Notes: a model not told the origin generated them from the letters alone. A DNA stretch of 55,307 nucleotides from a virus (IMGVR_UViG_3300033143_003628:1-55307), one strand, 5' to 3'. Counted from the stretch's first letter, positions 1 to 55,307 are shown. Made by a program: numbers and translations.

Positions 1-1
1 C

Positions 2-505
2 GAGCCCGGTAAAAGGTTTTGGGTCGAAGGTGATTTGTCACAAATGGTTCGGTTACTAATGACCAATACTAAATGGAATTCGTTGGTTTGTGAATGGCTT
101 GTGAAGTATTTGCAGAATCCAAATCTTTTCGATAGTAGGGGAACGGGATTGATAAGACGTATAGGTGGCGAGTTGCTTGTGAACGACCAGGCACTTTCGG
201 ACGGATGGGAATTATATTTGAAGACCAAACAGGAGTGCGAGACCGCGAAGATCGGTGCAGGTTTGCGAGCGATTTCCGGAAAAGATCGGAAGCAGTTGAG
301 ATTTAAGGGTCGCCGGATAAGATATAGGGTCATCGATGTGAACCATTTAATTGTGTGGGCAAATCAATATAACTTTTGTGACAAAGAAACTCTTTTGGCG
401 AGCGTGCGAAATGAAATACCGAAGGATAAAGATGTAATAGATTTCGAAGGTAAACGAGCGGATATTTTTAAAAAGGAAAAGGGAAAGAAAAAAGAAGGGA
501 ATTAA
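2..505 (+). CDS. 5'-truncated hypothetical protein
   Basis: The reading frame has no stop back to the window edge, so the gene probably begins before base 1. The first possible internal start is TTG at 35, with no good ribosome site. The visible part is basic, with a C-terminal Lys-rich tail (residues after about 140) and a central stretch rich in Arg and Lys (GKDRKQLRFKGRRIRYR) that could bind nucleic acid. I do not recognise a family. It leads the early + strand cluster and is followed after one base by the next small gene. The coding call rests on the long frame and the tight spacing to its neighbour. Confidence 0.6.
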   Translation, partial: EPGKRFWVEGDLSQMVRLLMTNTKWNSLVCEWLVKYLQNPNLFDSRGTGLIRRIGGELLVNDQALSDGWELYLKTKQECETAKIGAGLRAISGKDRKQLRFKGRRIRYRVIDVNHLIVWANQYNFCDKETLLASVRNEIPKDKDVIDFEGKRADIFKKEKGKKKEGN

Positions 506-506
506 A

Positions 507-656
507 ATGTCAGAAGTTTTAACATGTAAATGTGGTTGTCAAAGTTGGATAATTTCAAGCACTGTTGCTATGTGTTCAGAATGTAACCGTAGAGTTTTTT
601 TGCTAAACATTAGCCTTTTAAATGAAAAAATTGAAAAGGAAAGTGAACAAAAGTAA
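507..656 (+). CDS. Small zinc-ribbon-like protein (49 aa)
   Basis: The ATG at 507 follows an AAGAAGGGA ribosome site. The 49-residue product has a Cys cluster near the N-terminus (CKCGC at residues 7-11) and a second pair (CSEC at about 23-26), the spacing expected of a small zinc ribbon. The C-terminal half is a charged helix. No family is recognised. It sits one base after the preceding gene, which supports co-translation. Confidence 0.6.
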   Translation: MSEVLTCKCGCQSWIISSTVAMCSECNRRVFLLNISLLNEKIEKESEQK

Positions 657-675
657 ATGAAAGGAATTTTCAGCC

Positions 676-891
676 ATGTCAACATCGGAAAAAGAAAAAA
701 TCGAGTGGACCTGCATTGAACCATATGTTTGGTTACTGCTTGTAAACTGTTCGCCCAAAGCCCTTGTTATTAAAGAAGCGCCGGACGTTTATACCGGGTT
801 CATTTTTAACGGGTGGTGCTGGCTTATATTAGCGCGGAAGTTTGAAACCGAAAATTTTGCAAAAGAGCATTTAACAAAAATTTTCGAATAG
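676..891 (+). CDS. Hypothetical protein (71 aa)
   Basis: A GAAAGGA ribosome site lies upstream of the ATG. The same leader wording, GAAAGGAA followed by TTTCAGCCATG, recurs before the ribbon-helix-helix gene at 12722. The 71-residue product is rich in Trp and Cys and has hydrophobic stretches but no convincing membrane span. Function is unknown. Confidence 0.55.
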   Translation: MSTSEKEKIEWTCIEPYVWLLLVNCSPKALVIKEAPDVYTGFIFNGWCWLILARKFETENFAKEHLTKIFE

Positions 892-901
892 GGGAACTAA
901 A

Positions 902-1141
902 ATGATAAAGGAAACAGAACTTATCGATGCCGTAAAAAGTCCTTTGAAAAAGTTTGAAAAAATTCAGATGGATTTGGCGGCGGATATTTCGGCACTGGAA
1001 AACGAAGTGCCTGGTCTTTATCATGGCACTATCGCCGGTGAAATGCAGCTGTACGTTCTGAAAACTCTTTTTGAGTTGTCCGAAGGGATCGCGGAGTCCT
1101 TGGCGGAAATAAAGGAAGATATTGAAAGGGTACAAAAATGA
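902..1141 (+). CDS. Hypothetical helical protein (79 aa)
   Basis: The product is 79 residues, mostly predicted helix with heptad-like spacing of hydrophobic residues in the last 40 residues. The stop overlaps the next start (ATGA), which is typical of translational coupling. A GGGGAACTAAA leader lies before the ATG. I recognise no family and propose no function. Confidence 0.6.
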   Translation: MIKETELIDAVKSPLKKFEKIQMDLAADISALENEVPGLYHGTIAGEMQLYVLKTLFELSEGIAESLAEIKEDIERVQK

Positions 1142-1479
1142 CAACTTTAAAACAACAGGTAAGTCAGCTAAATATTAAATTGAAAGACCACGAAAGACTA
1201 GCCAAAGCGCTTACTTTAGAAATTGCACAGAAGAATAAAGCGATTTCCGAACTGCATGACGAATTGGTCGCCGCAGAAAAGCGGAACACATCTTTTAATT
1301 TTGCATTTCAAAAGCTGCAGAAACTCTATGAAGACCGGCAGGAATATAATAGTTATGAAGATGTTCGAGAACTAAAAGCCGAAATGGAAGGGCAGCGAAT
1401 TCAACATGGACAGGACACCGTAGATCTAAGAGACACAATTGTGAAACTTGCGACGAGATTGGAAGCACAAGATGGGTAA
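1138..1479 (+). CDS. Coiled-coil protein
   Basis: The 113-residue product is almost entirely a coiled coil with repeated Leu/Ile/Ala heptads and many Glu/Lys/Gln residues. It starts with ATG ACA overlapping the preceding TGA. The following gene starts inside its last codons. A structural or oligomerising role is plausible but not shown. Confidence 0.65.
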   Translation: MTTLKQQVSQLNIKLKDHERLAKALTLEIAQKNKAISELHDELVAAEKRNTSFNFAFQKLQKLYEDRQEYNSYEDVRELKAEMEGQRIQHGQDTVDLRDTIVKLATRLEAQDG

Positions 1480-2068
1480 GTGTGCTGACTGTGAATTTTT
1501 AAGGCGTATAGGCTTAAGGTATTGGCGCTGCATTAGATACAATAGTGTCGATGCTGCAGAATACCCATTTGAGTGGTTTGAAAATACTGGATGTGTCACG
1601 TATTTTGCCGCCAAATTAATGAAGATGGAAACCTACGAATTAATAGGGACCGAATGTTTTCAGCACCCAGGAAAAATTTTAAGGCATCATAAGGACGGCG
1701 CGGAATGTCCGCACTGTTTTTCGCTGTTCATTATTAATCAACTTGGAGATCTTATTGAACTTAAATATTCGCCTGAAATGATATACACCAAGCCGGTATT
1801 AGTTACAAAGAATTATTGTGTGAAAAAACCGAAGGGAAAGAAAATGCCAAAAACACAAGAGGTAGAACAAATAGCAGATGCAATTATCACGGTGAAATTT
1901 TTAGTGAAAAATGTTTTGCTTGAAGATTTAGATAATACATCGATAGCATTATCTAGTAAGGGTTTGAATGGATCTAGTCGAGCGGTTTCTATTTTACACC
2001 GGTCGGCAGAATACAAAGCAAAAGTCACCTCTGTTTATTTAGATGAAGATTTGCTGGACGCGAAATGA
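1472..2068 (+). CDS. Cys-rich two-part hypothetical protein
   Basis: I prefer the ATG at 1472, which overlaps the end of the previous gene, over an upstream ATG at 1448 that lies deep inside it. The protein starts with a zinc-finger-like CxxC (CADC at residues 4-7) and has a later CPHC pair near residue 78. The last 85 residues look like a separate helical domain. The stop overlaps the next start (ATGA). No family is recognised. Confidence 0.6.
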   Translation: MGKCADCEFLRRIGLRYWRCIRYNSVDAAEYPFEWFENTGCVTYFAAKLMKMETYELIGTECFQHPGKILRHHKDGAECPHCFSLFIINQLGDLIELKYSPEMIYTKPVLVTKNYCVKKPKGKKMPKTQEVEQIADAIITVKFLVKNVLLEDLDNTSIALSSKGLNGSSRAVSILHRSAEYKAKVTSVYLDEDLLDAK

Positions 2069-2268
2069 AAATTAAAAGCATTAAAAAAGGTGAGTACGGC
2101 ACCATGTCGAGCACCAAGGGAACGGGCTGCACTAATAGGAAAGCCGAAGCGGACGGCATCGCCGTCACATTAAATACCAAAGAAATTATCTGTGGTAGTG
2201 TTTTTATTTCCGCAGAACAGCTTGCCGATATGGGTTACTTTTATGCCGAAGAAAAGAAGGGGATTTGA
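2065..2268 (+). CDS. Hypothetical protein (67 aa)
   Basis: The start overlaps the preceding stop (ATGA). The 67-residue product is small and soluble with a Gly/Thr/Ser-rich N-terminal half. It lies directly upstream of the adenine methyltransferase and is probably co-translated with it. No recognisable family. Confidence 0.55.
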   Translation: MKIKSIKKGEYGTMSSTKGTGCTNRKAEADGIAVTLNTKEIICGSVFISAEQLADMGYFYAEEKKGI

Positions 2269-2270
2269 AA

Positions 2271-2696
2271 GTGAAAAATCGAAATCTAAAAAATAATGAC
2301 AACTGGGAAACTCCTTTAACATTGCTTAATGAATTAAATAATGAATTTGTTTTTGATTTCGATCCGTGCCCATTTAATCCTGATTTCGATGGGCTCACTT
2401 GTGACTGGGGCAAAAGAAATTTTATCAATCCGCCTTATACTCGAAAGTTGAAAGAGGCTTTCGTCAGGCGTGCGGCATGGTTTGCAAAAGGTGAAGGACG
2501 ACTTTGTGTTCTGCTTCTGCCGGTTAGCACTAGCACGGTTTTATTTCACGACGTTATCCTGCCGAACATTACCGAGCCCATTAGATTTTTGCGCGGGCGA
2601 GTAAAATTTGAGGGGATAAATACTTTTGGCAAACGGGTTACAAACAAATGTGACATGCATGATAGTATGATCGTCATCTTCGATGGAAGGATCTGA
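2271..2696 (+). CDS. dam: Phage DNA N-6-adenine methyltransferase (Dam/DNMT family)
   Basis: The protein matches the short phage N6-adenine methyltransferase family (Pfam Dam). Visible signatures are the N-terminal WETP at 12-15, the DPCP at 31-34 and the catalytic NPPY at 53-56, followed by the LLLP and FLRGRVKF segments usual in this family. It transfers a methyl group from S-adenosylmethionine to adenine in DNA, probably to protect the phage genome from host restriction or to mark it. I choose the GTG at 2271, eight bases after a GGGG-containing ribosome site, over a TTG at 2265 that overlaps the preceding stop. No endonuclease partner lies beside it, so it is an orphan enzyme. The target site cannot be read from sequence. 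Confidence 0.88.
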   Translation: MKNRNLKNNDNWETPLTLLNELNNEFVFDFDPCPFNPDFDGLTCDWGKRNFINPPYTRKLKEAFVRRAAWFAKGEGRLCVLLLPVSTSTVLFHDVILPNITEPIRFLRGRVKFEGINTFGKRVTNKCDMHDSMIVIFDGRI

Positions 2697-2697
2697 T

Positions 2698-3021
2698 ATG
2701 ACAAAAACTTGTAAAAGGTGTCATAGTGTCATGGTTTCAAGCCTACTTACCGATGGATTCTATTGTCCCGAATGTGTCAAGCCGAAACATCCTACGGAAA
2801 TCGAAATGACTTTAAGAAATGTGAACGAGCACACAATGAATTTGATTAAGCAGCGACTGCAAACAGAAGGGGCAGAACCTTTTATGATAACGTGGGGTGG
2901 ATACAATGTTCTGCGCGAACTCGTATCCGCCTACGGTGATTTTTCCAGGATCGAAGCCGAGTATAGCAGCGGCGATTTGGGATACAATATTACCTTTCGG
3001 CTAATAGTAAGGGGTAACTAA
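2698..3021 (+). CDS. Zinc-ribbon hypothetical protein
   Basis: The ATG at 2698 is placed correctly after AAGG; an upstream ATG at 2683 is inside the previous gene. The N-terminus carries a classic CxxC-x14-CxxC zinc ribbon (CKRC, then CPEC). The remaining 80 residues are a mixed alpha/beta domain of unknown role. It follows the methyltransferase directly. Confidence 0.6.
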   Translation: MTKTCKRCHSVMVSSLLTDGFYCPECVKPKHPTEIEMTLRNVNEHTMNLIKQRLQTEGAEPFMITWGGYNVLRELVSAYGDFSRIEAEYSSGDLGYNITFRLIVRGN

Positions 3022-3022
3022 A

Positions 3023-3235
3023 ATGACATTAAGTAAAGAACTAATAAAGGATGTCGACCGCGCCGGGTGTTCGGCATACCTTGAAACCGTTGATAGTACT
3101 GAACTTCCTGACGGCGCATGGTGGCAAGTATTGGAAGACGCAGTTACGCAGTACAACAAAGATTTCGAAGCAAATCTAGATCCAAATGACACGGTTCACT
3201 GGTATTTAAAAAATTTTAAGGGGGAACAAAAGTGA
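3023..3235 (+). CDS. Hypothetical acidic protein (70 aa)
   Basis: Starts ATG ACA right after the previous stop. The product is small and acidic with several Trp residues and no Cys pairs beyond one single Cys. The next gene starts with GTG overlapping its end. Unknown function. Confidence 0.55.
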   Translation: MTLSKELIKDVDRAGCSAYLETVDSTELPDGAWWQVLEDAVTQYNKDFEANLDPNDTVHWYLKNFKGEQK

Positions 3236-3705
3236 AAGAAATCAGAATAGAAATAATTGGCGATGACACAGATGAAATCAATAGCAATTTTAAATTGGCG
3301 ATGCAAGACCATCACGGCATATTATCGATAGACCTGGCCGAAAGAAATTTGGTTTATGATCATTACCTACTGTCCGAAATCAATTCCGCACCGGGTGAAT
3401 GCCGCGCAGTTTTTAAAGAGATGATAGAAATAATATCCGATACGGAAGTGATACCTGATTGTGATTCATGTCATCATAAGGACAAATGTGTCACGCATAG
3501 GCAAGTGCAGAAAGGTGTCATTACTTGGAGTGCACCTGCGACTTGTGACGAGTATATTAAGGAAGGTGACGAAACACCTTGTTACACTTGTGTTCACGAA
3601 GACACATGTGAAATTCCTAAAGTTATGAATTGTGGCTTTGTCACATGGGTTCCTGATTCTGTTTGTACAGAATATAGGCAAGACAAAAGGATGATTAGAA
3701 GATGA
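3232..3705 (+). CDS. Duplicated zinc-knuckle protein, paralogue of the next gene
   Basis: GTG start at 3232 after GGGGAACAAAA. The N-terminal 50 residues form a beta-rich unit (EIRIEIIGD, later GILSIDL) that resembles the N-terminus of the following protein. The C-terminal half has two copies of a Cys motif (CDSCHHKDKC and CYTCVHEDTC), each followed by a VITW/VTW strand, so this is an internal duplication of a zinc-binding knuckle. Role unknown; binding to nucleic acid or a host protein is an inference. Confidence 0.6.
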   Translation: MKEIRIEIIGDDTDEINSNFKLAMQDHHGILSIDLAERNLVYDHYLLSEINSAPGECRAVFKEMIEIISDTEVIPDCDSCHHKDKCVTHRQVQKGVITWSAPATCDEYIKEGDETPCYTCVHEDTCEIPKVMNCGFVTWVPDSVCTEYRQDKRMIRR

Positions 3706-4181
3706 AAGAGCCAATTAAAATAAGATTAGAGGTTACTGGTGATGTGAAAGCGGGTCGAGCACTAAATCAAGCGGCCGCGCAGTTTCATGAAGGTAAAGGA
3801 ACATTGTCTATTATGTTCGAAGGTCTACCGATATATTATAGCGAAGTGTTTTTAAAAGATGTGTACACTACTGCAGATCCTTTTTGTAGCGGACATTTCG
3901 TGGAAGTGGTAGAGGCGGTAGAAGTACTTAAGTGTCCGCATTGTAATGAAACACATCCAAATGATGCCGTGCCGGAATCCTGTGCTCGAAAAATAATAGG
4001 GGTGTTAGGTGCGGAAGTAATCAATTCGGGTGCGGAAAGTCACATCGAAGAAATAGAACAAAAGTGTCATTGTGTTTTGTGTCAAATAGAAACAAAGAAT
4101 TGGTTACAGATGTTTGGCAAAAAGATATGTCACAGATGTGCAACCGAATTATATGATGTAATAAAACTTGAAAGGATGTAA
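3702..4181 (+). CDS. Zinc-finger protein, paralogue of the preceding gene
   Basis: The start overlaps the previous stop (ATGA). The N-terminal beta unit (IKIRLEVTGD, GTLSIMF) matches that of the upstream gene. The C-terminal half carries CxxC pairs (CPHC, CHCVLC, CHRC) of a zinc-binding module different in detail from the neighbour. The pair probably arose by gene duplication and later change of the C-terminal domain. Function unknown. Confidence 0.6.
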   Translation: MKEPIKIRLEVTGDVKAGRALNQAAAQFHEGKGTLSIMFEGLPIYYSEVFLKDVYTTADPFCSGHFVEVVEAVEVLKCPHCNETHPNDAVPESCARKIIGVLGAEVINSGAESHIEEIEQKCHCVLCQIETKNWLQMFGKKICHRCATELYDVIKLERM

Positions 4182-4184
4182 AAA

Positions 4185-4454
4185 ATGACAATTGTACCAA
4201 GTAACCCAGGTAATTGTGACAGACCCATCGGCCCGGACTTTGATAATCGAGGTGGTGGCGCGAAGGAAATTGATTTCGAAAATTTGACTCGACTTCATAA
4301 GGCGCGGCTTCGACGAGATAGGATTCTGAGTGTCAAAGCCAAACTCGCCGGTACATTTGAGCCCGAGCCGGACGACTATGCTGACATGATGGCGGCGGAA
4401 GAGATGGAAGAGATGGAAGAGATAGAAGAGATGGAAGAAGCGGCGGCGGAATGA
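4185..4454 (+). CDS. Hypothetical protein with Glu-rich repeat tail
   Basis: 89 residues. The N-terminal 60 residues are mixed and basic in the middle; the last 25 residues are an acidic repeat of EEME/EEIE units encoded by a simple DNA repeat. The acidic tail could mimic nucleic acid or simply add charge. The next gene overlaps its stop (ATGA). Confidence 0.55.
   Translation: MTIVPSNPGNCDRPIGPDFDNRGGGAKEIDFENLTRLHKARLRRDRILSVKAKLAGTFEPEPDDYADMMAAEEMEEMEEIEEMEEAAAE
4399..4440 (+). repeat. Simple 9-base coding repeat
   Basis: Four to five copies of a GAGATGGAA-like 9-base unit encode the Glu-rich tail of the gene above. Such repeats can change length by slippage. Confidence 0.8.
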
Positions 4455-4654
4455 AAATAGAATTTGATAAATTGAAATGGATATGCAATCGCAGAACAGG
4501 TCGATTATGTTGTGATTTACCTTTGGATGGCAAAATTGGAAAAGAGCGAAATGCCTACTACGATTTTTGCGTAATAAATAATTGTCCCTTAGCAATTCGC
4601 AATGACACAAAAGATACCGAAATAGAATACGATAAAGAAGGGTTTGGTGGATAA
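4451..4654 (+). CDS. Hypothetical Cys-containing protein (67 aa)
   Basis: ATGA overlap with the preceding stop. Contains four Cys residues scattered (WIC, LCCD, FCV, NNC), which may bind a metal. Small and soluble. No known family. Confidence 0.5.
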   Translation: MKIEFDKLKWICNRRTGRLCCDLPLDGKIGKERNAYYDFCVINNCPLAIRNDTKDTEIEYDKEGFGG

Positions 4655-4656
4655 AA

Positions 4657-4902
4657 ATGAGACTTGCCAGGTTTGAATGGAAAGAGGGTTTGCAATTTAT
4701 GGAAATCGCGCTGCCACCGGATCGCTGTGTTCTGCTTTGCAAACATCCTGTCACGGAAAATGACAAGACCGAAGTCTGTTTATCTGTAAACGGACCGGCG
4801 CAAAATCCGCCAATACTTTTGCAGTGTAGTTTCGCCGACGCCGTGGCCGAAGTTAACTCGGCTTTAAATGGCGGCAAGCGAAAAGTGAAAGGGGCGAACT
4901 AG
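4657..4902 (+). CDS. Hypothetical protein (81 aa)
   Basis: 81-residue product with a beta-rich core and a basic C-terminal tail. It starts two bases after the previous stop, and its own last base pairs overlap the GTG start of the next gene. No recognisable motif. Confidence 0.55.
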   Translation: MRLARFEWKEGLQFMEIALPPDRCVLLCKHPVTENDKTEVCLSVNGPAQNPPILLQCSFADAVAEVNSALNGGKRKVKGAN

Positions 4903-5117
4903 TGTCAACTTTAAAAAATGTTCCGATAGAAGATTTGAAAGATCAATTGGAAGCGATAGGCGACGAAATCGCACGAAGACAAAGACCCAGACTTGTTTAT
5001 AATCATCTAAGTGATTTTAACGAGTTAATAGCTGTGTGCAAAGAATACATTAGTGCCATAGATGAAAAGAGCTGCGACAAAGACACATTGAGAATCTTAT
5101 TTTCGAAACCGCGATGA
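4902..5117 (+). CDS. Hypothetical helical protein (71 aa)
   Basis: GTG start overlapping the TAG of the preceding gene (TAGTG). Predicted helical with a short basic patch (RRQRPR). It lies just before the RecB-like nuclease. Function unknown. Confidence 0.55.
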   Translation: MSTLKNVPIEDLKDQLEAIGDEIARRQRPRLVYNHLSDFNELIAVCKEYISAIDEKSCDKDTLRILFSKPR

Positions 5118-5171
5118 AATCTGTTTATGGTTTTAAAGTTTTTGATTGGATAAACGAAAGATTGGATTGAA

Positions 5172-5939
5172 ATGAAAGTTTCCGCATCGCAAGTTTCAAA
5201 ATTACGAAGGTGCAAACGTGCCTTTGCATTTGAATATGTAGAAAACAAACGTCCACCGTCGAGCAAGGTCCAAGAGTTTGGCACAGCAGTTCACAAGCAA
5301 TTAGAAATGTGGCTGAGTGAAAGCAAGGTGCCGGATGGATCTGCCGCCGGTCTTGTGGCGAAATCTGGATTACAATGGCTACCTGTTCCGCATGAAAAAT
5401 TAGAAACCGAGCTTGAATTCGTTATGGACTGGGGACCAAATGTGCAAACGGGCGGGTTCATTGATGTAATCCAGCCGCCAGGTTTATTTGACACAGCTGA
5501 ACCTATGATCATCGACCATAAAACTACTAGCGATCTGAGGTGGGCGAAGTCGGAAGCCGATTTAGTTATCGACGAACAGGCGATCATTTATAGCGTTTGG
5601 GCGATGACACATTTTGACTCTGCAGAGGTAAGAGCGCGGTGGGTTTATTATGCCGCGACTAATCCCAAAAGCGGACGCCGCCGACCGAAGGGAACGCGAA
5701 TGGTCGAGGTATTGTTTAGTGCACGCGATCCTAAGTTCCTGGCGGAAGTTGAAAGACTTGATTTAGATGTGAAAGAATGTGTCAGGATTCGGACTTTAAA
5801 TCTAAGGGGTATGAGCTTCGAACCGAGCCCTGAGTCTTGTCGCTTATTCGGTGGTTGCTTTCATGTGAACAGATGTAACCTTTCGCCGCTGGATTCTTTG
5901 GGTGCGTACATTGAAAGGGATATAAGGAAAAACAAATGA
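5172..5939 (+). CDS. RecB/Cas4-like PD-(D/E)XK nuclease
   Basis: The 255-residue protein shows the ordered motifs of the RecB-type exonuclease family: FGTAVH (His41), GGFIDV (Asp98), IIDHKTT (Asp115 and Lys117) and QAIIY (Gln136, Tyr140). One Cys near the N-terminus (Cys14) and three near the C-terminus (Cys223, Cys229, Cys235) are arranged as in members that hold an iron-sulfur cluster (Cas4, AddB). Such enzymes digest or process single-strand ends. In a phage it probably serves recombination or replication, perhaps with the SSB-like protein and resolvase encoded further right. The start at 5172 is an ATG after GATTGAA; the ribosome site is weak. Its end overlaps the next gene (ATGA). Confidence 0.85.
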   Translation: MKVSASQVSKLRRCKRAFAFEYVENKRPPSSKVQEFGTAVHKQLEMWLSESKVPDGSAAGLVAKSGLQWLPVPHEKLETELEFVMDWGPNVQTGGFIDVIQPPGLFDTAEPMIIDHKTTSDLRWAKSEADLVIDEQAIIYSVWAMTHFDSAEVRARWVYYAATNPKSGRRRPKGTRMVEVLFSARDPKFLAEVERLDLDVKECVRIRTLNLRGMSFEPSPESCRLFGGCFHVNRCNLSPLDSLGAYIERDIRKNK

Positions 5940-6238
5940 GTGATCTAGCAAACACAATTAATGAAATGGAAAAAAACACTGACGAATTGTCTGAACATTT
6001 TAATGCTTTGAGTAATATAAATGATCAATTACGAATTGATTTGGAAAAAGTACAGAAGTGTAATTTAAAACATATTGAACAGGCCCAGGGATTAACGGCG
6101 GAACTCATAAAGGAAAAAGAAAAATCGATTCAATTGATAACTGAAAATAATATTTTGAAACAAAAAATTCAAATTGTTATCGAACATTTAAAGGCCAAAC
6201 ATTTTTATGTGGCCTTAGATATATTGGATCAAAAATGA
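5936..6238 (+). CDS. Coiled-coil protein (100 aa)
   Basis: Starts at an ATGA overlap with the nuclease gene. Nearly the whole chain is a Leu/Ile heptad coiled coil. It may oligomerise or partner the nuclease; this is inference from position only. Confidence 0.6.
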   Translation: MSDLANTINEMEKNTDELSEHFNALSNINDQLRIDLEKVQKCNLKHIEQAQGLTAELIKEKEKSIQLITENNILKQKIQIVIEHLKAKHFYVALDILDQK

Positions 6239-6435
6239 CAGACGAAAAAATTTTTCAATGGTATTGTGACAACTGTAAAGATAGAACAATAGGGATAGAT
6301 GTAGATAGGAATAAAAAAGTGCCTTACTGTATAGTATCTCGAACCCGTCCTAGCATAAAAATTTGTGAAGTGTGGGACGTTTCTAAAACTCATATCGCTA
6401 TTGCTTATGAAAAGTTTTTAAAGGATCAAAAATGA
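6235..6435 (+). CDS. Hypothetical protein with Cys pair (66 aa)
   Basis: ATGACA start overlapping the preceding stop. The N-terminus has a YCDNC pair and two more Cys residues occur later (PYC, KIC), compatible with one zinc site. Its end, GATCAAAAATGACA, is worded like the end of the preceding gene, so both junctions look duplicated. Confidence 0.55.
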   Translation: MTDEKIFQWYCDNCKDRTIGIDVDRNKKVPYCIVSRTRPSIKICEVWDVSKTHIAIAYEKFLKDQK

Positions 6436-6530
6436 CATTTGTAGAATTTTTAGAGCTTCATTGGATTGGTATATGTATTTTAATTGGATCTTTATTGGCT
6501 TTAAGATGGGTTTGTCATAGGGGAAATTGA
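6432..6530 (+). CDS. Single-span membrane micro-protein (32 aa)
   Basis: Too short for routine gene finding. The ATG ACA start overlaps the previous TGA, with AAGGATCAAAA upstream. The 32-residue product is dominated by one hydrophobic span of about 20 residues (from Trp11 to Trp26) followed by a basic tail. It is probably an inner-membrane peptide. Confidence 0.5.
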   Translation: MTFVEFLELHWIGICILIGSLLALRWVCHRGN

Positions 6531-6548
6531 ATTGAAAGAGGTGTGGAA

Positions 6549-6869
6549 GTGACAGACAATAAAAAGTTCAGTGTCCCTTTTAAAGAAGAAGATTTTCATG
6601 AAGAGAATGAAAAGTTTGAAGTACTAGAACGAATTAGTTATGAAGTTATGTTTGCACAATCGGATTTGAATTATGAAAAATTTTTTACTAGGAATTTAAA
6701 AACTGGCAGAGGCGATCCGTTTGAATTCGATGAAGTCTCTGAACAAGATAGACCTTTCATTAAAAAGGGTTCAAAGATGACACATGTTCATGGCCGCAGG
6801 ACTGGCGCTCGGCATGGCCGCACAAGTTTTTGGGTAGTAACTTGGTGGCCAGGGAAGGATCAAAAGTGA
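6549..6869 (+). CDS. Hypothetical protein (106 aa)
   Basis: The GTG at 6549 (GTG ACA) lies seven bases after AAAGAGG, a better start than a GTG at 6543. The product is acidic at the N-terminus and basic, His/Arg-rich near the C-terminus (HVHGRRTGARHGR). Role unknown. The next gene starts inside its last codons. Confidence 0.55.
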   Translation: MTDNKKFSVPFKEEDFHEENEKFEVLERISYEVMFAQSDLNYEKFFTRNLKTGRGDPFEFDEVSEQDRPFIKKGSKMTHVHGRRTGARHGRTSFWVVTWWPGKDQK

Positions 6870-7108
6870 TAAGTGATAGGGGTTTAAATTTTCTAAAAGA
6901 AAACAAAAAACTTTTCAAGGTGTTCGTACAGCTCGGCGATGTCGAAAGAAAAATTGTTTTGAATTTTGCGAAAAGGGTTCTAATGGGTCAAATCGAGTAC
7001 GGAAAATTTAAAGAAAAAAAATTAGACAAGCGGGATTTTTTAAAAGAGTTGCACTTTGAAATGCTAGATTCTTTTGTATATATGGAACGCGAGTTGCTAA
7101 AAAAATAA
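6866..7108 (+). CDS. Hypothetical helical protein (80 aa)
   Basis: GTG start at 6866 overlapping the preceding TGA and following AAGGAT; an in-frame ATG at 6830 lies inside the upstream gene. The product is helical and basic, ending in an ELHFEMLDSFVYMEREL segment typical of helical bundle proteins. It is the last gene before the first internal promoter. Confidence 0.55.
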   Translation: MISDRGLNFLKENKKLFKVFVQLGDVERKIVLNFAKRVLMGQIEYGKFKEKKLDKRDFLKELHFEMLDSFVYMERELLKK

Positions 7109-7112
7109 AGAC

Positions 7113-7140
7113 TTGACACAGTGTGTCACTATGCTAAATT
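7113..7140 (+). promoter_or_regulatory. Sigma70-like early promoter P1
   Basis: TTGACA (7113-7118), 16-base spacer, TAAATT (7135-7140). It shares the CTTGACACA core with promoters at 16222, 16933 and 19665. It opens the operon that begins with the zinc-finger gene at 7170. Confidence 0.7.
7114..7128. promoter_or_regulatory. Palindromic operator candidate in P1
   Basis: TGACAC-AGT-GTGTCA is a perfect inverted repeat with a three-base centre, overlapping the -35 box and spacer. A protein bound here would block RNA polymerase. The half-site GTGTCA recurs at the right edge of the window. Confidence 0.55.
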
Positions 7141-7169
7141 GCTAAATAAGGGAAAGTGAAGGTAAAAAA

Positions 7170-8342
7170 ATGACAGACCTTTTTGAAAAGATGAAAGCTC
7201 TTAAAGCTAAGAAAGATCAAGCAGCGCGAGAGACCCCCCAGGACGAGCCAGAACAGGCAAGTTCTGCGGGCAGTACTGTGCAGTGTCCATGTGGCAGTTC
7301 GCTCGCTGGTGAGTGTGCTGAGTGCGACGCAGATAATATAGAAGACCCGGAGATAGTTGCGAGGCTCAAAAACGTAGGTGTGAACCCGCCCGCGCCTACG
7401 ACTGCCGAGCTGCCGGATCTGCCGGAAAAGAAAAAGGCGGTTAAGCAGAACGCCGCCGGTACTTGTCCCTTTTGTGACAAAGAATTCAAAAATTTGAATA
7501 GGCACAAATGTAAAAAGAAACCTGCCGAGCTGAACGAAGGTACAAATGTGCGGACGGAAATCGTTGACAAAGATATTGATAGGCAACTGGACGACGAAGT
7601 TATAGTGGACGAAAGTAAATTCTATATTGAAGGTGTTGAAATTGTTTGTCCTGATTGCGGGATAGCTCAACTCACGATGCCATCGGCAGATGTAGAAGAA
7701 GGAAAATATGCTTTCATGTGTCTTAACGCCGCACGTAGAAAAGAATTTGTTGTTGATAATTCTAAAACATCTGGACCCAGTGTGACACCTGCCGAGCCTA
7801 AAGAAACTTTTGATCCCTGTCCTAATTGCGGCAGTGCTGCCACAACTATTGTTAACAAGGGCATGGACTCAGAACATTATCTTTGTGTCGATTGTAATCA
7901 GAAATGGAATCACGATAACAATGTGGCAAAGGTTAGTGTCACAAACGTAACAAATGTCACTGTGGCAGAGGTCAAAGAAGTGACAGAACAAGAACCAAAT
8001 GTTACCGAACACAAATTAGAAGTGACCTTCGACAGAACACCTGGCTTCGATTTGTACATCGATATTCTAATCGAACGAGCGCAGGACATGCCACAAAAGA
8101 TCTATTCGTTTGATGACTTCATTAAAAAGTTTTGTGACGAAGTAAATGAAGGAACGAAAGAAGTCCACTGGAAAGTGGTCGAGTACGCTAAGGGCGCAGG
8201 GTATTTGATTGCGGTATTGGAAGACTGGTTTAAGCAGAACGAACTGGATGGGATTTTAATTGCGAGTTCAAGTTCGTTAGAATTTTCTGTAGTCCAATCC
8301 GTACTAAAAAGAAATGCACGAAACGTGCTTCAGGGGGTATGA
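7170..8342 (+). CDS. Multi-zinc-ribbon protein, first gene of the P1 operon
   Basis: 390 residues. Several Cys/His clusters are visible: C39/C41/C49/C52, a C2HC finger at 99-114 (CPFC...H...C), a pair at 160-163 with a later Cys, and a ribbon with CPNC near 216 and CVDC near 238. A Val/Thr/Glu-rich linker with repeated NVT and EVTE units follows (about 255-280), then a C-terminal alpha/beta domain of about 110 residues. Proteins with stacked zinc ribbons usually bind nucleic acid or RNA polymerase, so a regulatory role is reasonable but unproven. The ATG is preceded by GAAGGTAAAAAA. It overlaps the next gene at its stop. Confidence 0.65.
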   Translation: MTDLFEKMKALKAKKDQAARETPQDEPEQASSAGSTVQCPCGSSLAGECAECDADNIEDPEIVARLKNVGVNPPAPTTAELPDLPEKKKAVKQNAAGTCPFCDKEFKNLNRHKCKKKPAELNEGTNVRTEIVDKDIDRQLDDEVIVDESKFYIEGVEIVCPDCGIAQLTMPSADVEEGKYAFMCLNAARRKEFVVDNSKTSGPSVTPAEPKETFDPCPNCGSAATTIVNKGMDSEHYLCVDCNQKWNHDNNVAKVSVTNVTNVTVAEVKEVTEQEPNVTEHKLEVTFDRTPGFDLYIDILIERAQDMPQKIYSFDDFIKKFCDEVNEGTKEVHWKVVEYAKGAGYLIAVLEDWFKQNELDGILIASSSSLEFSVVQSVLKRNARNVLQGV

Positions 8343-8344
8343 TA

Positions 8345-8557
8345 ATGTCTTCAATAGATCATTTATTTGAAGAGCAGGAAAAGAAACTCGCTATGGCATT
8401 AGATGTTATTGAATACACACGTATGATTGTATCTGATGCAGGATTTCAGCACATCAAAGAGATAGTGAAAGAGCTTAAAATTCGCACGGTAGAACGAGAC
8501 GCCCTACAAGCCAGGTTGAACGAACTTCACGAACTAATTCGTTGGGAACAAAAATGA
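8345..8557 (+). CDS. Short helical protein sharing a module with the next gene
   Basis: The ATG at 8345 lies eight bases after GGGGG, better placed than the ATG at 8339. The 70-residue product contains the helix IKEIVKELKIRTVERDALQ, which recurs nearly unchanged in the following protein. Helical and charged; unknown function. Confidence 0.55.
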   Translation: MSSIDHLFEEQEKKLAMALDVIEYTRMIVSDAGFQHIKEIVKELKIRTVERDALQARLNELHELIRWEQK

Positions 8558-8958
8558 AACCAAGAATATATAATGAAAATTTTTGTGACATCGCATGCTC
8601 TTATTTAAGAGTTGAAACTACTTATCAAGGAGTTTGCGATAGTGTTTGTATTTTATATGATCATGCTATTTTAGAAAAAGATTATGCAGAAAGTAAAATG
8701 CTGAGATGTAAAACTTGTAAATTAGAAGAGATTATTAGTTATACACAAGATGAAATAGAGGCGGCAGGATTTAATTACTTAAAAGAGATAGTGAAAGAAT
8801 TAGAAATCCGCACGGCAGAACGGGACGAACTTCAAGTCCGGTCGAAGGAGATTGAAAAACTAACAAATCTGTTATCCAAAGATAGTGATTATTTTGATAT
8901 TAGTGAGACAATAAAAACAATTCGAGAAATAATTTGCGCCAATGAAAATGACAACTGA
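8554..8958 (+). CDS. Hypothetical protein with repeated helical module and Cys pairs
   Basis: ATG at 8554 overlaps the preceding stop (ATGA). The N-terminal half has Cys residues including a CKTC pair (about 51-54). The middle carries a second copy of the helix seen in the upstream gene (LKEIVKELEIRTAERDELQ), so the two genes share a duplicated module. Function unknown. Confidence 0.55.
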   Translation: MKPRIYNENFCDIACSYLRVETTYQGVCDSVCILYDHAILEKDYAESKMLRCKTCKLEEIISYTQDEIEAAGFNYLKEIVKELEIRTAERDELQVRSKEIEKLTNLLSKDSDYFDISETIKTIREIICANENDN

Positions 8959-9118
8959 AGCCGATAATCTACGTAAGAAATATGAATTTCTTGCTACCGT
9001 GGCTAAAGAAATGGATGTCTCAATCACTTGGCTTCTAAAAAATTACGAAGTAAAAGAAACAGATGTGTGCTGGATACTCGAACATAGAGGTGATGTAAAT
9101 GGACTTGAATTTAGATAA
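8948..9118 (+). CDS. Hypothetical protein (56 aa)
   Basis: Starts ATG ACA inside the end of the preceding gene and runs 20 bases into the next. The 56-residue product is acidic and helical. Small size and overlap at both ends fit the packed style of this operon. Family unknown. Confidence 0.5.
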   Translation: MTTEADNLRKKYEFLATVAKEMDVSITWLLKNYEVKETDVCWILEHRGDVNGLEFR

Positions 9119-9710
9119 GCAGACCGTGCAGAATTTTTACAAGTTTATGCAAGCGCAGTATGGGTTAACATATGTGCCAAAGCAAAAGTCATGGGTCATG
9201 AAAGTCTGCGCTTTTTTCGTGTCACTATTGGGATACATGTCTAAAGAAAAATTTATGACTAGGTTCACTACTACATTTTTTAAAAAAGTGTACCTGTCTT
9301 TTAAACCTGGCGGCGATAAAATTTCTTTGGCCGAACAGGTTTGGATCTTGGTGCACGAATGTGAACACATCGAACAGCAGATGGCCGATGGGTTTTTGTT
9401 TTACACAAATTATCTTTTTATTAAGAGGTATCGGTTAGCGTATGAAACCGAGGCGTATTGTGCGGGAATTGAAATGTCCTATTTTTTAAATTCTAAAAAA
9501 TTAAATGTAATAAGGCTAGTGGATTCACTTAAAAATTATGGGTTCAAAAGTAACGAACTAAATGAGGCGCACAATGAATTTTTAAATGTTTATATTAGAA
9601 CAGGTCAAAAACAATATCGACAAAGTGCCACACTTGTTGCTATGATGTTTTTCGAAACTGGTTTCACTATTGATGGTGGGGCCGAACATAGTAACGGAGA
9701 TTACAAATAA
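9099..9710 (+). CDS. Small zinc metalloprotease-like protein
   Basis: 203 residues. The motif LVHECEHIEQQ near residues 84-94 is an HExxH zinc-metalloprotease signature, and a downstream Glu in YETEAYCAG (about 112-120) could be the third ligand as in gluzincins. A hydrophobic stretch near residues 33-46 could touch the membrane but is short. The substrate is unknown; a host or phage protein is the natural guess. The ribosome site (AGAGGTGATGTAAATG) is weak and the start overlaps the preceding gene. Confidence 0.65.
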   Translation: MDLNLDKQTVQNFYKFMQAQYGLTYVPKQKSWVMKVCAFFVSLLGYMSKEKFMTRFTTTFFKKVYLSFKPGGDKISLAEQVWILVHECEHIEQQMADGFLFYTNYLFIKRYRLAYETEAYCAGIEMSYFLNSKKLNVIRLVDSLKNYGFKSNELNEAHNEFLNVYIRTGQKQYRQSATLVAMMFFETGFTIDGGAEHSNGDYK

Positions 9711-9723
9711 AAAGGAGAACAAG

Positions 9724-10011
9724 ATGACAGCTAAAGACAAGCGGCTAGGTTATGAAGCCAAAGACATGATCACTGGATTTAAAGGAATTGTCACAAGTGT
9801 TACCCAATGGATGACAGGTTGTGATCGTCTTTTGATTCAGCCGCAGGACTTGGACAAAGATGGTAAGCCGGTTGATGCGTCATGGTTTGACGAGAATCAA
9901 GTCATTATTTTAAGTAAGAAGAAAAAAATCGTTCTCAATAACGAGAAAGAAGCAAAGAAGACTGAAAAGCCTAAAACGGGCGGACCCCAAAACGATCCTA
10001 AGAGATGGTAA
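9724..10011 (+). CDS. Conserved phage protein with SH3/KOW-like fold
   Basis: The ATG at 9724 follows a strong AAAAGGAG site. The core (VKD-type start, TGFKGIVTS, GCDRLLIQP, WFDENQV) matches a small conserved phage/plasmid family of about 60-70 residues with an SH3-like beta barrel. A basic tail of 35 residues has been added here. Biochemical role in the family is not established. Confidence 0.65.
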   Translation: MTAKDKRLGYEAKDMITGFKGIVTSVTQWMTGCDRLLIQPQDLDKDGKPVDASWFDENQVIILSKKKKIVLNNEKEAKKTEKPKTGGPQNDPKRW

Positions 10012-10024
10012 AAAGGAGAGCAAA

Positions 10025-10345
10025 ATGAACGACAGGAAAAAGAAACTAAATGATTTGCAAGCACAGCTAGTCGAGCTACGAAAAAAGCCAGGTGCTTCGT
10101 TTCATATCATTCGGCAGAAAGAGAAACAGGTTAACGCCGAACTGAAACGATTACGGGAAGAGGCTAGGCTGAACGGTGCAGAGCAGAAGCTTGAAAAAGC
10201 AACCGAGCGTTCTGCGGAAGCCGACGAAGAGTTCAAACGTGCCGAATTAGCGGAGACCGAGCGGGACAAGATGAAGGTGAAGGAAGAGAAAGCGCGGGCG
10301 GAAGCCAAAGCGAAGAAAGAAGCGAGGGTAGAAGATGGCGAGTAA
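10025..10345 (+). CDS. Highly charged coiled-coil protein (106 aa)
   Basis: AAAAGGAG site before the ATG. The chain is almost wholly Glu/Lys/Arg/Ala helix, a long coiled coil. It overlaps the next small gene. Possibly a scaffold or spacer; unknown. Confidence 0.6.
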   Translation: MNDRKKKLNDLQAQLVELRKKPGASFHIIRQKEKQVNAELKRLREEARLNGAEQKLEKATERSAEADEEFKRAELAETERDKMKVKEEKARAEAKAKKEARVEDGE

Positions 10346-10487
10346 ACAAAAAAATAAAAAAGTAACTAAGAAACAAGAAATCACATTTGGCCTAATGCCC
10401 GAGAGCTGGCGTGTTCGGCCAGATAAAATTGTTTTTAAAAGGGCTATAACATTTTCGACAGAGGAAGCTGCCGATGCCGAAGAGTAA
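10335..10487 (+). CDS. Small basic protein (50 aa)
   Basis: ATG at 10335 inside the end of the preceding gene, with GAGGGTAGAAG as ribosome site. The N-terminus is Lys-rich (KQKNKKVTKKQ), the C-terminus acidic. It overlaps the next gene by 14 bases. Too small to assign. Confidence 0.5.
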   Translation: MASKQKNKKVTKKQEITFGLMPESWRVRPDKIVFKRAITFSTEEAADAEE

Positions 10488-10719
10488 AAAAACAATTCAG
10501 GACATGCAACGTGAACTTGTAAAGATGCAAACAAGTGTCACGGTGCTAAACAAAGATATTCGCGCTAAGAAATTGCAGATGAAGAAGGAAGAAAAAAGAT
10601 TGGCGGCGGCAGAACGAGTTCAGCGAGCGGACGCGATAGCCGAGCGCGAAGCGGTCGAAGTAAAAGTCGAAAGGCAAAGACTTAGAGAGGCCGATAGAAC
10701 TTTGGCGGAAGGGGTATAA
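10474..10719 (+). CDS. Coiled-coil protein (81 aa)
   Basis: Starts in the end of the preceding gene after GAGGAAG. Basic N-terminus then continuous heptads. Resembles the coiled coil at 10025 in composition; the two may be related or may form a hetero-oligomer. Confidence 0.55.
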   Translation: MPKSKKTIQDMQRELVKMQTSVTVLNKDIRAKKLQMKKEEKRLAAAERVQRADAIAEREAVEVKVERQRLREADRTLAEGV

Positions 10720-10721
10720 AG

Positions 10722-11174
10722 ATGGCAAGTGAAAAAGAAGTCACTTTAAATTTGGGCAAGCGTATGGATCTTTTAGAAAGAGATCAAGAACTTCTGCTTA
10801 GTAATGTAGCAAAGATTCATGAAGACAATGGAAAAGTGCATGGAGATCTAGAAGAGATCCGCGAAGTAATCGAATCCGTAGATAAGTTTGCAATAAGTTT
10901 GCAAGATAATAAAATTCCGTCACAAAAAAGCCCTTACGAAAAATCTTTCATTAAGAGCAAAAAATTTCTTGCGTTCTTTTTCGAAGAGTCCTTGCTTGCA
11001 GGTCTACTGGGATACGCTTTGAAGACACAAACGATCACCTGGCCGCTGGCGATGTTTATGACTATAGGTGTCGCGGGCATGTGCGCGTTAGCTATCAACT
11101 ACATCATTTCTCAGAACGCGGCGGACAAATTTATGCGCGGGCTCGAAGGAATTTCACGACATGCCGGAAGTTGA
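10722..11174 (+). CDS. Two-span membrane protein, holin candidate
   Basis: 150 residues. An N-terminal coiled-coil of about 60 residues is followed by two hydrophobic spans (about 82-100 and 107-129) joined by a short loop, and a short basic tail. This layout fits class II holin-like proteins, and spanin-like genes follow 160 bases downstream, so a lysis role is plausible. No family signature was recognised. Confidence 0.55.
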   Translation: MASEKEVTLNLGKRMDLLERDQELLLSNVAKIHEDNGKVHGDLEEIREVIESVDKFAISLQDNKIPSQKSPYEKSFIKSKKFLAFFFEESLLAGLLGYALKTQTITWPLAMFMTIGVAGMCALAINYIISQNAADKFMRGLEGISRHAGS

Positions 11175-11325
11175 CACAGAAGTTTTTAAAAAATGTGTAG
11201 CCGATGCGGATAGAGTTAGGCGCGAATCAGGACTGCCGATTAAAATCAATCTGCGAAAACTTAGCGCGGGTGAATTCCGAACGGTGTTGCAAGTGCTCTG
11301 GTGTTACTATTGTTCCAAGGTGTGA
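11161..11325 (+). CDS. Hypothetical protein (54 aa)
   Basis: ATG at 11161 overlaps the end of the holin candidate, with GAAGGA upstream. The 54-residue product has three Cys near the C-terminus (WCYYC) and a basic middle. It ends ten bases before the spanin-like gene. Unknown. Confidence 0.5.
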   Translation: MPEVDTEVFKKCVADADRVRRESGLPIKINLRKLSAGEFRTVLQVLWCYYCSKV

Positions 11326-11334
11326 GGTAAAAAA

Positions 11335-11760
11335 ATGTTTGTAGTTAAGAACTATAGAAAATCGGAAGACAACATAACTAAATTATTCGCCTGGTATTCC
11401 AAACTCAAATGGTGGCAAAAAGTTCTAGCTGCCACACCTGTATTAATTGCTATTACTTTGTTATTTCTGTTTTTTCTTTCGACTGGCGGCAGTAAGTATG
11501 AAGGTGTTGTTCGGCGCGAAAGAAAGCGGGTCGATAGTCTACTGGTCGAGCACCATAAGACCGATGCGGACCTGGCCGAGCTGCAAAATGATTCCATAAA
11601 AGAACGAAATAAAATAATTGCAGGGATGGAGGCAAGACATGCGGAGACTGAAAAAATTATTGATAGTATCGACGGTGCTTGCATTGACGATCTCGCTGGT
11701 ATCGCTGCCGATTTGCGCACAAGACATCGTGCTGCCATTAGAGATAGAAACGAAGATTAA
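11335..11760 (+). CDS. i-spanin-like (Rz-type) membrane protein
   Basis: 141 residues with a basic cytoplasmic N-terminus, one transmembrane span at about 30-48 and a periplasmic coiled coil. That is the shape of an inner-membrane spanin, which fuses inner and outer membranes in the last step of lysis of a Gram-negative host. A second gene with a signal peptide begins inside it in the +1 frame, as in Rz/Rz1 pairs. The assignment rests on topology and the nested arrangement. Confidence 0.55.
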   Translation: MFVVKNYRKSEDNITKLFAWYSKLKWWQKVLAATPVLIAITLLFLFFLSTGGSKYEGVVRRERKRVDSLLVEHHKTDADLAELQNDSIKERNKIIAGMEARHAETEKIIDSIDGACIDDLAGIAADLRTRHRAAIRDRNED

Positions 11761-12100
11761 AAAGCAACCTGCGTTCTGTTTTAAAGGTGACGATTTCAAG
11801 CTGGTCCTGAAGATCTATCAGGGATATATTTCCAGGGGATCTGATGTGACCGATTTGAAAGCGGAGATTGACACACTTGAAACCACTGCGAACACGGCAG
11901 AGCTAAGACGGTCGGGCTGTTCGAAAACTTTGAAAGAGGTCGAAGCAGATCGGCAGAACATTTATCAGATTAGGAAGGAAGAAGCGCGGGCCGCACGTAA
12001 AGAAAAAGTAAAGGGAAAACTTGTGGCAATCTTGGGTGGCGCGGGTGCGGGGATAGTGGGTATAGGTATCGGAATTTTGATAGGGGTGTTTGCAATTTAA
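11639..12100 (+). CDS. Spanin partner or u-spanin candidate
   Basis: I choose the ATG at 11639, which opens directly into a typical signal peptide (MRRLKK, then a hydrophobic core) ending LPIC-AQD with Cys26, over an ATG at 11618. The last 26 residues are a Gly-rich membrane span (about 128-153). A Cys after an N-terminal signal plus a C-terminal span is the plan of a unimolecular spanin, and nesting within the upstream gene recalls Rz1. The residue before Cys26 is Ile, not the usual Gly/Ala/Ser, so lipid attachment is uncertain. Confidence 0.5.
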   Translation: MRRLKKLLIVSTVLALTISLVSLPICAQDIVLPLEIETKIKKQPAFCFKGDDFKLVLKIYQGYISRGSDVTDLKAEIDTLETTANTAELRRSGCSKTLKEVEADRQNIYQIRKEEARAARKEKVKGKLVAILGGAGAGIVGIGIGILIGVFAI

Positions 12101-12123
12101 AATTATTGAAAGGAAGTTCGATC

Positions 12124-12309
12124 ATGTCAACGAGTAGTAGCAGTAGTGGTATAGGTTTCCCAGGTCTTTTAACAATAGCTTTTATAGTTTTGAAATTGAT
12201 AGGCTATATCAAATGGTCTTGGTGGTGGGTGCTTTCACCAATGTGGATTGGTTTGAGTATAGTGATAATAATTATAATAGTATTTCTTATTATAAGAGCT
12301 TTTCTTTAA
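12124..12309 (+). CDS. Two-span membrane protein, Tmemb_185A-like
   Basis: ATG at 12124 after GAAAGGAAG; an upstream ATG at 12106 overlaps the ribosome site. After a Ser-rich start there are two membrane spans separated by the motif KWSWWWVLSPMWI, which marks a family of small phage proteins annotated as transmembrane fragile-X-F-like. Function in phages is unknown. Confidence 0.65.
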   Translation: MSTSSSSSGIGFPGLLTIAFIVLKLIGYIKWSWWWVLSPMWIGLSIVIIIIIVFLIIRAFL

Positions 12310-12323
12310 AGAAGGGATCAATT

Positions 12324-12569
12324 ATGTCAAGCGATGTACCGGAAATAATCAAAGAAGATTTTGTATGTCACTACTGGGTTATGTCACAAATGTTAGCAGC
12401 TCTTTTCGGCACAGACGAGCCGGAAGCTTTATATGAACATGTGTATAGAGCATTTGAAGACTTGGAAGGTTCTACTGATATTAAATTAATTGAAAATGTA
12501 ATTAAAACGCGGACTCCCAGTATCGTTCTTACGGCATATAAGAAAGGATTTATAAATAATGAATTTTAA
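12324..12569 (+). CDS. Hypothetical acidic helical protein (81 aa)
   Basis: ATG at 12324 after GAAGGGATC. Acidic helical protein with no motif recognised. Its stop codon forms the left foot of the long hairpin that follows. Confidence 0.55.
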   Translation: MSSDVPEIIKEDFVCHYWVMSQMLAALFGTDEPEALYEHVYRAFEDLEGSTDIKLIENVIKTRTPSIVLTAYKKGFINNEF

Positions 12570-12693
12570 AAAGCGGAGTCGGTTAAGCGCCGATTCATTC
12601 ACACTAATGGAACAACGTACCTGGAGCAATAATGGAACAACGTACCTGGAGCAATAATGTATCAGGTATTTTCGCAGACCGACTCTGCTTTTT
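12568..12693 (+). ncRNA. Long-stem structured RNA element, possibly a terminator
   Basis: A 16-base arm at 12568-12583 (AAAAAGCGGAGTCGGT) pairs with 12678-12693 (ACCGACTCTGCTTTTT) with only one G-U pair, and a further GCG/CGC step lies inside. The 94-base interior holds two exact copies of a 25-base repeat. The T-run at the 3' foot would make it a terminator, but the large loop is atypical, so a stable small RNA or regulated leader is also possible. Confidence 0.5.
12605..12654 (+). repeat. Tandem 25-base direct repeat
   Basis: Two exact head-to-tail copies (12605-12629 and 12630-12654), with five more matching bases after them. They lie inside the loop of the long hairpin and outside any open frame. 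Confidence 0.9.
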
Positions 12694-12721
12694 AGAATTC
12701 ATTTGAAAGGAAATTTCAGCC

Positions 12722-12934
12722 ATGCGACTATTAAAAAATAAAACAAGGATACAATTGGACTTTACAAAAGAAGCCATAAAAGATTTGGACTTTGTTCAGA
12801 AAAAACTAGGTGCGGCTTCGAGGGCAGAAGTCTTTCGCAGATCCCTTAAGCTTATGAAATACGCCCTCGATGAAAATCTTAATTTGCTTTTTGTAAATGA
12901 CGACGGTACAGCAAAAACGTTTATGATTTTTTAG
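12722..12934 (+). CDS. Ribbon-helix-helix DNA-binding protein
   Basis: 70 residues. A beta strand (RIQLDF, 9-14) followed by two helices (about 16-30 and 33-50, with SRAEVFRRSLKLMKYAL) is the CopG/Arc-type fold. Such dimers bind operators through paired strands. It follows the hairpin element with a GAAAGGAAA ribosome site. It is a candidate repressor for the palindromic sites in the phage promoters. Confidence 0.7.
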   Translation: MRLLKNKTRIQLDFTKEAIKDLDFVQKKLGAASRAEVFRRSLKLMKYALDENLNLLFVNDDGTAKTFMIF

Positions 12935-12947
12935 GAAAGGAACAACC

Positions 12948-13490
12948 GTGCCATTTTATTGCGACAAATGTAAAAGTGATCCGCTACTCGCGGCACCTGG
13001 TATATGTCCCTTCGCTATTGAACATCAAACATCAAACATAGCATCTGAACAATTAATAGATTGGATTGATAAAGGAATAAGATTTTCCGACTGTATAAAA
13101 AGGTTCGGTTTAAAAATACCTGACTGGCAGAAAGGTATACTAAAGTTACCTAAGAAAAAAAGACCCGCGCCTAAAGCACTTAAGAAAGTTCTGCCTAAAA
13201 AATTTAACGTGACAAAAAATCATTCCGCGAAGTTTGACGGCGAACCTGTGACACATATGCAACTAAGAATACTTACGGCCATCGAAGAATTTTGGTTGCA
13301 AAATAAATATGGTCCGGTGCAGCGCGAGCTTAGTAGGTTGGGCGGTATGTCCAGGGGTTCGGCACTGTTCGAGCAACTTAGAGTACTGCGCGAGCGCGGT
13401 TTAATAATTCAGACCATGGTCGAAGGCCGAAGCATACAGCGAACTTTGCGGACAAGGCGCACAAATGTGACGGTGGAAATCACATGGTAA
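12948..13490 (+). CDS. Zinc-finger plus winged-helix protein
   Basis: GTG start after GGAAAGGAAC. The N-terminus carries a Cys cluster (C5, C8, C20). A basic linker follows (KLPKKKRPAPKALKK), then a C-terminal LexA-like winged helix (about 100-175: LRILTAIEEFW, GPVQRELSRLGG, LRVLRERGLI). Probably a transcription factor. It overlaps the next gene. Confidence 0.65.
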   Translation: MPFYCDKCKSDPLLAAPGICPFAIEHQTSNIASEQLIDWIDKGIRFSDCIKRFGLKIPDWQKGILKLPKKKRPAPKALKKVLPKKFNVTKNHSAKFDGEPVTHMQLRILTAIEEFWLQNKYGPVQRELSRLGGMSRGSALFEQLRVLRERGLIIQTMVEGRSIQRTLRTRRTNVTVEITW

Positions 13491-13657
13491 AGGTCAAAAC
13501 TTACGACCCATCTAAAGTTAGTATGATTGTCGCAGGACAAAAAGTGACAGGTATTTATATTGAACCAAAACAAATACCTGCGAAAAGCTTTCGCGTGTGG
13601 TTTGGACCCTATGAATATTTAATGTTCTACCCTGCATGGTTTGGTGAACTAAAGTGA
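13484..13657 (+). CDS. Small protein resembling the N-terminus of the tail tube protein
   Basis: 57 residues, ATG at 13484 overlapping the preceding TAA. Its start (KTYDPSKVSMIVAGQKVTG) is like the start of the DUF3277 tail tube protein encoded at 40968 (GTYDPKQVATVFSGHLITG). The rest is aromatic-rich and different. It may be an independent small protein with a similar strand order. Function unknown. Confidence 0.5.
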   Translation: MVKVKTYDPSKVSMIVAGQKVTGIYIEPKQIPAKSFRVWFGPYEYLMFYPAWFGELK

Positions 13658-13690
13658 CAACACTAAAGTGACAACTCTAAAGTGACAACT
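13649..13690 (+). repeat. Three tandem 14-base start-site repeats
   Basis: Three copies of CTAAAGTGACAACT (first copy ends CA). Each contains GTG ACA, and each GTG overlaps the TGA that ends the previous frame. The first two copies encode five-codon minigenes (Met-Thr-Thr-Leu-Lys-stop at 13654-13671 and 13668-13685); the third starts the helicase gene. Confidence 0.85.
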
Positions 13691-15391
13691 TTATTAGAAC
13701 AAATGATGGCGCGGACGGGCCGAACGAAAGTTCCGCAGTATGCGAAAAAATCTTTCGGGTATCGCGCCGTCGTTCAGCGTTCTGCCGAATACCTGCGGAT
13801 TGCAGCTCTGCCCACAAGGGAATGGGACACCGAAGCTTATACAAATGAATTGATACAAGTGTTAACTTCCGAGCTGAAGACGCCACAAGGAAATTGGACT
13901 TTAAACAAAATCCAGGCGGCGAGTATAAACGACATCATTTTATATGGCGGCGCTTTGCTGCCGGTAGGTGTAGGACAAGGCAAAGCTTTAATTTCACTTT
14001 TGACCCCCGTTGTTTTAAATGCCGCTCGGCCTGTTCTGTTCGTGCCCGCTTCACTGCGTGAGCAAACAAATGAAATAGTTCTGCCGCAAATGCGCAAGCT
14101 CTGGCAACTACATCCCGGCCTTAAGGTGATAGGTTACAGTGAACTATCATTAGAAAAAAATGCAGAAATGCTTTGGCAGCTGCGACCGGATTTAATTGTG
14201 TTAGACGAATGTGACGAAATTAAAAACAAAAGCGCAGGCCGAACGAAAAGACTAACTAGATATTTTCGAGATTATCCAAATACAAAATGTGTCGCCATGA
14301 GCGGGACCATTAGTAACAGATCATTAAAGGACTACGCGCACATTGCACACTGGTGTTTGAAACATAATTCGCCGCTGCCTTTATCTTGGCAAGAGCTGAC
14401 AATTTGGTCGGATGCTATTGACGAAAAGGTGCCGGACGAAAGACGAGTTGCGCCGGGAGTATTGGAGAACTTTTGTATTGAAGGAGAAAATGTTCGGCAA
14501 GGGTTCAGGCGCAGGCTAACTAGTACACCAGGAGTAATAGCTTCGGCGGCGGACGATCTTGGTACGGCGTTAAGAATTTTTAAATATGATCTAGATGTAC
14601 CGGGAATCGTTTGGGATCAAATAGAAAACATGCGTTCGACTTGGGAGACACCTAACGGTGAAACTTTTTCGGAAGCGATAGATCTGTGGCGACACATTCG
14701 TGAACTTTCATTGGGTTTCTTTTATCGATGGGACCCTTCGGCCCCGAGTGATTGGCTGGACGCGAGGCGAGAATGGAAGTCTTATGTTAGAGAAACTTTA
14801 AAAACAAATCGTAGGAATTTAGATACCGAACTACAAGTGTGGAACGAATGTGCTCGTACAGCTACCGTATTGAAAGCTTGGCAGGACTGGCGAGATATTA
14901 AAGACACATTTAAACCTAATCCCGTTGCCGAATGGATTTCGGATTTCGCTTTAAAGGTGGCACGAATTTGGTTATTAGAAAGGCGCTGGAAATCTAGAGG
15001 CGCGGGAATTTGTTGGGTCGAACATGTGGAGTTTGGCAGAAAACTTGCGGAAGTTTCTGGACTTCCTTATTTTGGTGCGGGTGATAGTAGTATTTTAACT
15101 ACGACCGAGCCTGCTATTATTGCAAGTGTTTCGGCACATGGCAAAGGCAAAAACTTGCAGCGATATAATAGAAGTTTAATTACGATGCCTTCGGCAAGTG
15201 GTAAAACCTGGGAACAGGTACTTGGTCGCCTCCACAGACAAGGGCAAAAAAGTGACGCGGTAATCTACGATGTATTTTTGCACGTGGACGAGCTGCAAAG
15301 TGCACTGGTTCAGGCGCGTGCGGACGCAATTTATTTAGAAGACACATTAGGTAATCGGCAAAAGCTAAATTATGCCGATATAGTTTTATGA
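13682..15391 (+). CDS. SNF2/DEAD-type helicase-like ATPase
   Basis: 569 residues, GTG start in the third copy of a tandem start repeat. A Walker A-like GVGQGKA lies at 96-102, DECD at 175-178, SGT at 207-209, and the motif VI segment GRLHRQGQ at 515-522, so both RecA-like lobes of a superfamily 2 helicase are present. It probably remodels DNA or the replication fork; phage proteins of this type often sit near polymerase genes as here. The usual Ser/Thr after the Walker Lys is Ala102, which is unusual and may weaken ATP use. Confidence 0.8.
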   Translation: MTTLLEQMMARTGRTKVPQYAKKSFGYRAVVQRSAEYLRIAALPTREWDTEAYTNELIQVLTSELKTPQGNWTLNKIQAASINDIILYGGALLPVGVGQGKALISLLTPVVLNAARPVLFVPASLREQTNEIVLPQMRKLWQLHPGLKVIGYSELSLEKNAEMLWQLRPDLIVLDECDEIKNKSAGRTKRLTRYFRDYPNTKCVAMSGTISNRSLKDYAHIAHWCLKHNSPLPLSWQELTIWSDAIDEKVPDERRVAPGVLENFCIEGENVRQGFRRRLTSTPGVIASAADDLGTALRIFKYDLDVPGIVWDQIENMRSTWETPNGETFSEAIDLWRHIRELSLGFFYRWDPSAPSDWLDARREWKSYVRETLKTNRRNLDTELQVWNECARTATVLKAWQDWRDIKDTFKPNPVAEWISDFALKVARIWLLERRWKSRGAGICWVEHVEFGRKLAEVSGLPYFGAGDSSILTTTEPAIIASVSAHGKGKNLQRYNRSLITMPSASGKTWEQVLGRLHRQGQKSDAVIYDVFLHVDELQSALVQARADAIYLEDTLGNRQKLNYADIVL

Positions 15392-15404
15392 AAGGGTGAA
15401 AGTG

Positions 15405-15620
15405 ATGCGAGTATTCGAAGAGACTATTCCAGAAAAAAGAAAAAGTGATTTGCGTGTTTTGGTAGAAGTGAATACAAAAGAGGGAAAACTTTTATTAGAG
15501 ATATGTGAAAAAGCAATCAAAGCACACCCAAAGAAAAGTTCTTATAAAACTATGTTGAAAAAATTAGAAGAGATGCCTTGCTTTTTTATGTCAGATTTTG
15601 GGCGAAATAAAATTAAATGA
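15405..15620 (+). CDS. Hypothetical basic protein (71 aa)
   Basis: ATG at 15405, eight bases after AAAGGG, is preferred over GTG at 15396 or 15402. Small, Lys-rich, helical. It overlaps the next gene (ATGA). Unknown. Confidence 0.55.
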   Translation: MRVFEETIPEKRKSDLRVLVEVNTKEGKLLLEICEKAIKAHPKKSSYKTMLKKLEEMPCFFMSDFGRNKIK

Positions 15621-15901
15621 CACAAGTGTGCCCCAGTTGTTCAATGGATTATGACGATTTCCGCACCGGGTTTTGTTACGCAGATATTTATTCAATGTTC
15701 TGGTCTTACGATGACGACCCGAAGACATGGCGAAACAAAAGGCGCGGAAGTGTCTTAGGTAAGTGGCGCGAGCTAAAATTAAAAATGTGGGCAGAACACT
15801 TAGAGACCTGCAGGCAAACTGCTCCGGGGTGTATTCGCGCCGAACAGAAACCTATACCGATAACTTTAAATTTTTATGAATACGAAGGGGAAGGAAAGTG
15901 A
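15617..15901 (+). CDS. Conserved phage zinc-binding protein (94 aa)
   Basis: N-terminal CPSC pair and two later Cys (ETC, PGC) suggest a zinc site. The central DYDDFRTG, DDPKTWRNKRRGSVLGKW and MWAEHLETC segments match a conserved phage family found near replication genes. No biochemical role is known to me. Confidence 0.6.
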   Translation: MTQVCPSCSMDYDDFRTGFCYADIYSMFWSYDDDPKTWRNKRRGSVLGKWRELKLKMWAEHLETCRQTAPGCIRAEQKPIPITLNFYEYEGEGK

Positions 15902-15902
15902 C

Positions 15903-16133
15903 ATGGGATACCACGACGAAGGATCACATATGGATTTTGAAGACGATGAAAAAATAGAGGTTGATTACATCCGAGTTGTTAAGGAAACTAAAAAGGCTTG
16001 GCTGTTTCTTTTGGACGACTCAGATCCTTTTGATCCTAATCAGGTTTGGATACCTAAAAGTCAAGCCGAAATAATTAGCGATGAAGTTTTTGAACTGGCG
16101 GAATGGTTAGTGGTAGAAAAGGATCTAGTGTGA
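15903..16133 (+). CDS. Conserved small phage protein (76 aa)
   Basis: ATG at 15903 after GGGGAAGGAAA. Core DYIRVVKETKKAWLF and VWIPKSQAEI are typical of a small conserved phage family of unknown role. An earlier ATG at 15876 lies inside the preceding gene. Overlaps the next gene at GTGTGA. Confidence 0.6.
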   Translation: MGYHDEGSHMDFEDDEKIEVDYIRVVKETKKAWLFLLDDSDPFDPNQVWIPKSQAEIISDEVFELAEWLVVEKDLV

Positions 16134-16225
16134 CAACTGCCGAAGCCATAACGATTGTAGTTTTTTATTTGGTGCTGTTTCCTTTTATGGTTTGGCAGAT
16201 ATTGAAAGGACATAGAAAAACTTGA
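16130..16225 (+). CDS. Single-span membrane micro-protein (31 aa)
   Basis: GTG ACA start overlapping the preceding stop, preceded by AAAAGGATC. One membrane span of about 20 residues, then a basic tail. Its TGA lies within the -35 box of promoter P2. Too short for routine detection. Confidence 0.5.
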   Translation: MTTAEAITIVVFYLVLFPFMVWQILKGHRKT

Positions 16226-16249
16226 CACACTGACTTAGTGTGCTAAGAT
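16222..16249 (+). promoter_or_regulatory. Sigma70-like promoter P2 with inverted repeat
   Basis: TTGACA (16222-16227), 16-base spacer, TAAGAT (16244-16249). The spacer is covered by the inverted repeat CACACT-N5-AGTGTG at 16226-16242, a likely operator. It drives the SSB-like gene. Confidence 0.75.
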
Positions 16250-16252
16250 ACA

Positions 16253-16296
16253 GTACTCTAATTTTTAGAGTACAAAAGTAACGACCTAAAAGGTCG
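16253..16296 (+). promoter_or_regulatory. Two hairpins in the 5' leader of the SSB-like gene
   Basis: A perfect 8-bp stem GTACTCTA/TAGAGTAC (16253-16273, five-base loop) is followed by a 5-bp stem CGACC/GGTCG (16282-16296, loop TAAAA). They lie just after the predicted start of the transcript and before the ribosome site, so they may protect the 5' end of an abundant message. Confidence 0.65.
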
Positions 16297-16314
16297 AGAA
16301 AGTGAAAGTGTAAC

Positions 16315-16878
16315 ATGGGAATTTTTGACAACACAGCACAGCAAAACCAAGGACAGCAAACACAGCAATCGCCGCAGACACAGCAGAACACCGGTCAGTC
16401 CGTATTTGATCGCGTAGGCACCGCGCCACCGCGCCGAGGCGGAACTTACATTTCGCCAGGTAGCTATCCGATCCTTTTCATCAATGCTTTGAAGATGATT
16501 AAAAACCGTTCAGGTGTAGATCTTTTCATCGCAGAACTTTTTGTAATCGCTTCGGAAACAGACGCCGTTCCAATGGGTGCAAAAGTGTCATGGGCACCGA
16601 GCTTTGCGCACGACCCGACTCCAACGGACGTGCGAACTTTTCTGGCGCAGGTAATGGGCGCACCGCTGGACGATGTAGATTCACAAGCGTGTCAATATGC
16701 GTGCAGCGCGGAAAATCCTTGCCATGGTAAATTGATCAAATGTGTCGCCACAAACGTTGTGACCAAAAGTGGCAACGACTTTACCAAATGCGAGTGGTAC
16801 ACAATTGGTGCAGACCTGCAGAGCCAATCGGCAGAACTGCTCGCCAAAGCTGGCGTTGACCTCAGCTCGCAACAGTAA
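16315..16878 (+). CDS. Single-stranded DNA-binding-like protein
   Basis: 187 residues. A Gln-rich disordered N-terminus (about 1-30) precedes a compact beta domain with GGTYISPGSYPILFI, SGVDLFIAEL and VSWAPS segments, the pattern of phage SSB-like proteins found beside family A polymerases. It probably coats single-stranded DNA during replication. It has its own promoter, leader hairpins and terminator, so it is likely made in large amounts. Conserved Cys residues (about 124-143) are a local addition. Confidence 0.65.
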   Translation: MGIFDNTAQQNQGQQTQQSPQTQQNTGQSVFDRVGTAPPRRGGTYISPGSYPILFINALKMIKNRSGVDLFIAELFVIASETDAVPMGAKVSWAPSFAHDPTPTDVRTFLAQVMGAPLDDVDSQACQYACSAENPCHGKLIKCVATNVVTKSGNDFTKCEWYTIGADLQSQSAELLAKAGVDLSSQQ

Positions 16879-16890
16879 CTTTTAACCCTT

Positions 16891-16930
16891 AAACCCGAGC
16901 CCTTTCTTTTACTGGAAGGGTTCGGGTTTT
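16891..16930 (+). terminator. Rho-independent terminator
   Basis: AAACCCGAGCCCTT pairs with AAGGGTTCGGGTTT around a short loop and is followed by T. It separates the SSB-like gene from the polymerase promoter, whose -35 box begins three bases later. Confidence 0.85.
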
Positions 16931-16932
16931 AC

Positions 16933-16961
16933 TTGACACACTGTTCCACCTATGTTGATAT
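16933..16961 (+). promoter_or_regulatory. Sigma70-like promoter P3
   Basis: TTGACA (16933-16938), 17-base spacer, TGATAT (16956-16961). Shares the CTTGACACACTG core with P2 and P4. The leader to the polymerase ATG is very short. Confidence 0.7.
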
Positions 16962-16977
16962 GTGATGGAGTAAAAAT

Positions 16978-18900
16978 ATGAAAGATGTTATTGCATTTGA
17001 TACTGAGACACATCTTTTTGGTCCTGCGAACCAGGCGCCGAAAATTGTTTGCCTGACTTATGCACAAGCTGAAGGTTCGGGAATAATAGTTAACAAAAAT
17101 GACATAGAGAATTGGTTGCATAGTCAACTTACACATACCGCACAAGGACATGTAACATTGGTAGGCCATTACACCGCCTACGATGCTTCTGTTATTATTG
17201 CGAACTTTCCTAAATTAAGACAGCTAGTCTTCGATGCCTATTCGTGTGATGGGATCACTTGTACCGGGATACGTGAAAAGCTTTTAGACATCGCTTTAGG
17301 TCAATTCAAATACCCTGTAGATTCACATGGTAAAAAACATTCGACTGGTTATCACCTTGCCGACCTTGCAAAAATTCGACTCGGACAGCACCTTGAAAAA
17401 GCAGATACTTGGCGCCTGAGGTATGCCGAACTCGATGGCGTTCAGCTAAAGGACTGGCCGCAAGATGCTATCGACTATGCGTTAAAGGATGCAGAAGTTA
17501 CATTTAACATGTATCGAAATCAAGCCGCCCGCGCCGAACAAATTCATTACGCCCTGCCTACGGAATACGAAGACACACGTGCGGACTTTGCATTAAAGCT
17601 TATGTCTGCCTGGGGAATAGAAACAGATGTGCCGCGAGTAAAAGATTTATGGAATAACACAGTCGATAAAATGCACATCATAGCGGAAGACCTGCAACAC
17701 ACCGGACTTATCGAAGTTGTTCCGCAAACTACCTTAGAAGATTCTGCGGGCCGAACGATTCTGCCACAGACAAAAAAATCTAATAAAGTTCTGCGCGGTA
17801 TGATCGAACAATATTATCCGGGCGATCCGCCTCGAACGAAACCGACTAGCAAGTTCCCTGACGGCCAAATTAAAACCGGTATCGAAGTGGTGCAAGAATG
17901 TGACAACGAAAAGTTACAAAGCATCGTTCAGTTTTCGAAGTTAGAAAAATTAACAAGTACTTACTTATCAAAAATGTTTAAACCCGTTCTGCACGCACGT
18001 TTCAATGGTATAGGTGCTGCAAGTAATCGCACCAGCTGTTCAAACCCTAACCTACAAAATCAATCTAAGTTGCCTGGACTGCGCGAATGTTTTGTGCCGC
18101 GTCCCGGCCATGTGTTCTGCTCGGTCGATTTCGATTCACAAGAAATGCGAACTCTTGCGCAAAGTCAAATTGATATTTGTGGCCGCAGTAAGTTGGCCGA
18201 ACGGTATCAGGCAGATCGGTACTTCGATCCGCACCTTGAATTCGCTGCAACGATGGCAGGGATTTCAATAGAACAGGCACAAAAGTTACTTACCGAAGGT
18301 GACGAAAGTATTCAAAAACTAAGGCAGCAAACGAAAATAGCTAACTTCGGATTCCCTGGCGGGATGGTAGGCCGGACTCTGGTCGGCTATGCTAAACCGT
18401 GGGGCATAGATATTACAACGAGTAGAGGTAACGAGCTGCGGACCGCATGGTTCCAGCAGTGGCCCGAGATGGAAATGTATTTCGAACATGTTCAAAATCT
18501 AATAGGTCCGGCAGATAGCGGAACGGTTATCATCCCGCAGAGTGGATTCTGGCGCGGCGATTGTGGATATACTAATTCAGCCAATACTTATTTTCAAACG
18601 CTCGCGGCACATGCCAGCAAGACCGCATTATGGGAAGTCTGTAAGAAGTGTTACTGTGGCGAAGGTTCGGCGCTTTATAACTCGCGCCCGGTTGTTTTTA
18701 TTCACGACGAAATTTTAACTGAGGTGCCAAAAGAGTTAGGGCACGAAGCAGCTTTGGAGATAGCTGAAATTTTTATTGCGGCACAAGAAAGGTGGACACC
18801 TAACGTTCCCGCCGCAGCTTCGGGAACTTTAATGACTTGCTGGTCGAAGAGTGCGGAAAAAGTTTTTGAAAATGGTCGATTGATTGCATGGGGTGAATAA
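16978..18900 (+). CDS. Family A DNA polymerase with 3'-5' exonuclease
   Basis: 640 residues, the normal size for a phage PolA-like enzyme without a 5' nuclease. Exonuclease motifs are FDTET (Asp8, Glu10), GHYTAYD (63-69) and YALKD (167-171). Polymerase motif A is VDFDSQE (Asp384), motif B runs from Arg449 through Lys453 to NFG, and motif C is HDE at 576-578. It is the replicative polymerase of this phage. Promoter P3 and a GGAG ribosome site lie directly upstream. The resolvase gene starts at its stop codon (TAATG). Confidence 0.95.
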   Translation: MKDVIAFDTETHLFGPANQAPKIVCLTYAQAEGSGIIVNKNDIENWLHSQLTHTAQGHVTLVGHYTAYDASVIIANFPKLRQLVFDAYSCDGITCTGIREKLLDIALGQFKYPVDSHGKKHSTGYHLADLAKIRLGQHLEKADTWRLRYAELDGVQLKDWPQDAIDYALKDAEVTFNMYRNQAARAEQIHYALPTEYEDTRADFALKLMSAWGIETDVPRVKDLWNNTVDKMHIIAEDLQHTGLIEVVPQTTLEDSAGRTILPQTKKSNKVLRGMIEQYYPGDPPRTKPTSKFPDGQIKTGIEVVQECDNEKLQSIVQFSKLEKLTSTYLSKMFKPVLHARFNGIGAASNRTSCSNPNLQNQSKLPGLRECFVPRPGHVFCSVDFDSQEMRTLAQSQIDICGRSKLAERYQADRYFDPHLEFAATMAGISIEQAQKLLTEGDESIQKLRQQTKIANFGFPGGMVGRTLVGYAKPWGIDITTSRGNELRTAWFQQWPEMEMYFEHVQNLIGPADSGTVIIPQSGFWRGDCGYTNSANTYFQTLAAHASKTALWEVCKKCYCGEGSALYNSRPVVFIHDEILTEVPKELGHEAALEIAEIFIAAQERWTPNVPAAASGTLMTCWSKSAEKVFENGRLIAWGE

Positions 18901-19397
18901 TGAAACTTTTAGCAATAGATCCAGGTAAGGCTACTGGGTGGGCGTTCTTTAATAATCAAAGTAAATTGGATGCGTGCGGAGTTATCGAAATAGATGCTGA
19001 TTTTACAAATACTAATCTTACAAATATTTTTGAAGGATTCAATTCAGCATACGAACCGGATCTGCTTGTGATAGAAATTCCACAAATCTATTCTGTTCGG
19101 CAGTGGAAGGGAGATCCGAATGACTTAATTGATCTGGCAGTACAGGCTGGTCAAATCATTGGAACCTTTTCTAGTACCGCAAACATAAAAAAGATTCGAC
19201 CTCACAATTGGAAAGGGAATCTGCCTAAAGAAATTTGTAACACTAGATCCCTTTCTAAACTCAGTTCAATAGAATCAATGGTAGTACAGAACGCACAAAT
19301 AATTTCTAAAAAGGGTTCGCGTAAAATGATAAAAACCCTGGCCCATAATATGCTCGATGCAATCGGGATCGGACTTTGGCAGCTGAAAAGGAGATGA
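18900..19397 (+). CDS. RuvC-like Holliday junction resolvase
   Basis: 165 residues. RNase H-fold motifs are AIDPGKATGWA (Asp7), VIEIPQ (Glu59) and HNMLDAIG (His149, Asp153). It cuts branched DNA made during replication and recombination so that it can be packaged. It overlaps the polymerase stop codon by one base and is surely co-transcribed. Confidence 0.9.
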   Translation: MKLLAIDPGKATGWAFFNNQSKLDACGVIEIDADFTNTNLTNIFEGFNSAYEPDLLVIEIPQIYSVRQWKGDPNDLIDLAVQAGQIIGTFSSTANIKKIRPHNWKGNLPKEICNTRSLSKLSSIESMVVQNAQIISKKGSRKMIKTLAHNMLDAIGIGLWQLKRR

Positions 19398-19404
19398 TTG
19401 AAAA

Positions 19405-19617
19405 ATGACACCTACACCTAAACAAAATGTGACTTCAATACGACTTATTTATAATGGTCTGAAATCTAGACCCTATACAGTTCAAGAGCTGCAAGCGCTC
19501 ATTAAAGGAAGTCGTTCTACAGTCTACAGGTATTTACGTATACTTACAGAGTCAGGGGTAGAGGTTCGGCGCGTCGGGATGAATAGACCTACTCAATACC
19601 ACATAGAAAAAAGCTAA
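19405..19617 (+). CDS. Winged-helix DNA-binding protein (70 aa)
   Basis: The pattern YTVQELQALIKGSRSTVYRYLRIL followed by VEVRRVGMNRPTQYHI is a helix-turn-helix with a beta wing, as in DeoR/MarR-like regulators but only one domain long. A palindrome 24 bases downstream, before promoter P4, may be its site. Confidence 0.75.
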   Translation: MTPTPKQNVTSIRLIYNGLKSRPYTVQELQALIKGSRSTVYRYLRILTESGVEVRRVGMNRPTQYHIEKS

Positions 19618-19640
19618 TGATTTTAATCCTTTGAAACCAC

Positions 19641-19655
19641 TTGAAATTATTTCAA
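19641..19655. promoter_or_regulatory. Palindrome upstream of P4
   Basis: TTGAAAT-T-ATTTCAA is a perfect 15-base palindrome ten bases before the -35 box. Suitable as an operator or activator site, possibly for the winged-helix protein just upstream. Confidence 0.45.
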
Positions 19656-19664
19656 TCAATTAAC

Positions 19665-19693
19665 TTGACACACTGTCTCAAGCGATTTATATT
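19665..19693 (+). promoter_or_regulatory. Sigma70-like promoter P4
   Basis: TTGACA (19665-19670), 17-base spacer, TATATT (19688-19693). Shares the CTTGACACACTG core. It reads into the small genes and the DUF932 gene. Confidence 0.75.
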
Positions 19694-19738
19694 TAGCTCA
19701 TAACACAGCGATTGCAAAACAGCGAAAGGCAAAACAAA

Positions 19739-19957
19739 ATGACCTTAAAAGAGAAAAAAGAAAAGCTTTTTAAAAAATTAACTAGATATGTTGAAACCGG
19801 TTACACTGTTTCAGTGTCACCACTTGATGTCTTGAATCCTCATTATTTTAATGCAACTCTTGAAACCTTCAAAAACAAATACCGTGGCGACGGAGCAACC
19901 CCTGCAAGTGCTTTGAATAATGCTTTTTTGGCTTATGAAAAAAATCTTATTGGATAG
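19739..19957 (+). CDS. Hypothetical protein (72 aa)
   Basis: ATG at 19739 after GAAAGGCAAAACAAA; a TTG at 19712 lies in the leader. Basic N-terminus and a C-terminal helical half. First gene after P4. Unknown. Confidence 0.6.
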   Translation: MTLKEKKEKLFKKLTRYVETGYTVSVSPLDVLNPHYFNATLETFKNKYRGDGATPASALNNAFLAYEKNLIG

Positions 19958-19994
19958 ATAAATGATTTGGCAGAACTAGGGAAGGATTTAAAAA

Positions 19995-20204
19995 ATGAAA
20001 ACAAATAATAAAATACCTATTGATGACAGATTGTATACTGTTGTAGGTATAAACGGATTTAGAAAAAGTAATTTAACACGAAGTCAAGCATTTCATTTAG
20101 CAGAACAAACACGTGAACAAATGAAACGTGCCGGATGGCGTGGAGAAGTTAAAGTTTATTATCGAGATGGAAGCGAAGTAAAAGAAGACAACAAAAGGCA
20201 ATAA
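19995..20204 (+). CDS. Hypothetical protein (69 aa)
   Basis: GGGAAGGA site before the ATG. Mixed alpha/beta with a basic C-terminal tail; the segment SQAFHLAEQTREQMKRAGW looks like a conserved amphipathic helix. Unknown function. Confidence 0.6.
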   Translation: MKTNNKIPIDDRLYTVVGINGFRKSNLTRSQAFHLAEQTREQMKRAGWRGEVKVYYRDGSEVKEDNKRQ

Positions 20205-20234
20205 CGCCTAAACAATTTTTGAAAGGATTTTAAA

Positions 20235-20642
20235 ATGGCAAAAGCAAAAAAAGCAAAAACAACTAAGCCCGCAACCCCCCCGACACCCGAGCCCGCACCC
20301 GAGCGCAAGCGCACCGTTCGTTCGACTAAGAAGTACACCACTCAAATGATCGGTGATGTCGAAGTCAAACAGCCCTACTGGGAATCAACCGTGAATGGCG
20401 TGACTAAAGCGTTCACATCGAACACCGAAGCTCACGCATGGTACAAAGAGAACTCGCCCGGTGGCCGCAAGCCCAAACTCTTTTCAGCCATCAAAGCTTT
20501 TCAGAAAAAGCTGGAAGGTATCGAACTTGAAAATCCGGCGCACATGGGAGTGGACACAGAAGACAATGCAAATTCACTCAGGGATATTGCAGCTCATGCG
20601 ACTGACATCATGGTTCGATTTGAAGAACAGGGGGTTAGCTAA
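20235..20642 (+). CDS. Basic protein with Pro-rich linker (135 aa)
   Basis: GAAAGGA site. Lys/Ala-rich N-terminus, Pro/Thr/Glu linker (about 10-26), then a globular domain. The basic tail suggests contact with DNA. It has no known family. A terminator-like hairpin follows at once. Confidence 0.55.
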   Translation: MAKAKKAKTTKPATPPTPEPAPERKRTVRSTKKYTTQMIGDVEVKQPYWESTVNGVTKAFTSNTEAHAWYKENSPGGRKPKLFSAIKAFQKKLEGIELENPAHMGVDTEDNANSLRDIAAHATDIMVRFEEQGVS

Positions 20643-20647
20643 ACAAC

Positions 20648-20754
20648 GGGGAACGTTTGAGCGTTCCCTTAAGTCTATTCGAAAGTAGATTTAAGGAAGC
20701 GCTTAAGCTTCACAATTCAGCCGTAGGACGAAGCTCCACGGCGGAGGTTAAATC
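20648..20754 (+). promoter_or_regulatory. Four-hairpin leader before the DUF932 gene
   Basis: Consecutive inverted repeats: GGGAACG/CGTTCCC (20649-20668), CTTAAGTCTA/TAGATTTAAG (20668-20695, one G-U), GAAGC/GCTTC (20696-20711) and GCCGT/ACGGC (20720-20742). An alternative pair CTCC (20734-20737) with GGAG (20743-20746) would hide the ribosome site and excludes the last stem. The layout fits a leader that can switch between open and closed states, or a terminator followed by a translational control hairpin. Confidence 0.6.
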
Positions 20755-21921
20755 ATGGAACTCTTTAAAGCATCAAACCAATGGCAGACTCGACCCGTAG
20801 ACGAAAGGTTCTGGTCGGTTCAGGAAGCGATGAAACAATGTCGGAATTATTACGCGAATAGTTTTGTAGACGAATGTGATTATCAGAACTTGCGAGTCGA
20901 AGCTTCCGGCGACGACATGAAACTTTTGACAGATAGTAAGGCAGTTGATGAAGTCAAAATTTCGAACTACGCTTTTGGTCAACTCTGTCAGCGCGGCGCA
21001 GTATCCGCCCCGGCAAGTTATCTGCGAAAGCTTCCGCCGACCCTGGCAGCGCAGAACCTGAACTTCTCACTGAAGACATCGAAGCAAGAAAAAAAGGCGA
21101 GCTTACTTATGCAAAAAGTGAACGGCTCGAATCTACTTCGGGCAAGTGTCAGCGATTTATACGAGCGGCTTTGGAACTACGAAATCTTTGACCAGCTTCA
21201 GGAGCTACCCAGGGGATGGAGACCTCCACCAGCTCGGCCCGCCTTTGATGACCCTAGAGCACGACCTGCGACTGAAGCCGATGTCCTGGCGGCTGACACT
21301 GGCGGCATGTTATCAATTAAAGTAGGTGATGAAATAGCACCCGCCGGGATTTACGCTTCCGACCATGACATGTTCGTGTTTCTCATTAACGAAGACAATC
21401 GAATTGAAGAAACACTTTCACGCGGTTTTTTCTTATGGAACTCCGAAGTCGGTGACAAGTCTTTTGGCTATTGTTCGTTCTTATATAACAGTGTGTGTGG
21501 AAATCATATTGTTTGGGGGGCTCAAGGTGTTATCGAAGTTCGGATGCGACACATGGGTGAGATACGAAGCGAAGCTTTTTCCGAGCTGCAGATTGAGATG
21601 CAGAAATATTCCGATAGTTCTGTCAGTGACGACCAGGCAGTTATAGAGACCTCGAAGAAATTGACTTTGGGAGCTTCAAAGGACCAGGTAGTCGCAGCAT
21701 TACTAGGGATTTCGAAAAAGAAAAACATCGTCGGTATTAACACCCGCACAGCTTCTAAAGCTTACGAAATAGCCGAGCAGTATACCGATAGATATGGAGA
21801 CCCGAACACGCTCTGGGCATCTGTGAACGGCCTCACACAGTATTCTCAGGAGTTGCCGCATGCAGACACACGAAACAACCTTGACAGAGCGGCAGGCAAG
21901 TTGCTTGCGATAGCTCAATAG
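20755..21921 (+). CDS. DUF932 phage/plasmid-like protein
   Basis: 388 residues. The overall pattern (N-terminal variable part, then SDHDMFVFL, GFFLWNSEVGDKSFGY and NHIVWGAQG) is that of the DUF932 family, common on plasmids and phages near recombination genes. Its role is not established; links to homologous recombination have been suggested from gene neighbourhood. GGAGG lies seven bases before the ATG but can be sequestered by the leader. Confidence 0.85.
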   Translation: MELFKASNQWQTRPVDERFWSVQEAMKQCRNYYANSFVDECDYQNLRVEASGDDMKLLTDSKAVDEVKISNYAFGQLCQRGAVSAPASYLRKLPPTLAAQNLNFSLKTSKQEKKASLLMQKVNGSNLLRASVSDLYERLWNYEIFDQLQELPRGWRPPPARPAFDDPRARPATEADVLAADTGGMLSIKVGDEIAPAGIYASDHDMFVFLINEDNRIEETLSRGFFLWNSEVGDKSFGYCSFLYNSVCGNHIVWGAQGVIEVRMRHMGEIRSEAFSELQIEMQKYSDSSVSDDQAVIETSKKLTLGASKDQVVAALLGISKKKNIVGINTRTASKAYEIAEQYTDRYGDPNTLWASVNGLTQYSQELPHADTRNNLDRAAGKLLAIAQ

Positions 21922-22160
21922 AAAGGAATTCGATATGACAAACAAAAAAAGATTTAGATATGAAGGAACTTTTAAAAGGTGGATCGGCAAACCCGATCCA
22001 CATGGTTATGGATCTTTTGTAATTGATTCAGATGATATTCAATCAATCTCTTTAAAACATCTACGTGATAAAAAATTTGGGCATAAAGTAGAGCATATAC
22101 AAGAGTGCGTAGATGGTTATTACATAAAAGTATAAGAAAGGAATTCGATATGACAAACAA
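21920..22160 (+). repeat. Duplicated 26-base gene-start sequence
   Basis: The sequence AGAAAGGAATTCGATATGAC and the next six bases occur exactly at 21920-21945 and 22135-22160, carrying the ribosome site and first codons (Met-Thr-Asn) of two consecutive unrelated genes. It suggests gene insertion or duplication through a shared start cassette. Confidence 0.85.
21935..22135 (+). CDS. Hypothetical protein (66 aa)
   Basis: GAAAGGA site. Small, basic, beta-rich. Its leader and first codons are an exact repeat of those of the next gene. The segment PHGYGSFVIDSDD suggests a cold-shock-like or OB-type strand pair, but this is only a hint. Confidence 0.55.
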   Translation: MTNKKRFRYEGTFKRWIGKPDPHGYGSFVIDSDDIQSISLKHLRDKKFGHKVEHIQECVDGYYIKV

Positions 22161-22800
22161 TAAAAAATACACTGGGCTTTTGAATCTACCTAAACCAATC
22201 GACGTAGCAAGCGCGGCGAAAGCTCCCGCACAAGATGCGCAAAAGGTTGTTCAGCTCGTCGAAGCGCAGCCCATCAAAAAACATGCGGACCTCGAACTCG
22301 CTGTGTCATGGATCGCGGCGATTAAAAAACAGCTGATAGAAGTAGAAACGAAACGAAAATCTTTTACCGAACCACTCAAGCAAGTTGTCGCCGAACTCGA
22401 AAGCTTTTTTAAGATTCCCGAAGATTCTTTGAAAGCATCCGAAGCCGCACTCAAAACAAAAATTTTTGATTATGTTGATAACAACATCTCAAAGCGCGAC
22501 AAACTTCTAACTGAGATCTCCGAATCGAAATCAATTGACACGAAACAAAAGCTTCTGTCAAGGGTCGAAAAATTGGAGATCCCCAAGGTCCCTGGATTGT
22601 CGGTTCGGGAAACCAAAGGCGGTGAAGTTATTGATGCGAATCAGATTAAGTCCTGGGCAATCGAAAACAATCTGCTCGACCTACTCATGCCGGATACGAA
22701 AGCAATCAAAGCCTATACAAAAGCGATTGATTGTGAAATACCCGGCTGGCAGAACACGATTAAAAAGACTCCCGTCATCACTCCCAAACATATCAAATAA
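22150..22800 (+). CDS. Phage coiled-coil protein of the recombination cluster type
   Basis: ATG at 22150 after GAAAGGAATTC; an ATG at 22105 lies inside the previous gene. 216 residues. The ETKRKSFTEPLKQVVAELESFF stretch and the following helices match a common phage protein usually placed beside RecT/SSB genes. The exact biochemical role is unknown. Confidence 0.6.
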   Translation: MTNNKKYTGLLNLPKPIDVASAAKAPAQDAQKVVQLVEAQPIKKHADLELAVSWIAAIKKQLIEVETKRKSFTEPLKQVVAELESFFKIPEDSLKASEAALKTKIFDYVDNNISKRDKLLTEISESKSIDTKQKLLSRVEKLEIPKVPGLSVRETKGGEVIDANQIKSWAIENNLLDLLMPDTKAIKAYTKAIDCEIPGWQNTIKKTPVITPKHIK

Positions 22801-22809
22801 AAATAAAAC

Positions 22810-22845
22810 GACCCGAGTACTTGCCATGTCTCAAATGCTCGGGTC
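22810..22845 (+). terminator. Intergenic hairpin without T-run
   Basis: GACCCGAG/CTCGGGTC stem extended by TTG/CAA inside. No T-run follows, so it may be an RNA-stabilising hairpin or a weak terminator between 22800 and 22865. Confidence 0.5.
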
Positions 22846-22864
22846 TACATCGAAAGGAATTAAG

Positions 22865-22960
22865 ATGTCCTGCGATAGTATCATAGCACCCGGCAAATGC
22901 AAGCGGAGCTACCCCACGGACACCCAGGCAGCTGTTCTGCCCTTCGTGTGTATGCTCTAG
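22865..22960 (+). CDS. Cys-containing micro-protein (31 aa)
   Basis: ATG at 22865 with a well-placed GAAAGGAATTAAG. Three Cys residues (C3, C12, C29) in 31 residues. Too small to assign; supported mainly by the ribosome site identical in style to its neighbours. Confidence 0.45.
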   Translation: MSCDSIIAPGKCKRSYPTDTQAAVLPFVCML

Positions 22961-22990
22961 TGTCCTAACCTTGGAAGGACCTCACGACGC

Positions 22991-23019
22991 TTGTGAGGGC
23001 TCTAATAGTACTATATAAT
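22991..23019 (+). promoter_or_regulatory. Promoter for the lysis gene
   Basis: TTGTGA (22991-22996), 17-base spacer, consensus TATAAT (23014-23019). The -35 box overlaps the right arm of a small hairpin (CCTCAC/GTGAGG, 22980-22998). Unlike P1-P4 it lacks the CTTGACACACTG core, so it may be timed differently. Confidence 0.6.
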
Positions 23020-23044
23020 GTACCAATTACAGTGAGGTTATAAT

Positions 23045-23734
23045 ATGAAACTAAAAGGATCCTTTTTAATAATTATTGCGCTCGCGGTGTCTTCACCTTC
23101 AGAGCCCGTTCAGCTCGCCATAGAACATCTTCTCAAAGACGAAATTCCACAGTTCAGAACTCGACCTTATCCACGGCACCCGGTGGCACGTGACCCAGTA
23201 CAACGTGCAAAGCTCGCCGAAGCTATCTCAGCCGCTTCACAAGCTTACGAAAATATTCCTGTGATGGTTCTAGTGGCCGTCGCATATAGGGAGTCAGGGT
23301 TCAGCCAGGACGCTATCAGTTCAGCGGGTGCCAAGTCAGCTTTTCAACTCATGCCCCACACAGCTAAAGAGATAAAAAGTTTTGAAGTTCTATGTGACCT
23401 GCGGTCGATTGAAGGGGCGGCTTATTGTTCGGCAGCTTGGCTAGACATATGGCAGACTCGATGCGGTTCAATGACTGGAAGTCATATAGTTTACTTGACT
23501 GGCAAGTCGTGTCGAACTCAGAACAAAAAGATTCTGTGGCGTGCTCGGGATCGGGTTCGGCTGGCTGCATACCTGCAGAACCGTTATTCACCAGAAAGTT
23601 CGCTTTTGATTTCAAGTTCGGACATGAAGGGGAATCGATACCGCAGCCCATTTTTTGAACGCAGAGCTTTGACCCAACTCTTCCAAGACTCCGAACTGGG
23701 TTCGACCAGCCAAGCGCCACCGACTGCGCCATAG
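23045..23734 (+). CDS. Lytic transglycosylase (SLT family)
   Basis: 229 residues with an N-terminal signal-like segment (1-17). YRESGF with catalytic Glu83 and the segment AKSAFQLMP (about 97-104) are the SLT signature; two later Cys-containing loops (CGSM and KSC) resemble pilus- or phage-type transglycosylases. It cleaves the glycan chain of peptidoglycan. It may act as the endolysin or as a local wall-opening enzyme. Its last 150 bases overlap the 3' end of the opposing caspase-like gene. Confidence 0.85.
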   Translation: MKLKGSFLIIIALAVSSPSEPVQLAIEHLLKDEIPQFRTRPYPRHPVARDPVQRAKLAEAISAASQAYENIPVMVLVAVAYRESGFSQDAISSAGAKSAFQLMPHTAKEIKSFEVLCDLRSIEGAAYCSAAWLDIWQTRCGSMTGSHIVYLTGKSCRTQNKKILWRARDRVRLAAYLQNRYSPESSLLISSSDMKGNRYRSPFFERRALTQLFQDSELGSTSQAPPTAP

Positions 23735-24285
23735 GTATCCGACATTACATTGTCACACTTGAACCTGACTACATAAGGATTCCATGAAGTATGGCCCGCC
23801 GTCTTGTGTGCGTCCACATGTCCCGTTCGCAGTCCTTCTCGAACCATTTGATCGCGCAACTCGTCAGCAAATCCGCCATCGGTCGCCGGTCCCGGTGCGC
23901 CTATCTCTCCATCTCGAATATCAATCTCGGCGGCAAGGCAAGCATACAAAATAATCTTCACCGACGAAACACAGGATTCCGCTAACGCTTTCGATAGACT
24001 TTGAATGTGTTGTTTTCCAAAACCAAACTGAATTCCTTTCGGCCAACCGTGACCGAAAAAAGCTATCGCTTGCAAAGATTCCCTTTGACTCAACTCTTCC
24101 AGTACTCTGGTACGTCTGACCCCTTTACGAATGCCGACACATTCGACTGGGATCATATTTTTAAGCGGGATAGAATGTTCGCGCTGAAACTTTTTAGCTT
24201 CGGGAATAAATGCACCCGTCGCGTCATGTCGGCCTTTGGCATTTGTACTTGAATAAAACACTAAAATTTTATCGCCGTTGATCAT
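23584..24285 (-). CDS. Caspase-like (clan CD) peptidase candidate
   Basis: 233 residues. A first beta strand (KILVFYSSTN) is followed by FFGHGWP (His79) and, after a helix, IILYACLAAE (Cys116). A GHG then YAC spacing of about 37 residues is the His-Cys dyad pattern of caspase-fold peptidases (CHAT, metacaspase, gingipain types). A further conserved-looking HKTAGH at 160-165 lies in the C-terminal part. Being last in the tail operon, it might process a virion protein or act on host proteins. The start (ATG) overlaps the preceding small gene. The fold call is from pattern alone. Confidence 0.5.
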   Translation of the reverse strand: MINGDKILVFYSSTNAKGRHDATGAFIPEAKKFQREHSIPLKNMIPVECVGIRKGVRRTRVLEELSQRESLQAIAFFGHGWPKGIQFGFGKQHIQSLSKALAESCVSSVKIILYACLAAEIDIRDGEIGAPGPATDGGFADELRDQMVREGLRTGHVDAHKTAGHTSWNPYVVRFKCDNVMSDTYGAVGGAWLVEPSSESWKSWVKALRSKNGLRYRFPFMSELEIKSELSGE

Positions 24286-24416
24286 TCTGTACCGTTTATG
24301 ATTAACTCTTGTGACACTTCCAAGCCATCAATAATCAATTCTTCCAAAGCTTCATTGCCGTCAACAATCAATTCAGCTGATACCTCTAAGCCGTTAATAA
24401 TTAATTCTTCAGCCAA
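24282..24416 (-). CDS. Short repeat protein (44 aa)
   Basis: TTG start at 24416, seven bases after GAGG, and the stop overlaps the peptidase ATG (ATGA). The 44 residues are four imperfect copies of a 10-12-residue unit like EELIINGLEVS. The repeats are also visible in DNA. Such alternating strands suggest a small beta-solenoid or fibre-tip piece. Too short and non-ATG, so missed by routine gene finding. Confidence 0.55.
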   Translation of the reverse strand: MAEELIINGLEVSAELIVDGNEALEELIIDGLEVSQELIINGTE

Positions 24417-24738
24417 TGTTCGGCCTCACATCCAATATAACAGTGTACTTTCGTGGCAACCTAAAAGATGGCGAGCCGCCCGTCGGAGTAAATTCGAATT
24501 CCACCACATGTCTGCCCGCTATTAAATCGGTTGCGCCCCAAGTAATCTGACCTAACTCCGAGTCACTTGCGCCGACCGGTGTAACTGTCTTTGTTACAGC
24601 TGTACCCGTCACCTCATTTTTCATGTGCATTTCTACTGTGGTATAATTGGCCAAATCTAAACCAGTGAAACGGACATCTAACTTCGGTGCATCGTCTACC
24701 GCGACCAGGTTATAAATTATCTGTCTAGTCTGAACCAT
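24409..24738 (-). CDS. BppU-like baseplate/receptor-binding accessory protein
   Basis: 109 residues, a single beta sandwich. The pattern LDVRFTGLDLANYTTVEMHM, then GQITWGATDLIAGRHVVEFEF resembles the N-terminal domain of BppU-type upper baseplate proteins. It lies among fibre genes, so a structural role at the tail tip is likely. Confidence 0.65.
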   Translation of the reverse strand: MVQTRQIIYNLVAVDDAPKLDVRFTGLDLANYTTVEMHMKNEVTGTAVTKTVTPVGASDSELGQITWGATDLIAGRHVVEFEFTPTGGSPSFRLPRKYTVILDVRPNIG

Positions 24739-24742
24739 ATGT

Positions 24743-25222
24743 TTACCTCTTCTTTTTCTTTGGCTTTATATCGGCTTTGACTTCGTGCTCGGCAAGAGCT
24801 TCTTTCATAACAATTTTTAAATTTACAAGTCTTTTCTGTTCCCTTGTTTCGTCAGTCCTTTGCAGATTCACAATTGTATCTTTAATACTCTCTTGAGATT
24901 TAGAAACTTTCACAAGTGTGTCAGTGTTCTTATCCACACCGCCCTTAAGTGTATAGAACTGGCCGATTGCGGCCACTATAATAACCAATGTGGCAATGAT
25001 CGCACCAATCTTAAATTTAGAAAGTCCTTCTTTCCATTCGGTCAACCGATCAAGTTCAGATTCCTTAAGGCACAAATGTGGCTCGGCAGCTTTCGCTTTG
25101 GCAGACAAAGCTATCTGCTTAAACTCGTCCAAATCTTTTTCTAATGCAGTCAACTTGGCCTCCGTTGCTTCTCTGTTCGCCTTTTCTTTCAGCGCCTCGC
25201 GCCATGGTTCTGCAGGACACAT
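24743..25222 (-). CDS. Coiled-coil membrane protein, second holin candidate
   Basis: 159 residues: an N-terminal coiled coil (about 10-60), one transmembrane span (about 73-92, GAIIATLVIIVAAIGQFYTL) and a second coiled coil ending in a Lys-rich tail. XhlA-like holin accessory proteins have this plan, but a tail-associated membrane anchor is also possible. Confidence 0.55.
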   Translation of the reverse strand: MCPAEPWREALKEKANREATEAKLTALEKDLDEFKQIALSAKAKAAEPHLCLKESELDRLTEWKEGLSKFKIGAIIATLVIIVAAIGQFYTLKGGVDKNTDTLVKVSKSQESIKDTIVNLQRTDETREQKRLVNLKIVMKEALAEHEVKADIKPKKKKR

Positions 25223-25231
25223 TTGAAACCC

Positions 25232-25810
25232 TTAATTCTCGTCTGTATGTTCGTACCAATTCAAAGTTACTCGTGCAGAAATTAAATTGGTGACACTTAT
25301 GAGCCTAAATGAATAAGTAGTGTTCTGCTTCAAAACAAATTCCTCTCGTTCGCTGGCTTCCGACGAAACTTTATTGTTTCCTACACCTAAAACAATAGGG
25401 CCATCTATAACAGTTCCGCCGACTGGTGTGGTATCGTCATCTGACACAACCATACCTGAAGTATTTGTACTGTTACGATTTTTGTTTATTGGCGTAATTG
25501 GACTTCCGCCCGCCATCCCGCCGGAAGGTGCTTCTGTGACATTCCAAGTTCCTTCACCAGATGCCCAGACATCATAAGTAATATGCCCCCACTTAGCAGT
25601 ATTGGGCGTAATGATTTTAAAATGCAAAGCATTATTAGCACCTTCACTATCCAAATCCGCAGTGGTTATAGAAAGCTTGTAAGCATCACCCGCATGAATT
25701 TCGTGGTGCGGATACGATATTGTAGAAAGTACATTTGTGGCAGCGTCCGCCATAATCGAAACTAACCTGGTGGCACTTATGCGACCTTTTAATTCTGTCC
25801 ATTTACTCAT
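25232..25810 (-). CDS. Tail fibre-associated structural protein
   Basis: 192 residues. The central HHEIHAGDAYKLS and the C-terminal strand-rich part match a widespread phage structural protein placed after tail fibres. It ends in NWYEHTDEN, typical of these trimeric caps. It overlaps the fibre gene upstream (ATGA), supporting a shared complex. Confidence 0.65.
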   Translation of the reverse strand: MSKWTELKGRISATRLVSIMADAATNVLSTISYPHHEIHAGDAYKLSITTADLDSEGANNALHFKIITPNTAKWGHITYDVWASGEGTWNVTEAPSGGMAGGSPITPINKNRNSTNTSGMVVSDDDTTPVGGTVIDGPIVLGVGNNKVSSEASEREEFVLKQNTTYSFRLISVTNLISARVTLNWYEHTDEN

Positions 25811-27039
25811 CCTATTGACCCTCCATGTATTCCTAGACTCGTTGCATTTATATCGCTATCCCCAATCAAAAGGGATCTTCTGTTACTGCAAGCTACTGCA
25901 TTCAAATCATCAGTTGATTCAATGGCCGCATTTATTTCCCAAGGTGCGCCGACATGTTGCCAGGTCTCCGCATCGTCAAAAGAAATATAAATTAATTGCT
26001 TTGTAGCAGCGGGTGTAAGTGTGTAAGTTTCGCCGACCGCAATCCAAATGCCGTTGCCACAATAGTTCACACCTTTAAGAAAACCAATAGCATCTGAATC
26101 AGGTATCGTCCAGGTTACGCCGCCATCCCTGGAAATAATAATTCCTGATTTTGTAGCTACATCTCTTTCACCTACCAGCACAATCGTTCCAGTATCCCAA
26201 CTATAAGCGGCATCCAAAACAAAATCAAAATCCGCATGTATCGCAGGTTGTGTTGTTGTAGCTATCCATACATCACCATCGTCTAATGAATAGTAAGTTT
26301 TTATTGCGTTAGGAGCTGCGCGATCACTTGCTACTAAAAACCAGGAAGTTGATCCCATACGAAAAATTCGAATAATGTTCCATGCGCCCAAACCCGGTGG
26401 CGGTGTGGAAGGTGCAACCCAACCGGTAGTTATGCCACCCGCAGCTATCGAAACATTTCCATTTTCAGATCCGCACATTACAAAATCAGAGTCGGGATAT
26501 TTTGTGACAACAGATTCAATATATTCTGCGCCATGAAGTCCGAACGGTCCAGCGTCAGATCCCGCCCATCCACCAGCACCGCCATTACCGTAATGAATTG
26601 TTCCCTGGTTATTACCACATAAAAAATATTGTGAATCAATTCCTAGACAATGACCTATTGAATCTGTCACAACTGCTCCCGACACAGATGCACCCCAATC
26701 TCTGCCGGAAGGAGTTAGTGAATAATCGACATGCCCATCGACAGTAGCAACCGCTACCCATCTATAAAGTTCTGGATGATAGATAACATCTGTCCATTCA
26801 CCAGCACTCGATTGAAAATCATCTCCGCGAATAAAACATGCCACATTATTGACCACCGCATATTTCATCCATTCGCTTAAGCGATTGAACAGCCAATTTA
26901 TTTTTCTCGCTGGCGGTTTTGTATTTACTACACCGCCCGTATCTTTTTCACCGGAAGTAGGTTCAGATGTGGCACCGAGATCCGTTGCCCATCTTGGCAG
27001 CAAATCGTCAGGCAGATCCATTGTTATTCGCATTGGCAT
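25807..27039 (-). CDS. Receptor-binding protein with sialidase-like propeller
   Basis: 410 residues. An N-terminal attachment part (1-60) is followed by a beta-propeller with at least three Asp-box motifs: SLDDGDVW (251-258), SRDGGVTW (303-310) and SFDDAETW (353-360). Asp boxes mark sialidase-like propellers, which often bind or cut surface glycans. Catalytic residues cannot be assigned. AAAGGAG precedes the ATG. Confidence 0.7.
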   Translation of the reverse strand: MPMRITMDLPDDLLPRWATDLGATSEPTSGEKDTGGVVNTKPPARKINWLFNRLSEWMKYAVVNNVACFIRGDDFQSSAGEWTDVIYHPELYRWVAVATVDGHVDYSLTPSGRDWGASVSGAVVTDSIGHCLGIDSQYFLCGNNQGTIHYGNGGAGGWAGSDAGPFGLHGAEYIESVVTKYPDSDFVMCGSENGNVSIAAGGITTGWVAPSTPPPGLGAWNIIRIFRMGSTSWFLVASDRAAPNAIKTYYSLDDGDVWIATTTQPAIHADFDFVLDAAYSWDTGTIVLVGERDVATKSGIIISRDGGVTWTIPDSDAIGFLKGVNYCGNGIWIAVGETYTLTPAATKQLIYISFDDAETWQHVGAPWEINAAIESTDDLNAVACSNRRSLLIGDSDINATSLGIHGGSIG

Positions 27040-27051
27040 TTTTGTACTCCT

Positions 27052-27654
27052 TTAAACTACATCCGACCAACTGCCACCAATAGTGCCAGCGTCATTCGCC
27101 CAACCTTTATCCACATCGGCTTCGGCCACATCGCCGGAAGCGTACTCAAATGTGGCATCGTCGTCTACTTCAGTATAATGGAACTGTGCTTTTATTCCGC
27201 CGCCTCGGATCGATTGTAACATGTTATTAAACTGTGTCGGCGTTGGGTCCAAAAGTGTCAAAGCATCTAACATTCGAATGATAAAAAACGCAGGTGAAAT
27301 TTCTTTCAACTCAAACGTTCGGCCTTCGGAAAACATATAAAAGGTTTCTAAAATGTCTTCCGGCAGAGCATTACCATTGTTAATTGCTATCCTGGTTTTT
27401 AACGCAAGCACATATTCAACATCCGTTCGGCCTTGTCGCGCTTCGTCCACAATTGTTCCCAAGCCATCCAGCTGCACACCGGCCGAAGTATCTACATCCG
27501 TTTCACTAAAGATCTCCCAAAAGGCATTTTCTAAATCCTGAACCTGTTCCATGTAAGAAGCGAGCATCCCGCCTATTCGCAATTTACTTTTAAAAAAAGT
27601 TATGAACAGGTCTGCCGCTTCTACGACATGATTTAATTTATGAGTTAAAGTCAT
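27052..27654 (-). CDS. Baseplate protein, DUF2612 (P2 I-like position)
   Basis: 200 residues. VQDLENAFWEIFSETDVDTSAGVQLD and IVDEARQGRTDVEY are the DUF2612 signature. The protein links the baseplate wedge to the fibres and directly follows the J-like gene, as gpI follows gpJ in P2. Overlap ATGA with gene J. Confidence 0.8.
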   Translation of the reverse strand: MTLTHKLNHVVEAADLFITFFKSKLRIGGMLASYMEQVQDLENAFWEIFSETDVDTSAGVQLDGLGTIVDEARQGRTDVEYVLALKTRIAINNGNALPEDILETFYMFSEGRTFELKEISPAFFIIRMLDALTLLDPTPTQFNNMLQSIRGGGIKAQFHYTEVDDDATFEYASGDVAEADVDKGWANDAGTIGGSWSDVV

Positions 27655-29111
27655 GGCAGTATATTCACAACTATGTCACCAGTATCCCAAGTTGAAAGAC
27701 TACGCGAACCGATGTCAATATTTACAGAAGCAACAGCAGGTGCAACTGTGTCAATAGTAAATATTGTCACATCTATTACCCCTGCAATAGTAAGCGGAAC
27801 CGCCTTATGTTTAAGCGCGATCACATCTTCACCTATCGCAAGCGTTTCACCTTCAAGAACACAAGCAGTTTTTATTTGGTCAGAACCGTCAACCGGGAAA
27901 GTATTTGGATCTGTTAGCACCGTCATCTCTTGATAAATCCGAACAGGTGTAGGACGAGAAAAACCGATGTCATGGCTGAACCCCATCGAATCGATCTTTG
28001 CCACAATTGTAGTTCCGTACATTTTTATTCCTGCACGGTGCGACCAAAGTGCGTCAGCAATATCAGCATCGTCACCATCGAGTACAACCGCCTCAATACT
28101 TTTCGCTGGCAGTCCTTCGGAGTCCGGCCCGTCTTCTACGTTCTCAAAAACAATTGCCTGGATAACATCTGTAACATTTAGCAAATCCGCACGAATTGCT
28201 TCTATCGATCCCGAACCTTCCAGCCTTACGGTCTGTGTTCGGCGCACTCTGAAATCTGGATCGGTTTCTATTTCTCGGCCTAACTCCGCGTCTTCGGAAT
28301 TAAATCCCTGGATAACATCTGTGACAAATCCTAATACCGCGTTAGCTGCGCCACCCGTCACTTCTATAGAACTACCCGTACCATCCAAGTCACTAATGAT
28401 CCGAGGATAGGTATTTGCATCTACTGAAGTAAGACCAGTTGTGTCAGCAGCTATCTGTGTTGCTACATCTGCGGCAGACCACGGATCACCAGCTGCAAAA
28501 GTTACCGTTTGTATCGCGCCGCCGTCCACCTTCAAAGTCAAGGTCATGCCATCTAAATTAAAAGGTTCAGCGTTGACACAAGTGAGCCCTACCTTTGCGG
28601 ACCAGCCGGAAATGGGAGTTTGAATAGTATCAAGTGTATCAGCGTTACCAACTATCTCGCCATACTGCAGACTTGCCGCCTCACCCGAAAAAGTTCCCGG
28701 TGCACCGGTCGCATTTGTGACATCTTCGGCAAGTATAAACCATGGCCCCTGCTCGCCCGCACTTACTGCGCTACCAGTTGTCACAGTTACACCATCGTCA
28801 ATATAAAGTTGATCTAATGTGACAGTAGATTTTTGTGAAACCAATCTCAGAGCTTTTGTTATAGATGCCACCCCGTCAAGTGCAGCGTCACTTGCAGAAT
28901 CCGGATACCTGGCATTGTACACCGCGAGCGCCACATCCCAAAGTTCACGAAACTTATCCGCAACAATTCCGTTCAGCTGTCCAAAAACCGTCGATGCTAA
29001 AAGTGCAAGCGTGCTGCCCATCTTGTCACGTTGGGACACTTTCAATTCGTCTTCAATTATCGAAAGAGTTTTTCTGACAAACCCCGTAGTCGTTACGCCA
29101 TAGTTAGTCAT
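27651..29111 (-). CDS. Baseplate J-like protein
   Basis: 486 residues. Typical baseplate J organisation: N-terminal helical start, central beta part and C-terminal part ending in short strands (SIDTVAPAVASVNIDIGSR-type). Forms the baseplate wedge with the gp25-like protein. A beta insert of about 75 residues (near 185-265: VDGGAIQTVTF, DGTGSSIEVTG) resembles inserts in the sheath and cement proteins of this phage. Confidence 0.85.
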   Translation of the reverse strand: MTNYGVTTTGFVRKTLSIIEDELKVSQRDKMGSTLALLASTVFGQLNGIVADKFRELWDVALAVYNARYPDSASDAALDGVASITKALRLVSQKSTVTLDQLYIDDGVTVTTGSAVSAGEQGPWFILAEDVTNATGAPGTFSGEAASLQYGEIVGNADTLDTIQTPISGWSAKVGLTCVNAEPFNLDGMTLTLKVDGGAIQTVTFAAGDPWSAADVATQIAADTTGLTSVDANTYPRIISDLDGTGSSIEVTGGAANAVLGFVTDVIQGFNSEDAELGREIETDPDFRVRRTQTVRLEGSGSIEAIRADLLNVTDVIQAIVFENVEDGPDSEGLPAKSIEAVVLDGDDADIADALWSHRAGIKMYGTTIVAKIDSMGFSHDIGFSRPTPVRIYQEMTVLTDPNTFPVDGSDQIKTACVLEGETLAIGEDVIALKHKAVPLTIAGVIDVTIFTIDTVAPAVASVNIDIGSRSLSTWDTGDIVVNILP

Positions 29112-29560
29112 ACAATTAACTCCTTATCATACTTAATAATTCCGAAAGCGGTGTGTGCCCAAAACTCAACAGTTAAAACCCGCGTGCTGCCAGTGTAATC
29201 TAAAAGCATATTTGACACATCTGTAATCCCTGGTGTAAGTAGAATAACCTTTCGAAAGAACGATTGTATCAAACCAATGCGCGGCTTCTGTCCTAGTACT
29301 TCAGTGAAATACGGAACACCTATTCGAGTATCTAAAAACCATTCGCCTAAAAAGAACTCAAGTCGAATGTTCAAATCCTGAGCAATCGCTTCTTTACCAG
29401 CTATCAAAACCAGGTCGCCATTTTCTATAAGCAGATCTCCATCGGTATCGAGAGCCAGGTCAATAGGATTTTCAACAAGATCCGGCGTAGCAGTACCGGC
29501 GGTCGGATACCCAAAAGGATAATAACCGAACGGTACGCCATGGCCGAATCCTACTGGCAC
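29108..29560 (-). CDS. gp25-like baseplate wedge protein
   Basis: 150 residues, GTG start. A Gly/Tyr/Pro-rich N-terminus precedes the wedge domain: IAQDLNIRLEFFLGEWFLDTR and GVPYFTEVLG are the gp25/GpW signature. It plugs into the baseplate ring next to J. Overlaps gene J (ATGA). Confidence 0.85.
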   Translation of the reverse strand: MPVGFGHGVPFGYYPFGYPTAGTATPDLVENPIDLALDTDGDLLIENGDLVLIAGKEAIAQDLNIRLEFFLGEWFLDTRIGVPYFTEVLGQKPRIGLIQSFFRKVILLTPGITDVSNMLLDYTGSTRVLTVEFWAHTAFGIIKYDKELIV

Positions 29561-30121
29561 TTACTTATCCTTCGCTTTCTTTTCCGTTTTGGCTTTAGTA
29601 ATTGATTCGACGTTATCTGCTTCGACCGGATCTTCAATCCACAAAACATCAAGCGCAACCATCTCACTCGCCAGAACTCCTTCCGGCACATCTGAAACCC
29701 TTATACCGTGAACTTCTATTTCAGTTGTCTGCTTCAAAAGTTCTTGAGTTTTAAAACCTCTCTCTTCGTGCTCGTCAATCTTATCCTTGTACTCTGCACG
29801 TAACTTTTGTATTTCCGCCCGAAACACTTCTTTGTGTTCCGGCTTAATAACGAACTCTTGTGTCTTCTCATTCACCATAGGTCCGCCGGAATCAGTGTAC
29901 TCGCAATATTTCTTTGCAATCTTTTGACCCTTGCGCAAGTGCTCAAGGAATTTCGGGTCGGGTGCCATCTGCTCGTTTAGTGCATCGACATACGGCTTGA
30001 GCTTAACGGCGTTCTTTGCAATGTTCCATTTGAATTTCATCGAGCCGATGTCACGAGTGCTCACCGTACTTAACGCCTGATTAATAGTTCCAAGTTCTTT
30101 GTTAGTCACTGTCGCTTTCAT
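29561..30121 (-). CDS. Helical protein, DUF1617-like
   Basis: 186 residues, mostly helical and charged, with a Lys-rich tail. GAAAGGACC precedes the ATG. It sits between the wedge gene and the fibre genes. A DUF1617-like relation is suggested by the N-terminal pattern but is weak. Confidence 0.5.
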   Translation of the reverse strand: MKATVTNKELGTINQALSTVSTRDIGSMKFKWNIAKNAVKLKPYVDALNEQMAPDPKFLEHLRKGQKIAKKYCEYTDSGGPMVNEKTQEFVIKPEHKEVFRAEIQKLRAEYKDKIDEHEERGFKTQELLKQTTEIEVHGIRVSDVPEGVLASEMVALDVLWIEDPVEADNVESITKAKTEKKAKDK

Positions 30122-30141
30122 AATTAGGTCCTTTCGTTATT

Positions 30142-30195
30142 AATCGCTTAACTTCCGAAATTTATTTTTCGGCTTTTGATAGCGATTATTTTTTT
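30142..30195 (+). terminator. Terminator-like hairpin reading on the + strand
   Basis: Outer stem AATCGCT/AGCGATT (30142-30148 with 30181-30187) and inner stem CCGAAA/TTTCGG, followed by ATTTTTTTT on the + strand. On the - strand, the coding direction here, no T-run follows the stem. It could stop antisense transcripts or stabilise the late message. Confidence 0.55.
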
Positions 30196-30528
30196 TCATT
30201 CTATCATAGAAATTTCTTCTAGCAAACTAGGATCTCTTAGCTTCCCAGGTGCACCAAAATAATGGCGCAGAACATTTGTGTCTTTCTTAAATTCTATCGG
30301 TGCGGTTGAAAAAGTTAAATGCTTTTTTATTTTCGAATCAAGTTCGTTGTCACTTAAGTTCTTTTCGTGTTGTTCTTTTGATATGAGCACTTCCCAATGT
30401 TTTTTATCTGCTTTGAAGTTATCCCATACTAAAACCGGGTCGCAAGCGTATTGCGGCCATGTGATCCCGCCTTCGGCGTCCACCGTGGGGACGGGCTCGA
30501 CGGCTAGAAATATGTGAACATTTCTCAT
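30196..30528 (-). CDS. Hypothetical protein, possible fibre chaperone (110 aa)
   Basis: Follows the large fibre gene with an ATGA overlap. 110 residues, mixed. Small genes in this position are often fibre-assembly chaperones or caps; no sequence motif confirms it. Confidence 0.5.
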   Translation of the reverse strand: MRNVHIFLAVEPVPTVDAEGGITWPQYACDPVLVWDNFKADKKHWEVLISKEQHEKNLSDNELDSKIKKHLTFSTAPIEFKKDTNVLRHYFGAPGKLRDPSLLEEISMIE

Positions 30529-32534
30529 GATAATTTAAAACCTACGTTAGTTGGATAAACGATTGTTCTAATATCAGAAAGAATCCCGGCGAATTGTGTT
30601 ATACCATCATACCGCGCGCCTACTTCTATTCTGTCAACGTCGTCGGGCATGTCCGCGGTTGCGTCAACGGTTCCATCCGTTGTGCCTTCTATACATGTTA
30701 AATTATCCGTTTCCCATAATATAGAGCATCGTTTTATATTACCGTCGACAACATCAGAGACCACGTTTGCAGTTCCATTATTCCCGGCCGTTGCCATGCT
30801 TGTTATTGTAAAACGATCATTACTGGTAATACTAGATTCCACTCTATCATTTGCCGAGCCGCCGTCGTTTATTGATATACCTCTTTTTGTTGTCTGATTA
30901 TCGAAGTCAGGAAATAAAAAATCCGCAACAATCGTTCCTTGTCCAATATCTTCGCCGCCTATATTTGCGCCTGCAATAAATCTTAGTTGATCTTTTAATC
31001 GCGTCGTCGTTGCCCCCGCGGCCGTTGGAACGTAACTAGTTGCAAAATCATGTAGCTCTATTTGCGCTCCATACATGTACATATCGACACCGCCGCCGCC
31101 GGAGTATGTGTCGTCGTTGTCGGCCGTACAACTCAAAATTTGACACGTGTGAGCCGCAACCGTTCCGTCAAAGGTTATCCAAAAACGATATAAACTATTG
31201 ACCCAGGGATGAGGAAAAACGTGCGCCGTGCAGCCACCTCCCACCGTCCCTATTCCGCCCGTGTCCGCATTAAAATACGCATAACAGTTTGCGACCGTGA
31301 CGTTTTCGAGCTTGATCCAATCGTTATTTCCAGGTTTATTCCAACAGGAAAACGAATATGGATCGGCGGTTAATGTCACATCATCAGAAACGCCGTGTTG
31401 ATTATCGCTCGCATCGCCCTCGAAACTGGAGACTGAATTTGCGATCCCGTCCGGCCCGCTGGCCTGATCGTCTAAAACCGTGTCTCCGACATCTAAAAGA
31501 TCCCAGTTTGTAAAGTCTTTTGAATATCCGAATAAGTTTGTGATTTGTGGTTCGATTAAAGCGCCCTGTATTTCTCTATTTGAATATCCGTTGACCTGGC
31601 GGATCCACTCTTCGCCGACGTAATATTCTTTAAATAATCCGGTTGATTTGTCGTATTTTGTCAGATATGCCGGATCGTCGCGCGTGATAACCGTCGGCGT
31701 TGCGGTCCCGGCGGCAAGTTGCGGATAAGACCCTTGAAATAATGCGAATTGTTCCGTGGCGATTAGTGCCCACTCGACAGGACCGGCCGCGCCTTCCTGA
31801 AACCAAGCGTCGTGTATATATAGCGAAAGAAAAGCGATGTTATTTTTATAAGGAGATCCACCCGTCACACTGGCACCTATAGACAAATTGGTAGCGTTTG
31901 TCATAGTTGCAATTCCACTTAAGTCATCGCCCGCTCCACTGACAATGCCGCTGATATACCATTTTGCCCCGTTGGCCGATCCTTCCGAGCGATTAATAAA
32001 ACACATGCCCCAGTACCATGTTTCATTTAAAAGAGTACCGGTATCGACCGTGGCCGTTGCTGTTGTTCCATCTTCAATAATAAACCGTAACGTATTAGTT
32101 GTATGATGGAATTGTACCTGATAACCCTCATTTGCTCCATTCCGTTTTGAAACAAAATTTTCAACAGTCCCTCCGGCTGGTGGCGTTTTTACAATAACTA
32201 TAGCCGCAATGTCTTCAGTTGTTATATCTGCGAAAACTGCACCCGCTGCGGTGTAATACGTCGTACCATCGAATAGACAAGAATCATCCGCCCAACCCTG
32301 ACCCGGCGATCCGTTGTTGTAGGTTGGATTGCCTGCGATTTTCGAAAGCACCTCACCGTCTAACCATGGATCTAAATTCGTGGCGTCCGCGTCCCCTAGT
32401 TTATAACGAAAAACCGGTTCTTTAGTAACTCCGTTTACCGTTAAATTTCTAGGTAATTTATGCACCCCGTTTCGCGAAGCATACGCCCGAAAAGGATACA
32501 TGGGTGTTTCGATGCCTTGGATTAATCCGTACAT
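30525..32534 (-). CDS. LamG/concanavalin-like tail fibre protein
   Basis: 669 residues. The N-terminal half contains a LamG-like jelly roll (YTAAGAVFADI to NNIAFLSLYIHD, about 90-240) and the C-terminal half a second one; the FATSYVPT...TTTRLKD segment between them is typical of phage carbohydrate-binding modules. Probably a host glycan-binding fibre. Few TGTGACA motifs occur here compared with the next gene, hinting at separate origin. Confidence 0.7.
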   Translation of the reverse strand: MYGLIQGIETPMYPFRAYASRNGVHKLPRNLTVNGVTKEPVFRYKLGDADATNLDPWLDGEVLSKIAGNPTYNNGSPGQGWADDSCLFDGTTYYTAAGAVFADITTEDIAAIVIVKTPPAGGTVENFVSKRNGANEGYQVQFHHTTNTLRFIIEDGTTATATVDTGTLLNETWYWGMCFINRSEGSANGAKWYISGIVSGAGDDLSGIATMTNATNLSIGASVTGGSPYKNNIAFLSLYIHDAWFQEGAAGPVEWALIATEQFALFQGSYPQLAAGTATPTVITRDDPAYLTKYDKSTGLFKEYYVGEEWIRQVNGYSNREIQGALIEPQITNLFGYSKDFTNWDLLDVGDTVLDDQASGPDGIANSVSSFEGDASDNQHGVSDDVTLTADPYSFSCWNKPGNNDWIKLENVTVANCYAYFNADTGGIGTVGGGCTAHVFPHPWVNSLYRFWITFDGTVAAHTCQILSCTADNDDTYSGGGGVDMYMYGAQIELHDFATSYVPTAAGATTTRLKDQLRFIAGANIGGEDIGQGTIVADFLFPDFDNQTTKRGISINDGGSANDRVESSITSNDRFTITSMATAGNNGTANVVSDVVDGNIKRCSILWETDNLTCIEGTTDGTVDATADMPDDVDRIEVGARYDGITQFAGILSDIRTIVYPTNVGFKLS

Positions 32535-32538
32535 TCTA

Positions 32539-35500
32539 TCAAGTTCCTAGTGTGTAATAACCAAGCCAAATTCCAGATACACCGATGTCGTGACCGTAAT
32601 CATTTGCCACACCTGTGTCCCTTACTAAATTAAACATTACAGTTTCCCACGCAGCTAAATTCGTTATAGGTACTGCTCCGCTCGCCGCAGTCAAACAATT
32701 ATCATATTGAGCATCGACACCCGCACCTACCATATCCGCAATAGTAGAAGTTGCAGGTGTGCCAGGAAAAGCGCTTACACTTAACGAATCACCTTGACCT
32801 ATCGAATAGCCATCGAGTTCAAATGCAATCGCTTCAGTTCCGGCAGGTGCGTCACTTGAGATCCAACACTGGACACGAAAGATCACATTTTCGGTAGCAT
32901 CTATATCTGGATCAACCGGCCATGGAATAGTAACTTGCTCGTCGCTGGCAGTATCAAAATTTCTAATTCTCACCTGACCTGGCAAGTCCGCAAGTAGCGT
33001 AACATACTCAGGTTCACTTGCGCCATTTTCCGGCCATTGGATTGGAACGAAAACCCACTTAAGCTGGCGAACTTTTGTGACACCCGTTGGATTCAAATTG
33101 ATGTCACCGGACGCACCAAAGGTTATGTCGCCACCATCTGCAGTAATACCAATTGTGGCGCCGCCTAATGTTAACGCATCGTCCGCATCGATTTCGATGT
33201 CGTCTTCGGCGTCGAGAAGTATATCCGCACCGCTTTCACCTGGGTCAGTTGCGATTAAACTAATGTTACCCGCACTCGCCGAAAGCGTTATGCCACCAAC
33301 ACCAGCAGCTAACTCATAACTATAAAGTTCAGATGTGACATACATCCACTCGTTAGTTGTATCGACGAGAGCGGTCCAATGGTGTCCGCCGTGGTTTCCG
33401 CCGCCGTCTATTATAAATCCGTCAAGGTCGTCAGTTGTGACAAGATTCAAATCGACCGTGATGTTTGTCGCTGTAAATCCTATAGATACCGCATCCGTCG
33501 CATCACCAGAAATAATAGTTATCGTCGGGTCGCCCGCGCCGGTCTCGGCATTGATTGTTACATCTGCATCCCCGGTCGAATTATTGTCTGCCTCCAATAT
33601 CAGATTTACCGCACCTGCACCGCTCCCGACATGCTGAACGGCCATGTCGAGACCACCCTCAGTACTATTCGTTTGATAATAGCTTGTCTCTATATCGTTT
33701 GCACCGAATAAAAATGCGTTAGCTACCGATTGGAATTCCAAACCCAAAAAGTCATCAAGAGTTTTATCGATGATAAGAGCCGGGACGGCGTTTGTGACGT
33801 CCGCCTGTTGTATCGTCAAAGCCGCGTCATTACTTGCTGCAGGTGCGTCAATTATCATCGACCCATTAGAAACATTCACCTGAACTATTCCACCGTCCGC
33901 CTCAATTGTTACGGTTGCACCTGCGAGATCTACCGCACCATCGGAATCGATACCGACCGCACCTGTAGAATTAATATCAAAAGTTCCAGATGTGACATAA
34001 GCCGCATTTTGCAGAGCGGTTTCCAAATCCATTGCGTTATTTGCTTTTCGAATAAGTCGCCAGTATTCAGTACCAACGCCATCGAAAACCTGGAAGCCAT
34101 CTACTGTGCCTACGTTATCACCTAGATTAACATTTAACGAAATTTCACCTGTCGGCGCGAAAGTTAAATCACCCTGACCTTGTGCGTTATCGATTGTGAC
34201 AAGTGCCGGAACCGCACCGAAATTATCGTAGCCATCATCGAGGTCGCCCGCGCCACCGCCGCCCGCCGCCTGGTTCAAAGCATTTATTAGTGACACCTGA
34301 CCATAGTTAGCAACGAACGTTGTCCATTCTGCCGTCGCATTCGTTAAAGCCAAGACCGCTGCTTTTGTTGAAGCTCCGCGATACCCGTCGTCAAAAGTTA
34401 CAACTGTGCCATCGGCGGCAATTGCAACCGTTGCACCGCCTAAAATCAAACCGGCATCGGAATCAATTGTGGCGACACTTGTAGAATCAATATCAAAAGT
34501 CCCACTTGCATTAAAATCAATATTTCTTAATGCAGTTTCAATGTCTGCAAGATTCGCACTCTTTCGAATTACATTGAAATAATCAGCACCGCACACAACT
34601 GAAAATCCATCGGAAGTGTTTGTGACATTAACTATATTAACAACAAACGAATAATCACCGGCTCCCGGTGTAGCAGTTATGTCGCCGCCATCGGAATTCA
34701 ACGCCACAGTTGCGCCCGAAATAGTTGTACCAATAGCAGAATCGATTACAACATCACCAGTGGCAGCGACATCAAAAGTTCCAGATGTGGCATAAGCCGC
34801 ATTTTGTAGAGCGGTCTCTAAATCGATTTTATTAGCAGCCTTGCGAATGAGTCGCCAGTATTCAGTACCGACACCATCAAAAACCTGGAAGCCATCGGCA
34901 GCATTTGTGACATTACCTAAATCAATGTTAAAAGAAAAATCGCCAGTAAGATCCCATGTGACATCGCCCTGACCCTGCGCGTTATCAACAACAATTGTGG
35001 CAGGGACCGCACCGAAATTATTATACCCATCATCTAAATCGACACCACCGCCGCCGCCACCGACCGCTTGGTTCAAAGCGTTTATTAGTGACACCTGACC
35101 ATAGTTAACTACATAGGTGTCATATTCAGCAGAATTGTTTGCTAAGTCTAACGCCGCCGCAAGTGTCGAAGCACCACGATACCCATCGTCAAAAGAAACA
35201 GTTGTGCCATCGGCAGCAATCGCAACCGTGCTGCCACCAAGAGTCAGAGCGGCAGCGGTATCAATTGTGACAGTGCCAGCGGCAGTTATGCCGAACGCTG
35301 CGCTGGTCGTATAAAAAACATTTCGGAGTTGTGCTTCTAAATCTATTTCATTGTTTGCCTTACGGGTCAAACGCCAATATTCGGCGGCACCATCGTACAC
35401 CTGAAACCCGTCAGCAGTACCAGTTGTGTCACCCAAATCTATGCAATAAGAAAAAGCATTTGTTGGCTTCCACCTTAAATCGCCCTGTCCTTGCGCGTTA

Positions 35501-35697
35501 TCAATTGTGACAATCGCAGCCGCAGCACCATAAGCATTGTAGGTGGCATCTGTGTTCCCCGTCGCGGCACCAATTGCATCGAAAGCGGTCTGCACGTCCT
35601 GGTCAATCGCTTCGGCATAAGTCCAAAAATTGTCCCAGTACGGATCTGTGTACGGCGACGGAACCGGGTAACTTCTATTGGTTGTTAACACTGACAT
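32539..35697 (-). CDS. Long repetitive tail fibre/structural protein
   Basis: 1052 residues. At least three copies of a long module are visible, each with VxxDNAQGQGD, DGFQVFDG, YWRLIRKANN, DLETALQN and, in copies 1 and 2, DDGYRGAS and YGQVSLINALNQA with a Gly-rich linker. Copies start near residues 60, 219 and 471. Beta-repeat architecture fits a trimeric fibre shaft. It follows the spike gene. It is also the densest cluster of the TGTGACA motif. Confidence 0.75.
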   Translation of the reverse strand: MSVLTTNRSYPVPSPYTDPYWDNFWTYAEAIDQDVQTAFDAIGAATGNTDATYNAYGAAAAIVTIDNAQGQGDLRWKPTNAFSYCIDLGDTTGTADGFQVYDGAAEYWRLTRKANNEIDLEAQLRNVFYTTSAAFGITAAGTVTIDTAAALTLGGSTVAIAADGTTVSFDDGYRGASTLAAALDLANNSAEYDTYVVNYGQVSLINALNQAVGGGGGGVDLDDGYNNFGAVPATIVVDNAQGQGDVTWDLTGDFSFNIDLGNVTNAADGFQVFDGVGTEYWRLIRKAANKIDLETALQNAAYATSGTFDVAATGDVVIDSAIGTTISGATVALNSDGGDITATPGAGDYSFVVNIVNVTNTSDGFSVVCGADYFNVIRKSANLADIETALRNIDFNASGTFDIDSTSVATIDSDAGLILGGATVAIAADGTVVTFDDGYRGASTKAAVLALTNATAEWTTFVANYGQVSLINALNQAAGGGGAGDLDDGYDNFGAVPALVTIDNAQGQGDLTFAPTGEISLNVNLGDNVGTVDGFQVFDGVGTEYWRLIRKANNAMDLETALQNAAYVTSGTFDINSTGAVGIDSDGAVDLAGATVTIEADGGIVQVNVSNGSMIIDAPAASNDAALTIQQADVTNAVPALIIDKTLDDFLGLEFQSVANAFLFGANDIETSYYQTNSTEGGLDMAVQHVGSGAGAVNLILEADNNSTGDADVTINAETGAGDPTITIISGDATDAVSIGFTATNITVDLNLVTTDDLDGFIIDGGGNHGGHHWTALVDTTNEWMYVTSELYSYELAAGVGGITLSASAGNISLIATDPGESGADILLDAEDDIEIDADDALTLGGATIGITADGGDITFGASGDINLNPTGVTKVRQLKWVFVPIQWPENGASEPEYVTLLADLPGQVRIRNFDTASDEQVTIPWPVDPDIDATENVIFRVQCWISSDAPAGTEAIAFELDGYSIGQGDSLSVSAFPGTPATSTIADMVGAGVDAQYDNCLTAASGAVPITNLAAWETVMFNLVRDTGVANDYGHDIGVSGIWLGYYTLGT
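33981..34101 (-). repeat. Fibre module repeat, copy B
   Basis: About 121 bases nearly identical to 34776-34896; both encode the YWRLIRKA...DLETALQNAAY segment. Differences are mostly at third codon positions. Confidence 0.85.
34272..34309 (-). repeat. 38-base exact-like repeat in the fibre gene
   Basis: Matches 35070-35107 with one mismatch; both encode YGQVSLINALNQ. The pair lies about 800 bases apart. Confidence 0.85.
34776..34896 (-). repeat. Fibre module repeat, copy A
   Basis: Partner of 33981-34101, separated by one whole module. Such repeats allow module gain or loss by recombination. Confidence 0.85.
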
Positions 35698-35709
35698 TTA
35701 ATTTCCCTT

Positions 35710-36435
35710 TCAATTATCCGCTTTTAAATTCGATGACGCCACAGTTGCCGTTATCGGTGGAGTTCCGAACGCCGCTAACCAAGCAGTTTTTAAAGCCGCA
35801 CCGCCATCTTTGGGAAGCACTACCCAACCTGAACTAAATACAGTATGTACAGCGGCTATAAAGTCATCTACCTTTTTCGCCATCGCTACAAAATCATCTG
35901 ACACAGCTGCACCCGCCGAAGTAATCTCTACCGTACCGGCGTCTTTAATGTGTATCTGTACACCTTTTTCTTTTCCAAAAACCGCGTCACTATTGATCAC
36001 ATCCCTAAGTTTTTTAGAGTGCGGATTCCAGCCAGGTTCACAAATCGCATCTGCAATATCATGACTTCTCAAATCTATCGGATTAATCGGCACCGTTCCG
36101 GCACCCGACATATATTTATCTATCGAACGATCACAGAATTTCAATGTCACAAGGTCACCCGGTTTTAGTGGAAAGGTTATAAAAAACCCGCCGCCCCTGG
36201 GGAACTGCACCGGAACCTTTGGCATAACTTCCAACTCTACCGTTTCCACTTCACCTTCAATCGTTATCACATCTCGCATTATCAAAGGCCGCACATCTGC
36301 AACCTGGTCGGCACTATTGTACTTCTCTATTTTACCTGGCAGACAAACAAATGCTTCCGCAACCTCTTGTGAAGCAACCGCTTCTAACAATTCTTCCAGA
36401 CTTGGCGTTCTGCTCTGTCCTAATCTTCTAACCAT
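35710..36435 (-). CDS. Baseplate spike (gp138/gpV-like)
   Basis: 241 residues. After a helical start the Gp138-type OB domain is seen (VCLPGKIEKYNSADQVADVRP, FPLKPGDLVTLKFCDRS), then a beta tip and a C-terminal extension. It forms the central membrane-puncturing spike below the hub. Confidence 0.8.
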   Translation of the reverse strand: MVRRLGQSRTPSLEELLEAVASQEVAEAFVCLPGKIEKYNSADQVADVRPLIMRDVITIEGEVETVELEVMPKVPVQFPRGGGFFITFPLKPGDLVTLKFCDRSIDKYMSGAGTVPINPIDLRSHDIADAICEPGWNPHSKKLRDVINSDAVFGKEKGVQIHIKDAGTVEITSAGAAVSDDFVAMAKKVDDFIAAVHTVFSSGWVVLPKDGGAALKTAWLAAFGTPPITATVASSNLKADN

Positions 36436-37279
36436 CTACCGGTTTCCCTTCAATAGTAGTATACCAATCCTGCGCCCAAGTGTCTCCGGTATGTGCCACT
36501 TTTGTACACTTGAAAAATCCGTCTACCATACGCGATTCGACTTTCACTTTTCGGCCCCCGCGAATTCCGCCGCGCAGCAGAGACTTTGCAGTGACTACCC
36601 CTTTTTCACCGACTTCCGGCGATCCTATTAAACCGGACGTGCGGCTTAATACTATCGCCTGTTCTTGCGTAGTTTCGTCCGGCCCCAGTACTTGAATTTG
36701 TCCGTCCTGTATCGACCACTGATAACCTGAACTCGCAAGATACTTATCTAAAATTTTTGCGGACTGTCCGTTAACAACTACACCTTCAGAAAAAGAACGG
36801 AACCCGGTACGCAGTGCACCCGCCGCCAGCTTCTTTGTTAAGTTACCGAGCCCTATTCCTAGTGAACCTGCCACATCTGATAACAATGTATTTATCGAAG
36901 TGTTAGCACCATAGGACTTTTTAAAGCGCTTTTGTGACACCGCCTTTTCGCCGTCACCAGATTCTATCGTCGAGATCCAATTGACCCCTTCCATGCGATG
37001 ATCAATAAAAGAAATGTCACCGGTATAAATTTGCTGTATCTCGTCCACATATCCCGCTTCAATAACTAACGGCCATTTCTTTTGTAAAAGTTTCCGATGT
37101 GACTCATTCAAATTCCAAACTTTTAAAGTAGCTTTATTCGGCGCACTATTGTCATCCCCTTCAACATCGAACTGACAACGTAAAGTTTCTTTTGCTTCGT
37201 CGCTTAAACTATCTGGTCGAGCTTTTATTAAAACCGTTCCAACCGTGAAAGAAAAATCCCTGTTGTAAAGTTCACTCAT
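36428..37279 (-). CDS. Baseplate hub protein (gp27/gpD-like)
   Basis: 283 residues. Beta strands with NKATLKVWNLNE near the N-terminus, YTGDISFIDHRMEGVNW, and later LDKYLASSGYQWSIQDGQI are the features of the tail hub family. It joins the tail tube to the spike. Overlaps the spike gene and the plug gene. Confidence 0.8.
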   Translation of the reverse strand: MSELYNRDFSFTVGTVLIKARPDSLSDEAKETLRCQFDVEGDDNSAPNKATLKVWNLNESHRKLLQKKWPLVIEAGYVDEIQQIYTGDISFIDHRMEGVNWISTIESGDGEKAVSQKRFKKSYGANTSINTLLSDVAGSLGIGLGNLTKKLAAGALRTGFRSFSEGVVVNGQSAKILDKYLASSGYQWSIQDGQIQVLGPDETTQEQAIVLSRTSGLIGSPEVGEKGVVTAKSLLRGGIRGGRKVKVESRMVDGFFKCTKVAHTGDTWAQDWYTTIEGKPVDG

Positions 37280-37614
37280 GTTGCTAATTCCGCTTCGTCC
37301 ATATAAGACAATTCTACATTGACACCTAAGTCCTCTTCACCAGGATCTGCAGGCAGCTCTCTTGTGTCAACAAACGAAATCATTCCTGGCGGCTGCGTTC
37401 GTTCGGCCAGTAGTCGTAACACCGGAAAATTGCTTACAACTTTTATCCCGCTTTTCACATGTGTTCCTTCGCTATCTAAAATATCAAAATACCAAAAACC
37501 TTCGCGGTCATTGTACTGAAAATCAAAGCGGTAATCTTCACCATCTAAATCAACAGTGAAATAAAATGCCTGGTCAGTCGATGCGTTCGCAATCGGTATT
37601 ATATAAACAGCCAT
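37276..37614 (-). CDS. Baseplate plug protein (Pam3 gp18-like)
   Basis: 112 residues. YRFDFQYNDREGFWYFDI followed by GIKVVSNFPVLRLL is the signature of the small plug protein known from the Pam3 baseplate. It seals the channel between tube and spike. Confidence 0.8.
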   Translation of the reverse strand: MAVYIIPIANASTDQAFYFTVDLDGEDYRFDFQYNDREGFWYFDILDSEGTHVKSGIKVVSNFPVLRLLAERTQPPGMISFVDTRELPADPGEEDLGVNVELSYMDEAELAT

Positions 37615-38219
37615 TAGAAACCTAAAAACTTTCCTATCCCATCAACACCCTTACTTAAAATAGATTTACTTTTTTTATCTTCCGATGCCGGTTTCTTATC
37701 TTTCTTTCCTTTATCTTTCGCTTTGTTGTTCGCTTTTGTGACAGGAGTTGGCAGAGCTGTCACAAGTGTTTTTACAATCAAAACCTCTTGCATAACCAAG
37801 GTGCAATCTAAAACATTCCCTGTCTCAGCATTACGCACGACACTAATGTTTTTAATCGCCATACTTTCATAGGTCCGCAAACTTGTCACAACCGTTACTA
37901 ATTCACCAGTTTTTTGGATTTCTTGTAACTTGTCATATGCCGCAGCGACTCTATCATCAGCTTTTACATTATCAGTTGTGACAGGAGACTTGGCAAACTG
38001 ACTTGCTAAATAAACTAAAGGTGTATTTGTTACACGGCCATTTAAAGAAAAAGTGATCGGTAGCTTCCTAATATGATCCGTAATTTCGCCGCCGTCTTCG
38101 ATAGGATGGTTTGTTATATCCGCTTCGTCTTCGTGGTTCTCAGAGATAGAAGCGTCAAGCTGAACGACACCAATCTTCGCTCGGACCTTTTCACCAAATA
38201 TGAGTTCTGTTAATGCCAT
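37614..38219 (-). CDS. Dit-like baseplate/tail hub protein
   Basis: 201 residues. VVQLDASISENHEDEADITNHP and the following beta strands fit the Dit-like N-terminal domain used by Pam3-like myoviruses. A Lys-rich disordered segment (about 160-185) precedes a short C-terminal helix. Lies between the tape measure and the plug. Confidence 0.75.
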   Translation of the reverse strand: MALTELIFGEKVRAKIGVVQLDASISENHEDEADITNHPIEDGGEITDHIRKLPITFSLNGRVTNTPLVYLASQFAKSPVTTDNVKADDRVAAAYDKLQEIQKTGELVTVVTSLRTYESMAIKNISVVRNAETGNVLDCTLVMQEVLIVKTLVTALPTPVTKANNKAKDKGKKDKKPASEDKKSKSILSKGVDGIGKFLGF

Positions 38220-38224
38220 ATTTG

Positions 38225-39880
38225 TTACCCTGGCGAAGCCGCCGCCTTTGCCGGAATTATTCGCTTCATCGCATTGCGCCGATCCCTAGCATTTACTTTG
38301 TCAGCTTCCTTGCCTATCTCAACCGCGAGCTTCTTTTCGTCCATGTCAGGAGTCGCCTTCACCTCTATCTTAGTATTATTAACAGGAGCGTACACAGCAG
38401 GTCCGCCAGCGCCCGCAGGAGCAGTCGCCTTTTGCCCAGTACCCGCTTCTGCTCGCATCGCCCCTAGAGCCCGTGAAGCGGCTGCTGCTTTAGCTACATT
38501 TTTACGCACTCTCTTATCCTGCTCAGATGTTCTTAGATCTTCTCCGCCGTGAATGTCGCGAGTCTTCCCTGTAAAAAGATTTTTAACAATTCCAAATGTG
38601 TCTTTTAATGCTTTAGCAATAGGTCCAATAAAATAACTTATGAACCCTTCAATAGCATCGTCCCATAATTCATCAAAGAAAATTAAAAGCTCTTTACCAA
38701 AGGTGTGAAAAGCACCTATTAAATCCGCGACTGCATCAACAGGATCTTCACTTAACTTTTGAAACCATTTAATAATATCTTTTATGTATTCACTTATTGG
38801 CAGTCCAGTCAACTCGTCCAGAGTTTCAAACAGTTTACCAAATACAGAATCCCCGCCTTCGACCCAGGTAATCAAGTCTTCAACTACTAAAATAATCAGC
38901 GCTGCTAAAATCAAAAACAAACCAAGCGGTGAAGCTAAAAATAAAAGCACTCTGCCTAATGCCGCAGCCGCTTTGCTCCAAGTTAAAAACATCAAAATAA
39001 CTAAACCGATTTTTGCAAACAAAGGTAAATTAGCTAAAAACTTTCCGGCACCCACAATCAATTTAAAAAGTATTTCTAAAAATCGACCCATACTATCGAT
39101 GGCACCTTCGTTACTTTTGAGCCAATTACCTAACGAATCAATTCCCTTTTCTAATAGTGGCAGAAATCGCAAACCGAACCTGGTTGCAATGTCACGAATA
39201 GTACCACTTAATCGTTTCGACGCATTTGCCCAACCTTCAGAAGTCTTCGCTGCGTCACCATGCGCTTTCTCTGTTTGATCTAAAATGAAATTGTAACGTA
39301 GTGCAGTCTTCTCTGCGATAGACATAGATTTAATATTTTTATTAATACCTTGACTAAGTGCAAAAGCTTTTAAAGTTGCTTCTGTTAAAATAACTCCGAA
39401 CCGTTTCATCGGTTCAGCTTCACCAGAAATAGCCGAACGTAAGGCAATCAATACATCAGGTTCAGCTGTGTCAAAAAAGCTTCCTAAATCCACCGCAAGT
39501 TCTGCAAACCGTGTACCCATCTCCGATGCTGCTAACGCATTTTTACCCATCAAAGGATTTAGCACGGCACCTAATGTCGCAGCCATCTCACGCATTGCAA
39601 ATTCAGATCGACCCGCCTCGTCCGAAAAAGATTTTGCCCAATCTAAAACCGTTTGTTGATTTTCTTCAAAAGCCGCATCGAGAACATTTAAAGTTTCATT
39701 TGCCGAACTTGCAAAATTAACAATCTTACGCACGCCCGCAAACGCAGCCCAGAGACCGAACACCGAGCCCGCGAATTCAACAACTTTTCTTTTAGCTTTA
39801 GTTAAAAGTGAATCGGCTTTTTTAAAACTGGAACTATCAGTTTTAACTCCGAGCAGGGCAACTAGTTCTCGAACGACCAT
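38225..39880 (-). CDS. Tail tape measure protein
   Basis: 551 residues, short for a tape measure and so predicting a short tail. N-terminal coiled segments, a tape-measure-like region (FSDEAGRSEFAMREMAATLG) and hydrophobic spans near 285-330 are typical. It sets tail length and helps DNA ejection. It follows the tail chaperone pair as usual. Confidence 0.85.
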   Translation of the reverse strand: MVVRELVALLGVKTDSSSFKKADSLLTKAKRKVVEFAGSVFGLWAAFAGVRKIVNFASSANETLNVLDAAFEENQQTVLDWAKSFSDEAGRSEFAMREMAATLGAVLNPLMGKNALAASEMGTRFAELAVDLGSFFDTAEPDVLIALRSAISGEAEPMKRFGVILTEATLKAFALSQGINKNIKSMSIAEKTALRYNFILDQTEKAHGDAAKTSEGWANASKRLSGTIRDIATRFGLRFLPLLEKGIDSLGNWLKSNEGAIDSMGRFLEILFKLIVGAGKFLANLPLFAKIGLVILMFLTWSKAAAALGRVLLFLASPLGLFLILAALIILVVEDLITWVEGGDSVFGKLFETLDELTGLPISEYIKDIIKWFQKLSEDPVDAVADLIGAFHTFGKELLIFFDELWDDAIEGFISYFIGPIAKALKDTFGIVKNLFTGKTRDIHGGEDLRTSEQDKRVRKNVAKAAAASRALGAMRAEAGTGQKATAPAGAGGPAVYAPVNNTKIEVKATPDMDEKKLAVEIGKEADKVNARDRRNAMKRIIPAKAAASPG

Positions 39881-39892
39881 TAAGACTCCAAT

Positions 39893-40539
39893 TTATTGCG
39901 GTGGCGTCTTGGCCGATTTATGTTCTAACTCCTCTTTAACATCTAAAGCGTCATGGGCATCGAACACATCGACCAGATCATAATATGTTTCAATCTCTTT
40001 TAGAGTCGCCACATTATTGACAACTAAACGCCAAATCAACCAACTCAAGTGCTCTGGGATTTCAACACTGACTTGTTCTGTTGCCGGGGAATTAGACTGC
40101 TTCCGCCTTCTATCAAGGCGCTCAAGGACTTTCCCCACTGCACACTAATCCCAAAAGCCACCCACTTGTACATCTTATCTAGTTCGCCCATGAAGTGCAC
40201 ATCGAATACACCGGCACCGTCGAGCTGTCCTACATCTTTCACAAGTGTGACCTTTTTAAAAGTGTTCATAACATTATTAAACACTTCTTTTTCTAAGCTC
40301 TGCAGAAATCCACCTATCACATCAGTAAAAAAATCTTTGGGAATTTCAAGATCTTCCAAATTAAAATTAGATACATCTACATTATCACTACCCAGTATTG
40401 CATCTAATCCTTTACCAATGGATGGCCCGGACATCTTCAAAACATCAATCAGGAGATCGTTACTTAACATCGGCGGCAACATATACATAGTGTATTCATG
40501 CTCGCCAATGATCTTCGTAACTCCATCTTGTTGTGACAT
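39893..40539 (-). CDS. Tail assembly chaperone (-1 frameshift fusion)
   Basis: If ribosomes slip at the GGGAAAG site, translation leaves the first frame after the residues VQWGK and continues in the frame that ends at 39893, adding about 80 residues (VLERLDRRRK to KSAKTPPQ). The layout is the same as lambda gpG/gpGT, including the same heptamer. The second frame has no convincing start of its own (only GTG at 40138 without a ribosome site). Confidence 0.8.
40045..40539 (-). CDS. Tail assembly chaperone (short product)
   Basis: 164 residues, zero-frame product of the chaperone pair. Acts with the frameshifted product to load the tape measure before tube polymerisation. Starts ATG TCA after AGGAGGAAAC. 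Helical, with no enzymatic motif. Assignment rests on place (between tube and tape measure), size and the frameshift signal near its end. Confidence 0.8.
   Translation of the reverse strand: MSQQDGVTKIIGEHEYTMYMLPPMLSNDLLIDVLKMSGPSIGKGLDAILGSDNVDVSNFNLEDLEIPKDFFTDVIGGFLQSLEKEVFNNVMNTFKKVTLVKDVGQLDGAGVFDVHFMGELDKMYKWVAFGISVQWGKSLSALIEGGSSLIPRQQNKSVLKSQST
40129..40135 (-). other. Slippery heptamer G-GGA-AAG
   Basis: Read on the - strand as G GGA AAG in the zero frame of the chaperone gene. Identical to the lambda G-T slippery site. Lies at the start of the overlap of the two frames (40045-40138). Confidence 0.85.
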
Positions 40540-40968
40540 TTAGTTTCCTCCTACATTTGAAATCATTACATCTGTTTCAAATACCCACTCTCTTGTGCTC
40601 GGTTCTTGTGCGAACTCGGACGGCGCTGGTTTCACTATCCAAGCGTTTTCTGCAGAGTGCAAAGATGTACCCGACGCATCTTTTACAAGCATCGGTGCAA
40701 CTCCATCACCCGCAGGACTGTTCACATCGGCGTTATGAAACCCCGAAAGTATTGTGTTGGAAAGACTCGATTGCATCAAAGTCACTGTTACACGTGCACT
40801 TCTATTATTGGATTTCGCTCGGCAAGCATCACCAGCCGCACCGACACTTAATGAAAAAGAATCTTCATTGTATTCGACGTTCACAAATGTGCCGGGAGCA
40901 AATCCAGTAATAAGATGTCCACTGAAAACAGTAGCAACCTGTTTGGGATCATATGTGCCTAAAGTCAT
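40540..40968 (-). CDS. Tail tube protein (DUF3277)
   Basis: 142 residues. GTYDPKQVATVFSGHLITGF, NVEYNEDSFSLSVGAAGD and VTVTLMQSSLSN are the DUF3277 signature of contractile-tail tube proteins. AAGGAGGAAAC precedes the ATG, in keeping with high expression. It stacks as hexameric rings inside the sheath. Confidence 0.85.
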   Translation of the reverse strand: MTLGTYDPKQVATVFSGHLITGFAPGTFVNVEYNEDSFSLSVGAAGDACRAKSNNRSARVTVTLMQSSLSNTILSGFHNADVNSPAGDGVAPMLVKDASGTSLHSAENAWIVKPAPSEFAQEPSTREWVFETDVMISNVGGN

Positions 40969-40980
40969 TCTGTTTCCTCC

Positions 40981-42306
40981 TTATACGCTCACATAACCTT
41001 GAATTCCGGTTTTGTGTACTGCTCCCGCGAGCTGCGCGGTAAATTCAATCCCTGGAAAATACCTTGCCGCTCTGTTTACTACAGATTGATCTGCTACCTT
41101 CGGAACCGTAACAGTCGGTGCAGGATCTGCACGATAGAGATCATTTGTGACACCTTCTTGCAGAACTCCGCGAATATCGTTTTCGAGAACTCCCGCGCCG
41201 GTATCGGTGTAAGGAATTTTCTTCGCATTTATCAGCGAAGCGTAAATCCTTTCCTGAATCCTGGTCTGTGTCCAATCGATTCCGCGTGTCACATCGATGA
41301 ACTCACCTGACGAAACGACACCATATTGAAACATCGGCAAACCGCGCTTATTGAGATATACGTTACAAGCCTTATCTTCCAATGTGCTCAATTCAGTTGT
41401 AGTCATGTTAGTAGTCGAAACACCCGATGCACTTTTGAACATCCAGGTAATCGAGCCAGGATCTTGTGGAAGTTGCCCACCGGCCCAGCCTGCGGCCGGA
41501 TACTCGGTAAGAGCTTTAGGACTATACACTAAGAAAGTACGGTCGTAGCCGAGCGTCTGCAGTGCCGACGCGAGATCGTCCGAAACTCCACTATCATAAA
41601 TTTCGTCATCCGCGCTGGACGTGCCCATCATTTTGACAAGAGTTTCGATGTAAACCGCCGCAGCTTTCACCGGCAGAGCGCCGATGTTTGTAAGGTGCAA
41701 CGAATACCAATCGTCATTCAGCAATTGAACCGCCGTAATATCTGCAACAATTCCTGGTGCCCCGTCCGGCGTGGTGTTCTCTTGTACCAAAATATCGCGC
41801 TCGGCAGTTTCGAGTCTGAACTGGTCCGCAATCGCAACAGATTCAATATCGATGTCCGTTGTGTTATCCGTAACAACTACATTTTGTGACAGAGCATCAA
41901 TTGCAATTTTCAATCCGGCAGTAACTTCTGCAGCTGTTGCAGTTGCATCCGTAGTGAATGTAGCATCGAGACCGTTGACTGTTACGGTGTAGTCCCAAAG
42001 ATTTTTAAGAGTAGCAACTACAGGTGTGACAACGATCTTTTGTTTTTCCGTATTCGCTTCCCGACCTACCACTACCCTGACAGGTTTTGGATTTTGTGAA
42101 AGCAGAGCGCCAACACACCTAACCGCAGGATCGGTAGACGAAAAACCATCTACAATCATATCTGTCACAGAAGTGTACTCTCGATACTTATCCACATAGT
42201 TTGTGTGATACGCCATAACAAGCGGAATTCCAAACCCGACTTGAGTGGGCGCAGCAGCGGATTTTGTAATCGTTATGACTACAATGCTGTCTAAATCAGT
42301 TGACAT
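40981..42306 (-). CDS. Contractile tail sheath (DUF3383)
   Basis: 441 residues. N-terminal SIVVITITKSAAAPTQVGFG and the VGALLSQNPKPVRVVVGR segment fit the DUF3383 sheath family. A beta insert (about 105-160) sits in the exposed domain. The sheath contracts to drive the tube into the host. AAGGAGGAAAAA precedes the ATG. Confidence 0.88.
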   Translation of the reverse strand: MSTDLDSIVVITITKSAAAPTQVGFGIPLVMAYHTNYVDKYREYTSVTDMIVDGFSSTDPAVRCVGALLSQNPKPVRVVVGREANTEKQKIVVTPVVATLKNLWDYTVTVNGLDATFTTDATATAAEVTAGLKIAIDALSQNVVVTDNTTDIDIESVAIADQFRLETAERDILVQENTTPDGAPGIVADITAVQLLNDDWYSLHLTNIGALPVKAAAVYIETLVKMMGTSSADDEIYDSGVSDDLASALQTLGYDRTFLVYSPKALTEYPAAGWAGGQLPQDPGSITWMFKSASGVSTTNMTTTELSTLEDKACNVYLNKRGLPMFQYGVVSSGEFIDVTRGIDWTQTRIQERIYASLINAKKIPYTDTGAGVLENDIRGVLQEGVTNDLYRADPAPTVTVPKVADQSVVNRAARYFPGIEFTAQLAGAVHKTGIQGYVSV

Positions 42307-42318
42307 ATTTTTTCCTCC

Positions 42319-42903
42319 TTAAATACCAGTCACATCAAAGTCAACACCGATTCCATTAGGTATTGCCGGTGATGAAATTCCAACCTTGTTTATGTATCCT
42401 ATATAATCCGCCGAGTTCAAACTTGCACCGAAACGCACATCTAAATTTGCTCTCGAATCAAATTCGTTTTCTACCAATTGACTTAAGTCTTGCGGAGTTT
42501 CTGCCCCTATTACCGATACCGCAGATGCCCTCAATAATTCTAAAGGGTTCGGTTGTGACAAAGAAGCATCTGCTCTAAGAATGTAATCCATCGCATCTAC
42601 ATCAGGATTAGAAGCATCCGGTTGTCCTACGTATACCTGACAAGAAATAGTTATCGAGCAAGGGACACAGACGACCACTTCTATTTCTTTACCTAAAGCC
42701 CTGGCAGCATCGTAGTTATTTCTTTCTTCCCATTGCGGTGCCGCTTGAACCGGTCCGGCAATTCGCAAAAGCGAACCATAAGGACGTTTCGGTTGCGGAG
42801 CAGATTGCTTGCGCCAGATAGCTTGTAACCCTGTTGCAGCTACAAACCAGGTATGAACAGCATTTTCAAATGCTCGCATATCTATGGGTGAACTAGTTGT
42901 CAC
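42319..42903 (-). CDS. Neck/tail terminator protein (LIC_12616-like)
   Basis: 194 residues, GTG ACA start. WFVAATGLQAIWRKQ...PKRPYGSLL is the signature of the LIC_12616/gp12 neck-terminator family, which caps the tail end facing the head. Position between connector genes and the sheath supports this. Confidence 0.8.
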   Translation of the reverse strand: MTTSSPIDMRAFENAVHTWFVAATGLQAIWRKQSAPQPKRPYGSLLRIAGPVQAAPQWEERNNYDAARALGKEIEVVVCVPCSITISCQVYVGQPDASNPDVDAMDYILRADASLSQPNPLELLRASAVSVIGAETPQDLSQLVENEFDSRANLDVRFGASLNSADYIGYINKVGISSPAIPNGIGVDFDVTGI

Positions 42904-43271
42904 GGATTTGCCTTTATCGCAATATACTTATAATGCTCGCCATCTTCAGACCAATCTTCTTCACTCTCCAGCTCCCATTCGTCACCTTTGTGAACTATGC
43001 GATCTGGTTGTGTTGAATTATCGACTGAAGATATTTGCAATTGAGTATCGGTATAAATTTTAATAGCACCTTTGGTGCGTCTACCTTCTTCAACTCTAAT
43101 CAAGTCTTTTTCTTTTGCTACCTGAACAGAAGCATCAATAAAAACACTTTTTCTGGGGGCACCTTCCCACCGTCCGTGCTCGTCATAAGCTCCTCCACCT
43201 ACTTGACGCAAAATTTCCCTTCGATCAGAAAAGGTAGGAACTACAGTGGCTATGTCAAAAAGATCGATCAC
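42900..43271 (-). CDS. Head closure/neck protein
   Basis: 123 residues, GTG start overlapping the preceding stop. Beta-barrel-like pattern with ERIVHKGDEWELESEEDW-type strands. Matches head-closure proteins in size and gene order. Family assignment is by position. Confidence 0.6.
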   Translation of the reverse strand: MIDLFDIATVVPTFSDRREILRQVGGGAYDEHGRWEGAPRKSVFIDASVQVAKEKDLIRVEEGRRTKGAIKIYTDTQLQISSVDNSTQPDRIVHKGDEWELESEEDWSEDGEHYKYIAIKANP

Positions 43272-43801
43272 TGAATACCTCTTTTAACCCCTGGATGCTT
43301 AACATACTCTGCCGAAAGTGAATTCACAAGCTGTCCTGTTGCCCATAACGGAACAGAGCTAAATCCGCCCCCACCTGCTCGACCTCTTTTAGTCGCTTCT
43401 TTTAATTCAGGCGAAAGACCACTCTTGACTTTATTTATAATGTCCATTCGGTATTGCTCACCAAGTAACAAAAGTAACCCTTCAATATTTTCATCATCAA
43501 AAAAACGAGCGCTGATAAGTGTCATCTCTTGATCATATTTAGGTAAATTTTCATCGAAAGTTGAACGCATAAACGAACGCTCGGGCGGATTTTTCTTTCC
43601 CTTAAGCAGTCCTGCACTACCTCCGAACTCATGAAATAAAGCTAATTCCGCATTGGTTCTTGCACCATGATTAGGATCTATAGTAGCTGCTTCAGATCCC
43701 TGCACACCGACAGAAGTGGCTTCACCATCTTTGCCTTTTAATACTGCATTTTGAAATATTCGCTTCCAACCGCGATCTTTTACTATGAAATTCTTGGCCA
43801 T
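43268..43801 (-). CDS. Tail completion/virion morphogenesis protein
   Basis: 177 residues. NAELALFHEFGG and PPERSFMRSTFDEN are typical of gpG/gp10-like tail completion proteins found between the head connector and tail genes. Overlaps the head closure gene (GTGA). Confidence 0.75.
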   Translation of the reverse strand: MAKNFIVKDRGWKRIFQNAVLKGKDGEATSVGVQGSEAATIDPNHGARTNAELALFHEFGGSAGLLKGKKNPPERSFMRSTFDENLPKYDQEMTLISARFFDDENIEGLLLLLGEQYRMDIINKVKSGLSPELKEATKRGRAGGGGFSSVPLWATGQLVNSLSAEYVKHPGVKRGIQ

Positions 43802-43803
43802 GG

Positions 43804-44202
43804 CTATGACCTGTCTGCGTCCGAAGGACCACCTTCAATATCATTCATGCCAACTGTAAACGATTGGTCTCTATCACCACCGAAACTAGGCATAACAAGT
43901 GAAGCGGCTGCAATAGTAAGTTTATATGGATCTAATTCGTCAGCACGCGCTGAATATTTAGTTGCTATTGTGTCGCCACTTTTGTACACATCTCCCACAC
44001 TAACAGTACCGACACGACTATACCTGGCAGCTAACGAACGCAGAACAAGGGCGGCAGCTAGGATGTTTGACGACTGATTTGCAACGGCATAGTTGATCTC
44101 TTCGTCTAGAATGAGACCTTCTTTTTCGCAGGTGTCACCCGTTAAAAACCTGACTTCATCTTTATCACTTGAAGCCGGATTGCCTGAATATGACCATGTC
44201 AC
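43804..44202 (-). CDS. Head-tail connector (adaptor)
   Basis: 132 residues, GTG ACA start. The pattern SDKDEVRFLTGDTCEKEGLI...LRSLAARYSRVG is that of gp6/gp15-type connectors that bind the portal. Directly follows capsid-related genes. Confidence 0.75.
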   Translation of the reverse strand: MTWSYSGNPASSDKDEVRFLTGDTCEKEGLILDEEINYAVANQSSNILAAALVLRSLAARYSRVGTVSVGDVYKSGDTIATKYSARADELDPYKLTIAAASLVMPSFGGDRDQSFTVGMNDIEGGPSDADRS

Positions 44203-44591
44203 CTAAAACTCCGCTTTGCCGGAAGTTTTTTCTTTGACTTGGGTTTTTTCTTTGGCTTGGGTTTGGGTTTAGATTTGGGTTCTATTGTGTCAGCCTTGGA
44301 AAACCTAAATGGTTTCATCTCGGGAATTTCTTTTTTGACTTCAACTTTTTCTACAAGAGCAAATGGAACTTCAGGTTCGGATATAATCTCAGGTGCAACT
44401 TCAGGTGCAACTTCAGATACAACTTCAGGTACAAGTGTGTCAGATTCATCCTTCTCTTCAATAAAACCCTGGCGCTCATGAGCAGCGCAATTCGGCCAAG
44501 TTGCAGCTTCCGGCACCGGATCGCCCGGTGCCAGCTGCACGTTCTGACCATTCCTATTGACCTTCATGGCCTTTTTACAAAACCATCCCAT
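44199..44591 (-). CDS. Low-complexity head protein (130 aa)
   Basis: N-terminal 50 residues look folded (MGWFCKKAMKVNRNGQNV...); the middle is a repeat of VAPE/VSEP units and the C-terminus is a Lys/Pro-rich tail. The DNA has a 12-base repeat (AGGTGCAACTTC type, 44391-44434). Could be a flexible head decoration or assembly factor; unknown. Confidence 0.5.
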   Translation of the reverse strand: MGWFCKKAMKVNRNGQNVQLAPGDPVPEAATWPNCAAHERQGFIEEKDESDTLVPEVVSEVAPEVAPEIISEPEVPFALVEKVEVKKEIPEMKPFRFSKADTIEPKSKPKPKPKKKPKSKKKLPAKRSFR

Positions 44592-44594
44592 AAC

Positions 44595-45557
44595 TTAAGA
44601 AATAACGCCGTTAAAGAACGCACCCATGTCAGTGGCTACAACCTTCTGGTCATAAGCCGTTTCGCCTTCTACCCTGTCGCTTTTAATCTGCGGAATACGA
44701 AACCGTGAAACCCTGGTTCCATTTCCACCGGCACCCAGGTATCCGGACCATGAAAAAGTGTATCCGGCAGTGGGGAGCAGAAGTGACGGACGCGGAGCCG
44801 AGTAACAGAGCAGACAGTTTTTGCCAAACACGAAATCCATAGAAGCCGCAGCACCTTCACCAGCGGTGTCTTCTACCGCACCGGCGATCATGACACGATC
44901 GATCCCTAGCACAGAAGCCAGCAGATCTGTGTTTACCATCTTGCGCTGTGTCACCGAAATTCGATCCAGGAAATCCGCATTGTCTTGCAAAACACCCCAA
45001 ACCTCTTCGCCCAGTACCCATGTATTGGGTTTAAATCCGGTCAACTTCTTCATCTCAGTTATCTGCGCTCTGGTGTCCTTGATAGGAACAGAACCAGCGA
45101 CATCCCACAGAACGCCAGGTACAATATCTGTTCCAGTAGTTGTACCAGTCCACAGACCGGTTTTGAAATATCTTGTGGCCCAATCTTTTTCACGCCGCAG
45201 CAACATTCCGCGAGTAACAAACTCAGTCGCATCCCTATCCATATTAAGGGGTGCATCTGTGTTCGCTCTTAGCTGGTCGTCGATGTCCTTGTGAAGCGCT
45301 TTGACTTCACAATTATAACTTTCACTGCCCAGCGTGTATCCACTACCAGCGGACTCTTGAGACAATCCACGTGGCTGCGCATCGGTACGAAACCATTGTT
45401 TCTTGTCATAGGTGAAATATGAATCGGACTGCTTTGCTACCGGAAGATTCGGGAACACTTTGTCCGATATGAATTCGTTTTGGTCCTGTAAATACGCAAT
45501 CGAAATGTTCGTCAACGGCGCATTGATATGGACGTCACTTGGTGTAGGTTGAGGCAT
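44595..45557 (-). CDS. Major capsid protein
   Basis: 320 residues. Position after cement and scaffold genes, strong AAGGAGAATG ribosome site, and typical segments (QWFRTDAQPRGL, RREKDWATRYF, PNTWVLGEEVW, YSAPRPSLLLPTAGYTFSW) fit a HK97-fold capsid protein of the type seen in GTA-like and Mu-like heads. No cleavable delta domain is visible. Confidence 0.88.
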   Translation of the reverse strand: MPQPTPSDVHINAPLTNISIAYLQDQNEFISDKVFPNLPVAKQSDSYFTYDKKQWFRTDAQPRGLSQESAGSGYTLGSESYNCEVKALHKDIDDQLRANTDAPLNMDRDATEFVTRGMLLRREKDWATRYFKTGLWTGTTTGTDIVPGVLWDVAGSVPIKDTRAQITEMKKLTGFKPNTWVLGEEVWGVLQDNADFLDRISVTQRKMVNTDLLASVLGIDRVMIAGAVEDTAGEGAAASMDFVFGKNCLLCYSAPRPSLLLPTAGYTFSWSGYLGAGGNGTRVSRFRIPQIKSDRVEGETAYDQKVVATDMGAFFNGVIS

Positions 45558-45571
45558 CTTTCATTCTCCTT

Positions 45572-46546
45572 TTACGGCAGATAGCCAGTGGGTGCGAGTG
45601 ACATAGAGAATAATTCGCCTGACGCTGCACCTGTTAGCGCCTGACCCCTAAAAAAGTTACCACTTGTGACGGGAATCCCCGCACCGTTTGCATCGCTCAT
45701 GATCTTGTCGTCCGGTGTCACAGCTGCTCCTGCTTTAACCTTTGTTACACCGCCATAAGCAACCGAACCCGGTTTCGCATTCTCGTTTGGAAGCAGAACT
45801 TCTGCAATCAAACCGAGGATTGCGAGAGCATTGCCCGAAACAAATTCCAACTCAGTTGATGCAGAGATAACCGGTGTGCCAGTATCAATATTCACATCCG
45901 CAGTCGAATCGAGTTCAATAATCGTTTTGATTTCCGCAGCGGTAACGGCTCGTATATTTGCCGCATCACCAGTTCCAACCGCACTTGCGGCCCAAGTCAA
46001 AGCACCAGTTCCGGCACCGACCGCGATGTCCATTCCTGAACCCTTGTCATCATGCGTGATAACAACTTGACCGGAAGTTCCGTCTGCAGAACAGCCAACA
46101 ACTTGCGCGTTAATTCCTGAAGCAACAAGTAGTGCCGTAGTAGTTGCAGCATTGAAAAGGACCGTCTGTGCCACACCATCGTAAGGTCCGCCCGTAAGCG
46201 TAACAATACAAGTCAAGGTGTCCTGGTCAGCGACTGCGTAAGTAGTCGTGTCCGTAATGGTCGCCGCCGCAGCGTCCCAGGTGCATGTGGCATTACCAAC
46301 ATTGTTCACATCGAGAACAAGTGTATCAGCCGCAGCCATGAGATACGTTGGAGCAATACATGCTTTTTGTACCAGACCCGTGCTAACAGGCTTGTCTTGC
46401 AACACGCCTACGCTCGGAAATCCGGCAGAACCATTTGCAGCTATCTTGCCAACACTGTTAATATTAACAAATGTAAACTGCTTGGCTGAAAGATCCCCAT
46501 CTGCTTCGAGAGCAGGAAGGATTTGTAGATTAGCTTCGTATGCCAT
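45572..46546 (-). CDS. Capsid cement/decoration protein with inserted domain
   Basis: 324 residues. The first 60 and last 60 residues (DGDLSAKQFTFVNIN, PSVGVLQDKP, PDDKIMSDANGAGIPV, FFRGQALTGAASG) form a DUF2190-like cement protein, which is normally about 120 residues. Between them lie about 200 residues of a beta-rich domain resembling those inserted in the sheath and J proteins. The AAGGAGGGCC site predicts strong expression. Confidence 0.75.
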   Translation of the reverse strand: MAYEANLQILPALEADGDLSAKQFTFVNINSVGKIAANGSAGFPSVGVLQDKPVSTGLVQKACIAPTYLMAAADTLVLDVNNVGNATCTWDAAAATITDTTTYAVADQDTLTCIVTLTGGPYDGVAQTVLFNAATTTALLVASGINAQVVGCSADGTSGQVVITHDDKGSGMDIAVGAGTGALTWAASAVGTGDAANIRAVTAAEIKTIIELDSTADVNIDTGTPVISASTELEFVSGNALAILGLIAEVLLPNENAKPGSVAYGGVTKVKAGAAVTPDDKIMSDANGAGIPVTSGNFFRGQALTGAASGELFSMSLAPTGYLP

Positions 46547-46567
46547 AATTGGCCCTCCTTATTTTCT

Positions 46568-46583
46568 GTGACAAACGTGTCAC
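46568..46583. promoter_or_regulatory. Intergenic palindrome of the TGTGACA motif
   Basis: GTGACA-AACG-TGTCAC, a perfect inverted pair of the dispersed motif, lies in the 39-base gap before the cement gene. It is the only inverted pair I saw in a late intergenic gap. Confidence 0.5.
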
Positions 46584-46585
46584 TC

Positions 46586-47542
46586 TTAATTTACTTTCGC
46601 AGTGGTTTGTGCTTCATTCTCTTCAAGGTACTGAGTGTATAGTTCAGGACGTGCTTTCAAAACCTTGTCAATTGCTTTCTCTTTGGTGAGACTCAAATCG
46701 TCCGATTTCTCTACCAGACCATTCGCCATCTTCGTGATCTTACTCCATGCACTGGCACCGCCACCGCCGAAGTTATCTTGCGGGCCGCTTCCACCTTGAG
46801 TAGAAAGCAATGCCGATTTCTTAATCGCATCACTTGCACTCTTCATGTTTGTGAACTGCCCTTTTGCCATCTCAGGATCAACATCGTTGAGCTTCTTAAG
46901 CATAAGCCCTAGCTCTGCGGAAGACTGACCTGGAAAATGGGAAAGTTCGTCTTTGGCTTTCGTAGTCCACTGCTCGACCTCACGCTCGTCATTCACTTTA
47001 TTGAGAGCTTTTGTGACATCTTCGTTCTGCTTTGTAAGCGCTTCCATTCGGTCTTCTTGAGCTTTCATCACAGCTTTCAACTCGTCTGAAACTTCCGGCA
47101 TCTGATTCGCTCCTTCTTTGGGGTCTTCTTTTTTCTTCTCGACCACCAGTTCTGCACGTTGCTCGGGAGTTAAAGTTCCAAGAAACTTTTGTACCCCTTC
47201 TACATCGTACTCGGCTTCCTTCTCTGTCGCTACAAGACCCGCCGCAGCAGAAAGCGCGTTCAACGCCTCTTCCGGCAACTCGTCCTTATAAGCGGATAGA
47301 ATTCGAAGCGCACCTTTTGTTGCAGCTGTACCCTTCTTCGAAAGCTTTGCTTTCTCAATAGACTTTAGCAATTCAGTTTCGCCGTTTGCTTCCGTCTCTA
47401 GAACAGCTTTAAAATCTGCATCCATTTTTTCCTCCGTTTTTGATTTTGTTACAGGGAACCTTTTCTTTTTATTTGCCCCTGCGTCTACTATGCTTAATTC
47501 TTCCGCCATCAGACGGGTCATTGCTTCAAGCTCGCCCTTCAT
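46586..47542 (-). CDS. Scaffold/capsid assembly protein
   Basis: 318 residues, mostly helical and acidic, with a coiled coil (about 150-195). The N-terminus (EELSIVDAGANKKKRFPV) resembles the C-terminal tail of XkdF-like proteases (VSLVDxPAN), so a cleavage product split into a separate gene is possible. Its start overlaps the protease stop. Acts as internal scaffold for capsid assembly, by position. Confidence 0.65.
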   Translation of the reverse strand: MKGELEAMTRLMAEELSIVDAGANKKKRFPVTKSKTEEKMDADFKAVLETEANGETELLKSIEKAKLSKKGTAATKGALRILSAYKDELPEEALNALSAAAGLVATEKEAEYDVEGVQKFLGTLTPEQRAELVVEKKKEDPKEGANQMPEVSDELKAVMKAQEDRMEALTKQNEDVTKALNKVNDEREVEQWTTKAKDELSHFPGQSSAELGLMLKKLNDVDPEMAKGQFTNMKSASDAIKKSALLSTQGGSGPQDNFGGGGASAWSKITKMANGLVEKSDDLSLTKEKAIDKVLKARPELYTQYLEENEAQTTAKVN

Positions 47543-49173
47543 GCTCTGGCCTCTTGCGGTCCGATGTCTACAAATGTGACTTCGGGCATCATAGCTCTAG
47601 TGATAGGAACTCGTGCTCCGAAACCACCAGGACTGAACGCATTCAATTCACCGCGTTCGTATGCAGCCCATTCAGCATCACCGAGCCGAACACCTACTAC
47701 CCAAGACCCGGAATGAATGATGTCATCTCCAAAGGGTCTGCGTGTGACAGTATGCGGCAAGTTCTGCAAAGCTTTATGGTAATCGTCAGATGTAGGATAC
47801 ATCTCTATAAAAGATTCGACCAGCTGCGCGTTCGCTTTGATCGCGTGCTGTACCCCTATCACTCTACTACTCTGAATGAATTCATGTGCGGTCTGTTCGA
47901 TTGTAGCAGGCGGAAGCCAATCATCATGTGCGTCAAACTCTGGGCCGTACTTGCCGTAAGGGTCCATCACCACACCATAGACGATCTGCTTTGAAAGCTC
48001 TGCTTTACAAATAGGAACTGAAAAATCACAATCGTTACCCTTTAACTTTTGTTTGCTTATAAAATCAGCAAATGAAATATCGCCGAACCCTTTGTCTTGG
48101 CTTTCTGACTTATGAATCAGCCAGGTTGAATCGCCATAGGTTGGCTTACTCATTAAGTATCTACCGGAAAAATGACTGCCGTCAAGTTTAATCTCAAAAG
48201 AATTATCTTTGGCTTTACCTATTTCATACGATCCGGCGTCACCGTGTACTACCACTTCGGTAGGTGCATCCATTACATTCAAAGACTTTCGCAAATCGTT
48301 CACGCCCAGCAATAACGTGTTGTTATCGAATACGAACGCACCCTTCTCAAGCCCTTCCCACCCGTACCAATCAGACACATTTTTAACCCTTTCCGCGATC
48401 TGTTTTATTTTTCTTAAAACTTCACCGGAATCCTTGTATTTCAGAATAGTAGCGGGATGTGGCAGAACGAAGTCTGCGCTTTTACCCAGGGACGTATGTG
48501 TCAAATGCCCTAATGCAATTACCGTCTGGGGGTTCAAACGTGACAACTCTGCTTTGACCCAGGGCACCCATTCATGTATATCTGTAGACTCGATTTCGTG
48601 AGTTAAATAATTGGGGCACAAATGTGTAATCATCACTTCAGTTCGACTCAACCCAAGCGGCTTCAAATACTTTTCACAGAATATGTCACCTGTGTTCCCC
48701 GATAACGCTTGACCATTACTGAAATCTAAACGACTTGGGTTCAGACCTATAAAAGCTACCGGTGCGTTCTGCGGTCCTGCTGTTGGAACCAGTTCAATGT
48801 TCTTAGATACAGCTTCTATTAATGAACTTTTTCCTAACGATATTTCTTTACGGTTCATTTCGTCTGCGACACAGAACGCAGCATTGATAATACCATCCGT
48901 TGGTTTCTTTTTCTTCTGTGCACCTACGAACCATTTATCCAGGCTCTGCCACATCTTCTGCAAAGATTTATCTGACACATTTGATAACACTTCTGGATTG
49001 AGCGCACTAAGAGCTATCTTTTCAAAGGCACTGGGCTTAGGGGCCTTATGTGACAACTTACCGCCCGCTCGACCGCGTGCTTCCGCCCGCATACCTGCAT
49101 AGACCCACCCTGGCAGATCGCGTTTTGCAATACTCCATATCTCAGTTAAAAACTCTTTAGTCAAATCTGACAT
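47539..49173 (-). CDS. Fusion: UDG-like domain plus XkdF-type prohead protease
   Basis: 544 residues in one frame. An N-terminal part (1-125) of unknown fold; a uracil-DNA-glycosylase-like domain (about 138-262) with family-4 spacing GLNPS...GQALSG..GD (143-162), MITHLCPN (181-188), VIALGHL (218-224) and LPHPA (237-241); a beta segment (about 305-356, FEIKLDGSHFSGRY and TWLIHKS) that recalls the LigD phosphoesterase domain; and a C-terminal XkdF/S78-type protease (about 396-520: VYGVVMDPYGKYG, VIGVQHAIK with His443, NAFSPGG with Ser514). The protease should mature the prohead; the DNA-repair-like parts are unexpected here. Overlaps the scaffold gene. Confidence 0.75.
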   Translation of the reverse strand: MSDLTKEFLTEIWSIAKRDLPGWVYAGMRAEARGRAGGKLSHKAPKPSAFEKIALSALNPEVLSNVSDKSLQKMWQSLDKWFVGAQKKKKPTDGIINAAFCVADEMNRKEISLGKSSLIEAVSKNIELVPTAGPQNAPVAFIGLNPSRLDFSNGQALSGNTGDIFCEKYLKPLGLSRTEVMITHLCPNYLTHEIESTDIHEWVPWVKAELSRLNPQTVIALGHLTHTSLGKSADFVLPHPATILKYKDSGEVLRKIKQIAERVKNVSDWYGWEGLEKGAFVFDNNTLLLGVNDLRKSLNVMDAPTEVVVHGDAGSYEIGKAKDNSFEIKLDGSHFSGRYLMSKPTYGDSTWLIHKSESQDKGFGDISFADFISKQKLKGNDCDFSVPICKAELSKQIVYGVVMDPYGKYGPEFDAHDDWLPPATIEQTAHEFIQSSRVIGVQHAIKANAQLVESFIEMYPTSDDYHKALQNLPHTVTRRPFGDDIIHSGSWVVGVRLGDAEWAAYERGELNAFSPGGFGARVPITRAMMPEVTFVDIGPQEARA

Positions 49174-50211
49174 TTAAGTTCCCTTCCTTCTTAAACCTTC
49201 AGTACATTCACAATGGGGATGTGCGACCGGCCCCTGAATTGGACCTTTGATCGATTCGTACTCGCCACCTAGTGGAGCCGTCTTGCCATCTAATGAAGCA
49301 CAGATGTAACAAGCATCCGGCGGTGCCATCCATACTCGTTCGACTTCCGGCAGTATCCCTGCGTCCTGTGCCGACTGCCAAGCCGCTTGTCTACCTGCCG
49401 CTTGTGCTGCAATCGTTTCCGTTCGAGCTATCCGTTCGGCCCGCTTATGTAACAATTGTTTTTTATAAACATCTGTTAGACTATTTGCTTTGTCTCCACT
49501 TAAACCCGAAGCCAGATGTAGCTGTCTTCTATTTTCTACCGCTGTATATTCACGCTCGGTTAATCCGATATTACCTTCTATCTCGGCATAAATATATTCA
49601 GCTCTGTCACCATCGTCAAACCCCTGGGATAAAGTATCTTGAACTACTTCTAATTGCGGCTTTGAAATACCTTCTACAATAAGCTGCAACGAACGATTCC
49701 GCATCCAGTCCATTGAATATGGATTAACCGGAACCATCTGAATTTTAAAATCTACTGCCGCTTTTAATACTTCAACCGGATTAGGTTCTTCGAAATCATC
49801 CAGCGTGAACTTCATATTCAAATCGAAATTCTCATTTAGCAACTCGGTCGCTTCGTCACCTGACTCTTGCAGAACCTTAGTATAAGTGTTCTCTAATGTG
49901 TCAATGAATCCCTGCCAAGCATCAGGTGGCATCGACTCGTGCTCAGTAAAGAAAGGCAGAACTTCCATCAATGTCGCGACCGAATTCGTTTCGTAAGCTA
50001 TCAAGAAATCTTTTTTAATGGCAGGGGTCAGAAGTTCGGCCATCGCTTTTAAAAATCCATTACGAAATCTATTCTCGTACTTAGTAGCGATGGCGTATGC
50101 GTCCCGGCCCTCTTTAGTATTAGGCAGTACGGTCTGCCATGCCGGACGCCTCTGCCTACGCGCCTTGAATGCCCTGATACTTTTGTACACCTGTATTAGC
50201 GGCATCCACAT
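49174..50211 (-). CDS. Mu F-like minor head protein
   Basis: 345 residues. AERIARTETIAAQAAGRQAA and the zinc-type end PPDACYICASLDG...HPHCEC (Cys301, Cys304, His331, Cys334) are the signature of the Mu gpF/SPP1 gp7 head morphogenesis family. It acts with the portal in early head assembly. Starts at either of two nearby ATGs (50211 or 50205). Confidence 0.88.
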   Translation of the reverse strand: MWMPLIQVYKSIRAFKARRQRRPAWQTVLPNTKEGRDAYAIATKYENRFRNGFLKAMAELLTPAIKKDFLIAYETNSVATLMEVLPFFTEHESMPPDAWQGFIDTLENTYTKVLQESGDEATELLNENFDLNMKFTLDDFEEPNPVEVLKAAVDFKIQMVPVNPYSMDWMRNRSLQLIVEGISKPQLEVVQDTLSQGFDDGDRAEYIYAEIEGNIGLTEREYTAVENRRQLHLASGLSGDKANSLTDVYKKQLLHKRAERIARTETIAAQAAGRQAAWQSAQDAGILPEVERVWMAPPDACYICASLDGKTAPLGGEYESIKGPIQGPVAHPHCECTEGLRRKGT

Positions 50212-51578
50212 ACTCTCTTATTGTGATATTTCAACCTGAGCCCACCTTTACTTTTAGCTACCTCTTCTTCGACTTCTTCGGCACCTACCTCTTCACCTTC
50301 CGCATCGGATTCTGCTGGCATGGGCAGCTTGGCTATCTCTAAGAACTTACGCTGCAGAGCTTCGTCACCTGCAGGTAACATTCCCGCACCGGCAAGCGAT
50401 GTCACATATGATCCCATCTCCGTTAGTGATATGGTTTCTAAATCACCGTGAACCAGCTCGGGCCATATGTCCTGCCGAATACCGTTCAACATCATCAGAT
50501 CATTAATTCCAAATCGATTAAATGTAGCAGCGATACTATCTAATATCGCACCGATGGCGATTGCAAAGAGGTTCGTTTGTGACGAAGCGAGAGCGAACGA
50601 TCCGACATTAGCCATGCCGAGCTGAATGAACTGTGCCAGGACAGATTGTAGAATATTTATTTTGTAAGAGAGCTTCACCGCAGTGGTATCTATCTGCCTG
50701 CGGCCACCTGAATGTAATAGCTCTAATTTGTATCCCGTTGGCTTGCCATTCGTATCTATCTCAGATGGAACCATTGCAAACTCACGCTGGTCGCGCTTCA
50801 ACTCACTAAGCATTGTTTCGAACGCAGCTCTGAGAGCTTTGGTTTTACCGGAAGCATCTGGATGTAGCAGAGCGATAGGGACCTGCATCGTTATCAATCC
50901 GGTCATGTCACGTTCGATCCCTATTGCTTCTATTTCACCTATGCGCTTTAGAAAGAAATAATCGACCACCGCATTTCTATATATACTGCGGCCCTCGGGA
51001 TTGTTCTTTGTTATCTTAGTTCTGAACAGAATCGATTTATCAATAGGTACTAACACAGCTTCACCATCTCCATGTGTCTGCTTCATACCTAGCAGCTCGT
51101 CATCCGTATCGAACTCCCACCGTTCGAGAGTGTCCTGTGCTCGCAGAGCTAGATTGCGCCAGCCGATTTTGCCATCTTCGAAACGACTATTAATCGTCTT
51201 GTCATCATTAGGTCCCTTACGCAGCTTGAATACCTTTTCGAAATACGACCAGCCATAGGGCAGGAATGAAAGCACTTCGGACATGAAGTCTTCGAAGGTA
51301 ACATCCATGTCAATCAAACATGATTCAACGAACTCTGCCTGCTCTAACGCTTCGGAAGTGGCGTCTGCGGGCTCGACCCGCCACTCAACCTGGCGCACTA
51401 GTGCTTCTATAACAAACGCAATCGAACCGATGACAGAGCTATTGTCCGACATCTCACGATAGAGCTTGGGACCGAACTCGCCTTTAAGCTTAGGGTGAAA
51501 CTCTTCGTTAATAACTCCCGCATCTTTCTTTAGACCTGAACTACCTATTACCGAAGTGTCCAGTTTTGCTTCTGGCAT
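50196..51578 (-). CDS. Portal protein (DUF935-like)
   Basis: 460 residues. SIAFVIEALVRQVEWRVEPA, FLPYGWSYFEKVFKL and GRSIYRNAVVDYFFLKRIGE are typical of Mu-like portals. It forms the dodecameric ring for DNA passage. Strong AAAGGAG site. The C-terminus is acidic then basic with Cys residues. Confidence 0.85.
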   Translation of the reverse strand: MPEAKLDTSVIGSSGLKKDAGVINEEFHPKLKGEFGPKLYREMSDNSSVIGSIAFVIEALVRQVEWRVEPADATSEALEQAEFVESCLIDMDVTFEDFMSEVLSFLPYGWSYFEKVFKLRKGPNDDKTINSRFEDGKIGWRNLALRAQDTLERWEFDTDDELLGMKQTHGDGEAVLVPIDKSILFRTKITKNNPEGRSIYRNAVVDYFFLKRIGEIEAIGIERDMTGLITMQVPIALLHPDASGKTKALRAAFETMLSELKRDQREFAMVPSEIDTNGKPTGYKLELLHSGGRRQIDTTAVKLSYKINILQSVLAQFIQLGMANVGSFALASSQTNLFAIAIGAILDSIAATFNRFGINDLMMLNGIRQDIWPELVHGDLETISLTEMGSYVTSLAGAGMLPAGDEALQRKFLEIAKLPMPAESDAEGEEVGAEEVEEEVAKSKGGLRLKYHNKRVCGCR

Positions 51579-51608
51579 ATCTGTACTCCTTTTATTTCTT
51601 GCATCTCT

Positions 51609-53015
51609 TTACGCGTTTGCATTAAAATCCCAGGGGCTCGAACGTGTGCCCGCTTTTGATAATGAAAAATCAAAGTTATAAATGTTCCCCGACATATGAT
51701 CGAGCGCTTGTGTCATCGTATCCACTGCGTCATCTCTTGAAGTATTGGGAAAGGCTGTGACATTATCGATGAAAGGTTCTGACCATGATGCGAGCTGTTC
51801 GGTCGGTACAAACACATTGCCCGCCTCTATCAGTCCTGACACAGATGCTAACCTTGCTTCTTTACTTCCTTTAGGTTGATAGGGGACGAGCCCCGGTACT
51901 GTGTCACAGAGTGTATCGATGACCGCTCGGCCATTCGCCTTGTCTTCTATTACCTTAGTAATTGCCTTGGGCCATTTGTGACTGAACACTTCTATTTTCT
52001 TTAGAGTCTCAGGGAAGTTTAAATTTTCTTCAATCTTATCTACAATGTACATATTAGATCCAATACGGCCCCAGACTTGACCACATACCAAACTATTCCC
52101 CGTCTTGCCAAAAGTCAAATCCCAACTCTGAATCATCTCTTCGAACTGTTCCGGCATAGTGTCGAAACGTTTGAACCAATCACGCTTGACCATATTACCT
52201 TCCAGCGGTGCCGGACGCTGTTGATAAAGACCTGCGAACATGTGTGAGCCCAACGTCTTTTTTATTTGAAGGAGAGCATCTGTGTCAAACCGCTCGGCAC
52301 ACAGCGCCGCACCCTCGGTCCTGCCTAACAAATCATTTGGCTCTGCAAGCGCAGGTAGTGAAATGACTTCCCAATCGTCCCCATGTTCAGCCATCAGCCA
52401 GCCCGATATATCCATTTCATGCCAGCGAGTCTGATCTATGATAACCGATCCACCTGGTTCCAAGCGCGTAAAAAAAGTTCCCTTGAACCAATCGATTGTG
52501 CTCTCTCTTGTAGTGGGTGACATCGCTTCGGCCCAGTCCTTATGTGGGTCGTCCAGAATTAACAACTGTCCCCCTAGACTAGTGAGTGACCCACCGACCC
52601 CTGCCGACCTCATACCGCCGCCCTCGTGAGTCTGCCAGTTCGACACCGACGACTTGTCACGCCTGACCCTTGTCCACGTCTCAGGGTTAAGCATAAACTC
52701 GTCACGCACCGCCAGACCCCACTTGGCAGCTACTTTATCGGAGTAGCTAGATAAGATCACATTATCCCAGGGACGCCAGTCTAAGTACCAGGCAGGGAGC
52801 CAGTGAGCTATTCCCTGCGACTTGCCGTGTCGCGGCGGAGCGTTCACGATGATACGAGCGTTCCCCTTTACTATTTTATTTTGGATGTACATGAGCACAA
52901 ACGAAAGCCAGGTGTATGGAATCCAGCCGCCCTTGCTCAAATGGTTAGCATACGTGGGTACTGTCATTCGCCACGTAGAATCACCAAGTGTACTACGAGA
53001 CTGAGCTGCCCTCAT
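51609..53015 (-). CDS. Terminase large subunit
   Basis: 468 residues. Walker A PPRHGKS (60-66), Walker B LLILDD (151-156), and a C-terminal nuclease domain beginning at SWDLTFG (Asp299). It cuts concatemeric DNA and pumps it into the prohead. Start overlaps the small subunit gene. Confidence 0.92.
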   Translation of the reverse strand: MRAAQSRSTLGDSTWRMTVPTYANHLSKGGWIPYTWLSFVLMYIQNKIVKGNARIIVNAPPRHGKSQGIAHWLPAWYLDWRPWDNVILSSYSDKVAAKWGLAVRDEFMLNPETWTRVRRDKSSVSNWQTHEGGGMRSAGVGGSLTSLGGQLLILDDPHKDWAEAMSPTTRESTIDWFKGTFFTRLEPGGSVIIDQTRWHEMDISGWLMAEHGDDWEVISLPALAEPNDLLGRTEGAALCAERFDTDALLQIKKTLGSHMFAGLYQQRPAPLEGNMVKRDWFKRFDTMPEQFEEMIQSWDLTFGKTGNSLVCGQVWGRIGSNMYIVDKIEENLNFPETLKKIEVFSHKWPKAITKVIEDKANGRAVIDTLCDTVPGLVPYQPKGSKEARLASVSGLIEAGNVFVPTEQLASWSEPFIDNVTAFPNTSRDDAVDTMTQALDHMSGNIYNFDFSLSKAGTRSSPWDFNANA

Positions 53016-53628
53016 TTGGATTCATTTTCCCTAAGAGTAAATTGACCGCATCCATCGCTTCGTCATCTTCGAGCAGCGGTGCAAGCGCTTCGCGCTGATC
53101 GGCCGCTGTGATCTGATGTCTTTCTTCTATAACTGTTTCAGGTTCGCCGCGACTCATACGTTCGAGCTTCATACCGGTCTCTATAAGTTTGCGAACATCT
53201 TTAGGTGCAATAGGTGTGCCCTCTTCCGACGCCTTTTTTAATCTGGTTAACCAACGTGTCAAAGCTCCCGCACCAAGAGCTTGCATCGACTTCGCAAGGT
53301 TCATATGCCGATCTCGCATACGTGACACACCTTCGAGCATCTTGCGGCGGCGTTGTTTATCGAGTGCGCGATCCCAGTCTGCGACACGTTCTGCCCAGTT
53401 CCAACGAACCGACCACTTCTCGTATTTGCGTGCAACTGTGTCAAGCTTTGCAAGCGAGCCGTCTCTTTTCCGTTCGAAATCAGCGGACTTGCGAAGCGTT
53501 CGGTCATATCCCATGTCACGATAAACTACAAAGGCTATCCATGACTTAAGGGGTTCACCAGGTTGCCGATCATATGTTTCACGGTCGGTTGCGCAAGTGA
53601 AAGGTAATATTCTTTTATCTGACATCAT
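52993..53628 (-). CDS. Terminase small subunit-like
   Basis: 211 residues, helical and basic. Directly upstream of and overlapping the large subunit gene. The WNWAERVADWDRALDKQRRR segment is typical of small terminases that recognise DNA for packaging. Two ATGs at the start; ribosome site weak. Confidence 0.75.
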   Translation of the reverse strand: MMSDKRILPFTCATDRETYDRQPGEPLKSWIAFVVYRDMGYDRTLRKSADFERKRDGSLAKLDTVARKYEKWSVRWNWAERVADWDRALDKQRRRKMLEGVSRMRDRHMNLAKSMQALGAGALTRWLTRLKKASEEGTPIAPKDVRKLIETGMKLERMSRGEPETVIEERHQITAADQREALAPLLEDDEAMDAVNLLLGKMNPNEGSSVS

Positions 53629-53646
53629 CTTAAATGTAACATTTGT

Positions 53647-54579
53647 TTACTTTCCCTGCAACAATCCAACAATATGTTCAGCAATCGCTTTCATAAAGTT
53701 TGGCGGAACACTGTTTCCCATTCGTGCGATCACTTGTTTATATGTACCTATAAATTGATAATCATCTGGATACGAAAACACTCTTTTAGTTTCATTTACA
53801 GACAAGCGCCTCGGTTCGTCAGGATGAAAATGACCAGAAGCAATGGTCTTTAAAACTGTTGGTGGTATCCTATACCAACTACAACGATAAAAACCAAAAT
53901 GTTCATAATGAGCTTGTCCTAACTTAGTTTCAAAATAATGCTCTTCATCAACTGTGCTTAATGGTTTACAATCACCTAACTCTTTCAAATCCTTTAACGC
54001 CTCTTTCAACAGAATCGGTTTTGTCTGTGGCTTTGGATGTGAAGGTTTAATTTCTAAATCCTTACGAATACCAATAAAAATCAATCGTGGCCGTGACTGC
54101 GGAACATTGTAATATTTCGTATTCAATATTCTTGCACTGACTTCATATCCACAAGCCTTCAATTCTTTTAAGCACTGAACGAAAATGATTTTCATTTTAC
54201 CTTTGACCATACCAGAAACATTCTCCATCACAAATGCTTTTGGCTGTAATCCCTGCAGAAGCCGAACATATTCCTTAAACAATTGATTTCTATTATCTGT
54301 AAAATCTCTTTTCCCAGAAATTGAAAATCCCTGACACGGCGGCGAACCGTCCAGAATATCTAATTCACCCGGTTGCAATCCGATTGTCTCTAAAACATTC
54401 GAAACAGACAGATCATTAATATCACCATGGTAAACATTTGTGTCAGGATGATTGAGCTTATACACTTCAACAGCATTGTCGTCCCACTCACAAACCAACA
54501 AAATTCTGCCACCAGCAAGCTTGTAACCCAAAGACGATCCGCCACATCCACTAAAGGTACTGACAACTGTGAAATTCAT
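53647..54579 (-). CDS. dcm: DNA cytosine-5 methyltransferase
   Basis: 310 residues. All main C5-methylase motifs are visible: FSGCGGSSLG (motif I, 9-18), SPPCQGFS with catalytic Cys82, MENV (118-121), QSRPR (161-165) and GNSVPP near the C-terminus. Likely protects phage DNA or overrides host restriction. Overlaps the ParB-like gene (ATGA). No endonuclease partner seen. Confidence 0.92.
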   Translation of the reverse strand: MNFTVVSTFSGCGGSSLGYKLAGGRILLVCEWDDNAVEVYKLNHPDTNVYHGDINDLSVSNVLETIGLQPGELDILDGSPPCQGFSISGKRDFTDNRNQLFKEYVRLLQGLQPKAFVMENVSGMVKGKMKIIFVQCLKELKACGYEVSARILNTKYYNVPQSRPRLIFIGIRKDLEIKPSHPKPQTKPILLKEALKDLKELGDCKPLSTVDEEHYFETKLGQAHYEHFGFYRCSWYRIPPTVLKTIASGHFHPDEPRRLSVNETKRVFSYPDDYQFIGTYKQVIARMGNSVPPNFMKAIAEHIVGLLQGK

Positions 54580-55106
54580 TTGGGAAACTCGAATTCACAT
54601 TTGGGACACTTGCACATCTCAATATCGTCTGCAATCGATTCGTCATACTCCCTGCCAACATCGTCAGGAACATTTGTGTGCTCAATAATCTTTTTCAATT
54701 CGGTTTCGCTAAATCCCATTGCTTCAATAGATTCCAAATCAGAATTATTAACAAGTTGCTCAATTGCTTCTGCCAAAACCGTTTCGTCCCATTCAGCAAG
54801 TTCAGCGGATTTGTTATCAGCGATTGCATAAGACATTGCTTCCGTCGCATCTAAATCTTTTCTGCGAACTGCCACCAAAGTATTTGCATCGGTGTCAACA
54901 ATTTTGACATCTTTGAACCCGGCTTTTTTAGCGGCCTCCAGTGTTCCGTTTCCAGCTCGCACGACTCCATCCTTATCCACGAAAAGTGACCGGGCCGCGC
55001 CGAACTGCTTTAGCGATTTTTCTATTGCTTTGATGTTCTCAGCCGAGTGCTTCCTGGCATTATTTGGATCGGCAATTAATTCGTCTATTGAGATTGTTTT
55101 TGACAC
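54576..55106 (-). CDS. ParB/sulfiredoxin-domain protein with zinc knuckle
   Basis: 176 residues, GTG start with GGAAGGAG upstream. ParB-like nuclease/CTPase domain: DPNNARKHS (13-21), VRAGNGTLEAA (49-59). The C-terminus carries CKCPKC (Cys165, 167, 170). In phages these proteins often precede a DNA methylase or terminase and may direct DNA modification or packaging rather than partition. First gene of the late operon, next to arrays of a repeated DNA motif. Confidence 0.8.
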   Translation of the reverse strand: MSKTISIDELIADPNNARKHSAENIKAIEKSLKQFGAARSLFVDKDGVVRAGNGTLEAAKKAGFKDVKIVDTDANTLVAVRRKDLDATEAMSYAIADNKSAELAEWDETVLAEAIEQLVNNSDLESIEAMGFSETELKKIIEHTNVPDDVGREYDESIADDIEMCKCPKCEFEFPK

Positions 55107-55129
55107 GCTTGAACTCCTTCCTAATTATC

Positions 55130-55158
55130 AAAATAGTCCTTTGTCACTAATGTGTCAA
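55130..55158 (-). promoter_or_regulatory. Promoter of the late (right-to-left) operon
   Basis: On the - strand: TTGACA (55158-55153), 17-base spacer, TATTTT (55135-55130). The wording TTGACACATTAGTGACA contains GTGACA next to the core. Drives the ParB-like gene and perhaps the whole late region. Confidence 0.75.
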
Positions 55159-55166
55159 GTTATACG

Positions 55167-55300
55167 GGTGTCACAGGTAGAGGTGTGACGATGAAAGGTT
55201 AATAATAATAGGTGTTTATATACAAGTGTCACACTGTCACACCTTCAATATTAAAAAGTACTAGAGTATAAGTAAAAACAGGGTGTCACAGTGTCACACC
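55167..55300. promoter_or_regulatory. Array of GTGTCACA operator-like sites
   Basis: An 18-base unit GTGTCACA(C/G)TGTCACACC occurs at 55226-55243 and 55283-55300, differing in one base and spaced 57 bases apart. A third GTGTCACA at 55168-55175 pairs with TGTGAC at 55184-55189 as an inverted repeat. A weak + strand promoter (TTCAAT at 55244, TATAAG at 55267) sits between the two 18-base units. Together this looks like a control region. Confidence 0.65.
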
Positions 55301-55307
55301 CCCGACA

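Follow-up and report, generated by a model that had tools for sequence, protein, structure and literature searches.

About one hundred dispersed TGTGACA-core sites in the genes of a contractile-tailed phage: possible recognition sites for a DNA-binding protein

The stretch of DNA analysed in this study, hereafter the window, comprises 55,307 nucleotides and represents a contractile-tailed double-stranded DNA phage with terminase, portal, capsid, sheath, tape measure and baseplate genes. Its replication genes include those for a family A DNA polymerase, a helicase and an exonuclease, and a Dam-type methyltransferase is encoded in addition to the C5 cytosine methyltransferase listed in Table 1. 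The forward and reverse gene arms diverge from the right/left end. A second contig of the same virus, L001, shares 6682 identical bp with the window and reaches 1643 bp past its right end, where it enters the N-terminal portion of a primase gene. Since the primase parts at the two window ends match one intact gene of the relative G019, which carries DUF5906, the map is probably circular, or else circularly permuted, with the cut and a gap falling inside a DUF5906-type primase gene. Rfam and tRNA scans of the window gave no matches.

Table 1. Positions of the genes, sites and regions discussed in the text
Feature	Position	Strand	Basis or remark
Primase-helicase, C-terminal part	2..505	+	N-terminal part is L001:3-1166 minus; match to intact G019 gene
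70-aa protein, ribbon-helix-helix-like by eye	12722..12934	+	Weak PHROG match to transcriptional regulator
LexA-type winged-helix domain protein	12948..13490	+	PF01726, E 2.8e-5, above cut-off
Site-free block: DNA polymerase, RuvC-like resolvase, small HTH (19405-19617) and transglycosylase genes	16900..23750	.	TGTGDCA count, GC skew
High-scoring dispersed site, core 26665-26671	26665..26683	-	PWM score 24.8
Best-scoring dispersed site, core TGTGACA at 35266	35254..35272	+	PWM score 28.1
High-scoring dispersed site inside portal gene, core 50400-50406	50400..50418	-	PWM score 24.9
C5 cytosine DNA methyltransferase	53647..54579	-	PF00145, E 3e-69; PHROG 498
ParB-N-like protein	54576..55106	-	PHROG 620; adjoins C5 cytosine methyltransferase
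Dispersed site class	1..55106	both	About 100 asymmetric sites, mostly intragenic; shuffles, cross-arm tests, frame classes
Control-region array, left part	55107..55307	.	Paired TGTSACA 55227/55235 and 55284/55292; single 55169

The ParB-like and primase genes are separated by a divergent control region that contains 10 copies of TGTGACA within 600 bp, some of them paired at 8 or 9 bp in symmetric GGTGTSACACC contexts; in L001 this array extends past the window by at least 478 bases. It is a putative iteron-like origin or control element. Scanning viral contigs with the pattern GGTGTGACAN{1,2}TGTGACACC identified 14 other contigs (L048-L061), most with a local array of 9-bp spacing. Where neighbouring genes were examined, most proved to encode primase/helicases of different kinds, namely VapE/DUF5906 in L051 and L055, AAA_25 with or without Prim-Pol in L050, L053 and L060, and DUF927-Cch in L052; at the L048 array the neighbours are an integrase and an RNA polymerase. 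In the Microbacterium phages Hyperion/Squash and their relatives the array lies inside the primase gene, and in the Yersinia plasmid pYe4449-2 it adjoins a VapE gene. All of these resemble the array of the window in sequence, period and neighbourhood. Among the array carriers checked as whole genomes, dispersed TGTGACA is not above chance. In genome contigs the same pattern gave 19 matches, about the number expected by chance.

A preliminary description of the window had reported about 63 copies of TGTGACA/TGTCACA against a chance figure of about 7. The exact count is 63, with 7.2 expected from base composition, and TGTGACA is the highest-scoring 7-mer of the window. The gaps described at 17.9-23.7 kb and 51.9-55.1 kb are equally real, with zero copies between 17899 and 23751 and between 51902 and 55169, and the dense region described at 33-38 kb holds 10 copies in 33.0-35.6 kb. 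As also described, the copies are mostly intragenic and occur in both orientations, encoding Val-Thr in 33 of the 40 copies in reverse-strand genes and Cys-Asp in 7 of the 15 in forward genes; some fall in tail-fibre repeats. The excess survives the synonymous-codon shuffling proposed in that description. When codons were shuffled within each of 82 ORFs, keeping the proteins and per-gene codon usage, TGTGACA was still the top 7-mer, with 55 copies in ORFs versus 12.5+-3.3 shuffled (z 12.9), while the extended motif CANNTGTGNCA occurred 55 times within ORFs versus 5.4+-2.1. A null that also keeps codon-junction dinucleotides gave 26.2 for the 63 observed copies (z 11.4), and one shuffling only inside 20-codon blocks gave 37.5 (z 8.4). 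After removal of the tail-fibre blocks, 44 copies remain versus 18.1 expected. Maximal-order Markov correction was uninformative (54.8 expected), because the 6-mers carry the same signal. These results confirm the observation and show that neither the proteins nor their codon usage account for the TGTGACA excess. The nearest variants, TGTGTCA (44) and TGTGGCA (24), are clearly over-represented as well, and TGTGAGA is absent from the window.

The 7-mer is in fact the core of an asymmetric site of 19 bases, A-nn-GGKW-n-CA-nn-TGTG(A/T/G)CA, so that the preliminary description had found a real word but missed both the TGTGTCA and TGTGGCA forms of the same site and its 12-base upstream extension. 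Aligned copies carry C at -4 (40 of 62), A at -6 (33 of 62) and G at -9 to -7 in the upstream flank, and expectation-maximisation converged on 107-109 sites with the consensus A-nn-RRKW-n-CA-nn-TGTG(A/T/G)CA. Over the whole genome, 186 sites score above 9 versus 49 shuffled, 139 above 11 versus 24.7, 99 above 13 versus 10.1+-2.8 in codon-shuffled genomes, and 67 above 15 versus 4.8. We conclude that there are roughly 90-120 real dispersed sites, about 100. Cross-arm validation was used because the position weight matrix (PWM) had been trained on the same genome. With the matrix from the left arm (forward genes), 82 right-arm sites score above 10 versus 15.5+-3.5 in codon-shuffled right arms, and the right-arm matrix finds 34 left-arm sites versus 10.7+-2.0 shuffled. 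Flank scores at TGTGNCA differ from those of shuffled flanks in the two cross-arm tests with p values of 2.6e-13 and 2.4e-4. When cross-validated flank information was compared for 80 enriched words in 7 phages, TGTG(A/T/G)CA of the window ranked first (p 6e-7), followed by CGTACAG of G017 (p 5e-5). The C at -4 and related flank bases are common to right antisense frame 2, right sense frame 2 and left antisense sites, and they are weaker in left sense sites. The motif from one arm thus predicts the sites of the other, in several frames and both orientations, which argues that it is selected as DNA. A longer 35-bp expectation-maximisation with codon-shuffled thresholds was discarded, as it overfits and returns 5-33 sites for any word. 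A Chi-like reading of the site was also set aside, its flank being long and degenerate.

The internal structure of the site recalls the array. The upstream CA at offset -9 is the best of about 70 offsets tested (z 7.2) and equals the array period, so the site can be described as a strong unit, TGTG(A/T/G)CA, with a weaker related unit, GGKWnCA, 9 bp upstream. Since T is avoided at -9 and G at -6 (G at -6 in 3 of 58), the upstream unit is not just a second copy of TGTGACA; a third upstream unit, as a longer array would have, was not significant in the offset test. The flanks differ between the two classes, with C at -4 in 1 of 10 array copies versus 40 of 58 dispersed ones, and C at +7 in 8 of 10 versus 10 of 58. 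The preliminary description had merged these two classes, the right-end copies (55169-55292) belonging to the array. Because the flanks differ, two proteins may be involved.

The sites scoring above 9 lie inside genes in 164 of 186 cases (about 88%; coding fraction 0.94), and their spacing is random-like (CV 1.13). Only the segment at 16.9-23.75 kb has TGTGDCA at background, 5 versus 5.5+-1.5 expected; all other segments show an excess (39 vs 17.8, 47 vs 8.9, 24 vs 8.0 and 15 vs 7.7). GC skew in this segment is near 0 versus about +0.2 elsewhere, and its codon usage is near-normal, with correlations of 0.90-0.93. Sites above 9 are oriented 96 antisense to 90 sense and those above 13 are oriented 67 to 32. 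For CANNTGTGNCA the ratio is 37 antisense to 16 sense (p 0.005), and the two arms lean the same way, although shuffled right arms are antisense-biased too. Amino-acid identity is 0.425 at the sites versus 0.475 elsewhere (p 0.07), and in this comparison Thr and Val at the sites are not significantly less conserved.

Two relatives, G015 and G019, are syntenic with the window over the whole genome, with identities to G015/G019 of 51/49% for TerL, 57/59% for the portal and 59/53% for the helicase. Their corresponding control regions carry variant words, TGTTACG/CGTAACA in G015 and TGTGACG in G019, and 5 of 6 copies of its own variant in G015 and 4 of 5 in G019 lie in that region. Neither genome has a dispersed excess of any variant word tested. 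Relatives were also sought by TerL, MCP, DNA polymerase, helicase, sheath, portal, baseplate and the LexA-like protein; this search returned only L001, L002, L047 and relatives at the MCP level, and dispersed TGTGACA was seen in none of them. Since G015 and G019 keep a variant array without dispersed copies, the dispersal is lineage-specific. From these comparisons the array looks old and drifting, and the dispersed class looks new in the lineage of the window.

Several known systems share part of this arrangement. The stoperators of mycobacteriophage L5 number more than 20; they are 13-mers to which a repressor with two DNA-binding domains binds as a monomer, and the bound repressor blocks transcription (PMC9283540). 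The preliminary description had likened the word to these stoperators, and the likeness is apt in that L5 and other cluster A phages also have dozens of asymmetric sites dispersed through the genome. However, L5 has 20-30 sites in short intergenic spaces, whereas the window phage has about 100 in coding sequence, of a different sequence. Stoperators of the L5 type would be expected to follow transcription strictly in their orientation, and here the bias is only about 70:30 against transcription. Unlike in L5, no repressor with two DNA-binding domains was recognised in the window phage. Because the sites lie mostly inside genes and their orientation bias is weak, the name stoperator should not be applied to them as a mark of membership. 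The F plasmid carries exact TGTGACA in all four ori2 iterons, downstream of repE, and in the inverted repE operator pair, and so offers a precedent for one core in both asymmetric iterons and a symmetric operator (for RepE biology, see PMC13028717). The 10 TGTGACA copies beside the primase gene may correspond to the tandem iterons with a common core that a Rep_3/RepE system has at an origin next to its initiator gene. In F, however, the other half-site lies downstream (TTGCCCT) rather than upstream, and TGTGACA is local rather than dispersed. The Rep_3 initiator domain (PF01051) is absent from the window phage, and the likeness to F is therefore an analogy only. The KorB operators of IncP plasmids are similar in that several sites are spread over one plasmid and form an odd palindrome with an S centre; they differ in numbering about 12, in their sequence, and in being bound by a true ParB homologue with a helix-turn-helix (HTH).

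The dispersed sites exist, they are absent from one 7-kb block, and full-length relatives keep the control array but lack these sites. Their excess beyond protein and codon habits, together with the core common to the array, suggests that the site probably marks genome-wide protein binding. The reading we prefer, in which we place about even confidence, is that the roughly 100 sites are recognised by a sequence-specific DNA-binding protein, which most likely comes from the phage itself, and that they work somewhat like stoperators. The LexA-domain protein is a candidate binder of the dispersed class, and the C-terminal part of the primase-helicase, with a winged-helix-like model of low confidence (pLDDT 62, best Foldseek E 0.06), is a candidate binder of the array. 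The 70-aa protein has no Pfam match, and its low-confidence model, without a ribbon, gives no usable fold. No homologue of either this protein or the LexA-domain protein was found in G015 and G019. In the mechanism we propose, a phage protein sharing the core recognition of the array would occupy sites every few hundred bases in early and late genes, and would hold back transcription, by roadblock or bridging as the L5 repressor does, until displaced. The DNA polymerase block may have been left site-free for expression, or may have been acquired too recently to gain sites. The weak bias towards antisense and the lack of sites in the polymerase block lead us, with low confidence, to favour such transcriptional restraint over replication restraint or DNA compaction. 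No integrase was found and no repressor was recognised in the phage genome, so a role in lysogenic silencing is unsupported.

Other explanations were weighed against binding by such a phage protein. The dispersed sites could be extra sites of the DUF5906-type primase-helicase initiator, serving titration, handcuffing or secondary loading like the F incC iterons. This would account for the TGTGACA core and 9-bp spacing common to the dispersed sites and the array beside the primase gene, for the position of other phage arrays beside VapE/DUF5906, AAA_25 or DUF927 helicase genes and of a plasmid array beside VapE, and for the winged-helix-like model of the primase C-terminus. However, dispersed sites are missing from the relatives, which have a homologous primase and a control array, and the array flank differs from the dispersed flank, so we regard this explanation as rather unlikely. 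A host nucleoid, replication or recombination protein to whose site the phage has adapted seems to us somewhat less likely still. Chi-like host words are indeed enriched in genomes, but the site, with 19 degenerate and asymmetric positions, is unlike short Chi words, and a block of near-normal codon usage with no excess would be unexpected unless it was recently acquired.

Codon-pair, mutational or repeat-protein bias could make words without any binding, and other words of the window also exceed codon usage (GC[AC]GAAC, 83 vs 35; TTCCGGCA, 18 vs 2.9), with the copies in tail-fibre repeats pointing the same way. GC[AC]GAAC and TCCGGCA, however, lack the cross-validated flank that TGTG(A/T/G)CA has, the signal spans several frames and both orientations, the excess persists outside the fibre blocks (44 vs 18) and relatives have no dispersed excess, which makes bias an improbable source. 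A centromere or packaging array, as the preliminary description suggested, or one for genome segregation, bound by the ParB-like protein whose gene adjoins the control array, is very improbable, since ParA (PF13614) is absent from the genome while the same profile was detected in 14 of 14 control genomes, the protein is by PHROGs of the methyltransferase-associated ParB-N type, with a Pfam ParB_N match below cut-off and no HTH or other DNA-binding domain detected, and G019 keeps the gene without dispersed sites.

We further speculate, though we think it doubtful, that this lineage turned an origin-iteron core into a network of about 100 sites embedded in coding sequence, with one protein coupling origin control to whole-genome occupancy as a sequence-specific chromatin, a step not seen in the syntenic relatives. 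If a protein does bind the sites, they would to our knowledge be among the densest sequence-specific site networks in a phage, written in both orientations into the coding parts of early and late genes. The phage would then be shown imposing a genome-wide DNA code on its own genes within one lineage, and would allow the step from a local operator or iteron word to a dispersed one to be tested directly. The combination of a synonymous-codon null with cross-validated flanks would provide a recipe for finding similar hidden codes, and the TGTGACA array beside unrelated primase-helicases would provide a search handle for phage origins.

Several other words exceed the counts expected from synonymous-codon shuffling across the window, namely GC[AC]GAAC (83 versus 35), TTCCGGCA (18 versus 2.9), CGCCGCC and CCGAGCG, and no cross-validated flank was found in those tested among these four. 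The capsid-level relative G017 (L065-L067) carries dispersed copies of CGTACAG (n = 32) and CGTAACG (n = 40). Besides the word of the window, only CGTACAG in G017 shows a suggestive cross-validated flank (p = 5e-5).

The block without dispersed sites coincides with near-zero GC skew at 16000-24000, the rest of the arm being strongly skewed, and it is possible that this block reflects a recent module exchange. Two convergent genes within 23045-24285 overlap by about 150 bp. Elsewhere, a uracil-DNA-glycosylase superfamily domain is fused to a phage head protease domain. The Dam-type and C5 methyltransferases and the weak Lar match suggest that the phage may be under strong restriction pressure.

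Features of the window and their coordinates
Feature	Position	Strand	Remarks
Lytic transglycosylase gene	within 23045-24285	+	converges with (-) neighbour
Conserved gene	within 23045-24285	-	weak DUF4347 match; counterpart in syntenic relative G015 54% identical
Single ORF	47539-49173		PF03167 + PF14550
C5 methyltransferase gene	53647-54579
Dam-type methyltransferase and weak match to restriction-alleviation protein Lar	2265-2696, 7170-8342 (jointly)

TGTGACA arrays with a 9-bp period also occur in unrelated phages and one VapE plasmid (L048-L061, L080, L083), frequently positioned at a primase/helicase gene's 3' end. Such an array is possibly a widespread origin iteron.
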